Below are positions 1-64,000 of a stretch of 64,000 bases of DNA, in pieces; positions within the stretch are counted from its first letter, which is position 1; each line of letters opens with the position of its first letter. The notes beneath the pieces are model-generated. The model had not been told where the DNA came from. It saw only the letters and a program-made list of their open reading frames with translations, and searched no databases. The DNA lies in NCBI GenBank assembly GCA_016748015.1, contig JAAOMT010000760.1, positions 634,216 through 698,215 of the forward strand. The letters are read 5' to 3'. The stretch comes from Geosiphon pyriformis (Eukaryota; Glomeromycota; Glomeromycetes; Archaeosporales; Geosiphonaceae). The position numbers and the translations under genes are program-made.

Positions 1-2090
1 GCTACAATCATCATGAAATATATAAAATTGACATGATATATATTGCGATTCCAGTCAATTAAATTTGGAATACAATCTATTCCCAATTATATGTTCACTT
101 TTCTTTTCGATTGACGCATATAATGTCTTTTTAATTAATAATAAAGGTTCCCGAGTTTTAAATGAGCCACAATATATCATCATGTAGCCAAATTATAATC
201 GAATTTGTAGAGGGCTTTGGTCTTTTTATTGAAGGCCTTCTTCAAAAAAATAATTAATCTGCTTTTAACAACTTAATTAACTGATCAGGGAGTCAAAAAT
301 ATCAACACACATTTAGAATTTTTTTAATACACATGCCACCATCCAAGTAATGCACAATTAATTGAATTTGAGAAAAGATTTTAATTTTTCCATAAATTTG
401 GGTCTTACTGCTAAGAATTTATTTTTAAAAGTTGCTTTAGAAAGGCTTTTAAATTCTAGGAACAACTCATGATCGAATTCAGCTGGTTTTTGAAATGATA
501 TGACTGATTTTAAATTTTTATCTAACCAATTTTTAAGGTCTGATCAGCAATATGATATTTGGGCTTGTGATCCAATGATTAGAAATACAGTATCTTACGA
601 CTTCAGATCCTCGCTTTTAGAATATTAAGAAAGTGAGAAGATAAGGACACTTTCTTTGAAACATCCCAAAAACTGATTTTCATGATTACATTTGTTTCAG
701 ATGTGTCATTAATAGTATTTTTTGATGAAAATTTATGCTCACCTAAAATCCATTAAATATTTTGATCGATATTTCGATTTTCATTTTGAAATTGAAATTT
801 CTTCGCTCTTAATTTTTTTTTCTCTTTGAAAAACCTAAAAATCAATTCCACCAATTGCCACATATAAATGGTCAATATAGGAGCCGAGGTTTGACTAAGA
901 ATTTTTAACCTAAAAAATTACTTGGAGGTTAGAATCTATCAAAACAATCCCAGCTAGATGTAGAGCTCATAAATGAAACAACTAATTAATCATCAATTGG
1001 GATATCACACGTTTTAATAATCTTGGTTCCCTATTTTTACAGGGACAAACGACATTATCGGTGACTGAATTAAATTTTGTCATTTTGGCGTTTTAATTAC
1101 CTCCGGCTACAATACTAAATTGATTGGGCCCTATCCATGGTTGAAAAATTGACCAAAAGAATTCCCCACACAATTTATTTTGAGACACTTAATTAAGATC
1201 AATCGGCTGAAGAGAAACTAAATTTTATTAATTAAGAGCTTAACCCCTTGCATTTCCTAATATATTTGTGAGATCTTGGATTATTACTTTCTTAAATTTT
1301 GTGCATGAAATTCTTCAGCTGCATCTAAAGTGTCGATATTTGAAAATTTGAAAGTTTACAAAAGGTTATATTGGTGTTATAGGTTAACAGCAGTCTTTCG
1401 AGATAGATATTTGGTGAATCAGGGTTAGATTATTCGAACAAAGGAGCGTAGCTCGAGAGAAACTAGTTTCAAAGATATCCATCTTCAAAATTACAAATGA
1501 TCTTTGGTGATCTTAAGGTCTAGAAACAATCTGTTAAACAAAATAAGAATTCAATAATTCTCCAGCCGTTGAATCTTATGGTCAAAGAATATAAATATTT
1601 ATTAAAAAATAAATTTCTTTTAGCTATCAAATGGCTATTTATCTAATTAATTAAAATGGCTAATAAAGAGATCAAAAAATATAAAAAGCCAAGATAAAAA
1701 ATAGACAAAATCAAAACTCAAACCTTGAAAGGATTTATTCAAAGAATATGGGATTCAATTAAAATTATGTTTAAAACAACATGTCGAATTTTTGTCATCG
1801 TGTAAAAAATAATTTTGTCTAAAAAAGTTTGGAAATTGATTAATTGATTCAAAGTTCTAGAGTACCCAAAAATATTATGATGCTTCCTACCTTACAATCG
1901 AAAAACGTAATTAGCTTTGAAATTCATCTTAAAATCGATCGCGTGAAAATTACGTTCAGAAGTGTGGATGGCACGCAATGAAACGATATTTGGGAATTGG
2001 TTGAACTATTAATACTAAAAATTTGAATGCTATTAAATAGTTTTTTTGCTTCATGACAAAATAGATGGTAACTTTCATCTCACAAACTCA
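1..2090. other. Intergenic, nothing identified
   Basis: A+T-rich sequence downstream of the minus-strand gene that ends at 2091. All six frames are broken by stops and I see no promoter, tRNA or repeat structure that stands out. Composition is moderately A/T rich rather than the near-pure A/T of the blocks further on. Confidence 0.6.
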
Positions 2091-3152
2091 TTAAATCAAT
2101 CCGAAACCCATCGAAATCACTAAGCTTCCAAAAATTAAAACCATATTGGCTTCACAAAAACTTCTCACACCAAAATTAGACCTTTCAGGATTTTCTGGAA
2201 ACGGAATATTTGAACAATGTATTGGTAGATTTTCTTTCAAAGGTTCCAACAGCTCATCAACAGCTCTTGCAGCTTCCCCGGCTGGTGGTTTAATTCGTTT
2301 TACAAAGTTGATCCATAAATTCGAAATTTTTTGATATCCATCTGAACAAAGAATAGAATCTGGAAGAGCCAAGATTCTCAAATTTTTTTGATGTAAATAA
2401 GTGATTTGGGCGTTGGGTGGAGTTAGCTTTAACTCGATTTCAGTAGCAGCGTTCGAAGTTAGCTTTTGAAGATAAGATTGGGTTTGGTCTCGGATATCTA
2501 CTGCGCTGTAAACTAGTAAATTTCAAGGTAAACACAAGGTTGAATTTAATGAATGAATTTAGGGAAAAGGAAACTTTAATATAAAAAATTGATAATTTAA
2601 AAATAATTCACCTCCGTTTCGTATATGAGAACACATTCCTTGTCTCATCGGCATAGCCAGATAAAACAAACTCCACTCCTCGGCAATTGATCCTTCTAGT
2701 ATCAAACTATTTTTTCTTGCAATCGTCTCATTCCTTTTCAAATTACCACTCAAGATAGCTAAATCAGCTTCACATTCTTGTTGAATCTTCAACAACAAAT
2801 CTTGTAAAATATCTGTAGAACAAGGTTTTGTACATGCGATATCCAATTGTTTCGACAAATCGACATCATTAAAATCAATAACATCTAAGCCACGTTCAAA
2901 TATTGTATCATGACACCCGACTACCGATTGAATTGATTTTGAATCGAAAATTGTCTGTAAACAATTTGTGCATGGTGTGTTAATGTTGAAGTATGTTTCG
3001 CATGTTGATTCAGCATTTGATTGCCGTGTGGATACGTTAGAATTGATTAGAGAAGTTTTCGATTTTAAAATATAGTTTTCTGGGGATAAAAATAGGTATA
3101 GTAAAGTGACTATTAATAAAATTATTATTATCAAGACTCTTGATGTTTTCAT
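2091..3152 (-). CDS. Cysteine-rich secreted protein, probably GPI-anchored (paralog of 61555-62590)
   Basis: Two exons, 3152-2612 and 2500-2091, joined over a 111-nt GTGAAT...CAG intron (2611-2501, phase 1), give 316 residues. Residues 4-24 are strongly hydrophobic (a signal peptide or N-terminal anchor), followed by a C-x9-C-x2-C pattern (Cys51, 61, 64) and further spaced cysteines. The protein ends in a hydrophobic stretch (ANMVLIFGSLVISMGFGLI), as in GPI-anchor signals. The same intron phase and position, the FYL...CS element before the intron and the CSD-(C/G)-Y-x-K-(V/I)-S-N element after it recur in the gene at 61555-62590, so the two are diverged paralogs. A cell-wall or plasma-membrane surface role is inferred; no enzyme motif is visible. 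This copy has Gly where the paralog has the second Cys of its CSDC motif. The fungal DUF7729-type families are a possible match that I cannot verify. Confidence 0.8.
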
Positions 3153-6100
3153 TTTAGGTGAAATTATGGTCTTTGAAGAAAAAATCTCGTAACTCGTAAG
3201 AGCGAAAAATTATTAATACTTGAGAAGGTTCATAAACTTAGTATACTAGTTAAAAAATTAAACAACTTGTCTAGTGTAACCAATGTTGATTAAGTTTCCA
3301 TGGCCGTACACAATATTTTGATTTTCATTGGAATACAAAGATGTAATTTTTATTTGTACCTCTGTCATCTGGTCAGTAAATTAAGGAGTTTAAAAATTAC
3401 GTCCAATAAGAATGAGAATGATCCACATACTGTCATTAGAGGGAAAAAAAAGCTGGTCTGAGATGTTTATCCCCACTGTTTCCCCTGAATAGAAAGAGAA
3501 AGATTTTTCTTCTGATTTTGTTAAACTTATAGTTTAACATAGATTAATAAATTTATTAAGTTTAGAATAAGTTCAGAATATTATGGAAATAAAAGAAATC
3601 CACAGTTGTTTGGGGAATTGGAATATTATATTGTACAATGGAAGGTTTGCAGTAATTATCAGAATCGTGATCTTGATATCATTCTGCTAACAATTCTTTT
3701 TTGATTAGATGAGAAATCTGCATTCCTATTCCCTTTCAGGTCATTGAATGTTTGAAATAAATTTATTTTAGAGTTTTAAGGAAAGAGTACGAGTGCAAAT
3801 ACAAATTTAGAGCAATTTGAACTGGAAATGGAATGAGTTCAATGAGTAATCTTGTTAAAAAGTTTAAAAATTGGGATATTTTGAACACAATTTTTTATAT
3901 TTAGGACTTTGAAAAAAAGTCATTACTAATGTAAAACATAGTATGCTAGTTAAATTTAACTTTATAAAGATCACTAGTTTACTTTGGTGCTGATCCTTTT
4001 TCTATCAATAAATCCGGTTAAAGGAAAAGAGTTGCAATCAGCATTAAATTGCAAATCACAAATCGTACAATATAAAAGAAATTTTCGATTCAAATCAACA
4101 AAATCAAAAAATTTCACATGATAATCATACTCTTCGAAATATAAAAATTTTTTCATGAATAAAGCTTATTTAAATTGAATGTAAAAGAATGTTAACAAAA
4201 ATAATGTAAATAAATATTTTATGAAGGAAATCTAAAAAACTATAATTTTAATAAAAAATAGTTGCATATAAAAAATGAATTTAGCCAGTGAAAATAAGTT
4301 TCAGTCTGATCATTTTAATGTAAAATCTTATAATTTAAAGTTAAAAATGTATTTTATACTAATTTATTGTCAAGAAATATTAAATGTTATCTGTTTTATA
4401 AATATTTAAGAAATTCTAATATTTATATCTTTTTTAACATCAATAATAAGATGTATTTTATATCAATAATTTTTTTAATTTTTTATAAAAATTTAAGTAA
4501 TTTATTTTAAATGATTCAATAGCATATTAATTCCTTTTTAATAAAAATAATAAAATATTATTAACTTTTTAACAATATTTAATAATTCAAAATTTTTATA
4601 ATAAGAATTGATATTTTATTTAATTAGTATTAAAGAAATGTTCAAATTTTACATAGTAAAAAAATGTTAAGTTAAAAAGTTATTTCAATTTTACCATTTT
4701 TGATTCCATCAATCTTTTTAATTTCTTAATAAATTTTCTGAATTTAGCTTTTTTTCACAAAAACTGTTATATTGAATATACAATATCTATTAAAAGATCT
4801 GGACAAATTGAGTTTTAAATAGTAAATTAATTATATACAAAGTATTTTTCAATTCACAAATTTTGTTTACCTGAAATTCACAGCAAGAGCATCCTTTTCA
4901 TACTTTATATTTGAGTGATTACTCGTTTTTATTACATTAGGTTTAACATTAAATAAATTATTACAGATTCAATGTAACTTTATGTAATTCTATATTAAAA
5001 TATTTAATAGTTAAAAGTTTATGTTTCGAAATAAAATTTCGAAATTGTACCATTACATGTTGAAAATCGAATAAAACAAATTTCGGCAACCAGTTCTTGA
5101 ATTAAATAAATCTAATTTAGCCTCTACATTAATTAAAAACATGAATTGTGATAATTTTTCATCAAAATATGATCCAGCATGTATATAGCCTCTTAGGAAA
5201 CGAACTAAAGTAGGAAAAGTATAAACGGAAAAAATATCCACCTGAATCTCTATTTCGGTCCAATTTGACGCGAAAATTTGAGATATTCTACTAGTTGTTT
5301 TTTATTGATTAACGAAGTGTGGCCCAACCACTATCTATGTACATATAACTAAAACATTTTTGTCCTTCGGCTAGTCTTATCGAATATTTTTTCATACTTT
5401 TTGGATTTTATAGTGAGAAATATCTTCCTTCGAGATTGAGAATTTTATCATTAATGGGGAGGAAATATTTTTCGAACATGGTGGTATACTCGTCGAGTTT
5501 GGAGCAAAATTAGTAAAAAGCAATATTGATGAATTTTGAGTCATATGACAATAATCGGAACGAGTTGTTGCTTAGCGGTATATAAAGTTCTACAGCACCA
5601 TGGCGAAAAACAGATGGGGTGGGAGGTTCTCGATGAGCCGATAAAAATCAAAATCTAATTCCCGAAACGTTGGACAAGAGCATATCTAAAAATGAAATGG
5701 GGTAATTGGCATTCTTACACTACGGAGTGTTTCGGGTCCCCACACGCATATCAATTTTTACAATAATAGGAAATATTTTTGAGAACTAATGAATTAATCG
5801 GCGTTTTACTCGATTTAAATAGTTGGTTTTTCGTGTTTTGCTTTTTATTTCGCCATGACCTTTAATTTGAGGTGAATTTTTATGGGTTAAATTGTCACCA
5901 TTTGGATCCGTATTTCGGAATATAGTTACTCTAACAAGACCTATCAAAATTCATCATGTTCGAATTCAGATTTCAGAACTAGGTTTTCGGGAATGTATAA
6001 TGCCAAGTTCATAACAGTAGATGATATAACTGCGTTTGGATGAATGTGTAATAAATATTGGTCACCTTTAAGAACGGATTTACATGATCATACGATTGAC

Positions 6101-6240
6101 TGTCACAAATGCCAACTCAATTCATTCTCCATATTTGAATAGTTTGTAAGCTCCATTTTGGGTTAAGTTTTGCTTTTGCTTTTTTATGACCCTGGTGGAC
6201 CAATATTTTTTATTGATCGAATTTTTTCATAAAACTTTAA
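3153..6240. other. Intergenic, moderately A/T-rich
   Basis: Upstream region of the 3152 gene, then a long gene-poor stretch. Open frames of about 60 residues at 3974-4156 and 5053-5241 (both minus) have locally protein-like composition, but no homology that I recognise and no joinable exons, so I do not call them. A TATATAAAG motif at about 5579 precedes an ATG at 5599 whose frame closes after 14 codons. Nothing else is supported. Confidence 0.5.
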
Positions 6241-9200
6241 TGATAATGTGATTTTTTTCAATTGTATGTCAAAAGAAATACATTTGTCATGTATTTTTTG
6301 ATGGATAAATAATACAACTAATATAAATTATTTAATCATTTTTACTATTTGAATTATTTTATAAATCAATATTTTTTAAACCATTAAAATATTGGGACAA
6401 CAAATATTAAAATGAAAATAATTCTGTTGAAATTAGTTTATGAATACTAAATAGTTTTTGGACCTTATTCAAATAGTGATTCTACAATTTTTAATAAAAA
6501 CTTGAATTGTCTTTAATGTTTCTTTAAAATTTATTGTTGCGATTATTTTAATATTTTCAAATTCATTTTTAGTTGGATATTAACATCAAAAAAATTAAAA
6601 GTTAATTTGCAAACATTTAATGTAATTTTGATGAAGTGAACAAAAAAAATAATTTCAATAACTATTAATCTAAAATTTTAACTTGAAAAATATGTGTACA
6701 AACTGTATTTCATTTTTGAATTTGAACTTTTTTGTAAATGGTTAATTTTAATGTTTTTTTAAATATTTCTCAATTTTCTTAATAAAACTTGGCAAATATT
6801 AAATTTTTTGTGCTTTTTTGATAATCAATTAAATTGTTTCTTTTGGTATTCGCAAGTTTAAGAATTGGAAAATTTTATATATTTAGTCAAATTTATATTG
6901 TCTTTAGTTATTTTACTTTAACTTGTAACATAAAAGTAGTGCTCTTTGTAAAGCTGTTAAAATTTACCCCATTTTTTTTTATTAATTTGCTTTCTGGTTT
7001 AAAAACAATCTAATAAAAAATTTGAAGATTTTTAAAACTGGTTTTTCAACAAAGATCTACATTATTCATTTTTATAATTAAACTTATTTAAAAAAAAATT
7101 ACATTATTTTATTTTGATTATCTATTAACCGAAAATTTATTGAAAAAACAATTATTAAAAACAAATAATATTTTCTATTTAAAATTGCCAATTGGCATAT
7201 AGAATTATAATAGCTATGTTATATTTTGTTGACAATTACAAATTATTTTTTAATTTTCACATTCTTTTGAAAAGATTAATAACTCTGATTTTAAGATTAA
7301 TAAAATTAATTGAATATCTTACTTATTTAATTTTCAAGTTTTTTATTGTTATTCAACCACTGTTTCTTTTGCATTTTACTTTAACTTACAACAGCATTAT
7401 TTTAATTATTTATTTTTAATTAATACCATTTAATTTTAAATACTTAAACAATTAAACCTATATTTAAATAACCGCTTATCAATTAATTAAATCTTTTTAA
7501 AAAACAGAAAACAAAAGTTCTTATTTTTGAATTTTTTTTTAAAAAATTTAAAATTTATTATATTTAACTTATAACTGTTGTAGATAACAATATATTGTTA
7601 ACTTTTTAAGACATTCAAGTTCTTTTTAGTTAATAAAATAAAACACTAATTTTCACTATTTAAAAAAATGTCCACACTTAATTAAATAATTGAAATTTTT
7701 TTAAAAAGCCACTAATATAATACTTTTTTTACTGCACAATTTAAAAAATAATTAAAATAAGATATTAAAAACTTTGGTAAAATTGTAAATAAATATTTCA
7801 AAACAATCAGAGAGTTAATCAAGTAAATAGACTTTAAAAAAAACTAAACTAAAAACCAAAATTTATTTTTTCAAAAAAATTAAAAATTAACATTATGTAT
7901 TATTTGTCATTTGTCGTTTTAAAAATAATTTGATTTTAATATAATTATTAACTTTATTAATAAATTAAAAATAATTAAAAAATGCACTTAAAAAACTTAT
8001 TTTTACTTTTAGCTTGTTTTATTTTTGATTTTACTTTTTAAATGGCTGTCACATTTTTCGTTGCCAAAACTTAAAGATTTTAACTAACAATTAATTAATA
8101 AATTATTAAAATATCTTGCCATATTATTAAAACTATTGGTTTAAACTGTTTAAAAACCAAATAAAAATTTTGATATAAATAATCACAACAACTGTTTTTT
8201 GATTTTTAGACCAAAAAATTGTGATTTTTTTAATTTACTATTGTAGTACAAATACTGATTACATTTTAAGATATTCTAATAATTTACCGATTTCTATACC
8301 AATTTTTTAAAACAATAAATAATGCCAACAATTAAACACATAATCAAATCAATTTTGATTTTTGTGAAAAAAATTGCTTTGTTTAAAATTTAACATATCA
8401 ATTTATAAATTAATAAATATATTTTTTAAGACTAAAAATACAATCTAAAAAAAATTTATATATTTGTTTTAACTAATAAATATCTAAAGATAGAATAGTT
8501 AATAAACCAATAATTATACAAAATTAAAGAAAACCAAAGTATTTTATTGTTAAGTAAAAAAGAAATTTTTAAAAATCAGAATTTTCTGAAATTATACAAA
8601 TATTTAATTTTATTTTGTATTAAAATTTATTTTTGGTCAATTAATAACACATTTACAGTTTCAAAAACATTTAGAAAATTTTTAATTTGCATAAAAAATA
8701 CCAAAATAAACCAATTATTTTGCCAAAATGTTTTAGCAAATAACAATAATAATATTTTTTTGATTTTTAATACTAAAGTGGCCAATTACTTTATAAATTT
8801 AATTTTAAACAGTTAATTATTAAAAGCATTATTATCAAATATTTTTCAAAAACAATTCAACCTAATCAATATTTAATGTTTTATACAAGTCTTAAAATTG
8901 ACAAAACCATATTTTTTTCCATTAATAAAATATATATTGAAATTATGATAAAAATATTCAACGCCAAAGTTTATATAATCATAATTAAAAAGAGAATTTA
9001 CTTAAAAAAAATCAATTAAATAAGTGAGTTATTTAATTAGTATAATTAATTTTAGAATTGAAAAATATGTTGTAATTTTTAAAATTTAATATCAATATTA
9101 TGTGTTATTTAATAATTGATTATTCAATTGTGATCTTTTATTCTAAAATGTTTAAAGCAAAAAAATTAAGTATAAAATTAATAAATATGAATTAGTGCTA

Positions 9201-10250
9201 CTAATACTTGGATAGTTAAATAATTTTCTACAGTTTTGTTTATATAGTTATAAAAAGAAACAAATAATCAAGTTTATAACTAAATTAATAATTTGATCAA
9301 TAATAATTAAATTAATAATTAAGTTAATAATCAACTCAACAAGCAAAGAATTAATTAAATAATAATTAAGTTAATAAAATAAAGTGGCTAAATATATAAC
9401 ATTTATAATTAATAGATGATTAAAATAATTAAAAATAAATATTTGGGATTGAAAGTTTATTCATTAATATTTTGCTGTATTATACGTGAATTTTTTTTTG
9501 AAAATTCAAATTCAAATTTCTCTTTTTCATTTTAAAAATTTCAAGTTTTTTCCCAGTGATAAGACAAAATTATTTTTTATTAGTTTAAATCATAAAGCAT
9601 TAAAACAAAAAACTAAATTTCAAATCTTATATTCAAATATTTAACATAATATTTTTATTTGTCATAATCTGACAAATTAACATTAAAAAACTATTGTACA
9701 ACATTTTTTTAAACAATTATTTAAAATAATAAGAAATTTTCAGTTTTGTATTTTTATTGCCAATAAAATAATACCTACTATAATAAATAAAAAACATGAA
9801 TAAAACAACAATTATACTTAATATGGCAATAATTTCTGGAGATTTGATCTTACAACTTTAATTATTACATGTAACTTTTAAAAATTCTTTTTGAAGCTGA
9901 AATAATTACATGAATATTTATAATTTTTATGTATGTTATTTTATTTTTATACAAATTTTTTATATTGATAATGAATGGATGTTAAATTCAATTAGGAAAT
10001 ATATTTTTTCTGGCAAAATTAAACAGCCATTTTATAAAATGGTTGCCAAATGAATGAATCTGAAGAAAATTTTTAGTTAATTTTTCACACATACAATTTA
10101 ATAATACTAATACTATTGAAATCAAGAAAATGAAATAATATATAATAATAATAGTGAAAGTTACTATGAAAATGAAAAGATATATATTAATAATTTGAAG
10201 GATTAAATATGTCCCAATAATCATAAAAAGATATCCGGGTCTTTTATAAA
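6241..10250. other. Extreme A/T block
   Basis: Four kilobases made almost only of A and T with short homopolymer runs. Every long frame (for example 7192-7419, 8547-8816, 9988-10224) encodes only Ile/Phe/Leu/Lys/Asn-type residues expected from A/T composition, so I treat none as genes. A decayed dispersed repeat sits at 9225-9420. The block resembles the A/T-mutated mobile-element deposits known in several fungi; that origin is inference. Confidence 0.7.
9225..9420 (+). repeat. Dispersed repeat, decayed copy 1
   Basis: Starts with a gttttgtttatatag element followed by internally repetitive units of the form aattaataatyaagtyaa. The same order of elements is seen at 16865-17060 and, less A/T-shifted, at 21755-21905, with a shorter piece at 24290-24365. 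Similarity was judged by eye only. No coding capacity. Confidence 0.45.
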
Positions 10251-10497
10251 ATATGATAAATTATAATTTAAATAATAATACACAGGTATTTTAAATAAAT
10301 TTCACATAGTGTACCCAGCCTTTAATCATCGGGGATTATAGATGTGAACAACGATTTCTGTGAATCTGAAGATCGTTCATTTTTATTCCTACACTGCATT
10401 AAAAAGCTTTAAAACGAAGACACAGTTCATTGGAAGCACAATCAACGTTTGGGTTAACAGAGTCACCATGCATAATAAATTAAACGAGATATATAAA

Positions 10498-10590
10498 TTT
10501 TCAATTGTTTTATAAAATTTATTTTATTTAGCTTTCAATTTTTTTATAAAATTTATTTTATTTAGCTTTCAATTTTTTTATAAATTTCAA
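10498..10590. repeat. 34-35 bp tandem repeat, about 2.6 units
   Basis: Units beginning tttcaattttttt and ending ttttatttagc start at about 10498, 10533 and 10567. The third unit is truncated. Non-coding and A/T rich. Confidence 0.8.
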
Positions 10591-12686
10591 TTTATTCAAT
10601 CCCAAAATATTCATAAAGTTTAGCTTTTTTTCAATTTTTTGGCTTTTAGAGAAACAATAAAATTCTTTAATATTATGAGAAATAATTTATTTTTTTAAAA
10701 ATTAATTCATCAATTAAAAGTCTGAAATTTCAAATGTTTTTTTAAAAATTTATATTATTCAAATTTTAGAAAAAAACAAATACTAATCAAAACTTGAGTT
10801 TATTTTTTAGTCTCAATTAAATTTTTTTTCTTCTTCCTTCTGCTGAATAGATAGTTTGTAAAAATTCGATTCAATTAATAAAATTTTTTTCTAATCAAAT
10901 TTTGATTTATCATTTTTGTTCCTACTTGTTCATTTTCGAAAGCTAGTTAGGAAAGTTTGAGTAAAAGATTACCTTTGTCTTTCAACATAATGTAAACAAG
11001 TTCTAATTTCTTTGCCTGAAACATTTAGTAAAAAAATTTGACATAATAATATGTCACATTTAAGTTTTACTATAATATAAGAAATGTTTTAAATTGGTTT
11101 TAGCCGTTAAAAATTTTTCTTTGAAATTTTGGGTCACTAAAAACCAACAAAAGTAGTGCTGATTGCACATCTATATTTGAAATGAAAATTTAAAATTTTC
11201 AAAAACTCAAAGATTCAACCCGTACTAATTTAGGAATATTGTGAAACAATTTTTTGATCTTTTGATTCCCTAATGTTGAAAAGAATATGACTATTCTTTT
11301 TGTACGCTAGAAACAAACATCAAACACACTACCTGATCCTACCTGAATCTAAAGACGATATACCCACGGCATAAAACAATCTTGTTTATCTTTATTAGAT
11401 CCCGAGCCTTAAAAATTTTTCGAAAAAGGCACCGAAATCGGCAAGTGGAAGGCTGGATTTTTTTAGTTTGATATCTTTAAATCTATATTATAGCGATCTT
11501 GGTAATTTAAAGCTGTCATTAAAATAATCCAAAATGGAAAATTTCGACTTCAATCTTGATTTATTTGGTTTGTTTGTTAGAGCAACTTACCTATTTCCTC
11601 TAGTAAGACTTTTCATATCTTTTAAAGGGTTAAAAAGATTGCGCCACAACGATTTTTGTCAGCATATATGCATTACGAAGATTAACAAAATAGTTTCTCT
11701 AATTTACCTTTTGAAAAAAAAACAAAGAGAATGTTTGTCTTTCCAGTGTAAAAAGGCGACGAAGGTATTGTCAATAAAGTTCTATTAAATTAAATAATTA
11801 TTGAAAATTTTTATCTAAAAGCTTTTTAAGAAAGATCTGGTATTTTATCATTGTTAAATAAAAATTTGGATTTTCTTTTTTATTAGATATATATAGGATT
11901 ATTTAAATACAAATATTTGAAAACAAAATTATCAAAAAACTGCACCCAATTACCTTTAGTCTATATTCTTTATTCCTTTATAGAATATTCTATAGGTATT
12001 ATAATCAAAAATACTAAAAATATAAAATCACATGAGAGAGGTATTTTATTTTGGAAAAATTTATAGGATTAAAATTTTTCTCAAACCATTCTATTCACTT
12101 TTAACCTGAATCAGGATTAAAAAGTGTTTCTCCTTTAAAAAATGTCTTTTTTAAACATTTTAAGGATGAAATCGCGGAGTCAAAGAGTTATGATAATCAA
12201 AAGAGTAATTAATTTACATATTTGATAATGTATGGGAAGTAATTTATTATGGGGGTCAAGTTTATAAATTGTGCCAATGTGACAAATATCGTGTTAATCA
12301 AAGAGTCAAATATTTATGATATTTAACTTTTTAATTGAGAATTTTTCACAATTAAGGTTAGCACGCGATTTGCCCCTCATTTGATGAAATTTTTCACAAA
12401 CAGGTAAATACTTCAAAAAATAACACCGTTTTACAAGTTTACTAACTTTTTGAGGTTTTTAATAATCACATCTTTTTTCTTTGTCCTGTTTAGAGAAATT
12501 TTGATCAAGAATTTTACCTCCACATCTAAAGCTGGTCATTCAATTTCGCCCAGTTACATATTAATGCACCATGCATTCTAAAATGTCAAACTTTATTTTT
12601 TTGTAATAATTTAACATTTATACTTTCACTTTTGTATTACTAGACATAATCTGGCATTTAATTTTTGCCGAATGCATTCTTGAAGA

Positions 12687-12725
12687 TTGGTTGGTTTGTT
12701 GGTTAGTTGGTTGTTTTGTTGGTTA
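12687..12725. repeat. GGTT-rich imperfect repeat
   Basis: A run of GGTTGGTTTGTTGGTTAGTT-type units on the plus strand, G/T only, about 39 bp. It stands out from the A/T background. Function unknown. Confidence 0.7.
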
Positions 12726-12985
12726 GCAAATCAAGATTAATTCCTTTTAAGCAGATTCATTAAAAAGTGTCCAAAGAAATTGTTTCCAAGAATTAGCGAT
12801 GAAATAGTACAACTAGGTATTCAAAGGTAATTTTAGAAAATGTAATTTTTTCTTTCTATCTAAATTTAGGCCAACAAAATCATTGTCTAACAAGATGAAG
12901 TTTAGAAGAAAAAGAAAAAATTTGTTTAGATGTGTAATCTTAAACGATGGAAATTTTTTTTTTATTCATTCTATTACAACCAACA

Positions 12986-13011
12986 TACACATACACACAC
13001 ACACACAGACA
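12986..13011. repeat. CA microsatellite
   Basis: Alternating C/A with a few interruptions (atacacatacacacac...). Simple repeat about 640 bp upstream of the gene starting at 13652. Confidence 0.85.
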
Positions 13012-13555
13012 CATTACTTACGCCATGCATAATTGGCGTCTATATTTAAAGTTAGGTTATAGTGAAATGAAAATTTTTCGGGATTTCTAAACTCTATTCT
13101 TTTTTCTTTTTTCTTTTTTTTTTTCTGAAAAAAATAAAAAAAGTTGACTTTGAAAAATGTTGCACTAATTTAATTAGAGGTATCCCAAATACACAAGAAT
13201 ATTCGTTTTTTTGTGCATTCTTAATTAGGCCATGATTAATTGGTCAATAATAATATAGGTGGTACATTAAAAAATTTTTAGCTTTATCATTGATCACAAT
13301 AATAGGCTTACTGACAGAATACCAAAGATGATCAATAACCGGTTACGGACGAGATATAAAATCAACAATAAGGACTTTCAAGGGGGGAACAAAATTTACG
13401 GGGTCACAATCTTTTGGTAGGTGGTTAGTTTTGTTATGTTATGTCATGTCATTTGTAAACTGTTCTATTTCGGGAATTTTTTTGGTTAGATGATTTAATG
13501 CGTAACTACTACGTTACTATCAGATATCTTTTGAACTAGATATTTTTCAATTCTT

Positions 13556-13567
13556 TATAAATATAAG
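13556..13567 (+). promoter_or_regulatory. TATA-box candidate
   Basis: TATAAATATAAG lies 85-96 bp upstream of the ATG at 13652, in a stretch otherwise free of start codons. It supports transcription of that gene on the plus strand. Confidence 0.5.
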
Positions 13568-13651
13568 AGTGGCCACATCTCCTTTTACCCTAGAAACAAT
13601 AAATAATTTTTTTAATAAGGATTAAAATTAATTTTATAAACGACTTTTAAA

Positions 13652-14131
13652 ATGGCAACAAATTTTTTCTCAAGTTGGTACGAACGAAGTGTTTGCAAAC
13701 GAAAGGCACGAAACCAAATTAACAACAACAACAACAACAAACAAAATAACTATAACGAATCTAATCACTCAAACCATGTTCATTCATTAATGTTTACTTC
13801 AACACCTACTTCCCGTGAAATTTTAACCTTGGCACAAGTCACTGTTCATTCATTACAAAAAAATCTCGTCTACGATCTTGAAATCAAAGCACTGACTTCA
13901 AGTGGTCAAATATTATTACCAGAGTCTACCTCAGATCAACAAATTTTTAAACGTCGTTTAAGAAGTACAAGTTTTCGAAGCTTTGGAACAGAAAATTCTG
14001 GTTCTCCCAGTAGTGAAAGTACTTTATCAACTTATGGTTCTTACTCTGACAATGAAGAATTAAACCAATTCTCTGAGCGTGATGAACGACTTCGAATTGT
14101 TTTTGATGACTTTGATTACTCGGATTGTTAA
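13652..14131 (+). CDS. Hypothetical Asn/Ser-rich protein, 159 aa, intronless
   Basis: A single uninterrupted frame from an AAAATGG start to TAA, with a TATA candidate upstream. Composition differs clearly from the background. A basic N-terminus (residues 11-22, CKRKARNQ) is followed by a poly-Asn stretch encoded by an AAC microsatellite. Then comes an ordered-looking segment (REILTLAQVTVHSLQKNLVYD, two helices by eye), a Ser-rich low-complexity region, and an acidic C-terminus ending DDFDYSDC. No catalytic motif, signal peptide or membrane segment is present. I do not recognise a family; small unannotated proteins of this style are common in Mucoromycota. A nuclear or cytosolic regulatory role would be a guess. 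Confidence 0.75.
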   Translation: MATNFFSSWYERSVCKRKARNQINNNNNNKQNNYNESNHSNHVHSLMFTSTPTSREILTLAQVTVHSLQKNLVYDLEIKALTSSGQILLPESTSDQQIFKRRLRSTSFRSFGTENSGSPSSESTLSTYGSYSDNEELNQFSERDERLRIVFDDFDYSDC

Positions 14132-15720
14132 AGATATTCTATCTCATAATTTTAAATTATTATTATTACAACATAATAATTTTTATGATTTTACACCCAA
14201 ACATTTTCAATTGATGATAATCCTTTGGCATTATTGTTATTTTTAAATAATTAGCAAACATAGCTATATGAGAAATTTAAGAGAATTTATCATATCCAAC
14301 AAGGATTTTATATCTAAATCTATTTATTACCATCAAAAGACTAACGCTAAATTATTATTTATAGTAATGATATTTTCATAATTCAAAATATCTGTACATT
14401 TTGTTTACTTTTTTGATAAATGAAAATCAGCATGACTTCAACAACAATGATAACAATAACAACAACAACAACAACAAAAAGTCTTTCTAATTTAATACAA
14501 CTAAACATTTTAACCATCAGATTTTAAATGATTTTTGAGCGAACAGATTCAAAAATCTTTTCAAAGTACAAATAAATTACATTGGGTCAGGAAAAAAAAT
14601 TATTTGGCAAAAGAATTGGTCAGGCAAAAATCATGCAATTAATTAGATCCCATCTCGAATATTCCAAATAAATAATGGGCAATCAAAAAAACCTTTCGAC
14701 TTTTCAATATATCATGTCATTCCTAAAAATTTGTCAATTATTTGGAGTTAATAATTTTTTTTTGTTGTGTTGTGGTAATAAAAAAAACAAATTTTAACGG
14801 AATTCATAATTGAACCATGTCTAATTGAGAAACTCTGATAGGCAAAAAAATAATAATAATTTATTTATTTAGACAAGGATAATTTTATATAAAAAAAAAG
14901 TAAATATCCCTAACCATAGATATACAAGAATATCAAAGTCTTTATACATTAGGAAAATCGAAGGCCATTGATTTGAAGATACTATTTATTACATTTGAAA
15001 GAGATTTTAGATAACGCAGTATTAAATTTATTTGGATTTCAAAATTGTAAAAAATGATTGTTCAAAAAATGGCCGACTTTTAGTTTTACCAAGATAAATA
15101 TTTGTCACCCCCGAAATTTAAATATACAGTCATATCAAGTTTCAAATAGGGGCTCCGAGAAATTTTTCATAGGATAAATGGGTTAGATTAAACGCCATAT
15201 AAATCAATTCAACAGCCTTTTTTTCAAAGAGTTCAAAGGAAATTGATTTCGGCAATTGTCACGTTTAAGTGTTGGAAAAAAAAAGATTGACGATGGGAAA
15301 AAAAGATTGACGATAGGAAAAAAAAAGATGGAAAAAGATTTTCAATTTCAAGTTATTTTCAGGAAAGTGTTTTCATCATCTGATGGACTATAGGAACTAC
15401 TTTTTGATCGATAAATATGACATGACATCAACATATGAATTTTTTGATTGAAATCTGGATAATAATACATTTTAAGAATTCAATTAAATTTAAATATATC
15501 AAAACTAAATTAGTTACAAGAGTTCTAAAATTTGAATTTATTAAAAAAATTTTTTTTAATTGATATCACCATTTTAGCTACGCTGCTAGTGTATCATATG
15601 ATTAATTTTCTCTCTTTTCCTACAGAAGACTCATATTCTGGTTGTCTCATCCTGAGAAACTAGCATATTGTAACATTCCTTTCGATATTTTGCTCGCGGC
15701 TGTTGACGATTGAAAGTATT
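14132..15720. other. 3' flank and intergenic
   Basis: Contains an AAC microsatellite (about 14446-14480), which repeats the codon-level AAC expansion of the gene just upstream, and a 20-bp tandem repeat at about 15272-15332 built on aaaaaaagattgacgatggg. No gene supported. Confidence 0.6.
15272..15332. repeat. 20-bp purine-rich tandem repeat
   Basis: About three imperfect copies of ggaaaaaaaagattgacgat in tandem. Non-coding. Confidence 0.7.
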
Positions 15721-18700
15721 CAAATAATGCTTGAAATTAACAAAAAAAAAAGACTTTTAAATTATTATGATAAAGAAACAGATGTATAAAACATTAAAGC
15801 AATCATAAAAACGGTTTTAATATTTGACCAATAACAAATAGTTTCAAATGTTAAACAATAATTACAAAATGGATATTGTAAAATTTTCCCAAAAATAAAT
15901 TGAACCTTTTTTCTTTAAAAATATATTTTATTAGCTGAAATTTTTATGATGGTCTATTAATATTTAAATAATTTTTGCTCTTTAAAAAACAATTTTTATA
16001 TTGAGTATTAAGAACTTGATATTTTTATGTTGAATGATAAATTTTAATTATAAAATTTTTTTATTTTGTTAAAAAAAGGAAATCAATACATATTTAATTA
16101 AATTATTATTTTAAAAACTTGAATTTTTTATTTGCTTTTGTTGATAAATTTTTTTAATTATAATATATAAAAATTTATTATTACTTTGTATTTAAAAAAT
16201 CATAAATTAATACCATTATATAGCATATTCTTATATTATTAACATTGTAATTAAAATTTATTTATTGAATAAATAATTATAAAGTTTTTTTTTGTTATTA
16301 TATTATTACTATATTTTTTTAAGTTAAATTATAATTAACAAATTTATTTTATTTCTCAATTTGGTTTATTTTTAATTATAAATATTTATTTTATCATTAA
16401 TATTACTCATTTAACTATATTTGATCTTGTAAAAACTAAATTTACAAAAATTTTCAAAGTTTTTTTTGTATCAATTTTTAGCCGAAAATAAATAAATTTA
16501 AGTTAATATATACATAAACCTAATATTATATTATTATTATTATTATTTATTTAACTAAAAAATTTTTTTAACATAATATCTAAAAAATTTAATTAATATA
16601 TTTTGTTTGAAAATAAAAGAAAAGTTTTTAATTTTTAATAAAAAATAATACAATTGCTATGTTAATTCGTACTCTTAAAATTTGATAACATATATATTTT
16701 ATTTTAACAGTTGTTTAATTAATAAATTTTAAAAACAAATCTTTTTCTTTTTAAGCTAATTTTAACAATACAATTTAAGAAATGTTTAATCTTAATTTAA
16801 AGAAAATTATTTTGAAAAACAAATATATTTCCATTGCTAAATAATTTTTTTTGGTTAAATATTTTTTTAAAGTTTTGAAAAGTTTTGTTTATATAGCTTA
16901 TAAAAGAAATGAATAACTAAGTTAATAATTAATTTAATTTTTAATAATCAATTCAATGATTAAATTAATAATCAGGTCAACAATTAATTCTAAGAATAAA
17001 ATAGTTAAGGATATAATATTAACAATTAAAATAAAAATAAAAATACTTATTATAAATTAGTAAAAAAATTATTAACTATGATTTATAATATTTTTTTAAC
17101 ATGTAAATAAATAAAACATAACATTTTATAAAAAAACAGTAATCAAGTTCACAATTAAATTAATATTAATTATTAACCAAATTAATAATTAGTTAAACAA
17201 CTAATTTAAAAAAAGAGTAAATGAATATTTAAATTTAATGAAAGTATATCAATGTATTTTTTTAAGTTAAAAATCTTTTATATTGAATTTTAATCATTTT
17301 ATTAATCCTTAGTTAATATATTAAAATTAGTTGTTAACTTGATTATTAATCATTCATAAATGCTTGCATTCTGTGGTTTTTAAGCGTTTTTTCTTACAAA
17401 TAAAAACATGGAAACAATAATTGTTTATGAAATTTGAAATTTTATTCTATAATTTGTATAGTTTTGATATTAATAATAATTTAATAGACTATAATCTGTG
17501 GAATATTCAATTGTCATTCGAAATTAAATATAAACATAATTGATTGCAAATATTTAATAATTATTTATTATATTTGTAATCATAACTTTAATTAATACCT
17601 ATTTTTTTATGTAATAAACTTTATATCTTCAAATTTATAAACTTTGAATTGAATTTAAATAAATTTGGTCTTTGATTATACTTTCAAATAAATTTAGTTT
17701 CAAATTTGATTAGATTTTAAATCTGATGAAAATTTTGGTTTGATTTTTTTTATTAAAAAAATTATTTTTGTTTTAAATAAATTTTTTATTACATAATTTA
17801 AATTGAAAATTGAAATTACAAATTTATATTTAGCATTTATTTTTTTATTTGTAATCTGATCTTGAATTAAAATTTAAATATCGTAATTTTTAATTGTTAC
17901 AAAACTTAAGTATTTTGTAACCAGTTTTGTAAAACAGTTATTTTTTATAAAATAAAAATAACAATTTGACATTAAAAATTCATAAATTTATTGTTGCTAT
18001 TAATGCTATTATTATCTTTTATAATAAAAATTATTATTTTTTTAATTGATATGATAATATTAATTCTAGATATTTCTGAACAAATAAAAATTTATTAATT
18101 GTAAATTAATAATTTATTTATTTTGTAATCTAATAAAAAAATTATTAATAATCTAATTGAAATGAATAATTAAAAAATGTAAATAATTAAAAAAGTGTTC
18201 AATTAAAAAGATGCTTAAATAAAACATATTAAATGAAAGGTAATAACTATTAATAAAAAAGTAAGTAATTGAAAAATATAAGAAAATAGAAATATTTTAA
18301 TAAATTAATTATATTATTCTTCTTTAAGTATCGATAAATTTTTTGGTTTGTTTGGTATTTTTTTGTAAAATAATAAAATTTTAACAAGTTTCATAAAATC
18401 CAATTTTTTGAAAGTCAAGTAATATGATCATTGTAACAAAAAGTCAAGATTCTTTATTACTTTTAAAATTAAAAAATTTAAATTAATTTATTTTTTGTAT
18501 CTAAATTGAGCATTTTTTAATTAATAAAAAAATTTGAAATCAGATCAACATTAATTTTTCTAAAATAATGTTTTTTTAGTAAAAAAATGTATTAAGTTGT
18601 ATAAGAATTTTCCTATGTGTAAAAAATATATTCGAATGTCTTAGTAATATATAATTATACATTTTAAAAAATTTAAATAAATCTTTTAGGTTAATTATTA

Positions 18701-19300
18701 ATTTAAAAATAATAATAATAATATATATTTATTGTGGTTGCCAAATTAAAGCCTTAATTTAAGTAAATTGTGAATTACAATTAAAAAAAATATTATTTAA
18801 AAGTTTATTATCTGTTGTAAAAATAATTTTGTAATTTATATAATAGTGATTGTATTTTTCAGTATTGTCTTTAGAAATCAATTAAAAATGATTAATATAA
18901 AATTAAATTTGTAAAAAAATTTATAAAATTAAATTTTTATTAATAAGCAAGTATTAGACAAAGTTTTAATTAAAAATATATAAAAATAAAACTTTAGAGC
19001 TTATATTAATCAAATTAACAAAGTTGTATAAGTAATTATTTGTAAATTGTAATATAATCTAAAAATATTATTATAATTTATTATGTATGTAAACAGATAA
19101 AATAAAAAGAATTAACTAGATAATAATAATTTAATTAAAAGAATAAATAACCAAATAAAAAATTAACTAAAATATATATAATGTAAATAATAATAAAAAA
19201 AAGAAAATTAAAGTAAAAATAGGACGATAAAGAAAATAATAATGTAATTAAAGTGATAATATCACCGGAAAATTAAACAAATTTCGAACATTGTTTTTCT
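15721..19300. other. Extreme A/T block
   Basis: Near-pure A/T with no usable reading frame. It contains a copy of the dispersed repeat at 16865-17060 and fragments of it around 17100-17220 and, inverted, near 17320-17360. It runs directly into the transposase relic at 19480, which suggests the whole stretch is old mobile DNA. Confidence 0.7.
16865..17060 (+). repeat. Dispersed repeat, decayed copy 2
   Basis: Begins gttttgtttatatagcttataaaag and continues with aataattaattyaattnataatcaattcaa-type units ending in caggtcaacaattaattct. It is collinear by eye with 9225-9420 and 21755-21905. Confidence 0.45.
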
Positions 19301-19479
19301 TATTTGTATTTAATGATTGTTTTTAAATAAAGTTGATTCTTATATACATTATTTTTTGTTTGCCTATGGTTCAGGACACTTGGAAGTCATCAAAGAAATA
19401 TTAATTTCTAAATGTATCTAGTCTTCCAAAATTTATATTGGAGATAAAACGATAAAATCTAAATATCAATCAAGAACAT

Positions 19480-21140
19480 CTGATGGAAAATTCAGTTTGA
19501 AAAAACCTCACAATGTTCTGGATAAAAAAATATTGAGGGATAATGAAGAGAAAGATTGGGAGGATAATAAAAAGAAGATAACGAAAAAAAGATGGCAAGA
19601 AAGGAAATAATGAAAAAGAATATTGGAAAAATAGAAAAGGAAATTATTGGGAGAATGATAAAAAGGAACATTGGGGAGGAATATTGGAAAAGTGATGAGA
19701 AAAAAGATTGGGGTGATGAAAGTGATAATGGTTGGAATAATGAAAATTGATTTAGAAGAAAAGACTAAAATTCAAGCGAAATTAATGACAACCAATTTGG
19801 ATTTGGCATAAAATAAAAATTCAACATTTGAAAAAGAAAAACATGGTCCTTATTCAAGAGGCACAACCAAAAAATCAACATATTATGAAAAATATGGTCT
19901 AAACGGATCTTGGACAAAAGCAGCCAGTAATTCTGCCAAAATTACACAATACTTTGTTGCAAGCAATATTGAATTTTCTTTACATTAAATCAATACTTTC
20001 TCTAATGAATCAAATTCTGAAACTTGGCAAAATGCCAACAAAAAATCTAGCAATTATACAAGGAATTAGAATCAACACAAAAAAATCAGTAAATGATTAC
20101 AATATATTCAACAATTAAGCAAATATGGTCATGGCAAAATGAATGCTAATTTAAAAGTGGTAACAATAGTGTTTTTTAATGATAGAGTTTGTCATACACA
20201 ACAAATTAAATATTTGGTAAATTATTGGATAGCTAATAATACATTGCCAATATCACATTAAGGAAAAAACAAAAAACAATTAGATTAATTGATGATAAGA
20301 GCACGAAATTTCACTGTTACTCCAACAAAATTTATTAATAAATTTAGAAATTGTAAAAAAAAATCTATACAATCAGATCTGCTTTACATTGGCTCAATAT
20401 ATTAGGTTATTAATTTCAACAATACTATCAAGAAATTTTTTATGATGGTCATGAATAACCAAATTTTATCAAGAATTTTTAAATCAAATGAAAAAATATG
20501 AAAAATTAATGTGAAAATATGAAGAGAAAAACATAATTAGAGTTTTATCTATTCTTCAAGATAAACAAAAGAAACAAATATTAGTAATACATAATAATTG
20601 TATATTTTATTTTAATAATAACAAAAGAGGAATTTGGACCAAAAATAGAAAATTGTTATTATGCAAAAAAGGAAATAAAGGATTAATTATGATTAGTGAA
20701 TTTTTTATAAAGATGAATGAAAGACTACAACTTTAAATTGCTAATATTCAAAATCATCCAATAATTTCCAAAAAAACATGCTGTTAGTTAAAGTCAGAAA
20801 ATAATAATAAAAACTTGATGAAAACCAACTAAAAATACATAATACATATTTTAGATATGCCAAAAAAAATTTTGATTATTCATGAAAAAGATTGCAACAA
20901 ATTGTATCTTAAGTCTTCAATTTGTGTTTTTAATTACAATTAGAAGATTTGCTAAAAAAATTTGGTGTTATATGAATTTTTGTAGAAATTTTTTTCAGAA
21001 TATGCAGTTAAAAAATAAAAGTCTCATAGAATAATTCCAAATAGTATTTTAGAAGAATTAAATCAAGTTTATATTGAATAAATTTGTAATTTTATTTTAA
21101 TTAATAAAATTGTGTTTCAAATTTCAGACTAATCATCAGC
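19480..21140 (+). pseudogene. Decayed DDE transposase (Tc1/mariner-like superfamily)
   Basis: No intact frame remains, but coding fragments appear in order on the plus strand. First comes a Trp/Asp/Lys/Asn-rich repetitive segment (about 19540-19750). A GPYSRGTTKKSTYYEKYG block (about 19847-19905) with a following ITQYF element comes next, then a RSALHWLNILGY..IFYDGHE segment (about 20375-20450). A segment reading LVIHNNCIFYFNNNKRGIW (about 20580-20645) follows, and last TIRRFAKKIWCYMN (about 20930-20975). Fungal DDE endonucleases of this kind have HDE at the IHNN position (first catalytic Asp), so the active site is lost as well as the frame. Stops and frameshifts occur throughout. The relic lies inside an extreme A/T block, consistent with strong C-to-T/G-to-A decay. 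Terminal inverted repeats were not found by eye. Confidence 0.75.
19540..19750 (+). repeat. Purine-rich degenerate repeat coding D/N-x-K-x-x-W units
   Basis: The plus strand is almost all A and G apart from TTGG/ATTGG punctuations every 15-30 bases. Translated fragments (EKDWEDN, YWENDKKEHWGG, DEKKDWGDES) show a charged unit with a spaced Trp. It appears to be the N-terminal low-complexity part of the transposase relic. Confidence 0.6.
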
Positions 21141-22151
21141 ACTTGATGACTTCAATAATTAACTTGTTGTAATCAGCCAAAAATCGATTTTTTTTAAATT
21201 TAAATTTGTAAAAAACTTAATTTATAAAAATTAATTTTTTATCAATTATTTCAATTTAAAGCTGAAACTTTTAAAAAATAAATTAAATATTATCATTAAA
21301 TTCATGATATTTTAATGTAGTTTTTATTGATTTCTTGAAGAATTTCTTATTGCAACAAATTGCGTAAGAAATTAGCACTTAAGTTATAATTAAATCTTTT
21401 ATTCTAAGACAAATTACAAATCAATTGTTTTATTCAAAATTTGAGTTTCTTTAGTATTTTTTAATCAATGTTTTAAAATTAAAAAAAATACTAAAAATAA
21501 TTTTAAAAGAAGCAAATTAAGCAAGTATTGTTTTTTAACAGAATACAAGTAATTTAATATAATTTTTGTTCTAAGATATTTTTTTGGCTAAATTTTTTAT
21601 GAAATTGATAAATTTTATAAAAGTAGTTGGATTTATTGCATTTTTTTGGTCATAATAAATTTCTAATAATGTAAATGAGAAAATTGAAGTTTTTGTATTA
21701 AAGAAATTGATCTTGTAGCTAATTAACTGATTCAAGTGGAAATGCTTTTCTATAACTATGGAAAATCTTATTTATATATCTTCTAAAAGGGACAATTGAT
21801 TAGGTTGATAATCAAATCAATATTTCAGTCAATAATTAGGTCAATGATCACTAATCCTAAAAACTAAAAGATTGAACCTTAAGTAAATATCTTAAAATAC
21901 TTATTTACATCTTTTTTTATGGCCGTTTAAATAAATGTTAGTTGAAATAAATAATATTTTCCAGATATTTAGGCATTTTAAATTTAATAAAGATAGAAGA
22001 TTTTTTAATATATTTGAATAACATATTAAAAATTTGTGAAAATTAGTTCTTTGCCCAGGATGATTTGGAATCAGGACTTTTTTTTTAATCTCACAAAAAT
22101 AATCTCAATAAAATCTTAAACTTTAGCTTTACAAAATCCTGTCTTTTTTAG
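21141..22151. other. A/T-rich flank with repeat copy
   Basis: Continuation of the A/T block downstream of the transposase relic. Its less degraded part (21720-21905) holds the best-preserved copy of the dispersed repeat. No gene until the minus-strand gene ending at 22152. Confidence 0.6.
21755..21905 (+). repeat. Dispersed repeat, best-preserved copy
   Basis: Reads ttatttatatatcttctaaaa, then gattaggttgataatcaaat, then agtcaataattaggtcaatg, and ends with a unique-looking ttgaaccttaagtaaatatc segment. It keeps G and C at sites where copies 1 and 2 have T or A, consistent with one-way decay of those copies. Confidence 0.45.
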
Positions 22152-22924
22152 TTACTTTTTACCGCCTGGCAGAAGGGTATACCCTTTGCTCTCAAACAGT
22201 TTATATACCTATAAAAACAACCGGTTTTTAAACATTTTTTGAAAAATATCATCCTGAAAATTTTCTTAAATCTTTTACCTTTATGAGAAGTATCCCATTC
22301 AATACAAGCTGAGCAAACGCCGATGAGACACAAATAAGGCTCAAGATACCAGCCCCAACCTTCTTGCGTCGAAAACATTCGGTGGCAGCTATAATGCCAC
22401 CACCACCACCGGCAAACCATCCAATCCCAAGTAATAGATCGAAGATAAGGAAGATGACTTGTGCGACGAGGAAAACTCGTAGTAATAATGAGCTTTGTGT
22501 TCTTGAAGTAGAAATACGAGGAAAGCTCATGAATATACGGGCTTATTCTCGATATCCAAAACTCTAATTGGCCAAGTAAATGTACTGAATTTTATTACCT
22601 TAAGCCACGATACAAATTCCAATGTCGACCAGCAAAATCAACGACAGGTAATATGAGAAGATACAGTGCAGCAAGAATAATTGAAGAGATCATTGAATTC
22701 CAAATTCTGGTAGTTGCTAACGCAATCACAGCCACCAAGTTTATCATTAACGTAACACAGTACACTAAAGAAACCATAGGTTCAGAGCAGTTATTAAAAA
22801 GAGTAGTTATATTCTTGGCCAAAAAATCGTAAATTGAGAAGTATTTGCAAACTTTTCCAAAGATTAAAGGATCTTTTTGCCAGCGATTTCTCATACGCTT
22901 CGTCGATGTCAACGTTGATATCAT
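22152..22924 (-). CDS. Four-helix integral membrane protein, 209 aa
   Basis: Three exons, 22924-22599, 22525-22279 and 22208-22152, keep one frame (326+247+57 nt). Introns are 73 nt (GTAATA...GAG) and 70 nt (GTAAAA...TATAG). Four hydrophobic segments are visible: LVYCVTLMINLVAVIALATT and SIILAALYLLILPVVDF in exon 1, LLLRVFLVAQVIFLIFDLLL followed by a GGGGG turn, and SLICVSSAFAQLVLNGILLI in exon 2. Exon 3 adds a short basic tail (VYKLFESKGYTLLPGGKK). The topology resembles small fungal tetraspan/MARVEL-like proteins, but no tetraspanin CCG motif is present. The first intron has a non-pyrimidine 3' end, so that junction is the least certain. The gene is divergent from the small membrane peptide at 23208. 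Confidence 0.7.
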
Positions 22925-23207
22925 GGTAAATTATCGGGAAAATTGGTGGCCTGATTATGTACAATTAATTCATTTCTTGCTTTTTTTAAAGATTGAGGAG
23001 GATTAAACTTTAATTTACCAGTTTCGCTTTCCAACATCATTCATTTTTCAAGTGAAGGTCAGTGAAATATTTAGAAATGAAAATAAGTTTATCGTTTGAG
23101 AGACAAGTCCAAATTCTGAAGAAATAGTTATGTAAAGTCTTTGAAAAAATTTTGCATGAAAAAGGTATAAAAGGATCGGAATTGGTCATTTTTATCAATT
23201 TCTTCGT
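22925..23207. promoter_or_regulatory. Bidirectional intergenic promoter region
   Basis: 283 bp between two divergent membrane-protein genes. The plus-strand side carries a clear TATAAAAGG at 23166-23174. The minus-strand side has no equally clear TATA. Confidence 0.45.
23166..23174 (+). promoter_or_regulatory. TATA box
   Basis: TATAAAAGG, 34-42 bp upstream of the ATG at 23208, the best TATA match in the window. It implies a very short 5' leader for the small peptide gene. Confidence 0.6.
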
Positions 23208-23360
23208 ATGCCAAAAAAAATAGCCTGTACGAATAATAAGTTAATTAGAAGTTTAAGAATTTTATTGTGGGCCGTGAACCTGATAATCGCGAATGTTTAT
23301 TTGGGGCTTGGCTCGATTATCATAATGAATGGTGGCTTGGTACGGAACAGGAAAGAATAG
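23208..23360 (+). CDS. Small single-helix membrane peptide, 50 aa
   Basis: The frame runs from ATG at 23208 to TAG at 23358-23360, shorter than usual gene-calling cut-offs. It has a basic N-terminus (MPKKIACTNNKLIRSLR), one long hydrophobic segment (LLWAVNLIIANVYLGLGSII) and a basic end (VRNRKE). A strong TATA box lies about 40 bp upstream and an AATAAA polyadenylation-type signal at about 23443, so a complete short transcription unit is plausible. The hydrophobic-helix style matches the neighbouring divergent membrane protein, and it may be a relative of that protein's first helix. An alternative is that it is exon 1 of a longer gene (a weak GTACGG donor is present), but I found no fitting exon. 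Confidence 0.5.
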   Translation: MPKKIACTNNKLIRSLRILLWAVNLIIANVYLGLGSIIIMNGGLVRNRKE

Positions 23361-24289
23361 AGAATTATTTTAATAAAAAGCTGGGCGCTTTCGAGATATA
23401 TAACCATTTCTATTTTCTATTTTGAGAATTGGTCCAGTAAACAATAAAATCCTTTGTTAAAGCTGATAGATAAAGTTTATATTTTTCAAATTACAAATTT
23501 GCAAAAATCTGGGTTTAAATGTTTGTTTTTCTATAATTATTTTATAAGTAATATATTTGACAAAAGTAGAAAATGACATCAAATTGAAAATTTCCCTATT
23601 CAATGAGCAATTTCAAATGGTTCAAAACTTGAATAGCGTAAAAAATATAAAGCACGATTTTTACAAGATTTTTTTATTTCAATAATGGATTATAATATTC
23701 ACAAAAAGTTATAGTTTCTATTGATATCTTGTTTTAAGCTGTAAAATATTTAAATATTGAATAAGGTATTTAAACTATTAATTATGTAAAGTATTTAGTA
23801 ATAATTACTTTTCTAGAATTTTTTAAAATTATGTTACAAAGTCAAAATTTTGTGCTATATCGTTTTAAAAAACTTCAAGAATCATACTGTTTATACAAAG
23901 AATATGTTAAAAACAAATAAATCGAGCAATTTGAGATTTATTCTAAAATTTGCCATTGCGTTTTGATAAAAAATGTCCAAACTCTAAAAAAATTGGGAAC
24001 AAATTACGCTTCCTTTTTTTATAAATTAATTGAAATAGAATTGTTATATAAACTATTCAAAATAAGATATATTTCAATTTATAAAAGTATTATATTATAA
24101 GAAATAAGCAAAATATTAAAAATAGCAAATTTTCAGGATAAATGTTTAACTATGATGTGTAAGAAGATTGAAACAAAGGAATCAATACAAACTATGTACC
24201 TCAGCCAGCAAATCTTTTAGTCTAAAAAAGTCTTCTTCTTTACAGTTGACTAAAATCTTGAGAAAGGCTTTTACACTGCCTTTTTATAT

Positions 24290-24365
24290 ATTTAATTAAA
24301 AAGCCGACCGTTAGGCTGATAGCTAGATTAAGAAGCAAGTTAATAATCAATTTAACAACTTTTTT
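24290..24365 (+). repeat. Dispersed repeat, short copy
   Basis: A segment with tatatatttaattaaaaagc followed by gttaataatcaatttaacaa units, matching the core of the repeat seen at 9225, 16865 and 21755. The upstream part is not recognisable. Confidence 0.35.
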
Positions 24366-25205
24366 AAAATAATTATAATAAACTAAAATAGAATAAATTA
24401 TCGTTATTTTTTTAAATAATATTAAAATATGGTTTGAAAAAAAAGACTCAAGATATTGACATATTGTAAAAATAGTTAATGAAATAACTTTTGCATTTTC
24501 TCTAAAATTTCAAAGTTTTCTTTATCTTTAGTTATTTTTACTAAAATTAGTTATTCAACTTTTTTTACTTAATCTTAAGTCAATATTACTTTCTTTATGT
24601 TTTAGTTAATTATTTCATTGTTGCTAAAATTAAAAAACAAATCATACTATTATAATATATTTTAATACTTTGTAATATGCCATATTATAAAAAATTATTA
24701 TCAATCAAAAAACTATATTTTAAAAAAAAAAAATTTTCAAAAGAAAATTAACAATATAATTTATAATGTACTGTAAAAAATAGATTAAAATAAAAAAGAT
24801 CAAAACTGTATTAATTTTATATTTAAAAATTTATTAACAGTTTTATTATTATTAAAATAACTTTCAAATTGTTAATAAATAATTTAAATATAAATTGAGA
24901 TATATAATAACAAATAAAAATCAAATTCAATTTTTTATAAAATTCTTAATATTGTCAATAATTTTAAAAGTTCTAATATTTTATTCAATTAACAGTAATT
25001 ATAAACCAAAGGTTATTTTAAAAATAAATATATGTTTAAGATTTTTTATTATAATTCTTAAATAATATATACGATATGATTATTTATATTATATATATTC
25101 AATGTCAAAAAAAAATATCATTGTTTAAATTTATCATATAACAGTGAAAATACTGCAGAGATTTTTGGATTTCATTCAAATTACACCAAATAAAAGGGAA
25201 AAAGC

Positions 25206-25361
25206 ATATTTATCGACAAAAAAAGCATAAATGATATTCAGGTTTTTGTGCGGAATATAGAAATATCAACATTTTTTGATCCAGATTCAAATTTAAATTC
25301 AACTGGGAATTATCCAAAATTATCATTAGCTGTTCTACATAATGAGTTAAACCATATTTAA
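25206..25361 (+). pseudogene. Short coding relic of unknown family
   Basis: 52 codons open to a TAA, reading in part VFVRNIEISTFFDPDSNL and YPKLSLAVLHNELNH. The residue mix is unlike the compositional frames around it and looks like real protein. There is no start codon in context and upstream sequence in frame is interrupted, so it is either a fragment of a decayed mobile element or the terminal exon of a lost gene. I do not recognise the family. Confidence 0.35.
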
Positions 25362-26598
25362 TTTTAAATATCATGACTATTTTATTTTCCCAACTATTCG
25401 TTTTTTTGCGCAGGAAAAAATAACCCTTAAAAACTTAAATAATCAATCTAACTTTAATTTAGAAACAAATACTTTTGAAAAAAGCCCTAAAATGTTATTG
25501 ATTTAACCGCATTCATTCTTTTTGACCTCGGGGTATCGCCGATCTTAAGCCCAGAACATATATTAGCAAAATCTTAGATTATATCATGAGGTCTTCATAT
25601 ATAAATTTATATATATGCTGATAATAGTTGAATATTTTGAAAAATTTGAAATTCAGTTTAAAATTATTCTCAGTTAAAAAGAACCCAAAATTTTCTAGAC
25701 GCCCCATTCCGAATTGAAATATTAAAAATACGAATGAGATAAATACAATGTAGGGTTCTAAAAAAAAAGTTAAACTTATGTAAATAATGGAAAATAACGT
25801 ATTTTTGAGGCAAAAATTATCAAATTTCACAATTGTTGGAAAACTAAAATCACAAAAATTCATAATGTCGTGGGTAAAAAAGTCCAACGTTCAAAAGCAC
25901 TTGAAAGAAAATTACAATCTAACCTTTTTAGTTTCCATAATTTAGCTCATTATTTTTTTGACTCGCTTAAGTAAAAGAATGGGAATTGTATACGTTTTTC
26001 ACCGAGAAATAAACAGATCAGATTATATTTCTGGCTCTTTTATAATTTTAAGAATCTATATAGAGTTTGATAAATCAAAAAAAAAAAAACTTTGAATCTT
26101 GATTGAATCCTTATCAAGAGGAGATTTTTTGTTTTTGTGGAACGAAAAATGAACTACTAAATTTTTAGCTCAAGTTCAAATCATGAGAACCAAAAACATA
26201 TTATTTTATTGAAAAATTTTAACTTGAAGCTCTTTTTTTCAAGCGCGATTTCCTCTTTTTTTTTTAAAAAAATTTTCATAGGTTTTTTTTTTAAATATCA
26301 CACAAATTTCAAATTCTTCGATCTTGATTTTTTCCACTCCAATGGAACTCTACCGAATTTGCCAATTATAATGAACAATAATATCGATATGTGATTATGT
26401 TTTTGTTGATGTATTCAAATTGTTTATGATACATTTGGCATGGTTCCATTTAAACATGATTATCATTTTCGAAAATGAGTAGTCTCAAAAATCTCATGAT
26501 TTACATTAGCTTATTCTCAATTTGGAATAGTCGTTTTTGTGTCCCTATCAAAAAATTAAGAACTGATTGATCATAGATTTCACAAAAAAATTTTTTTG

Positions 26599-26650
<52 letters not shown>
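26599..26650. repeat. Poly(A) tract, 52 bases
   Basis: An uninterrupted run of 52 A on the plus strand, by far the longest homopolymer in the window. It could be the tail of an old retroposed sequence or a slippage or assembly artefact. Confidence 0.9.
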
Positions 26651-26652
<2 letters not shown>

Positions 26653-27059
26653 GAAACACAAATATTATTTTCAAAGAGATTCCTTGAATTCTTTCGAGGT
26701 GCTTGATTATTTCGAATCATTTTTGGATACTAAGAATAACTCCAAGCTCTATTTTCGACAAGTTTTTTCACTGAAAATGAAAAACACTCAAAATTTTTTT
26801 TTATTAATTTTCAAGACTGTATGATTGTTGTACTAATTGCTAGAAAAAATTTTCTTGATAGCAATGAAAAACTATCCGAATTTTAAAGTTCGTTTCGTAC
26901 CTATTAAAAGTTCGTTTTATGTGATGTGTAATTAAGTTTAAAATGATTGTCCCTTCGTCTCATTTTTCCCCGGAACATAATCTGTCATCAAGAAATTCGA
27001 CCTATGCTTATCTATATAGACTTTGACTCGTGAAGCTTGAAGAGGACTTATCATGATTG

Positions 27060-27060
<1 letters not shown>

Positions 27061-27090
<30 letters not shown>
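27061..27090. repeat. TAG trinucleotide microsatellite, 10 units
   Basis: Ten perfect TAG units immediately downstream of the minus-strand gene stop at 27103, so probably in its 3' untranslated region (read as CTA on the mRNA). Confidence 0.9.
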
Positions 27091-27102
27091 AGATAACTGA
27101 TT

Positions 27103-28147
27103 TTACTGCTTTTCATCAGCTGGAACCTGGGAATCAATTGGGGCAGATACGGGACCAGGACTAGTGGTATTCTCCAAAGGCGACGAATTGTTCATCACTG
27201 GAGTGCCATTGGCCATACCATTCAAAGTAGGATCAATACCATTTTCGATTTTCAAATTAGAATTTTCAGCTTCCTTTGCAATCCTTTCCTTTTCAGCATC
27301 AATCCATTTTTTTACGGCGTCAACACCAGTTTGACTCTTTGGTATACCTAATCTCCTGGCCATTCTTGAAACGGTGCTTTGATCCATCTTGATGCTATTT
27401 CCGGCGAATTGAGAAATTTCGGCACCAATTTTCCATTGTGGAATATTGGTACTTTCCACTCGCAAATTAAAATATTTTATAAATTCATCAAGTAAAGCCG
27501 CTTGTTCAGGTGTGAATGATGGTGGCTCCCGACGATTTGCTGTTGTGGGAGTAACAGTTGTCGGTGAGGTTTTAGCTGCCGGTGATGAACGAGAAGCTTT
27601 TTTTTTGTATTGATGATTATTAATTTCTGCATTTGGACTACCAGGTGGAGTATTAGTGCTAACAACGTTAGAAGTGGGTGTTGTCGGTGTTGGTGTTGTT
27701 GTTGTTGTTGTTGTTGTTGCTGCTGCTGCTAGGGCTGAAGGACGGGTTACTTTCGTGTAAGGAGTACTTCTATCGCGAGGTTTACCTTTTTGAGGTTTTC
27801 GAGTTTGTGTATTGGTAATATTTGATAATTGGGTATCGGGATCTGATGAAGTTGTTGTAGGCAAGAGAGTTTGCAGTTCTGGTGGCATCACAGCCTGCAA
27901 CTCGTCAATAGCTTTTGATGCAGAACGCATGGCTTGATGAGCTTGTTGAAAGGCTTTGTAAACCTTTGAATTGAGAAATTTTCGAAAGGGATAAATTTAA
28001 ATTAATATGGGGATGGGGCTTGGAATAAAAGAAAAAAATGATTTCTCTATATTAGAGAGAACTTTTTACCGCTTCGGTTTTCGCTTTCATGTTAGCGACA
28101 AGGTTAGGGTCAACTTCCATCTTTGCTTCATTTCCAGCTGATGACAT
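27103..28147 (-). CDS. POU-specific-like helix-turn-helix protein, family member 1
   Basis: Exon 1 is 28147-28070 and exon 2 is 27963-27103, with a 106-nt GTAAAA...AAAG intron in phase 0; 312 residues. The N-terminus (about 10-57) is helical and Ala/Leu-rich, with VYKAFQQAHQAMRSASKAID immediately after the intron. The middle is low complexity: basic patches, poly-Ala and poly-Thr from GCA/ACA microsatellites, and Pro/Ser/Thr. Residues about 178-254 form a compact helical domain. Against the animal POU-specific domain it aligns F..YF..R, then Q (PQWKIGAEI) in helix 2, FAGN, then DQSTVSRM in helix 3 and KKWIDAEKER at the end. The glutamines correspond to the two base-contacting Gln of POU_S. 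No homeodomain follows. A DNA-binding nuclear regulator is inferred. It is the most conserved-looking of four local paralogs. Confidence 0.8.
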
Positions 28148-28181
28148 TGTGAAGAGAACGGAATATTTCGATTACAATTTT

Positions 28182-28190
28182 CCTTTATAA
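28182..28190 (-). promoter_or_regulatory. TATA-like element
   Basis: GTTATAAAGG read on the minus strand, about 35-45 bp before the ATG at 28147. An AAT microsatellite lies just upstream (28190-28208). Confidence 0.4.
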
Positions 28191-28927
28191 CAATAATAAT
28201 AATAATAAGTTCGATGGCTTCTTTTTTCGACGGACGCTGTTCAACAGGCCTATTCCATCAAAAAATCAGCATAAATCATCAACCATTATAAGATTATTTA
28301 TTAATCCGATGTTCATTTTCGACGTGGGAAATTTTCCTAATAATATTATTGAAACAATATAATTGGGCAAACATTGAAACAAATGAAATGAGGCATACCA
28401 ATTTCTTCGTAAATCTCGTCGCTTGACAGAAAATTACGATTTCCCCTATTCTGATTCTTGCTTGCCTTTTGCTTCTCAAAAGCCTATTGTTTATGGAATG
28501 TTTTGAAGAAGGTTGGGGGGAGGGACGGGGCAAAAAAAAAAATTAGCGCTTGGATTGGATTCGACCTGTTATGTATTATTATTTCGATGATTGATTATTA
28601 TTGGGCTGGGGGTCGGCAACATCATGCAACATTTGAACTAACGAATGCACCACCTGCAGCTTTATGCAATGGAATACTCATCACATTCACGTATCACTGA
28701 TCTATAAAATCGTCACACAATATAAAAAAATTTGCATGAAAATCGGAAAAAGGATAAGAATTTAGAACGCCTAATGCAATACATGGTGGTGGTGATTATA
28801 ATTTCTTGTGCCAAGCCATCGATTCAATTATGATTCAAATATGTGTTAGCTTTTAATAATTATGCAAGCAGGCATATTTCATCCCTTTGACTCTTTCTTT
28901 GACATCGACACACTGATTTCTCAAGAG

Positions 28928-28947
28928 TGAACGCGCGCGCGCGTTCA
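28928..28947. other. Perfect CG-core palindrome, 20 bp
   Basis: TGAACGCGCGCGCGCGTTCA equals its own reverse complement. It has an alternating purine-pyrimidine core and seven CpG steps in a very A/T-rich genome. Confidence 0.9.
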
Positions 28948-30214
28948 GTCATCATGCAAGGTCACCGAGTAATGTTTGAACCCCGCTATTGATATATTGC
29001 GACAGACAATCACCAATCATTGCAACATGATTACGCAACTAATTTCATTTATCATCATCAAACGACATGTAATGATAACGACCATGATCATGGGATTATG
29101 CCATTTTCCCTCTCTTCCAAAAAAGTTTAATTGGAAGGAAGGGTGGGGGAGCGCCTAGCTTTGGTTGGTTGTTCTAATGGGTTGACATCACACGATGGAG
29201 AGAAAATGCGCGCGCTCACATTTCGCACTTGTGGGGCATGATCGCGTCGGGAAAACGATCCCATGAAAGAAAAATAATCAAATAATGTGTCATCATGATA
29301 GATTAGAAATCTTGATAAATTTCATTAAACCCAGTTAGAAAATGGTAAAAAAAAAAGCCCAAAACACAATAAAAATTTACGAAAAAGGGATAGCTTCAAT
29401 GAGGAACATTAACGATTCTCGAAGTTAAAATAATATTTTTTTTTTTTTTTAAATAATTAATTATAATTAATGCAAAATAACACTTTTTTCTGGGATATCA
29501 ACATGGATCGTAGCGATCACTTATGATTGTAGAGTGTGTGTGTGATAGAAACAGATATCACTAATTTGTCATTCGTCACCAAAATAGGATAAACATTTCT
29601 GATGATCTATGTTTGTTTGAACTTTAAGTGGCGTTATGATTTTAGAATTTTCCCGAAACATTATCACAAATTTCACGCGCCTTCAAAAGAAATGGGACAT
29701 TTCATTCAAAATGGATGTCTAGACTTTTTTTTAATTAGGATTATATTTGAATTTATTAGTTTTGCTATATTCGATTATATTTTTTGATTTAAAACGAAAT
29801 TATAAGCAAGTTATAATTATGATCATTGAAAATTTTTGAGAAATATTTATTTCAAGGTAAAATGAGCAGAAAAAAAAAAGTTTTTTTTTAAAAAATCCGT
29901 TCTTTTGCTAATACTTTAAACACACACCAAAACTGAATGATATAAACACATGTGAGCGAGATCTATATATATTAAAGGAAACAAGGGAAGCAGAATATAT
30001 CACAGCTGCTTATAGTAAGATTCGGGAAGCATTTATTTTTAAAGATGTTTCAAAGAACTTTTTTGAAAAATAAATATGTTTTAAAATTCAAAAATCATTG
30101 ATCAAAGCCTCAAAATTCGTTTCAGATTAAATAAAATTTATTAGCCTAAAACCTAGCAAACAAATAAAACTTGAACTAAAATTTTTTATAACTTGAATAT
30201 TTTCCCTCTTTAAC

Positions 30215-30251
30215 GGGGGGGGGGGTTGGGGTTGGGGGGGGGAGAGGAGGG
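30215..30251 (+). other. G-run cluster, potential G-quadruplex
   Basis: Eleven G, TT, four G, TT, nine G, then AGAGGAGGG on the plus strand. Four or more G-tracts with short loops are capable of G-quadruplex formation. No gene lies within 1.5 kb. Confidence 0.75.
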
Positions 30252-31140
30252 TATTTCAAAAGGATTTTATAATTTTGAACTTTTAGTCTTTTGATGTTAG
30301 GATTTAAAAGGAGTAATGAAATATTTTGGAAAAATTTCAAAAATCTAATAATTAATATAAAGTTTTTAAGTGAAATAAATAACGATCTTTAAGAAAATTT
30401 AACAAAAATAAGCAAATATTTATGGAAAATTTATTTTATTTTTTAAATAAAGTGAATTTAATTACGTTTTTATTACCAAAATTAATGATCCTTCTTTACG
30501 AAATTTTTAGGAATCAAAAAATAATGCGAGGAAATGTTTATGGCATAAGTATTCTTGCGATTTATTTAGTATTACTCGCATGAATAGATAATCAATCGTC
30601 CGAAACTCAACATAACAAATCCACGGTTTAAAAGTTGATGCTTACCATCAAATATACTAAAAATGCCCGATTTTGCAATAATGTTTGGATAAAAAATTAT
30701 GAAACATTAATAACAAAAGCCTCAAGATCAAAATATTTTTTTTAAAAAAACTACAGGTATATTGTCAAAATTTTTAAAATTTCATAATCATCATATATTA
30801 CTATGACATGTGATTTTTAGCTGACACGGAAATGGCTGATTAATTGTCTCATGAATTATTGATTAAGTAATAAAAATGATTGATGTGATTAGAATGATGT
30901 TATTTTTAATAAACTAGTACTCATTGTTTTTGGGTAACAGCTTTTTGAGAACTTTTTTTGGATTGGGAAAAAATCTCACGTGAATATGAAAGTTTTAGTT
31001 TCATTATTATTATTATTATTATTAAAATTATTATCATGTACATGTAGTATTTTGGCGAGTGAAGTTTTTTAAAAAAGTTCAAAAGAATCACTTTTTTTGT
31101 TAATTATGTATAAAATAGCTATATGTTTCTAATATTATTC

Positions 31141-31206
31141 TTATTTATATTTATATTTATATTTACATTTATATTTATATTTATATTTATATTTGTATTT
31201 ATATAT
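31141..31206. repeat. TTATAT hexamer tandem repeat
   Basis: About ten units of ttatat with two single-base variants (ttacat, ttgtat). A/T simple repeat. Confidence 0.85.
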
Positions 31207-31791
31207 AAAAGAAACCTTTTCTAATAGTAATTTAAAATACTTTGGAACCAAACCACTTTTTTAAGAAACCTGCCTCTTACGTATTTATCCTATTAATTGT
31301 GTAATGAAAATTTTTTCGAAATCTCTGTTAATTGAATATGTTAATCACAAGTTTTAATATTTTGTGTAAAAATCCAAAAAGTTAATATATCATTCCCATT
31401 AAAAAGATAAATTTCTTGTAAGTTTAATTTTCATATTTACCTATTAAAAATTATCTTTGGTTTTTTATATAAACTTTTTTTATTTCATTGAAATTATTTT
31501 CTTCTCAATTCAAAAGTATCCCAGAACCATTAACTTGGATGCATTTTAAAGTACATATAATTTCGAAAACTGACTATCTATAGTTTAAGGGTTAGGTAAA
31601 TTTCGGTTTTTTCATAATGAGAATTTATAGAAAGCAGAATTAAAGTAGCAGCCATAGGGATACGTAAAATGAAATTGATGGTATTCAGGAATACCATTGA
31701 AAATTAATGAATCATCTTGAACTAAAAGCTGGTTTCTCATTTATCAATTCTCTGTATAACCATTCAAGGTTTGATGAATTTTAAACTTCAT

Positions 31792-31798
31792 TATAAAG
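31792..31798 (+). promoter_or_regulatory. TATA-like element
   Basis: TATAAAG lies about 30 bp upstream of the ATG at 31830 and about 230 bp upstream of the ATG at 32026. It could drive either small frame. Confidence 0.35.
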
Positions 31799-31829
31799 TA
31801 TGCTAAAAATTTCCCATAATTACGCCAAA

Positions 31830-31985
31830 ATGGGAATGTTAATTTTAATTATAAACTTAATAATATTAAAAAAGTCGGTGCAAGGAACTCCAGAAAATTG
31901 GCTATATAGCGACAACAACGTTTTCTTCTTTTCTACCAATCTAGCTTTTTCAAAAGTCGAAAACCATTTGAGATTAAAATTCTAA
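31830..31985 (+). CDS. Candidate small secreted peptide, 51 aa
   Basis: The ATG at 31830 is in good context (AAAATGG). A typical hydrophobic signal-peptide core follows (MGMLILIINLIILKKSVQG), then TPENWLYSDNNV and a short basic end. No cysteines are present in the predicted mature part. The frame stops 40 bp before the cysteine-rich peptide gene at 32026, and one TATA-like element precedes both, so it may be an upstream frame on the same transcript or an independent peptide. No donor site joining the two was convincing. Family unknown. Confidence 0.35.
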   Translation: MGMLILIINLIILKKSVQGTPENWLYSDNNVFFFSTNLAFSKVENHLRLKF

Positions 31986-32025
31986 TCTATTCAATTCGTC
32001 TTCCTAATCATCTAATTCGTGAAAA

Positions 32026-32250
32026 ATGCCTCAATTTAATTTCATGTCTCATGCTATTTTTATCATGATCCTTGTCATCTTAATGAATGCTAATTGTTTC
32101 TCAGTCGTTGCACCAGTCTACGCGTCGAAGAACACTTTGGTAAAACGGTGCTGGTACTTTCCTCGAATGTTTGAGTACTGCGTTCCTTGTTGCCAACCTA
32201 CGGCTCTTTATGACTCCTGTAATGATTCCTCAGACGCCAACGAATGGTAG
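32026..32250 (+). CDS. Cysteine-rich secreted peptide precursor with dibasic site, 74 aa
   Basis: Architecture in order: a hydrophobic signal sequence (residues about 9-29, IFIMILVILMNANCFSVV), a short pro-segment, a dibasic LVKR site at 38-41, and a C-terminal 33-residue region starting with Cys42 and holding Cys42, 52, 55, 56 and 65 (CWYFPRMFEYCVPCC...). Kexin-type proteases cleave after KR, so a processed cysteine-rich peptide is predicted. An odd number of cysteines (five) after the cleavage site allows an intermolecular disulphide or one free thiol. Such precursors in plant-associated fungi can be small secreted effectors or signalling peptides, but function here is inference. The gene is intronless with a TAG stop at 32248. 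Confidence 0.55.
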   Translation: MPQFNFMSHAIFIMILVILMNANCFSVVAPVYASKNTLVKRCWYFPRMFEYCVPCCQPTALYDSCNDSSDANEW

Positions 32251-35065
32251 TAATGTAGGAAATGCTAAAGGCAAAAATAACGGTGATGATTTTGATAATT
32301 AAATATAGAAAATTTTATTTTATATTTTAAATAATACAAGTAAGATATATATCTGTAGATTAAAAATTTAAGAAATGTCTCATTGATAACAAAATTTCTT
32401 GAAAATTTTTTTTTAAATTTTCAGCTTGATTTCAAACCAATATTAATAATAATGAGCTAATTAAAAAATAATGTAAATCTAATATCGGTTGAAAAATAAG
32501 AGTTTTTAACCTTCGAAAATAATCCATTGCAAAAACATTTGAATTATTTTCTTCAATTTTTTTAAAATAATTAAAATTCAAAATTTATATTTTTCTCTTA
32601 TAAAAATATGATCATGTTTTCATACAAGATATTAAATCTTATAAATAATGTAAAAGATTTTGGAGAAGTTAAAGAAATTAAAATTTTGTAAGCATAATAA
32701 AAAGAACATGCAATTGTTGATTTAAATATTTTAATGAAACAGTGAAAAACTCTAATTTTAAAAGTAAATGAACTGAAAAAAGAAGATAAATTTATAATTT
32801 ATATTTGTTGATAATATTTCAATTCTGATTATCACATGGTTCAAAAGCACGATTAACTTCGGATTAAGGAGAAACCTCTGTAGATTTAAATCCGAAGCAT
32901 CATCAACTACGGCTTAAGGATTCCAAAACTGCTTTATCCACCAACTGCTTGAATATTGAGAGCATAGATACCTAGATTGCTCATGTTATAGAGCCAGAAA
33001 CTCCGATTGTTCAAAATAATAAGATTCATTAGAAAAATTATAAAATAGCCTGAAATTTGTTTGAAATTCTAAAACCATAAGATGATGACTTGCAAAAAAA
33101 TTCATCAATCAAATACGTGTACTTCTAATATTCCTTTTAGCTGTTTTTTATGCACTCTTATTCTTGCAAAAATTTAATTGATTTCTAAAGGACAAAAAAC
33201 ATGAACCACCTTCGAAATATACCACTTATTGGTATCTTAAAAACCCAAATTCAACGTTAAACTAACCACTTGGAAGAATACTATGCAACAAAGATCGCCT
33301 CAAGGTATTGACATTTATAAACTCGGTCAATTGACCGAGGCATCAAATTAAGCCTATTATTGTATGAGACATCAGTACCCTATTATAGGTTAAATTTTGA
33401 AAAGAATTTTAATTTGACAAAAATTATTCCAGTCCACACACTTTTTTTAACAAAATATTTTTTCAGAATTCCAGCAAAATTTGCTTAAAGCACGAAAAAT
33501 TTCGTCACTTTTGGAGGTAGCAAAATGATAATATTATAAAGCATTCCTTTTAAAAACACCTGGTTCTTTATTACTTTTAGGTCCATCCTTAGGCATCGAA
33601 AGAAAAAAATCATTCATTCACTGGATAGAGGACTGGTGGTGGTATGGTTTAAATCTCTTTCCCCTGAATAAATCATATTATTGAAAGTTATCAACATTTT
33701 AACAAATACTGCCCTCGATTTTATTTAAAAACAGTCGCAGTTATCGCCTACCTAGCAAACTAGAATCATACATAAAAAACCAAGACTTTGAAGTACGAGC
33801 GACCACATTTGGTGCTCCTCATTGATGTCGCTCGTTTGATTAACATATTTCAATGAGTATGTTCCTCATTTTCGAAGTTTTGATCCATCATATGGAGAAT
33901 TCTGCGACTGTCCAACTGATTTTCATATTTTGCAGTGTCCACGTATTGATTAGAAGAATAAAGGATCATGACAAATTGGAGTGTTCGATGAAACATTCTT
34001 CCCACGCGATGTAATCGTGGGGGAAACAGGTTTTTAAATTCTTTTAAATGTTTTTTATCTAATCAATTTTTTTTTAAAAACATCCTTTTAAGGACAATCA
34101 AATTACCAATATACCAGGGAAATTTGTCTAAATTAGGCCATTGTTGGCGATATCTCGGAATATGATTAATTTCGTCGAAATCTTTCCTTCATAAAAATTT
34201 GCTAATTAAATAAAAAATCCAAGGACCAACAACATTGAAAATTCTGTTACTGTTGAAAAAATCCTTTTTTTTGGGCATATCAATCTTTTAATACATTGGG
34301 ATCCTGAAACCGTCTCTTTGAAATGCTTTGAAAATAAATAATTTTTAGATATCTTGACCAAAGCAACAGCTAGCTCAAGAACTCTGAGAAATATCAATTA
34401 TCATGAGTCTGAACCATATAATAAACAAGTAAGACGAGTTTACAGCACAGCTCTCAAATAAGATCTACAATTATTATTATTATTATTATTGTAAGGATTT
34501 TGAATTCACCAAATTTTTCGAGTTCAATCACTCCATAGATTTCGACGTTTTAGCTGGATTGACATCCGCAAATGAATGAAATTGAGATTTGGGAGGAAAT
34601 AATTCGGATGGGATGCTTTGCTCTCCATAAAATCTTGAAAGTCTTCAGAATATTGATCCGTTTTTGCTGTTGATTTGCTTTTATGAGATTTTATTGGTCA
34701 ATTACTTTTACAGGTTATGCCCTACAAACAAATTTAAAAAAAGATTTGAAGAAAAGTCTAAAAACGTGTTATATAGTTTAAAAGGAATTCCGAACCAGTT
34801 CCAAATCGTAGCAGTGAACATAAAGGAACTGAAATTAATTTATTAATTTTTGCATATCTAATAGCCAACTGTTTGTTTTTTCACACAAAATGAATCATCA
34901 AATAATAAAAAAGTACATAAAAAGTTCACTTTTACTTTAACATTTATTTTGTTTGCAAAAAAAAGATTATTTTCTCAATAAAGGTGATTACATCTTTCAT
35001 TACAAGCTTTCTAATCATTTGATAATATATTCTTAAATTCTATATTTTAAATAAATTTTATACAT

Positions 35066-35104
<39 letters not shown>

Positions 35105-36545
35105 GCATAGGATTGATTTTATGATGAAAATTCATTAACAGATTTTTGCTCACAATATATAATAAATTTATTAGATCAAATTGAGAATCCAATATTATAT
35201 TTTAGGAACATCATTTTAGACTAACTAATTTATGATTTGTAAATGCGATAAACAATATAATTATCAAAATGTGAGAATTTTGTTTTGAAATTTGATTTAT
35301 CAGAATGCTTCTACAAATTTGATTGTCTGGTTATTATAATTTCGTTGCGACTATATTAGAGTAGAAACTATTGAATTTACAAAGATAATATCATCAGGAA
35401 CCTTATATTGTTTGTAAAGGCAAAAAAAGTTTAAAATTTATTTAGTAATCTAATTATAATTTTTTAATTTCCTTCCCATAAGTTTCATAATAACACTTCT
35501 TTTATGCAAACATTAACTCTATAATCAAAACTCAAAATTAAGTTTAAATTTCAAAGGTTGAGATATATCTCTTTTTCAGAATATAAATTCTTTAAAAACA
35601 CTGAATTTTTTTATAATTATGTATAATTAATGTTCTTTTTCCTTCTGTAATTTGCGGAGAAGAGGAAAAAAATTTCATTAAACAAATAAAAATTTTTAAT
35701 TTAAAAATCTGACGATTAAAAAATAACTGATAGCATCAATAATTAAAGTCTAACGAAAAGATTCGGATGGATTGCCTTAATTTTTTCATCTTTTGGACGT
35801 GGAAAGTGAGGCTAATAAGCTCGTTTTTTGAGGTGCAATCCTTTTAGGCTGCCTAAAAATGGAAAAATGAAGTTTTTTCTATCAAATCATCAATGACATT
35901 GGAATTGCCCTTGAAAACTTGGTGTTTCAGTCCTAAATACTTGATCGCTAAAAAAATATGTTCATTAGCTATTCAGTTGAAAATTTATACACAAAACTCC
36001 AAGATTAGACTCACTCATAACTTCCTAACTCCGTAATTAAATTATCATGACCTAAAATCGTCTGCTTCGGAATCTGACTTTATGAAATCACTCGATGAAA
36101 GTGAAATAGAATTTGAAACTAAACAAAAATAAAATTTCCTGATTTTTTAATATCAGTCTGAATACTTTGACCTCATTTAGATTTTGATAATACATTAATT
36201 GATTTTGTTCAAGCTCATCTTTTGCCATTTCTGCTTCAAAATATCCGAATAAAGAATTTGAAAATCTTCTAAAATGATTTCCGTCAGACCCTATAATAAA
36301 AAAAGTTTTTCTTAAACGTTCGGGGAAGAATTAAAGTAACTTAATTAAGTTAAAAGAACAATTCAAGAAATTAAAAAATATTTATTTATGCCTACTTAAA
36401 AGGAATTCCTTTATACTTTTGACCGTTTTTATTTTTGAGCAGATTCAATCGGCATTACTCGTGATACCTTCAAAGATTGGTCAAAGATCCAAGTATATTT
36501 TTACTGCTAGTTTCATTTCAGAATACTTAATATAACTCGTATTCT
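32251..36545. other. Gene-poor interval
   Basis: No gene supported. Simple repeats include TTA at 34471-34490 and AAT at 35069-35104. A 9-bp perfect inverted repeat acgagcgac/gtcgctcgt lies at 33795-33803 and 33827-33835, and another, cttcggatt/aatccgaag, at 32857-32865 and 32889-32897. Small frames at 34206-34397 (minus) and 34664-34846 (plus) lack supporting signals. Confidence 0.6.
35069..35104. repeat. AAT microsatellite
   Basis: About 12 uninterrupted AAT units. Similar shorter tracts occur at 31003-31024, 34471-34490, 55479-55504 and 16525-16547. Confidence 0.9.
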
Positions 36546-36812
36546 ATGAATAATATATTGGTATGGTTTTCAATACTTTTTATAACAACTTGGTTGACTT
36601 GTGACCAGACACATATCAATTTTAATCGCAAAAGGCGACCTTTTCATTTCAGGGTGAAAAGCTGGAAAAATGATCTAAAGACCCAATTGAGAGCGTGTAG
36701 TTTGCATTTATTTGCTACATATAGCTTTCCTTATTATAATTTATTTGCATTTTTAAGTCCAAATTGTACTCAAAAATTTTATTGGATTATATCCTTTGTT
36801 TTACAGTTTTAA
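36546..36812 (+). CDS. Weak candidate small secreted protein, 88 aa
   Basis: The frame begins with a signal-peptide-like segment (MNNILVWFSILFITTWLTC) followed by a basic stretch (NFNRKRRPFHFRVKSWKN) that includes a KRR site, then a hydrophobic C-terminal half. Three cysteines. No TATA or family evidence. It lies about 0.75 kb upstream of the POU-like gene at 37571. It may be spurious. Confidence 0.2.
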   Translation: MNNILVWFSILFITTWLTCDQTHINFNRKRRPFHFRVKSWKNDLKTQLRACSLHLFATYSFPYYNLFAFLSPNCTQKFYWIISFVLQF

Positions 36813-37246
36813 CTTAAGCCTATAGATCTTCATGTTCTATTTCAAATATAGATGTTTGCAAGTTAGAATATTGTGCTTAATACAAAAATCTTAGACTTTA
36901 ACCAAATTTTTGGCTTTCAAAATTCAGTTTTCAATTGAATTTGCAAATTTCTCTAATTTCTTAAAAATCTCGTGGTCTCAACTTTAAAACCACTTTTTTC
37001 CTTTCAAAATTCTTTTTACATATAATTTTAGTTTTTGATTAACAGACGTTTAGAATAGCAGATTTTTAGTTCCTCTCCCAGATGTCAATAAACAAAAAGT
37101 TCTTTTACCAACCACTTTGAATATAACAAAATTAAATCTATTTTTTTTGCATAGTTTTCTATCCTGACTTAAAAATAAGCATTTCAAATAAATTTAAAAC
37201 TGGAACAATTATTCTTTCTTTAAATTGTTTACGGTCAGAAATGATA

Positions 37247-37255
37247 ATGACTCAT
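37247..37255. promoter_or_regulatory. Gcn4/AP-1-type palindrome
   Basis: ATGACTCAT, the ideal site for Gcn4-type bZIP factors, lies about 320 bp upstream of the predicted start at 37571. A 9-bp match in 64 kb may be chance. Confidence 0.25.
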
Positions 37256-37570
37256 GTCGTCTGATCAGAGAAATTGATTTTATTGATTTATTGGCTATCA
37301 AGGTTTATAAGCCGTTACTTATTTTATTTGAAACTAATAAAGAACCTTTTGTGAAACCTTATAAGGTAAAAAAATTTTGAAACTACACTATTTATTTCGC
37401 TAACCTTATTGCACATTAAAAATGGTAAGATATGATGCGATACTCAAAGAGAAGCATTTCGACTTTTTGCTCTCTACACATTTTTGTTTATCAAATAAAT
37501 TTAGTTTTTGAAGTTAGTGTTGAATCCTGAAAATACCTCACCACGGCTCAGTCAAAAAACTAATAATGAG

Positions 37571-38505
37571 ATGGATTTTAATACTAAACTTAAAGTGGTA
37601 TAAATTTTTAATGAACATTAATCCTCTGCCTATTGGATTTTCAAAATCAAAATTTGACAATTTGGTCCCCGAATATTTCAATAAAAAAGGTTCTAGATAC
37701 TCACGCTGAGGCACAAAAGGCTATGTCACGATTGACGGAAGCCGTAAATATCTTACAAAATTCACCTTCCATTAATAAGCTTCCGCCTGTAGCTGAAAAG
37801 GGAAACGATGAGAAAATCTTCGAGATGGTAGAATGTAAAATTGAAGGCACACAGGTTTCCTCAGCAATTTTATATCGAGAAAATGAGGTCGATTCAAGAC
37901 AAACTCTTGCCCAAAATGATGGTCAATTTTGTGCCGATGTAAACTTTAACCAGCTAGTTAAGGCTGATAACAGCACTACTCTAGGTACCAAATCTTCTGT
38001 CCACCATTTAAATTTGTGTCTGGAACCCAAGATACAGCTGATACCTGATATGGAGGCTAAAAAAGAGACTCCAGCTCCAATATCTTCAAAACGACATTCC
38101 AACTCATCAAAATTAATCACTGTTTCACATTCAGTACAAAGGGCTTATCGCACCAGAGAGAAAAGAAGAGCTTCATTAACGATGAATTATCATCATAAAT
38201 ATAATGATAGTAGTGGATCTGAAACTCGAAAAAGTCAAAGAACAAGAGATAATGGTCCTAAAGAAGCTTCAAATATTTTCGCTGATTTCAAAGAATGTCT
38301 GGAATATCGAAGAAAAGTTGGGACAGGAGTGCAGAAATTGATCGCAGCTGAGTTGACCCAATTGGGAAAGTCCTTTGGAATCGAATTCTCACAAACTGAT
38401 ATTTCCTCAATGGCACGAGGATTAGCTCCTGCACGCCACAAAATAGATTTAGTTAATGCTTGGATTGCGGCTGAGCAGGAAAAAAGGGCTAAAGAAGAAA
38501 TTTAG
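37571..38505 (+). CDS. POU-specific-like helix-turn-helix protein, family member 2
   Basis: Exon 2 (37690-38505, 271 residues) is secure. It starts VLDTHAEAQKAMSRLTEAVN at the same phase-0 intron position as the paralogs. Exon 1 (37571-37597, MDFNTKLKV) is inferred from its likeness to MEVDPNLV and MNFDPELM in the paralogs and from a GTATAA...AAAAAG intron of 92 nt; it is about eight residues shorter than theirs. The middle is Ser/Lys-rich with basic patches (RTREKRR, RKSQRTRD). The last 78 residues form the conserved domain. In it LEYRRK precedes a helix-2 Gln (TGVQKLIAAEL), and helix 3 reads FSQTDISSM, close to the animal POU_S FSQTT-I-SR element. The end is VNAWIAAEQEKR. A nuclear DNA-binding regulator is inferred. 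Confidence 0.75.
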
Positions 38506-39449
38506 AATATAATATCATTCTTATTTGAAGTAAATCGTCTCTATTGAGAAATTTACATGCAAAGATACTTACCAATCAGAACTTTGGATTCACGTATACT
38601 TTTGATAGCCAACTTCAAATATTGAAAAACTGGTTATTATTTTAAGACTTTTTCGCCGATAAACTAATCTGCTAAAATTTCAAAATTGCAAAAGAAGTTT
38701 ATTCTTTCCTTTTATTTAATAAAATCCAAGAATAAAGACCATTTTTTAATGCTAGAAAGTTAGATTTTATTACTTTTTTATGAGCCTTTTCATTTCGAAA
38801 TTATTTATTAATCTCAAGTTTTCTTTGAACAGTTATTATGGAAACCATCAGATTTCCTAAAAAATTTTTATAGTAGATTTTCGTCCTCGAAAAATAATAA
38901 ATCTATTTCCTGAAATTCTGCTTCATTTCCTAAAATTGAATGAGCTTTTACAAATTTGACTTTTCTAAATACAATTATTTACAATTAAAAAAGCGAAAGC
39001 AAAAATTTGGGTTACATCTATTGACTGTATTTTGGAACTATTATTTATTTTGATAAATGATTTGTATTGAAGAATTATTTGGTGACTACATGCTCACACT
39101 TTCAAATATTCAAATTCTGAGCTGAATATAGCCAATTTCACATATTTTTTACCTATAAAGCCTAAGCAGCTGGTTAGTATTTTTAGGAATTACTCAGTAA
39201 AGATTTTGAGCAGCAAAAAGTTTTTATCCGTCGTTAAGGATGTTGTTCAAATCGGCTAAAGATTCATCATACTTACCTTTGCCAATTAGAATCGTCACAC
39301 TTGTGTGTTTGGATTGAACACTTTAGTTTCAGCCACGGTAGGGAGTAAGTTCGATTCTTGGATTTTTTACAATGACCTTAGAATATTATTTTTATGCGGT
39401 ATCGCAATAATAATTCAAACTTACCAATAATCCAGCTTTTCGCTTAGCG
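38506..39449. other. Intergenic, nothing identified
   Basis: A/T-rich sequence between the POU-like gene and the Fanzor-like relic. GC content rises from about 39240 onwards, towards the relic. No terminal repeats were recognised. Confidence 0.55.
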
Positions 39450-40480
39450 ATGTCGGCTCAGGTGTCAACTTCAAGAGACTAGGTAAAGTCATATTGGAAC
39501 GGGTTACCTCAGAAGTTGTGGTTACCTATCTCTGTCGCTCTTCTCCTCCCTCCATAATGCAAAACTCGTGATCCCCTTCGACGAGTAAGAACTTTCCTTT
39601 CCAGCAGCATTGTTTTCAACTGCAGGATGCAAGAACAGCGAGTGACTAAATACAGAAAGAGCGCCAAGCAAGCAAAAAGCGCAAGACAAAAACCAGGAAA
39701 AGGCCAGCACGCAACAAGCGATTACTCTCGGGAGAAACTCTCAGCCGCAAGTTGTTGCTGAGGGTGTATCCCGACCACTCTCAGATGCAATTACTGAAAC
39801 AATGAAATTTGCCTTTAATACTATAGTGAAACAAAAGGCGTTATGTTGTGGTAAACAAGTAAATTACGGAAAAGACAAGGCTGAAGCCTATACATTTCAA
39901 GACATCTTTTTGGTGATGTCTCGGCTATCTGGGGTGAGTAAAATAGCTTCTGTGACATCAAACAAATTGTTCGTCTGTGCAAGTTATGGATGACCTTTTT
40001 GTTGGAAAATTGCTATCGTTACTTCAAAGCAAAAGCAGCCTTGAACATACAACAAAGGGTTGTGCATTTACAGATTGAAATTCATAATAAGATAATCGTA
40101 TTTTTCACTCTCAATTTTGAGGTTCCAGATATGGCGAGGAAAATTATGCACTTTAAAGGAAAAGAAAAAGATCGAAGCTAATTGCGAATATAGAAACAAA
40201 ACGTTCGAAAAATGCTCTACTGGGCATATTATCATTTCCATTAACATTCGATCGCCAAAGCTGAGGAGTTAGGAGGTTATGTTGTCATTCAAAATGAGGT
40301 TATACATCGAAGACTTATAGCTCGTGTGGTAACATAAAAAGCATCTGAAAGCCTGAAGTGTATAACTCCTGGTAATTGAGAGAAATAAAAATCGCCTTCA
40401 AGGGATCCTCCTCCGGGTAATACTTGATGGAGTCTTAATCTTACTGGAATACCTCTTAAAAAGAGTCAGCTATCACTTCA
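39450..40480 (+). pseudogene. Fanzor/TnpB-like RNA-guided nuclease relic, copy A
   Basis: Coding pieces occur in the family's order on the plus strand, in shifting frames. An ATG at 39450 opens a frame that stops after 10 codons. PQKLWLPISVA follows (about 39510-39540), then LLLRVYPDHSQMQLLKQ (about 39753-39803, stop TGA where the family has Trp). LSGVSKIAS (about 39925-39955) marks the segment after RuvC-I, then LQIEIHNKIIVFFTLNFEV and MARKI (about 40068-40145). KAEELGGYVVIQNE follows, with the RuvC-II-type Glu at 40296-40298, and then, one frame over, YTSKTYSSCG, a zinc-ribbon start with one Cys changed to Tyr. The end matches copy B (DGVLILLEYL-type). The IDPG motif is not readable. Deletions and stops make it non-functional. 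The region is GC-richer than its surroundings, suggesting a later arrival than the A/T blocks. Confidence 0.7.
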
Positions 40481-40966
40481 ATTTATTCCCATAAGTGGCA
40501 ATCTATTGGGTAAAGATGGGCTTGGGAATACTCTTATCGGGTCACAGATGTTCCCAAGCTGACCATCGTGTCAACAGCGCAGCATTTGAACCCTCATGTC
40601 AGCTTGTTTACTTTTAAAATTAATTTATTTTATACTATAACCACTAGTAAGAGCTGATATTTTGTTTCACACCAGGGAAAATAACTAACCGTAAAGGACT
40701 TTCTGTTTACAAAATGCCACGAATAACATCCTTGATATATAGTTCTTCAAGACTTATTGGATTTGCCTTTTTATATAGATTTTTTAAATTTTAATAATCT
40801 AAAACGCAAAAACCATTATTTTAATTGAAATTGAGAGAGCTTGCATTAATGATAACAATGTTTAATTATAAATTGGGAAAATATTCATCATCCAGTTTTT
40901 TGTACGCTTCGGTCTCAACCCATTTATTGACAGGTAAATTAAGGAAATGATGAAAGATGCAGTGGC
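40481..40966. other. Intergenic, nothing identified
   Basis: Between the Fanzor-like relic and the small minus-strand gene. No frames, repeats or signals of note. The 3' end of the relic could extend some way in. Confidence 0.5.
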
Positions 40967-41405
40967 TCAGTGATTGATAAAGCATTGGTTGAGCAAAATG
41001 AATTTATCAACGTAATGGACAGCAACAACAAGGTGCATCAACAGATCCTCTTTCTTTTCAATTTCGTAAGGTATTGAATCACATATAACAAATTCGTGCT
41101 CTGAATTTTCCCGAGTTACCTTAGAATCGTTTTTATGTATCTTGCAGCAATATATGCACATCAACACACGATAAAGAAATAAATTTTTTACGTTTTTACT
41201 TTTTAAATTGTTATACATCCTTTATTTCCAAGAATAAACATGTACTATGGCCTTTCCAATCCACACAAAATCACATATGATGGCAAGCTCACTTAGTATC
41301 ACAAAAGTAATGAGTGTATCTTACACAAATACACAGAGAGGCTATCGCATTTTTCACTTACGAATTTGATACTATTATCGTTCCTCCCTTTGAGGTATCG
41401 GACAT
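40967..41405 (-). CDS. Hypothetical small protein, two exons, 98 aa
   Basis: Exon 1 (41405-41362) reads MSDTSKGGTIIVSN and ends at a canonical GTAAGTG donor in phase 2. Exon 2 (41219-40967) begins after ATAAAG and restores the frame: MYNNLKSKNVKNLFLYRVL, then a Cys/Lys segment, then KVTRENSEHEFVICDSIPYE and a helical end (LLMHLVVAVHYVDKFILLNQ). The intron is 142 nt. A TATATATAC lies about 100 bp upstream on the minus strand (41506-41514). The same frame is open upstream to another ATG at 41480, but the TATA spacing favours 41405. I do not recognise the family. The matching phase, donor and TATA together argue for a real gene. The beginning of exon 2 is its least protein-like part, and a different acceptor is possible. 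Confidence 0.4.
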
Positions 41406-41505
41406 TGTGAACGTTTTCCTTTGAAAAAGAAGCCAATATGTTCTTTTTTGCAAGGTAGCACCTTCAGCAATGCGTCTCATGTTGTCCGTTCCTTAAATAA
41501 TCAAA

Positions 41506-41514
41506 GTATATATA
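41506..41514 (-). promoter_or_regulatory. TATA-box candidate
   Basis: TATATATAC on the minus strand, about 100 bp before the ATG at 41405 and about 26 bp before the alternative ATG at 41480. Confidence 0.4.
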
Positions 41515-41611
41515 GATCACTGTTAATATGCCTCTTAATCAATCCAGCAAATTGCGAATATAGCTAATGATTTACTTTGCATTTTTAAACAAAAGGCTTT
41601 TATAAATGATA

Positions 41612-43035
41612 TTAAATCATTGATTTTCGTGCCCATATCCGAAACACTTTGTAATAAGTTTTGTACAGATTGGTTTCTGTACGTATAGATTCAAGTTTTG
41701 CAAAATATTCTGTTGGGGAAATTCCCATAATGGATGGTAAAACAGCGATCAACCCTGATAATCCAAGGATTAGATCCTCAAGCATCTAAGGAAAATTTTT
41801 GTTACTAAAAATTAAGTTGCCCAGGTTGAAATAAAATTTATAAATAAAAGCGGCATTCTTACCAATTCCCCAATTTTCCCGGCCCAACTACCAAGATGGA
41901 TATCTTTAGTTTTTGAATGGAAATCATATAGATTATGACCAATTGATAGATATTTTTGAACGGATTCAGCACTATATTGACCAATTCCATTTCGCTTGAA
42001 GTATTGAAACACTGGAAAAACAAAAGTTTAAAGAATAAACCTCCATTGACATAAAAAAAAATGCATAGTGGGAGAGAGCATCGTCTACATACTTGCATCC
42101 CTGAATTCTGAAAGGATGGGCCCAGCATTGTAGATTTCAAATTTATGGTTATCTTTTCACAAAATATCGATTTAAAATAAATGAAGACAATATTATCTCA
42201 AAAAGGTCTATTACTTGATCTAATTTTTAGTTTTGCTTCCACGAACCTTCGATCTCAAACCACCCATTAGGTTTGATGACTCGAACTATCTCAGCCAATG
42301 CGGTTTGAGACCATTCTCGTTCTTTGATTGAATCGAAAAGAAAACGCTGATGCACAAAGTCAAATGTATCAGCTGGGAATGGGATTCCATGAAGTATATT
42401 TGATATTAGAAAATGGGCGTTTTCAGGTTTTCGATCTTTATCTGGGAATGTCGGACTTATGTCTATACCAATTGTTGATGATAATGGATATTTTTTGCTA
42501 TTATCCTATTTAAGAGAAATAAGAATATTAATAAAAATATTTTTATTAACTTGAAAATGTTCATCAATGAAAAGATGTTTTTTACCAGGACCCAAATACC
42601 AGTGCCAGTACTATGTTGAAAAATCATGTAAAAATGTATTAGCTATTTTTCCACCTGTAGAAACCACCATATCACTTACCCAATATCCAAAATTGCCGTC
42701 GAAATATTTTCCATTTTCTTTTGAATAGGTGCCGAAAATTTTCCACCCCATATAAGCTTCAAGAAATAATGCTGATTATATTTCCTTGCAGCCTCTATTT
42801 GATCATTCGGCGAACTCGTCACAATAGTCTCATCACCAGCCAGATATCGTCTCCCATTTACAAAAACAAATTGATCAAACGTATTTTCTTCTCGTGCTGC
42901 TTCTAATGGGTCAAGCGAAGAAGAGGTACTTAGAGAATCAATTGAACATGTTTCATAATTATCTGTGTTAAAAACGTTTACAAAGTTAGTTGGGGGCATT
43001 ATTGATCTGGTTGAGAAACTTTGTAAATTTTTCAT
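41612..43035 (-). CDS. SAM-dependent methyltransferase, six exons, 340 aa
   Basis: Exons 43035-42680, 42610-42586 (a 25-nt microexon), 42505-42247, 42152-42093, 42011-41863 and 41785-41612 keep a single frame to TAA. The class I Rossmann methyltransferase pattern is clear. N-terminal helices (RKYNQHYFLKLIWGG, KFSAPI) lead into motif I, LDIG-TGTGIWVL, split across introns 1 and 2, which binds S-adenosylmethionine. Next come GIDISPTFP (acidic residue after strand 2), PFPADTFDFVHQRF (motif II region) and LAEIVRVIKPNGWFEIE (motif III, typical KP-GGW-E). The C-terminal part (IYNAGPILSEFRDAMFQYFK and onward) is the helical lid of fungal family members. Length is normal and no inactivating change is seen; substrate unknown. 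Intron 3 uses a less usual GTTCGT donor. GTG at 43101 is in frame upstream, but ATG at 43035 is the first true start. Confidence 0.9.
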
Positions 43036-43780
43036 ACTCAAAATGAAAGTTATCTTTGGTTTATAGCAGAATTTTCTTTGGAGCTCTGTGATAAAAGTCA
43101 CGTTTCACGGGATTGTCCTTTGTTTCAATTTTCAGGGGTTTTTGTGTAGCTTCTTATCTGAAATTGGATTTTCAAAGCTTTGACCAGTTCAAATGGTTAT
43201 TCAAAAGAAACGTATTAAAATAAGGTTTTAAATAAAAATTTGAATTTGGGGTTGGGGTTGGGGTTGGGGTGGGAAATGAATTTTTATTTTTGTTTGGTTT
43301 CACAAATCCAAATTTTTGAATTTTAAATTACTTTGCGGAAATATTTACTAAAAAAGAGTTCCATTGTTGAATATCTTTTAGTGAGAAGGTAGAACAAAAT
43401 TTGTTCAAAAATAACGAGTTTTTCATGATTTACTATGCTTAATCAACCACTATCTACAGGTTACAACAACACACAAACCTGGATTATGCGCTTTCTACAC
43501 GTGATTAGCCACCTTTTTCGTGAATTCAGCTTTTAAGAAAAATGAGAATCCAAAAGTTTTCATAATAAATAAAAACTAAAATTAAAAACGATTGAATTTT
43601 AAAAATAAAACAATCCTTTCTAACTATCTAAAGCTACTAATCAAAGAGAAGAAAGCAATCGGGATTTTTGAGAGCGCAATAGTCTTTTTTTTTCTAAAAT
43701 AAATCTATTAAATTTAGAACATAATTCCTCGTGGTTTTATATATTAATAGTGCTATGACTACTTTTTTTTCATTAAAATA
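43036..43780. other. Upstream region of the methyltransferase
   Basis: Holds the GGGGTT array at 43248-43272, about 210 bp upstream of the predicted start. No other frame is supported. Confidence 0.5.
43248..43272 (+). repeat. Interstitial (GGGGTT)4 telomere-like array
   Basis: Four GGGG tracts separated by TT, followed by TGGG. It is identical to ciliate-type telomere units and unlike the TTAGGG expected of most fungi. Capable of G-quadruplex formation. It lies in the promoter-side flank of the methyltransferase gene, with the G-rich strand opposite the gene's coding strand. Confidence 0.85.
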
Positions 43781-46700
43781 TCAGCTTTTAGAAGAATAAA
43801 ATGATGAATATTATGTTGTTGTACCTTGTCATATTTTTAATTTAACAAAAGCTTAGATTATTGATTATTCAAACCTAAAAGTAAGTTATTTAATATTAGT
43901 TCTAGTAAAAATTATTATTGATTATAAAATAATTATAATTTATTTTTTTCAGCGTCGCAGTTTTTTCATTGATGTTAAATAGAAAGTTTTAAAATAAGTA
44001 TTTATGCCAATTGGATTTAAAATATTATTTACAAAATTATTATATTTAATAAACCACTTAATTTAAATAAAATAACTAATTAATTTTGGTTATATATTTA
44101 AGCAATTAACCAATTTATTATGTTTTTTATGGCATTATTTAACAAAACTAATGTTAAAGCTAATAATAACTTTATTTTTTTGGAAATTCAAGTACAGAAA
44201 ATAATTTTAATAATAAAACTTTTTGTAAAATTTGTTGGTTTTTTAATAAAAAGTATAAACTTCTTTTATGCTGGCTTTGTTGTTTTAAGTAAATTTTTTT
44301 TTCTATATATTAACTTAAATAATAGCCAAAAGTTTTGTAAATTTTAATGAAATTATTATAATAAAAAAGTTTATAAGATTCATAAAACCCAAAAAAATAT
44401 TAATAATACTGTATAATTTTAAATACTATTTTGGCATAATGTAGTTTTAATATAAGTTTAATAACTATTTATATATATAAATATTAATTGGACTAAACTT
44501 AGTTAAAGAATTTAAATAAATAAATATTTGTTTATTTACAATTTAAAAAAGTTTATACATGTTAAAAAAGATTAAGAATGTTATTTTTTAAAATAATTTT
44601 TTAATAAAATAAAAATAATAAAACTACAAAACAGAAATAATGTTTTAATTAAATCTAAAAAAAACATTTGATCAATAAAGTATAAATTTATTTTAACATA
44701 AAAGAGAAAATTTATTTTGACAAGTATTTTTTTAAAAAAAATAACAATTGATATTCGAATTTCAATTTTTTTCTTTGATAATTTTTTTATTTTATTGTCA
44801 TTAAAATCTTTAAAACCAATTGGCATATCAACTGTGCTAATTTTATGTTATTAATTTTTATTTTGCAATCATAAAAAGCTATTAAACTTCATCAACAAAA
44901 TTATTATGTTTTATTTTCACATTTTTGACATAAGAATGCAACAACATATTTATTTTTATAAAGAATAACAAAAAGACACATCTGTTCTGATTAAAAAGAA
45001 TTAACTAACAATTATTTTATGCTAATATTAATGACAAAAACCAAATGGATAGTTTCAATGTTTGTTTTTTGACTTTAAGTTTTTGCCTATTCTTTACATT
45101 GGTATTTAAACATGTATGTTTTTGAATATATTGGCAAACAAAATGTTTAAAAATTTACCTGTTTTTGTTTTAAGCTTAATTATCATATATTCTGACTTGT
45201 TTAAGTTGCATCAAGTTTAGGCCTGCATTCAAAAATAACCTATAATTTTGCTAATAAATGATGACATAGACAAATGAGAGATTTTGGGAGAGATTTGATC
45301 TCTAAAACAAAAGGATTTGGAAATAGATACATGTAGTCTCTGTGGAAGGATAAATTAGATTTGGGGAAAAAAGTCTTTACATCTGAAGAGTGTAAATAGA
45401 GATGTAAATGTTGCATGTAAAATTTTCTTTATTAATAAAAAGTTTTTTTGTGTCATTAAATATCAAGGACAGCCCCAATTCAAATGTTTAGAAAGTTAAT
45501 CTGTCAGCTTTTATGAAAACTTTAATACCTCGCTCAAAATTACTGTACTTTATTAAATTGTATCCCTGATTTTTTAAGAGGTTGTAACTCTCTAAAAGTA
45601 TGATATTTTAATTTAATCAAATTTCGATGGGTTTAAGGATGAAAAGAGTCAAACTGAAAGTTGAGCAACTTTTTTCAAAAGTTCAATTTAAAATTTTACT
45701 AAATACTTTAATTGTTATTATTTTAAAAATTTTCAGCAAACAAATGTTATTTTTTTGAAGGCTCTAATTCTTTTATTAGTCACTAAACTTATATTCTCAA
45801 AAAATTGAATTACGCTTATAAAAAGAAATATTTTCTTGGATAAAAATTAGTCAACTATTACTGTTCTCTTATATATAAAAAACTTATTTAATTCAACATT
45901 CAATCGGAAACTCTTTTAAACTCCTTTTTTAAAGCCACAATTATTCTTTTGGTTTCTCTGCTTGACTTGACATCAAAGAAAAGATGTGAAATTTTAAGAT
46001 TCTTGCCCAAGTATTATTATATTCAAGGATTAGTAATAAAGGATTTATGTTTTGATAATTTTGAAACATTTTTTTTCGACTTTAAAAATTCAATTTTGCT
46101 TTCTAATTATTTAATATACTTTTTAAATTTCATGAAAATAATAAAGATTAATAAGGATATTGATTTGTGAAATAATGAATCTTCATAAAAATCTAAATGA
46201 TATTTACAAGCTATTTAACAAATTCAAAGATTCTAAATACGATGTAGCCTCTGAAATACAAAAATTTCTAATAATCTATTTTCTAATTTATAAAAAAGTA
46301 TTAAAGCTTCTTTTAAATCGTTTTTTAAAATGAAAATGCTCAAATTTCTAATGCAAAATAAACTTTAAATAATTCAAAATTTTGTTTCGCTTAATATTGC
46401 TCTGGGATAAAGGGCCTGAAAACAAAAATCTTAATAGTATTTCGCACTTTATTAAATTTCGGACCTTGCGAATAAAAATGATGAAAGTAGTCCAAAATCA
46501 CATTTCTTGATTTTTTTAAACAAATAATCGTTTAAAATTTATTCAGGATTATTCATTCGGACCTGCACTTTAACTATTTCATTCTTTTTTAACCAATCAT
46601 TTGTCATCATCTAAATTGCTCACGCATCAGTGATTCAATTTGATAACGATACTTACCAAATCTCAAACCGAGCTATCTGCGTGTAAGAATCAATTAAAGT

Positions 46701-46950
46701 AAGGCTGACATCATCCCTTCAATATAAATTTTAATAAATAGGTAAAAAACTGTTTTAAAATAACCACTTGATTTTAAATTCTGTCACTCTTTCTTTGCTA
46801 TTTCAAACTTTTTTCATTCATTAATTTACTTAAAAACTTAAAAACTTAAAAATTTTCAATCAAAACTGAAAACTGAAAACTGATTTTTTTAATAAAATAA
46901 AGGTGAGAAATTCGCCCAATTTTTCAGATTATGATATGTAGATTTAATTA
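43781..46950. other. A/T block grading into upstream region of the gene at 47025
   Basis: 43781-46400 is an extreme A/T block with only compositional frames (44120-44347 plus, 44581-44826 minus, 45949-46170 plus). 46400-46950 is more balanced and is presumably the promoter region of the gene starting at 47025. A CAAAACTGAAAACTGAAAACTGA triple repeat lies at 46861-46883. Confidence 0.6.
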
Positions 46951-47024
46951 CATATTTCGTATTGTTTAATATAACCTTTTTTTCTTCAACAATTTATCTA
47001 CAAACTTTTTTTTTTGACTCCAAG

Positions 47025-48109
47025 ATGGAAAACGTACTTGTAAAAGATGGGCAAAATGTTGTTGAGTCGCAAGTAAATGGAGAAGTTGGTCAAATAATTC
47101 TTGATCAAAATACCGCTGAACAAGTGAGAGTTCAAATTCAAAAGGTAAAGATCATTTATAATAATATTACCTCATAAGATTATTGAATACATAAAGATAC
47201 CACTAAACTGTGTTTCATTATTAGGTTTACGACTCGCACGCTATGACGATGTTTCACGTAAAAAACTTGTCACGCTTGCTCTCTATTCCAGTAGTTATCA
47301 ATGAACACGTCTTGAATGGAGATGTACAGCTTAATGATGACGAAGGAATAAATTCTTTCAAACATGAATCAATTTCCAAGGATGAAGATAAATCATTTAG
47401 TTCAGCTGATTCGCGTGATAAAACCCAGCCCAATGCTCATGTTGCCGAAGAAGAACGGCCTAATTCACCTCCATTATCTTCAGCTAACGAAGAGCATTCC
47501 TCTTCAAGTTCCTTCGCCGCTGAGGAAGAAATAGAAGATGAAGAAACAATTGCAAAAGCTCTTCATCCAGAAAAGCATATCGCAACGCAAAAATCTCGTC
47601 GGGTCAAACGAAATAGTGAAGAGCAAAGAGACGACTTGATTGAGAATGAAGGACAACTTTCAAAAAAATCGAAAAGGGGAGGTGGTCCTGGTAATAATCG
47701 TCGAGGAGGAAGACCAAGGAAAAATATTTCTGTGGTTAGCTCAACATTGACAAGAAATACAGCAAATGGTAGTAACAGTGTTTCTCGACCTCAAATTCTT
47801 CGTCAACCGGAAACCCCTGAACACCAAAAGATGTTGGACGATTTTAGTCAATGTATGGAAAGACGTAGACAATTAGGAAACGCAGCCCAGAGAATGATTG
47901 CCGAGGAGATGACGAGTTTGGTTACTAACGATGTTGTAGTAATTTCCCAGAATGATGTTTCCATACTGAATCGAGGAGGTCTTACTGCTACCTTCAAATT
48001 CGATGCTATTAAAGCTTGGATTGCCTGGGAAAATTCAAAGATCAACACTGATGCAAATGAGCACCAAGAATCAAACACAAAAGGAGAGGCAGAACCTGAG
48101 CAGACATAA
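47025..48109 (+). CDS. POU-specific-like helix-turn-helix protein with AT-hook-like motif, family member 3
   Basis: Exon 1 is 47025-47144 and exon 2 is 47225-48109, with an 80-nt GTAAAG...TTAG intron in phase 0 at the family's conserved site; 334 residues. The N-terminus is longer than in the paralogs. The segment after the intron (VYDSHAMTMFHVKNLSRLL) keeps only a trace of the shared helix. An acidic Ser/Glu-rich region (about 70-150) is followed by KKSKRGGGPGNNRRGGRPRK, which contains a GRP core flanked by basic residues, like an AT-hook. Residues about 237-310 are the conserved domain: FSQCMERRRQ, helix-2 Gln in AAQRMIAEEM, helix 3 VISQNDVSIL and the end IKAWIAWENSK. Both glutamines of the POU_S alignment are kept. 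The Glu/Asn-rich tail lacks a homeodomain. A nuclear regulator binding A/T-rich DNA is inferred. Confidence 0.8.
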
Positions 48110-49435
48110 GAACAGTAACCCGATGAAATTGGTGTGCTGAAAAATACTTTGGAACTGGGTTTACAGATTTCAACTTGAGAAATTTTTACAATTTGCAGGT
48201 AGTCATTTTAAGAATTTTGTTTATTGTATAGAAATATGTTTGTCCTTAGAATAGAATTCCAGCAACTTTATGATCTTTTTGAGGAATGATCTCTCAACTT
48301 TTTCAAAGAGTTTGATCGGCGTGCAGAGAGCAAGCCACGAACAATTTATTATATCAATAACAATCCTCATCCGAAAATGAGCTTTTCAGAAGAGCCTTTT
48401 GCATTCAGCTAATAAGTATAATAGTTTAAGGAAAATTAGCTGCATTAAAAAGTCTATGTAATAAATTTAAATATGCTTTTTTTATTTTGATACTTGAATA
48501 TCACAAATTTAATTTAAAATTTCGTTTATAGCTAATTTGGACTATGAATATAAAAATTGAGTTTAACCTTAATTATTTGAAAATAAATAATTTTTTTTTT
48601 AAGAATCAAAATCTAATCAAAAATTATGTTAGTTTTACATATCAACTTACTTGTACTGAGCTTTAGTGAATATCAGATTATAAGTTATTTTTCCATAATT
48701 TAACAAATCAATGAAAAAAATAAATCCTCTAAATAAGTTATGAATTAAAAAATTGAACAAATATAGGTTACTAATCAAAGAGCTGTATTTAATACATGAA
48801 AAATTTTCAACATACAAGCGGTCAATATTATTAAAATTAATCAAGAAAATGAAGAGTGTCGTAAATTAATCTTTATAATTATATTTGGGTCAAGTAAACT
48901 GGTGAGATTTAAAATTATGTCAATAGACGTAGTTAGAAATTTTATTTAGTAAATTCACTATAAGATATTATAAAGGTGCGCTCTTCAAAACGTACACTTC
49001 GTGATTTTCTATCTAGGTTTAAAGAGCAGAAAACAATTAACATGTAATCCGTGATCAGCACAATCATAAATGTCCACATTTTGCCTTTGTATGACACATT
49101 CATAGGGATTTTATTTCAGCAGCAGAATTGTCTATGCTGATGACCGCCACCTTGCATTTACGACGATCTTTCTCTCCAAAGCTTTTTGCAAGCGTTATTT
49201 GTTGGCTCTAGAACTAATGTCACATCAATAGGAGTTACAAAAGCAGTGACAAAGCTTAATATCCATTGATTAACTTTTTTGCTTTGTTTGATTAATCTGA
49301 CCAACATAACTACAAAACAATAATAGAAATTTCTATTCATCTTTGGCTTTTAGTGGCATAAAAACACAAAAAAAAAAAAGGATTTTCAAAAAGTTTTATT
49401 GAAATTTTAAAGTTTACGGCGATCCAAATACCAAC
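48110..49435. other. Intergenic between two family members
   Basis: 48480-48900 is A/T rich. 48960-49340 has more balanced composition and, on the minus strand, protein-like pieces (for example MNRNFYYCFVVMLVRLIKQS, LVLEPTNNACKKLWRERSS, MNVSYKGKMWTFMIVLITDY) broken by stops. It may be a decayed element or gene of unknown kind. Not called as a gene. Confidence 0.5.
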
Positions 49436-50532
49436 ATGAATTTCGATCCTGAATTAATGGTCAAGATAAGTAGAAAAGCAGCTGAGGTAGCGCGAATCTC
49501 AAATTTTTAGTTCCGTCTCAATTATTTCTGAGCTCAAAGAAGGGGTAGATACGAATATTTACATAAATAATTAATATTGAAAAGATCAGTGAAGCCTATC
49601 TAGAAGCTAATCGAGCGATGCTAAAAGCCTCTAGCGCCCTCGAGGAACTTCATGGAATGCTACCAGCTGAAATGGCAATACTTCTCCCAGAGTATCCAAA
49701 GCCCGATGATATGTTAAAATTATGCCAATCAAAAACAAGACTTTTTCATAAAATTGGAGAAATCGAAGATCCGGCAGAAAAAATTCTTCAGAATCCGATA
49801 ATTGACCAAGCAAGAGTTTCTGAAGATTCAAGGCTATCATTTGAGCCGGTTAGAGCGGTAGAAATTCCAGTCATTGAATTATTGGAATCTTCCCAAGAAC
49901 AAAAAAACTCTGTAGAAAGCTCAGCCTTTGAACGATCACAACCTTCCCAAGAGGGAAATAGGCTGGTAAAAAAACCGGCATTCAAGAAATCAAGTTTGAA
50001 TAATTTATTGCCCGTAGAAACAAAATTTTACCAAGAAATTATCTTCCCGGTTAAAACTAAGGTTGCCGAGGAGCGAAAAAAGCCATCGACTGAAATAAAA
50101 ACTTGGCAGCCGATAACTTTTAGACCAAAAATACAAGAGCTTGGCACAATATATACTCTCAAAGTTGCTGCGCACGAACATGTACGGAAACGCACCAGTG
50201 AAACCACAAATGACAAAAAGAATCCAATGAAAAAACCCAAGCAAATTCCAGAATTCACGCTTCAACAAAATTGCCTGCTCGATCAATTTGGAAAGTATTA
50301 TAAATTGCGGACATCTGACCCCAAGGTGACCGATTACGAAATTGCTGAGGAAATTACCTCATTTGGAGAAAATGTTGTCTCTATGGATCCTGGACTGGTT
50401 CAACGAATGATTCAACGATATAAGATTGCAAAAAATCCAGTGTTGCTACAGGCTCTTTGGCGATGGATTGATCGAGAAGCTGAGAGGAATGGGGACGAAC
50501 GAGTGGATTTCAAATCATTGATCTATTTGTAA
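49436..50532 (+). CDS. POU-specific-like family member 4, contact residues lost
   Basis: Exon 1 is 49436-49486 (MNFDPELMVKISRKAAE) and exon 2 is 49585-50532, with a 98-nt GTAGCG...AAAG intron in phase 0; 332 residues. The post-intron helix, ISEAYLEANRAMLKASSALE followed by LHGMLPAEMAILLP, is close to that of member 1 (27103-28147). The linker is Lys/Glu/Ser-rich without homopolymers and carries a basic cluster (KKNPMKKPKQ). The domain (about 239-318) has LLDQFGKYYKLR and the end ALWRWIDREAER. At the two positions where members 1-3 have Gln it has Asp (KVTDYEIAEEI) and Pro (MDPGLVQRM). If the domain binds DNA as POU_S does, this copy should have altered or no base recognition. It lies 1.3 kb from member 3 in the same orientation. 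Confidence 0.8.
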
Positions 50533-51884
50533 AAATCGCAAATGGTATTTTCTGGAACTATATATAAGGATGTGAATTTGTTTAAAATATTGAAATAAGG
50601 AATTAGATATTTAGGAAATAATTGAGAGGAGTCAGAGTCGTCAATCAGTACTCTTTTTTCACTTCACAATCATGTTATGATATTTAGTTTATTTCGTTAT
50701 TTAATAATTTGCAATCACCAAAAAGATTACTTAGATATTATATATTCCAATTGAAGGCTTCGAAAATTAAAAACAGCGCAAAAATATTAACTTCCTAACT
50801 GAATTTTTGGTTTTTGATTCAAGATTTAATAGCCTGAATAGTCAAAAATGTTCTTGAACAGAATGGTAATAAAAAGTATATGAAATTATTCAAGTGTATT
50901 TTTATTTTTTAGAAAACCATTTCAATTTTAATTTAATTAGCAAGATAATTCAAAAAAATAGTACGAGAAAGTTATTGAGCCATATAAAACCATTTTTGGC
51001 GTAGAAAGACAAAAAATTAGAAATTGATAAATTTGTTTATTTAAAATAATTCAATTTTCACAAATTAATCCTTCACTTTAAAATTTCAATTATCTTAACC
51101 AATACTCAAAAAATCTAAGTTGTAACTTTTTTTATAATTTTTTCTTCAAAAATCAAGTTTTAATTTTGATCGAGGATGAAATCACTATGTTTTCACTCAA
51201 ATCAGAAATTGAATCGAATTTTTTAACATTAAATGCAGAATTTCTTTTACTGTCCGACTTGGGTGACTATGTATCGATTCAAGCAACTTGGTGGATGTCA
51301 ATTTTGACGAAAAGGTTATTCAACATGATTTTTTTGTTCCATCCCTTTAATTTCAAATACTTTTATTTCTTTTTATCAAATGATGTTTTTTAAGCTTTGA
51401 TGGTCCTAAAAACTTTGAAAACTGAAATAAAATGAATCTACCTATTTTTTATGTTCATATTCCAAATTCACAGCTACTAATGATAACTTCTAGTCTTAGC
51501 AATTAATTATATTATCAATATAGCTCAATTATTCAAAAAAATATTGTGGTCAAAATGTTTAGAAAATGTACTGAATAGAAAACAATAAGAGCAAGATTTT
51601 GAGAATAAAAATAACTTGTTCTATGATTATACTTAAAATTTCAAACTGTTCATTTCCCTGTATCGCCTTCCAATAAATGATTTTAAAAAATATCTAATCA
51701 ACCGATTTTCTCTAAAAACAAATCTTCCTATCCGCAGCATCCATGACAGGTTAGTCAACAAATGGCCTTGGTAAGATTGCCTTTTACAGAAATTGAATTG
51801 GATTTTTTATTCCACAATTGTAAAATATCAATAATAGGCAATATTAAGCATTGCTATGTAACACCTATTATTTCCTGCATGATC
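50533..51884. other. Intergenic
   Basis: A/T-rich sequence downstream of family member 4. A 75-codon frame at 51166-51393 (plus) has no start context or homology that I recognise. GC content rises towards the Fanzor-like relic from about 51700. Confidence 0.55.
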
Positions 51885-52480
51885 ACTGTAAGATCAAGGC
51901 TCCATTAAGCAATACCTGGAGGAAGGTCCCCCAACTCCATTTTCATCTCTATCTATCAAAATCTCACAATTCCGGCAGTTGCACACTTTAGAACCTCCGA
52001 TTCTTTGGATTTTGCCACATCGACTACAAGTCTTTGACGTTTAAGCTTCGTTCTGGATAATAACATGAGCCTTAATTCCTCGGCCTCGCCGATCAAGTGC
52101 TGTCGAAAGCGATAATGCACCGAACAAAGTATTTTTCGGACAGTTTTTCGTGTAATCTTTTCTTACCTTACCATTCACCATGTACGACACTTCAAAAGAA
52201 GGAACTACAATGGCATCGAATTTGTGGGGTAAAGAATTTCACTTTGCAGATTTATGACTTTTCGCCACATTTTATTCTTATATTTTGAAGAGTATGCTAA
52301 AATGTTTGTCAATCTTGCCTACACCTTTTGTGGGAGAGTACCATGTAAAAGGTGTACAGACGCCAGGATCAATAGAAACTGCACGAACAGAGTCACCCGA
52401 TTAGCTGTCGTATTCCCAGGCAAGCTTCCACTCGTTAATTTTGCGACAGTAAGTGAGGTTGCCATCCGACATGGCTGTGG
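51885..52480 (-). pseudogene. Fanzor/TnpB-like RNA-guided nuclease relic, copy B
   Basis: On the minus strand the C-terminal half of an OrfB/TnpB-type nuclease is readable. RuvC-I is VRAVSIDPGVCTPFTWYSP (Asp at 52370-52368). After a frameshift, LPHKFDAIVVPSFEVSYMVN, then VIIQNEA with the RuvC-II Glu at 52049-52047. A TAA stop (52043-52041) interrupts the next element, TSKTCSRCG...KVCNCRNC, a complete four-Cys zinc ribbon. LIDRDENG follows, with the RuvC-III Asp at 51947-51945. All three catalytic acids and the zinc ligands are therefore still present, but the gene is broken by a frameshift and two stops (TAA in front of RuvC-I at about 52400 and the one above) and by a deletion after RuvC-I. 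The N-terminal region was not recognised. Eukaryotic homologs (Fanzors) are programmable RNA-guided DNA nucleases carried by transposons. Confidence 0.8.
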
Positions 52481-53557
52481 TAGTGATCAGCATTACTAAG
52501 CAACTAATTAGTATTGATAAGCAAATCTTAATGATGATTATTCAATAATGCCAAAACCCAAGGTATTAAATGAGAAATTAGCTGTACGAAGAAACTCTTA
52601 CCCAGCTAAGTGAAAGTGTCATGTCATCACTAAATGTTTTTTATCTTTTGTGAATTATGGCCTTCTTGCTATCTTTCACAAGCTTAAAACAAGGTTTTTG
52701 AGCGGAATAAAAAATTTTCCCATGGTCAAAAGATAAGAAAAATCAACATTAACAAAGGCACCAAACCCGTGATCACTTTCATGAAAATTGAAAGGGGCTG
52801 AAGAATTGGGACTATATATGTTTTCCTTAAAATGGGGATTTTCCCAGTATTGTAAATTAAAAGATTTGGTTTACAATTTGAAGAGGAAAGAGGATGAGAG
52901 TTATTAATCTTATAAGAATGGTGTCTTTGTTGTCCAAAGTTAAACCGAACTTAACCCTTTAAAAGTTCAACGATCTAGTAATTTCGAAGCTTGGCTCTTG
53001 TATAAAAAAGCATATGTGCAAGGCCGAAGGCATTGAAAGATCCATCAATCAGACATCTCATTTTTCACCTCATTGTTGATATATTTTTCATGGGAAATTC
53101 TAAAATATTCTAGAAAATTGGCAAGAACCACAGCCTTAAATTCCTTTTGAGCAGCAATTAGGCTTTTGACACTTTATTATGAAAATAAAGAAGTTCATAA
53201 TTTAAGTAATATTGAAGATTTCTTAGCTTCATGTTAAAATTTTAAATCAAAGTTTGATGGGTTTTCAGGTTCCCATTTATTTGTTCCTTTAAATTCAGAT
53301 ATTCAATTTTGATATGATATTCTGACCTTGGACAAATGGATCCGTTCAAGTTATCAATTAGTATTAAATTGTGACGACAGAAAAAAATCTAGTCTTTAAA
53401 GTATGGTAAATTGACAAAAGTATTATACTATCTTTTGAAATTCTCAAGAGAATTCCCAAGTGCAAAATCAAAGGCTTGAAAGAGAATCATAATAATTTTT
53501 GATTTCTTTCCCCAGTAAATTTGCAATACCATAAGCTGTGATAATATCAAATATTCC
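52481..53557. other. Intergenic
   Basis: No frame or signal supported. It may include decayed 5' sequence of Fanzor-like copy B, which reads out of this interval on the minus strand. Confidence 0.5.
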
Positions 53558-54251
53558 TCAATCAGCTCGAAATAGCTTCTCAAGATTTTCAAAAGCCTCA
53601 TCGAACCCCTGCTCTGCGGATTTTCTATATAATTTTATCGCTTTATGGATATCACGATTTGTCCCACGAGCTTTCCTATAGCATCTAGCAAGCGCCCATT
53701 GTCCAGCAAAATGTCCTGTTTCTGCCGATTTATTTGACCAATAAAATCCTTTTAGCTCATCTTTGTCAACACCATCTCTGCAAAAAATTTTAGAATTGAT
53801 CAGAGTTAGTGATTTATTTTTAGAACTTTTTCCCTTAGGGACCAATTTTAATTTCATACCCTTTCCCATAAAAATGTCCAATAGTAGCCTGCGCAATAAC
53901 AACACCTTGCAGTGCTGCTTTCCTCTGCCAACGAAAAACAACAACCATATCATCATTATCTGCAGCCGCGAGAAACAATTGTCCCATCGGATCACCCGAT
54001 TCTGCTGCTTTCGTATAAAATTTTATAGAAAGATCTTTATTCGCTTCTGTCCCGATTTCATATTCGTAACTAAAACCTAACAATGCATAGTCTTTGGGTG
54101 TTTTTGGATTCATTTTAACATCTGCGAATAATGTTCGAATATTTTCTTCACCATCTAGACGTCGTTTTATTTCATCAGCCATTTTGTCGATGTAATTTGG
54201 ATTTGATAGACAATATTCTACGCTTGCCCAGAAAATTTCTTTTAGGCTCAT
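53558..54251 (-). CDS. Sel1-repeat (SLR) protein, two exons, 203 aa
   Basis: Exon 1 is 54251-53860 and exon 2 is 53777-53558; the intron is GTATGA...TTTGCAG, 82 nt, phase 2. Sel1-like repeats are clear: PKDYALLGFSYEYEIG...KAAESGDPMG (about 52-90), a shortened unit ending WQRKAALQG, ATIGHFYGKG.GVDKDE...NKSAETGHFAG, and ARCYRKARGT...YRKSAEQGFDEA to the end. Each is a helix-loop-helix unit of the TPR superfamily that forms protein-binding scaffolds. About 45 N-terminal residues are non-repeat helical. No kinase domain is fused, unlike many Sel1 proteins of mycorrhizal fungi, and the repeat number is small. A T/A-rich TATA-like stretch lies about 30 bp upstream (54280-54295). An adaptor role in signalling or protein quality control is the usual inference. 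Confidence 0.9.
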
Positions 54252-55999
54252 ACTGTGATTTCAAAGTTTTGGTAGAATAATATATATAATAATGAGATTT
54301 TGAATTTCTGTTACTTTTCCTTGTACCTTAAATTATTATCGTAGAGGGTACAAGAGAATTCCCAATTTCTAAAGTTCTAAAGTTCTAAACTTCTGCATAA
54401 ACCTACTTTATCTTACATTTTAAGGAAATTTCAGTTCTACATATCACATGACAAATTGATGAACGCAATGAATGTATTTGTGTTATATATTAGAACAAAT
54501 TGAAATTGTAGTATGCAGTTAAAGATATTGCTTTTGTTTTCTTTTAACGTAAAGAACAGCACATAAATGTGAGAAACATTTTATGCTTCTCAGGATATAT
54601 TGGCTGTTTTCTCCTAAAAAAAAACTCGAGGTTGGTTAAGAAAGATGCAGTTTCATGTAAGAACACCTATAAAAATTTAAAAGATTGCTTATTTTGTCCA
54701 GTAATTATACTTTGTTAAAAAATAAATTTTGGCGATGAAATGTTTAATTAAATCCACAATTTTCACTTTCACAATGCACACAATTAACTCAGCCCAAAAA
54801 AGCTAATAGGTAGTCCAATTAATTAATAAGGGAATTTCGAAAATTATATGCTGTATAAATTAATGCAAAACTTTAGAAAATAATTCAAATCTCAATCAAA
54901 AATGCTTATTGTGGGGCCAAAGGATTTATTTATTCCTTGAAACTTTAATCAAAATTGAGAGTATAAATTCCATAAGACATTCGCAATTTATGGAATTTCT
55001 ATAGTCCGAATGAATGGTTACATTCGAATTATTTTGAAGATAAACGTTTTGATAAGTTTAGACGCCATCAAAGATTACGCTGAAGGCTTTCAGCATATAA
55101 AAGGTAATATTTTAAAGCTATTTTGTTGAGATAAATTAAACCATAATAAATTTTATTAATTTGGAGTTCCTTTTCTTATTATATTGCCAATATACATTTA
55201 ATTATTTTAATCAATCATAGGTTTTAATTCTATTTGATAGGAAAATATGAAATATGAATGCAATACAATTTGGAGAGTCAAATCAAACCCTTCAATCATT
55301 ATTGGCTTAATTGTATTGATAAATGAAATGGATGACGCGTCTAACCTGTACAGTTTTTTCTCGTGATTTAGGAAGTGTCTTGGATGTATATTTGTGGATG
55401 CTACACCTGATTCTAAGCTAGAAACGAGGTATGTTTCATTATGTGATGTGGTTCGAGGAACCTGATAGAAAATACATATAATAATAATAATAATAATAAT
55501 AATAAAGAAGCTTATTATTATATTTCAATATAATTTAAATTTTGGATTTTTATCCAATTTATAATGGTTTCATTCGTCAACTCAATGTCTCTTATGTGAT
55601 TGCTAAATGCCTTTGAAGCGGTAAAATACTTTTGGGAAGCGTCTCTAAATATTCACCAAGCTTTCATTTAGTGGTTCTTTTTTATATTAAATAAAAGATG
55701 GATAGCTCATCCTGTTTTTTAAAGCACTTTTAAGAATAATTTCTTTCATATGTAAAGAATAAGGGTTGAATTATTTTTATTGAAAAATTTCCAATTTTGG
55801 CTATGTTCACAAGAGCCGCGATAATTTTTTAGTTTGTTCTTGGATTCAAATTTTTTATTTAGAAAGTGATGTTTTCATGTTCGGTAATGAACTCTTAACG
55901 GTTCAAATTAAATTATGTATCAGAATATATTAAGAAATTGTATTACTTAAAAATCCACTGACCAAGGAGCTACTTTTTTCTTCAATTTGTTAAGTTTTT
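54252..55999. other. Intergenic
   Basis: Moderately A/T-rich. A frame at 55010-55102 (MNGYIRIILK...IKDYAEGFQHIK, then GTAATA) resembles an isolated exon, but no partner was found. An AAT microsatellite lies at 55479-55504. Nothing else is supported. Confidence 0.5.
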
Positions 56000-58060
56000 A
56001 AAATAATGATGACCGTCTTGAATAAATTAATCTTTCTATTTTTTCATGTTTTGAAAAATTAGTAATATTTTATAATAATATAGCTGAAACTTTACAACTG
56101 AAAAATAATTTTTACTTGGGGGAAAATTTATAATGGTTAACCTTTGAAAAAGGTTAGAAATATATGATTATAAAGAAAAATCAAAGATTTAAAAGTATAA
56201 AATTTTATTTTTGTATTATAATTTTTTAATTAAATAATAGTTTTTTCAAAAATTATAGAATATTTAATAAATATTTGCAAATATTAATTTTAGCTAAAAT
56301 AGTATTTTTACTTGAAAAAACGAAAAATAAAATTGAATTTAATAATAATTCAGTTATTTATTTAATATTTTATCTAAACTGCCCAAAAAACAAAAAGTAA
56401 TAATTATAAAAATTTCAATTAATAGAAATTGATTATTTTTAACCAATATAATAATTAAAATATATAAAAAATATTGTAATTCAAATATGTAAAAGTAATT
56501 CAAAATAAAATTAATCAGTCATATTATTTTGTTTTGATAAAAATTAAGTTCACATTTTAAATAAATTTAAACATTGGTTTGTGCTAAAATTATACAAAGT
56601 CTTTTATTAAAAGTATTCATATATTACTTAACAAAAAATATTTTATAAATTAAAAATATAACAGTATTTAAAAATAAACTTTTTTGACTTTTTTAATTAT
56701 GTGTAAAAATCTATGGATCATACCATATGTTTAAACAATAAAAAAAAATCTGTTTTTAATAAAATAAATATTCTAATATTCTAAAATCTAGTTTTTTATA
56801 CATGATTTATATGTTTTCAAATTCATTAATTGTGTTATAAACAAAAAATTAACTGATATTGATTAAACTAAAAGATTCGTTAATGAAAAATAAATATTAT
56901 ATTTAACTATTGATATTCAATATTTATTTAATAATTAATAATGTTATGAACGAATTATTTAAAGCAATAAATAATATATTAAAATATATATAAACTATTT
57001 CTTTAAATTTTGTGGTTTTTTTTATTAACAACTCACATAAGTTTTTGATAAGATTGAAATTTAAATTGTTGAATAACTAATTAATTGCAATTGGAGAATA
57101 TTCTTGAAAGTTTTTTTCGTTTTATGAATTATATGTTTTTAATTGTTACGTTTAATTATTTTTTAATAATTTGAAATATTTTATTTATATATTTATTTCC
57201 TATTTACTTAAATATAATTTTTTAATTTATGAAATAATAAATTGTGTATTTTCAAAAAAAAAAAAAAAAACTTCATAATTAAATTTAGAAAAAAATCAAT
57301 CTATTAATAAAAATTGGATTAAAATTTTATTTTTGTATTTTCAAAGCTATTAACCATTATTTAAGCTTTTTTCTTAAAAAAATTGCAATTAAATGGCAAA
57401 CAAAAAATTAAAATATTATATAAACTGTTTAAAAAATGTAAATATTATTAATATTTACAAAAAAAAAACTTAATAATAATTTTTAATAATAATTTTTTTT
57501 CAGATTAACAATTTTTTATATAAATTTATATTCTATTTATTTAAATTTAAAAATCAACTAAAAATTTTTGATTAAACTGAATTTTGGAAAGACACTTATT
57601 TAAAATTGCTCTTTTGACAAACAATAATTTTAATAAATTTGATCTTGGATTTAATAAAAATCTCTGGAATATAATCAAAAAAATAAAATAATCAAAAAAA
57701 TAATTCAATATAAATTATAAAAGCTTAAAGTATTATTCAACAACCTTAAAATATTAATTTCCCATTTAAATTAATATATATTTTGATAACATCTACAAAA
57801 TTAGACAATTACAAATGAAATATCTAAATTAAAACAGCTTTGGTATTTGAAAATATTTTAAAAGTAGATTTGACAAAACGTATTTCTTAAATATAAAAAT
57901 TTGGATTTAACATTTAAACAATCATCAACTATTTTGAACAATATTATCAAAATTAGAAATTATATTTTAAAAGTATAATACATTGACATTTTGTTTTTCA
58001 ACTCACACAAAACGTTCATTAATAATCAGATGATTAACAAGTTGTTATATTATTCAATAC
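56000..58060. other. Extreme A/T block
   Basis: Near-pure A/T, without credible frames. It contains a 16-17 base poly(A) at about 57255. Same character as the blocks at 6241-10250 and 15721-19300. Confidence 0.7.
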
Positions 58061-58345
58061 AAAAAAGATTAAATTACGAAGAAATTTATTTGAAAAATAC
58101 TAAAAATCTTTCTTATAGCAATGGCAATCAAAAAGTCTTGCTGAATCGAAAAATTCATAATTGAAAAATGAGCAATGTTGCAAATCCCCAACAATAAAAA
58201 TGAGTTTCTTACTAGTTGTTTATATGTGTTTGAACTAGTTATTTTAGAAATTATTTGTATAAAAATTTTGTGTAATAACAAAGGGCAAAATTTTCTCCAC
58301 GCTGTCAGACATGAATTGAAAAGTAATATCTACGTTTTTTCCAGC

Positions 58346-58372
58346 AATTAACTCAGTGAGACTGAGTTAATT
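58346..58372. repeat. Perfect 12-bp inverted repeat, 3-bp spacer
   Basis: AATTAACTCAGT, GAG, ACTGAGTTAATT: the arms are exact reverse complements. It could be a dimeric protein-binding site, a cruciform or a hairpin. No gene lies within 3 kb downstream. Confidence 0.9.
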
Positions 58373-58731
58373 CGATCCAAAAAAAGGATGCTGCACTTTC
58401 AACCAATTTCTTAATAAAACTTGAATAATCACAAATTTCACGTTAAATTTCTTTATAATCAATATCAATATCACGTTGAGAATAACACAACAAGCGAGAT
58501 GATATCATATTGATATCATATATCAGAAATGATGCTTTATTTGTGATTTTATAAAGCTAAAAGAAGAGGATAAAGAAATCCATGCAAGGATCCAATTGCA
58601 GGTGCAGGATGCAAGAAGATTCCAAAGGAAAGTGATTTCCTAACTGTTAATCGAGTGACATCATTTTCCCATGAATATGTGCGTCATGAAAAAGATTTAT
58701 TCCGATTGGAAACAATTACATTATTATCCGC

Positions 58732-58776
58732 AAAAGTAACAAAAGTAACAAAAGTAACAAAAGCAAGAAAAGTAAC
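58732..58776. repeat. 9-bp minisatellite, five units
   Basis: AAAAGTAAC repeated five times, with the fourth unit changed to AAAAGCAAG. Non-coding. Confidence 0.9.
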
Positions 58777-61460
58777 AACTTATATCAATTAAGCTCTCAT
58801 TAAATGTTTTTTGGAAATATCTGATTTTCTAAAAAAAATCGTAGTTTCCAAAAATATATGGTACAAATATTTCCAAATTTAAACTTTCTCTTTTATAACT
58901 AAATGTTCCCGTTTGTTGATTTACTAAATTTATTTATAATTTTTGATTTCCCGTTTTACATATTTTAAGTCTTTAGTTAGCCTTTTAAAAAACTTGATTC
59001 GATAACGAAATGTGATATAAACTTGTAATTTTTAAATTGGCTAAAATTACTCCACTATTAAATTTGGTTATTTTTAAATTAGACGTAGATGCAATGCGGT
59101 TTGTCACACCGTTTGCATTTAACATCTGGATTAAAATATAGATATATTTGTGATGCAAGAAGGGAGGACAATTGATTCAATCAATTCACATTTTGAAAAC
59201 TTTTACTCAAAATCTATTTTCATTAACCATGAATTAAATTTGATATTAAATTCAAAAAAAATTATAGACCCAATGAAAAAGAAACAAAAACTTTTTAAAA
59301 GCTTAAAAGAGCAAATAAATTTTACAGTATTTAAAGAATATAAAGATATTTGTTTCCTTAATCATATCTCTATAAAAAGTTTTTTTCCAAGTCAAAAAAT
59401 TTCTTTAACATTTCTTAGATATTAAAGTTTTTTATTAGACAAAAAGTTTTTGATTGGAATCAATTTGAATAGAGTTACTGAATAAGTCAAGCTTACATCT
59501 TGCTCTTCTTTTAAAAAAATCTTGTTATTAAAAACTTTTTTTTACTATTAATCTAGGATAATTAGCTCATTACGAATGTCAATTTTCTTCTAGCTTTTGC
59601 AAATTCTATTTATTAAATAGTGTAGTTTTCATTAAGCTGGTTAAAATCGAATTCAGAATCCAAAATAAATTTTTTAAGCTTTCAATAAAAATAAAGTTAT
59701 TCCAGATTGAACAAAAAAAAAATATCCTTTTGACCGTTGATAAAGATTTTAATTTTAATTTCTCAAGAAATTTTCAAACTAAACCTATAAGAGAAACCAT
59801 AAAATACAATAAAAAAAATCTCATCAAAGAAGTTGCTAATTTTTAGTTTTTTTCTGAAAAGGTTAAAAAAAGGTAACTTTGTGGTTTTATTTTAAAATAG
59901 AAAATATTATACCAAGTTTCGAAAAATATCTTCTTTAACTGATAAATAGTTTTTTTAATGGAAGATACAAACTGTTTGATGAAGTGAAAAGCTTTAATTA
60001 GTTTTCTAAAAATTCAATCATAAGAAATTTGGTTGTAAATCATCACCAACGAAATTCAAAAACTAACTAGATCCTTAAACCCTCATTATAAAGAATGATT
60101 TTATCCAAATTAATTCTCATGGCACATTTTCAGGTTTAGATAAGTTTATCAAATATTTCAGATATTCTTTGAAAATTTCGATATGAAAGTTTCAGGTTGT
60201 TCAATAATTGGGAAGACACTTCTGATTTCTCATACAATATTAGTAAAATTTGGAGTCTAAAAGATCATTGGTTCATTTAGTAAATATATTTTGCATTATC
60301 AAAGAAAAATGTTCCTGTCAAAGGTACCACCCCAAAGCTTGGTTACATTAATTTCTCGAATAAGTAATAAGCATGAAAAATTAAGTTTGTGTAAATTTTG
60401 ATCGAACTATGATTCAAATATTTATTCGGGATAAATATTCTTGTTTATTCTCCATAAATTTTTGTTTTTGATCTAAAATTACTTTCCCATATCAGGTCGA
60501 GCCCTATAATTTGTGGCTTCGTTTCCAAAAAGAGTGTTCATCATAGAAATATTCTTAGATACACACTCAAATTTGTCCCCCAGTCAAGTATCGAAACAGC
60601 TAAAAAAAGGTTGATCTTTTTAAAAGATAAACAAATTTTACCGATACCCGGGCTATTTGAAAAAGGACAAAGCGATTTTCGCCATTTTGGTAGTTTCCAA
60701 AATTAGAGCTTGTCAAAGAAAATAAAAGAATGCTGACTTTCTCTAAAACCTGAACTAGCCTCTTTTAAACCACCTAGGCCATTATTTCATAATTTTGCAT
60801 AAATTTTTTCTTGCTTCATGCTTTTTCCAGATATTTTAATTGAGAATTTGAAAATCTTTCAAATCTACTCAGCCTTTTTATACCATGCTTGCATGGGAAT
60901 TAATAATTCAAATTTTTCACCATTATGGAATAATATCAAACTTATGATAACTAACCAATTTCCCACATAATTTCTAAATGCAAAAAATCGGTTTTTAGAA
61001 ATACGAATATTTCTAGAAATTTCCTTGTTCTTTGCAGATACCAAATTTTTGATGAATGCGTTACAATTGACCAATTTGAAAATTTATAATCCATCAAAGA
61101 TGCAATCGATTTTATCAATCTTCTAAAAAGCATTCATGATTAATATGCAGACACGTACCCCTACCTTTTCAAATTTGTTCCTCGGTATCATTAAATTTGG
61201 AAATGATATCCGACTATCTCATCTATCAATGTTAATATAATACATGCAGGGGCGTTTGTATTATCACCTAAAAGGGTTTAGCTATACCGTTGAAATTATG
61301 ACAATCACCAAATTGAGATTTGTACATATTTATTTAAAAAAGAAATTTTACTATGAATTTACAAAAGTTGACTACCATGCACACTAACCGATACACGTTG
61401 TTCGCTTCATGCAAGCAAGAAAAGCGGAGAAGAATAAAAAGGGAGCAGGGGTGGCCAGGG

Positions 61461-61467
61461 TATAATT
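61461..61467 (+). promoter_or_regulatory. TATA-like element
   Basis: TATAATT just after a GC-richer stretch (gcaggggtggccaggg), about 90 bp upstream of the ATG at 61555. Confidence 0.4.
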
Positions 61468-61554
61468 TTTCTCTTTTAAGGAACGATTGAATAACTTTTT
61501 ATCTCATATTCCTTTGAATTTCATCAGTCATTAAAAAAACAAGTTTTCATCATT

Positions 61555-62590
61555 ATGAGACCATATCCTGCCCTAATCCTTTTTGCAACTACCCTTGCGT
61601 GGTCAGCTAATGCTCAGCAAGCTTCTAATACAACCGCTGGAGCCAGTCAACAAACCTGCGAACAAGTCTTTGCAACTGATAAATGTACTCCATGTGAAAC
61701 TACCTTGTTTAATTTTGGTCCACCGAATGATCCAAACAGTACTTTTGGGAAATGTCAAGTTATCGAGCAATTTTCTCTGCGTAATAAAAAACCACAAACT
61801 CCTAATAAATATGATCCAAGTTCTCAATACTATAATGAGGTACTCAAAACTTATTGCGCGGGGACAAATCCTTGTACTGAGCAATTAGCTATCACCAGTT
61901 TCCAGAAGATTGCGACAGATTGTGCCAAGGAATTAAAGGATCCGAATAACCCAGTAGCTCCCCTAGCTCAAAATTTTTATCTCATTTTCTATGATTCTAA
62001 CAGTAATTACAAAAGCTTGTGTTCCCAGAGTGGGGGCAATGGTAAGTTAATCAAAGGCATCACACCTTTAATAATTTTATAATTTCATGCACTGGATAAT
62101 GAAGAGATTTCACTGACTTTCTTTTTAATTTATCTAAGATTACTGCCTTCCGCAACTATCACAAAAAGTATATGACTGGGCAAAAAACTTGACTAACCAA
62201 AACGATCCACCAGTTATCGTTCCAGTAAACCCGCCGGAGTCAATTTACTTCAACGATACCACCTCAGAACCCACTATTTTACCCCAAGCCATTATCTGTA
62301 GCGATTGTTATGTCAAAGTTTCAAATATTTACTTGAATTGGTCGTCGGCGTACCCATTGGATCCCAATTATGGTAAAAATTACACCGAGGCTTTGAATTT
62401 ATTGAAAGCCAATTTGACTAAAACTTGCGGTGCAAAATCCGTCTCCAACTCCACATCGAGCATTAATAATAGCAGTGGTAGCAACGTCGTTGCTGGAGAT
62501 GCCAATCGTTCTAGACCAACACATATCATTCTAACTATTAGTTGGTTGACCGTTACTTCAATGGTTTTGTTGGGTTTGTCGGTTCTTTAG
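61555..62590 (+). CDS. Cysteine-rich secreted protein, probably GPI-anchored (paralog of 2091-3152)
   Basis: Exons 61555-62041 and 62139-62590 join over a 97-nt GTAAGT...CTAAG intron (phase 1) to give 312 residues. The signal peptide is residues 1-20, with a textbook ANA-QQ cleavage site. It is followed by C-x8-C-x2-C (Cys35, 44, 47), further Cys pairs, and after the intron DYCLPQL and IICSDCYVKVSNIYLNW. Many N-glycosylation sequons (NTT, NDT, NLT, NST, NSS) and a Ser/Asn-rich stalk precede a C-terminal hydrophobic tail (IILTISWLTVTSMVLLGLSV), the layout of a GPI-anchored wall or membrane protein. The shared intron phase and the CSD-Y-KVSN element relate it to the gene at 2091-3152. No enzyme motif is present. 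Surface function is inferred from layout only. Confidence 0.85.
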
Positions 62591-62899
62591 ATTTTTACAT
62601 GATAATTTAGCTAATGAGATGCTTGCAGTAAAGATTAGATAAAAACGCCTTTGAAGTTTAGAAAAGTATTAAGAGATAGAAATGCTGGAATGAAAAACAA
62701 ATCTATAAAATGATAACTAGTTAAAGAGCTTATCTCTAAAATATATCTTAACCAAAAATAAGGACTTTGAAAGTTTTATCTCAGGATATTCTAATGGCTA
62801 GTTGCCCAATCAAACATTTTCGGAGCACTAAATTTTTGATATCCGATTTTTCAATCACGGTTTTAAAATTACTCTAGACTAACTCGATTTGGGCGGTTT
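62591..62899. other. 3' flank of the GPI protein gene
   Basis: A/T-rich downstream sequence. No polyadenylation signal stands out and no frame is supported. Confidence 0.5.
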
Positions 62900-64000
62900 C
62901 ATTACCCTATTTTGTCTATCTTATTTGTTTTTGATTATACTATTTTACATAAATAGCACAAAAAAATTAAAAAACTAATTTAAAGCTGTTTTTGTTTGTT
63001 AATTTATTTTGGTAAAAAAACAGTATTTAAATTCTTTTTTTTTTTAATAAAAAAAAATAATTTGTTTTATATAATGTTTTTAAGACCAAATTTATTAATT
63101 TTTTTAAATTATATAATTTTAAAATTAATAAAGATTATTGTTATTTTAAGTCTTAAAAAGTTTTTTATCAAATATAATTTTTAAAATTGGTATTTAATAA
63201 AAAAATTTTAAATATTAATATTATTTTAAGTATTAAAGTTTTAATTATATTTAAAAATAAAACTGTTTTTTTGTTTTTTTAAATTTTACTTTTAAACTTT
63301 TTATTAAATTTCTAAATAAATTTAATTAATTAAAATAACAATATTTTTAATTTTGCTTAAAAAAAAATTTTTAATATTGAAAAAACTTAATAATAATAAT
63401 TTTTAAGTTTTATAAATAAAAAAACAATAATAATCTAAAAATAATTTATTTATAAAAATTTAACAAACTAAAAATTTTTAAAATTTAAAAATTTGTTTTT
63501 TAAATAAAATTTAATATATATATTTAATTTAATAGCTTTTATAAATTATAAATTATTGTTATAAATCAAAATAATATATCAGTTAAAAACAATATAATTT
63601 AATTCAAAAAAATCTTAATTAAAAACAAATTAAATATGAAAATAATTAAATTAATGTAAACAGTTTTAAATTTATATTTATTAATTTTTTTACAAGACAT
63701 TTATAAATTGAATATAGTTTATAATTGTTAATAATTAACATTTTTAGAATTTAATATTATTTTTAATAATTGTTTATTTGATAAATTATAAAAAAATTTT
63801 ATAATTTTTAAGCTAATTTAATAATTACAGATTAAAAATTAAGAAAAAAAGAAATTAAAATATTTAAATAAGTTTATCTTCAAATAAATTCAAAAAAATT
63901 ACAGTTTTATTATGTAATAAAATTAATAATAATAAATAACTAATTAAATTCTTTATGAATACTTTTTGATTTGGTTTTATGACCAAATTATTAAAAAAAC
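62900..64000. other. Extreme A/T block at window end
   Basis: Near-pure A/T that continues to the window edge. The only long frame (62996-63184) is compositional. Confidence 0.7.

Follow-up and report, generated by a model that had tools for sequence, protein, structure and literature searches.

A POU-specific-like domain predicted in an expanded family of probable DNA-binding regulators of Geosiphon pyriformis

The POU-specific domain (POU_S, PF00157) contacts DNA through a glutamine in helix 2 and a second one at the start of helix 3. HNF1 has a POU_S-like domain in a protein that also includes a homeodomain. The passages on POU genes in PMC4245813 describe these genes as recovered only from Metazoa and view POU_S as a metazoan innovation joined to a homeodomain gene that existed before it. 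The corresponding passages of PMC5415576 name the POU-specific domain (IPR000327) and the lambda repressor-like domain as typical components of transcription factors in fungi, and report factors combining a homeodomain with a lambda-repressor-like domain in 7/191 fungal genomes, mostly of zygomycetes; going by that survey, a lambda-like factor in a fungus is in itself no novelty. The first-pass annotation of the locus described here had taken POU genes to be animal-specific, a premise that agrees with the former source and is qualified by the latter, as far as these passages go. A stand-alone, expanded fungal family with a POU_S-like domain and without Pfam assignment was not found in the literature that we searched, in which PMC5415576 was the one listed paper to treat POU or lambda-repressor-like factors of fungi, although such an absence is no proof.

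Four genes in the window and their family

The window, a stretch of 64,000 nucleotides from G. pyriformis, holds four open reading frames (ORFs) exactly where the first-pass annotation had placed them, which we number 1 to 4. Their features, with the evidence in brackets, are:

27103..28147, minus strand: gene 1, subfamily A; exon 1 28070-28147 (26 codons), intron 27964-28069, exon 2 27103-27963 (ORF, splice sites read, acceptor)
27859..27963, minus strand: N-terminal motif of gene 1, spanning 35 codons, with a helix-like residue pattern (motif comparison)
27265..27528, minus strand: C-terminal POU_S-like domain of gene 1, both Gln present (predicted model of 27238-27525)
37571..38505, plus strand: gene 2, subfamily A; exon 1 37571 to 37594 or 37597 (8 or 9 codons, donor ambiguous), exon 2 37690-38505 (ORF, splice reading)
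38245..38502, plus strand: C-terminal POU_S-like domain of gene 2, both Gln present (predicted model)
47025..48109, plus strand: gene 3, subfamily A; exon 1 47025-47144 (40 codons), exon 2 47225-48109, N-terminal motif degenerate (ORF, splice reading)
47798..48058, plus strand: C-terminal POU_S-like domain of gene 3, both Gln present (sister of the gene 2 domain)
49436..50532, plus strand: gene 4, subfamily A; exon 1 49436-49486 (17 codons), exon 2 49585-50532 (ORF, splice reading)
49585..49689, plus strand: N-terminal motif of gene 4, spanning 35 codons, with a helix-like residue pattern (motif comparison)
50245..50505, plus strand: C-terminal domain of gene 4, lacking the Gln at both contact positions (profile search, alignment)

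Reading of the 5' regions gave each window gene two exons, an intron ending in AG and a long second exon; donors were read for these four genes. The start codons implied earlier (28147, 37571, 47025 and 49436) fit a short exon 1 followed by an intron that ends in AG before the N-terminal motif. The long frames run to 294-321 codons from stop to stop, and their GC content differs by codon position.

The N-terminal motif, which follows the conserved intron, is a second conserved part of these proteins that was absent from the first-pass annotation, and its residue pattern makes it likely to be helix-like. It was sought in 24 members of the family described below and located in 20, leaving out those on contigs C368 and C178 and both on C327. 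AG stands directly before the motif in 19/19 readable members, the 20th (C259) being cut off by the end of the locus, and this count is not a blind one because the motif start was set by eye and by frame openings. The motif approximates to V-x-x-A-Y-x-x-A-x-x-A-M/L ... E-L-x-x-x-L-P-x-x-M-x-x-x-L-P in subfamily A and to A-x-x-I/V-x-x-G-F-x-x-F/L-x-x-A-I in subfamily B; profiles of the two, built from 10 and 8 sequences, give an alignment of 28 columns that starts at the first, with a probability of 5.4.

Direct protein searches connect gene 4 with gene 1 (E 1.2e-12) and gene 2 with gene 3 (E 1.8e-10), which places the proposed common C-terminal domain of about 75 residues beyond chance. Between these pairs, gene 1 reaches genes 3 and 2 at just 0.03-0.07, and a query with gene 4 recovered neither gene 2 nor gene 3 at E up to 1. 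An iterated profile unites all four at 8.6e-20 to 2.6e-31, values that are not independent because the profile was built from the same four sequences. The next-best ORF of the window (46373-46507, E 0.056) was considered as a fifth member and reads as noise.

The genome (124.7 Mb, 406 contigs) was searched with the four window proteins and three further members as protein queries. These searches returned 21 distinct domain sequences, and a third copy on C282 together with members on C204 and C2 brings those with an open domain frame to 24. In place of the four-member local family initially described, 17 contigs carry no fewer than 24 members, and C262 has a further, decayed copy whose pieces are 60-84% identical to the C178 member and contain internal stops; the counts are lower bounds, and one of the three further-member queries yielded nothing new. 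The domain tree recovers subfamily B, with 11 members, at 100/100 and pairs gene 2 with gene 3 as its sister (100/97). Genes 1 and 4 are placed away from that pair, and tandem duplication was rejected as the sole origin of the four. Three POU_S sequences included in the tree lie within subfamily A beside gene 1 (87/74); given a branch 2.63 long and 14/24 inner branches open, we attach no weight to this position. A prokaryotic or viral source was likewise rejected, the gene 1 domain (the one tried) having no tblastn relative in the genome_contigs or viral_contigs collections. PHROG matches of the four domains are weak: one at 5.7e-4 covers 23 residues of gene 4 and belongs to a family of unknown function, and the others, including two labelled transcriptional regulator, lie at 0.08-0.34.

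Conserved residues and sequence matches of the C-terminal domain

The domain sits at or near the C-terminus, or mid-protein in the C368 member, and 21/21 aligned domains have the same Glu and the same Trp, an Arg and an Ala being almost as constant. The residue order that had been read as matching POU_S stands in part. F1, R8, I19, a hydrophobic residue at 26 and the closing W-I occur in all four window genes, Gln16 and the helix-3 Gln in three each and F/Y5 in two; the Gly at the column tested for position 28 is found in one of the four. Across the alignment the helix-2 Gln is present in 12/21 domains and the helix-3 Gln in 11/21, their putative role as DNA contacts being carried over from POU_S. 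In subfamily A, 11/12 rows have Gln at both positions, and helix-3 Gln, Ser and Arg are each kept in 11/12. Gene 4 has Asp and Pro where the two Gln would stand, and subfamily B lacks the pair save for one helix-2 Gln. The spacing from Gln to Gln is 19 residues in gene 1 and 20 in genes 2 and 3 against 17 in POU_S, in keeping with the two to three extra loop residues noted at the outset, and the same stretch measured to the equivalent residue is 12 in CUT (PF02376) and 11 in HTH_3.

No homeodomain was found in the four window ORFs, as originally stated, or in 18 member ORFs scanned whole. PF00046 has 10 matches in the genome, spread over 9 contigs, and the only one of these contigs that also carries a family member, C259, has the two more than 270 kb apart, so that no homeodomain match lies within 270 kb of any member. 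The family therefore does not consist of POU genes in the full sense.

A confident assignment to another family was looked for in Pfam, NCBIfam and the PDB sequences, and none of them gave the domain a significant assignment at all. PF00157 matched nowhere in the genome and in none of the 21 domains alone. The long ORFs of genes 1, 2 and 4 drew nothing from Pfam and that of gene 3 one irrelevant weak match, no DNA-binding family was matched by the 18 members scanned whole, and NCBIfam gave weak irrelevant matches only for the four genes. A separate search with the long ORF of gene 1 gave one weak match, in the linker. With the 21 domains alone, Pfam returned CUT in three (best E 0.055, short of the cut-off), Arg_repressor in two (best 0.025), HTH_IclR in one (0.26) and, as the lowest E, Gly_radical in one member (0.002), and HTH_3 in none. 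Against PDB sequences, 10 of the 12 entries listed at E up to 10 for the four-domain profile were POU (best POU6F1, E 0.078), the 12- and 21-member profiles listed 3 and 1 without POU, and the single domains of genes 2 and 3 gave chitinase-3-like, TFD-EE-type and kinetochore entries, again without POU; HNF1 did not appear in the profile results.

Profile-profile comparison was carried out with family profiles of 21 members, 12 members, 10 members (without genes 2 and 3) and the window four, against small four-sequence sets for POU_S, CUT and HTH_3; the values are not database-corrected. In this order POU_S scored 33.4, 32.7, 28.4 and 32.1 over 65, 65, 69 and 63 columns (probability 89, 85, 67 and 81), CUT 23.3, 27.9, 28.0 and 23.9 over 15, 16, 17 and 19 columns, and HTH_3 12.7, 17.5, 16.5 and 13.9 (probability 5.4 or less). 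The real POU_S score was reached by 0/200 column shuffles in all four comparisons (highest shuffle 17.4) and that of CUT by 0/200 in each, against 7, 0, 2 and 3 of 200 for HTH_3, and reversed sets stayed at a probability of 0.93 or less in 18/18 comparisons. The comparison thus prefers POU_S over CUT and HTH_3 in length and mostly in score; for the 10-member profile the probabilities of POU_S and CUT are equal (67.1 and 67.0), and the preference there rests on aligned length. Genes 2 and 3 alone gave POU_S a probability of 3.0, and seven of the 11 subfamily B members by themselves carry no POU_S signal, with 21 (POU_S), 8 (CUT) and 61 (HTH_3) of 200 shuffles as good.

Predicted fold

Structures were predicted for two window domains. 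The best of five models for gene 1 (27238-27525) has a pLDDT of 88.5, three of the five lying at 53.9-59.8, and four helices (6-26, 30-40, 49-56 and 65-94); the best for gene 2 (38245-38502) reaches 84.4 (five models 79.7-84.4), also with four helices (6-25, 30-40, 50-57 and 64-85). Foldseek, which had been proposed as a check on gene 1, ranks a POU structure first for both models (E 0.14 for gene 1, 0.13 for gene 2), and ranks 1-31 are all POU for gene 2. By Z, POU_S/HNF1 entries fill PDB ranks 1-18 for gene 1 (7.7-6.5) and 1-30 for gene 2 (9.2-6.8; next row 6.5), with HNF1 on a par with POU_S (7.5 and 8.3, respectively) and lambda-repressor-like bacterial and phage proteins below; most of the listed fold matches are DNA-binding proteins. 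Both domains are thus predicted to be helical bundles of the lambda-repressor-like superfamily with a helix-turn-helix at helices 2-3, and the POU_S fold is predicted for these two of the four window domains, which upholds at the level of modelling the fold that had been suggested from sequence.

The family shares with POU_S the modelled four-helix topology, the best structural matches, the full-length profile alignment, the long helix 2-3 stretch, the Gln pair of subfamily A and the closing Trp. It departs from POU_S in having no homeodomain match, no PF00157 match, a longer loop, a domain at or near the C-terminus with an N-terminal motif of its own, and no Gln pair in subfamily B or gene 4. 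HNF1 is separated from it by its homeodomain, and CUT, which has a comparable helix 3 of the Q-G-T/S-I/V-S type and scores above all shuffles, aligns over part of the domain only. XRE/HTH_3 proteins and phage repressors differ in their short helix 2-3 turn and low profile probability.

Proposed function and origin

We consider it probable (about 0.7) that the four genes belong to an expanded family, 24 or more in number, of sequence-specific DNA-binding regulators with a POU_S-like domain. The C-terminal 75 or so residues would adopt the lambda-repressor fold in a POU_S-like variant with four helices. Its helix-turn-helix would consist of helices 2 and 3, of which helix 3 (x-Q-x-x-I/V-S-x-x-x-R in subfamily A) would enter the major groove. 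The N-terminal motif, likely a helix, may mediate association of the protein with itself or with a partner; the long polar stretch that links motif and domain would be disordered. Such proteins would be expected to act in the nucleus, on transcription.

The absence of the Gln pair from gene 4 and, bar one helix-2 Gln, from subfamily B means that the family as a whole does not share the supposed contacts; should helix 3 bind DNA, these members must read it in another way or not bind. This would suit a bundle that has a structural or protein-interaction role instead of binding DNA, a reading that we nevertheless regard as improbable in view of the retention of helix-3 Gln, Ser and Arg throughout nearly all of subfamily A and of fold matches that are mostly DNA-binding proteins. 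A chance resemblance among the four, or their being dead genes, has next to no probability: one relative, at C262, has indeed decayed, but the window genes keep long frames with codon-position GC differences, the acceptor is conserved and the Glu and Trp are invariant, and chance likeness was dropped on the direct search values, the acceptor and the conserved residues.

A further alternative, compatible with DNA binding, concerns descent. The domain may belong to a branch of the general lambda-repressor-like fold in fungi that is closer to CUT, MBF1 or XRE/HTH_3 and merely resembles POU_S by convergence, and we put the odds of this at even. Against it, POU_S alone aligns over the whole domain (63-69 columns versus 15-19 for CUT), and the long helix 2-3 stretch resembles POU_S and not CUT or HTH_3. 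Common descent with animal POU_S is a tentative and rather unlikely proposal: a homeodomain-free POU_S would have existed in the ancestor of fungi and animals, been joined by the homeodomain in the animal line and given rise to two dozen genes in the fungal line.

For the fungus, the family represents an expanded set of probable regulators without Pfam assignment. The SSU rRNA at C320 (RF01960, 1309.1 bits) includes the site of the AML2 primer, which is linked with arbuscular mycorrhizal fungi, with a single mismatch; together with genome size and low GC, this makes a Glomeromycotina-like fungus of the arbuscular mycorrhizal lineage probable. Should a stand-alone fungal POU_S-like domain prove true, it would be a candidate outgroup, and the origin of POU_S would become testable.

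Other features of the window

The window also holds the following:

2094-3209, minus strand: gene for a Cys-containing, secreted-looking protein, near one window end
42230-43104, minus strand: methyltransferase-like stretch, between family genes
43246-43270: short TTGGGG array, 4.2 copies
53838-54260, minus strand: Sel1-repeat stretch (Pfam E 9.1e-5, short of the curated cut-off)
61495-62587, plus strand: second gene for a Cys-containing, secreted-looking protein, near the other end

The two end genes display a weak likeness (2562-3209 against 61495-62079, BLASTP E 0.012), and their four pieces were assigned to no Pfam family. Within the methyltransferase-like stretch, 42230-42505 matched Methyltransf_11 in the Pfam search (E 1.8e-9); the ORF upstream of it (42679-43104), which had no match in that search, may be the first exon of the same gene.

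The POU_S-like family

The C-terminal domain of gene 4 (50245-50505, plus strand) matched phrog_25147, a PHROG family of unknown function, with an E value of 5.7e-4 over 23 residues. Elsewhere in the genome:

L012:937-3126 (contig C368): 729-codon member whose domain (residues 464-538) sits in the middle of the protein instead of at its C-terminal end
L068-L071 (C262:26599-28104): decayed copy of the family member on contig C178

The pieces of this copy, found by genome search, are 60-84% identical to the C178 member and contain internal stops. Judged from sequence, such decay indicates that gene loss is also part of the family's history.
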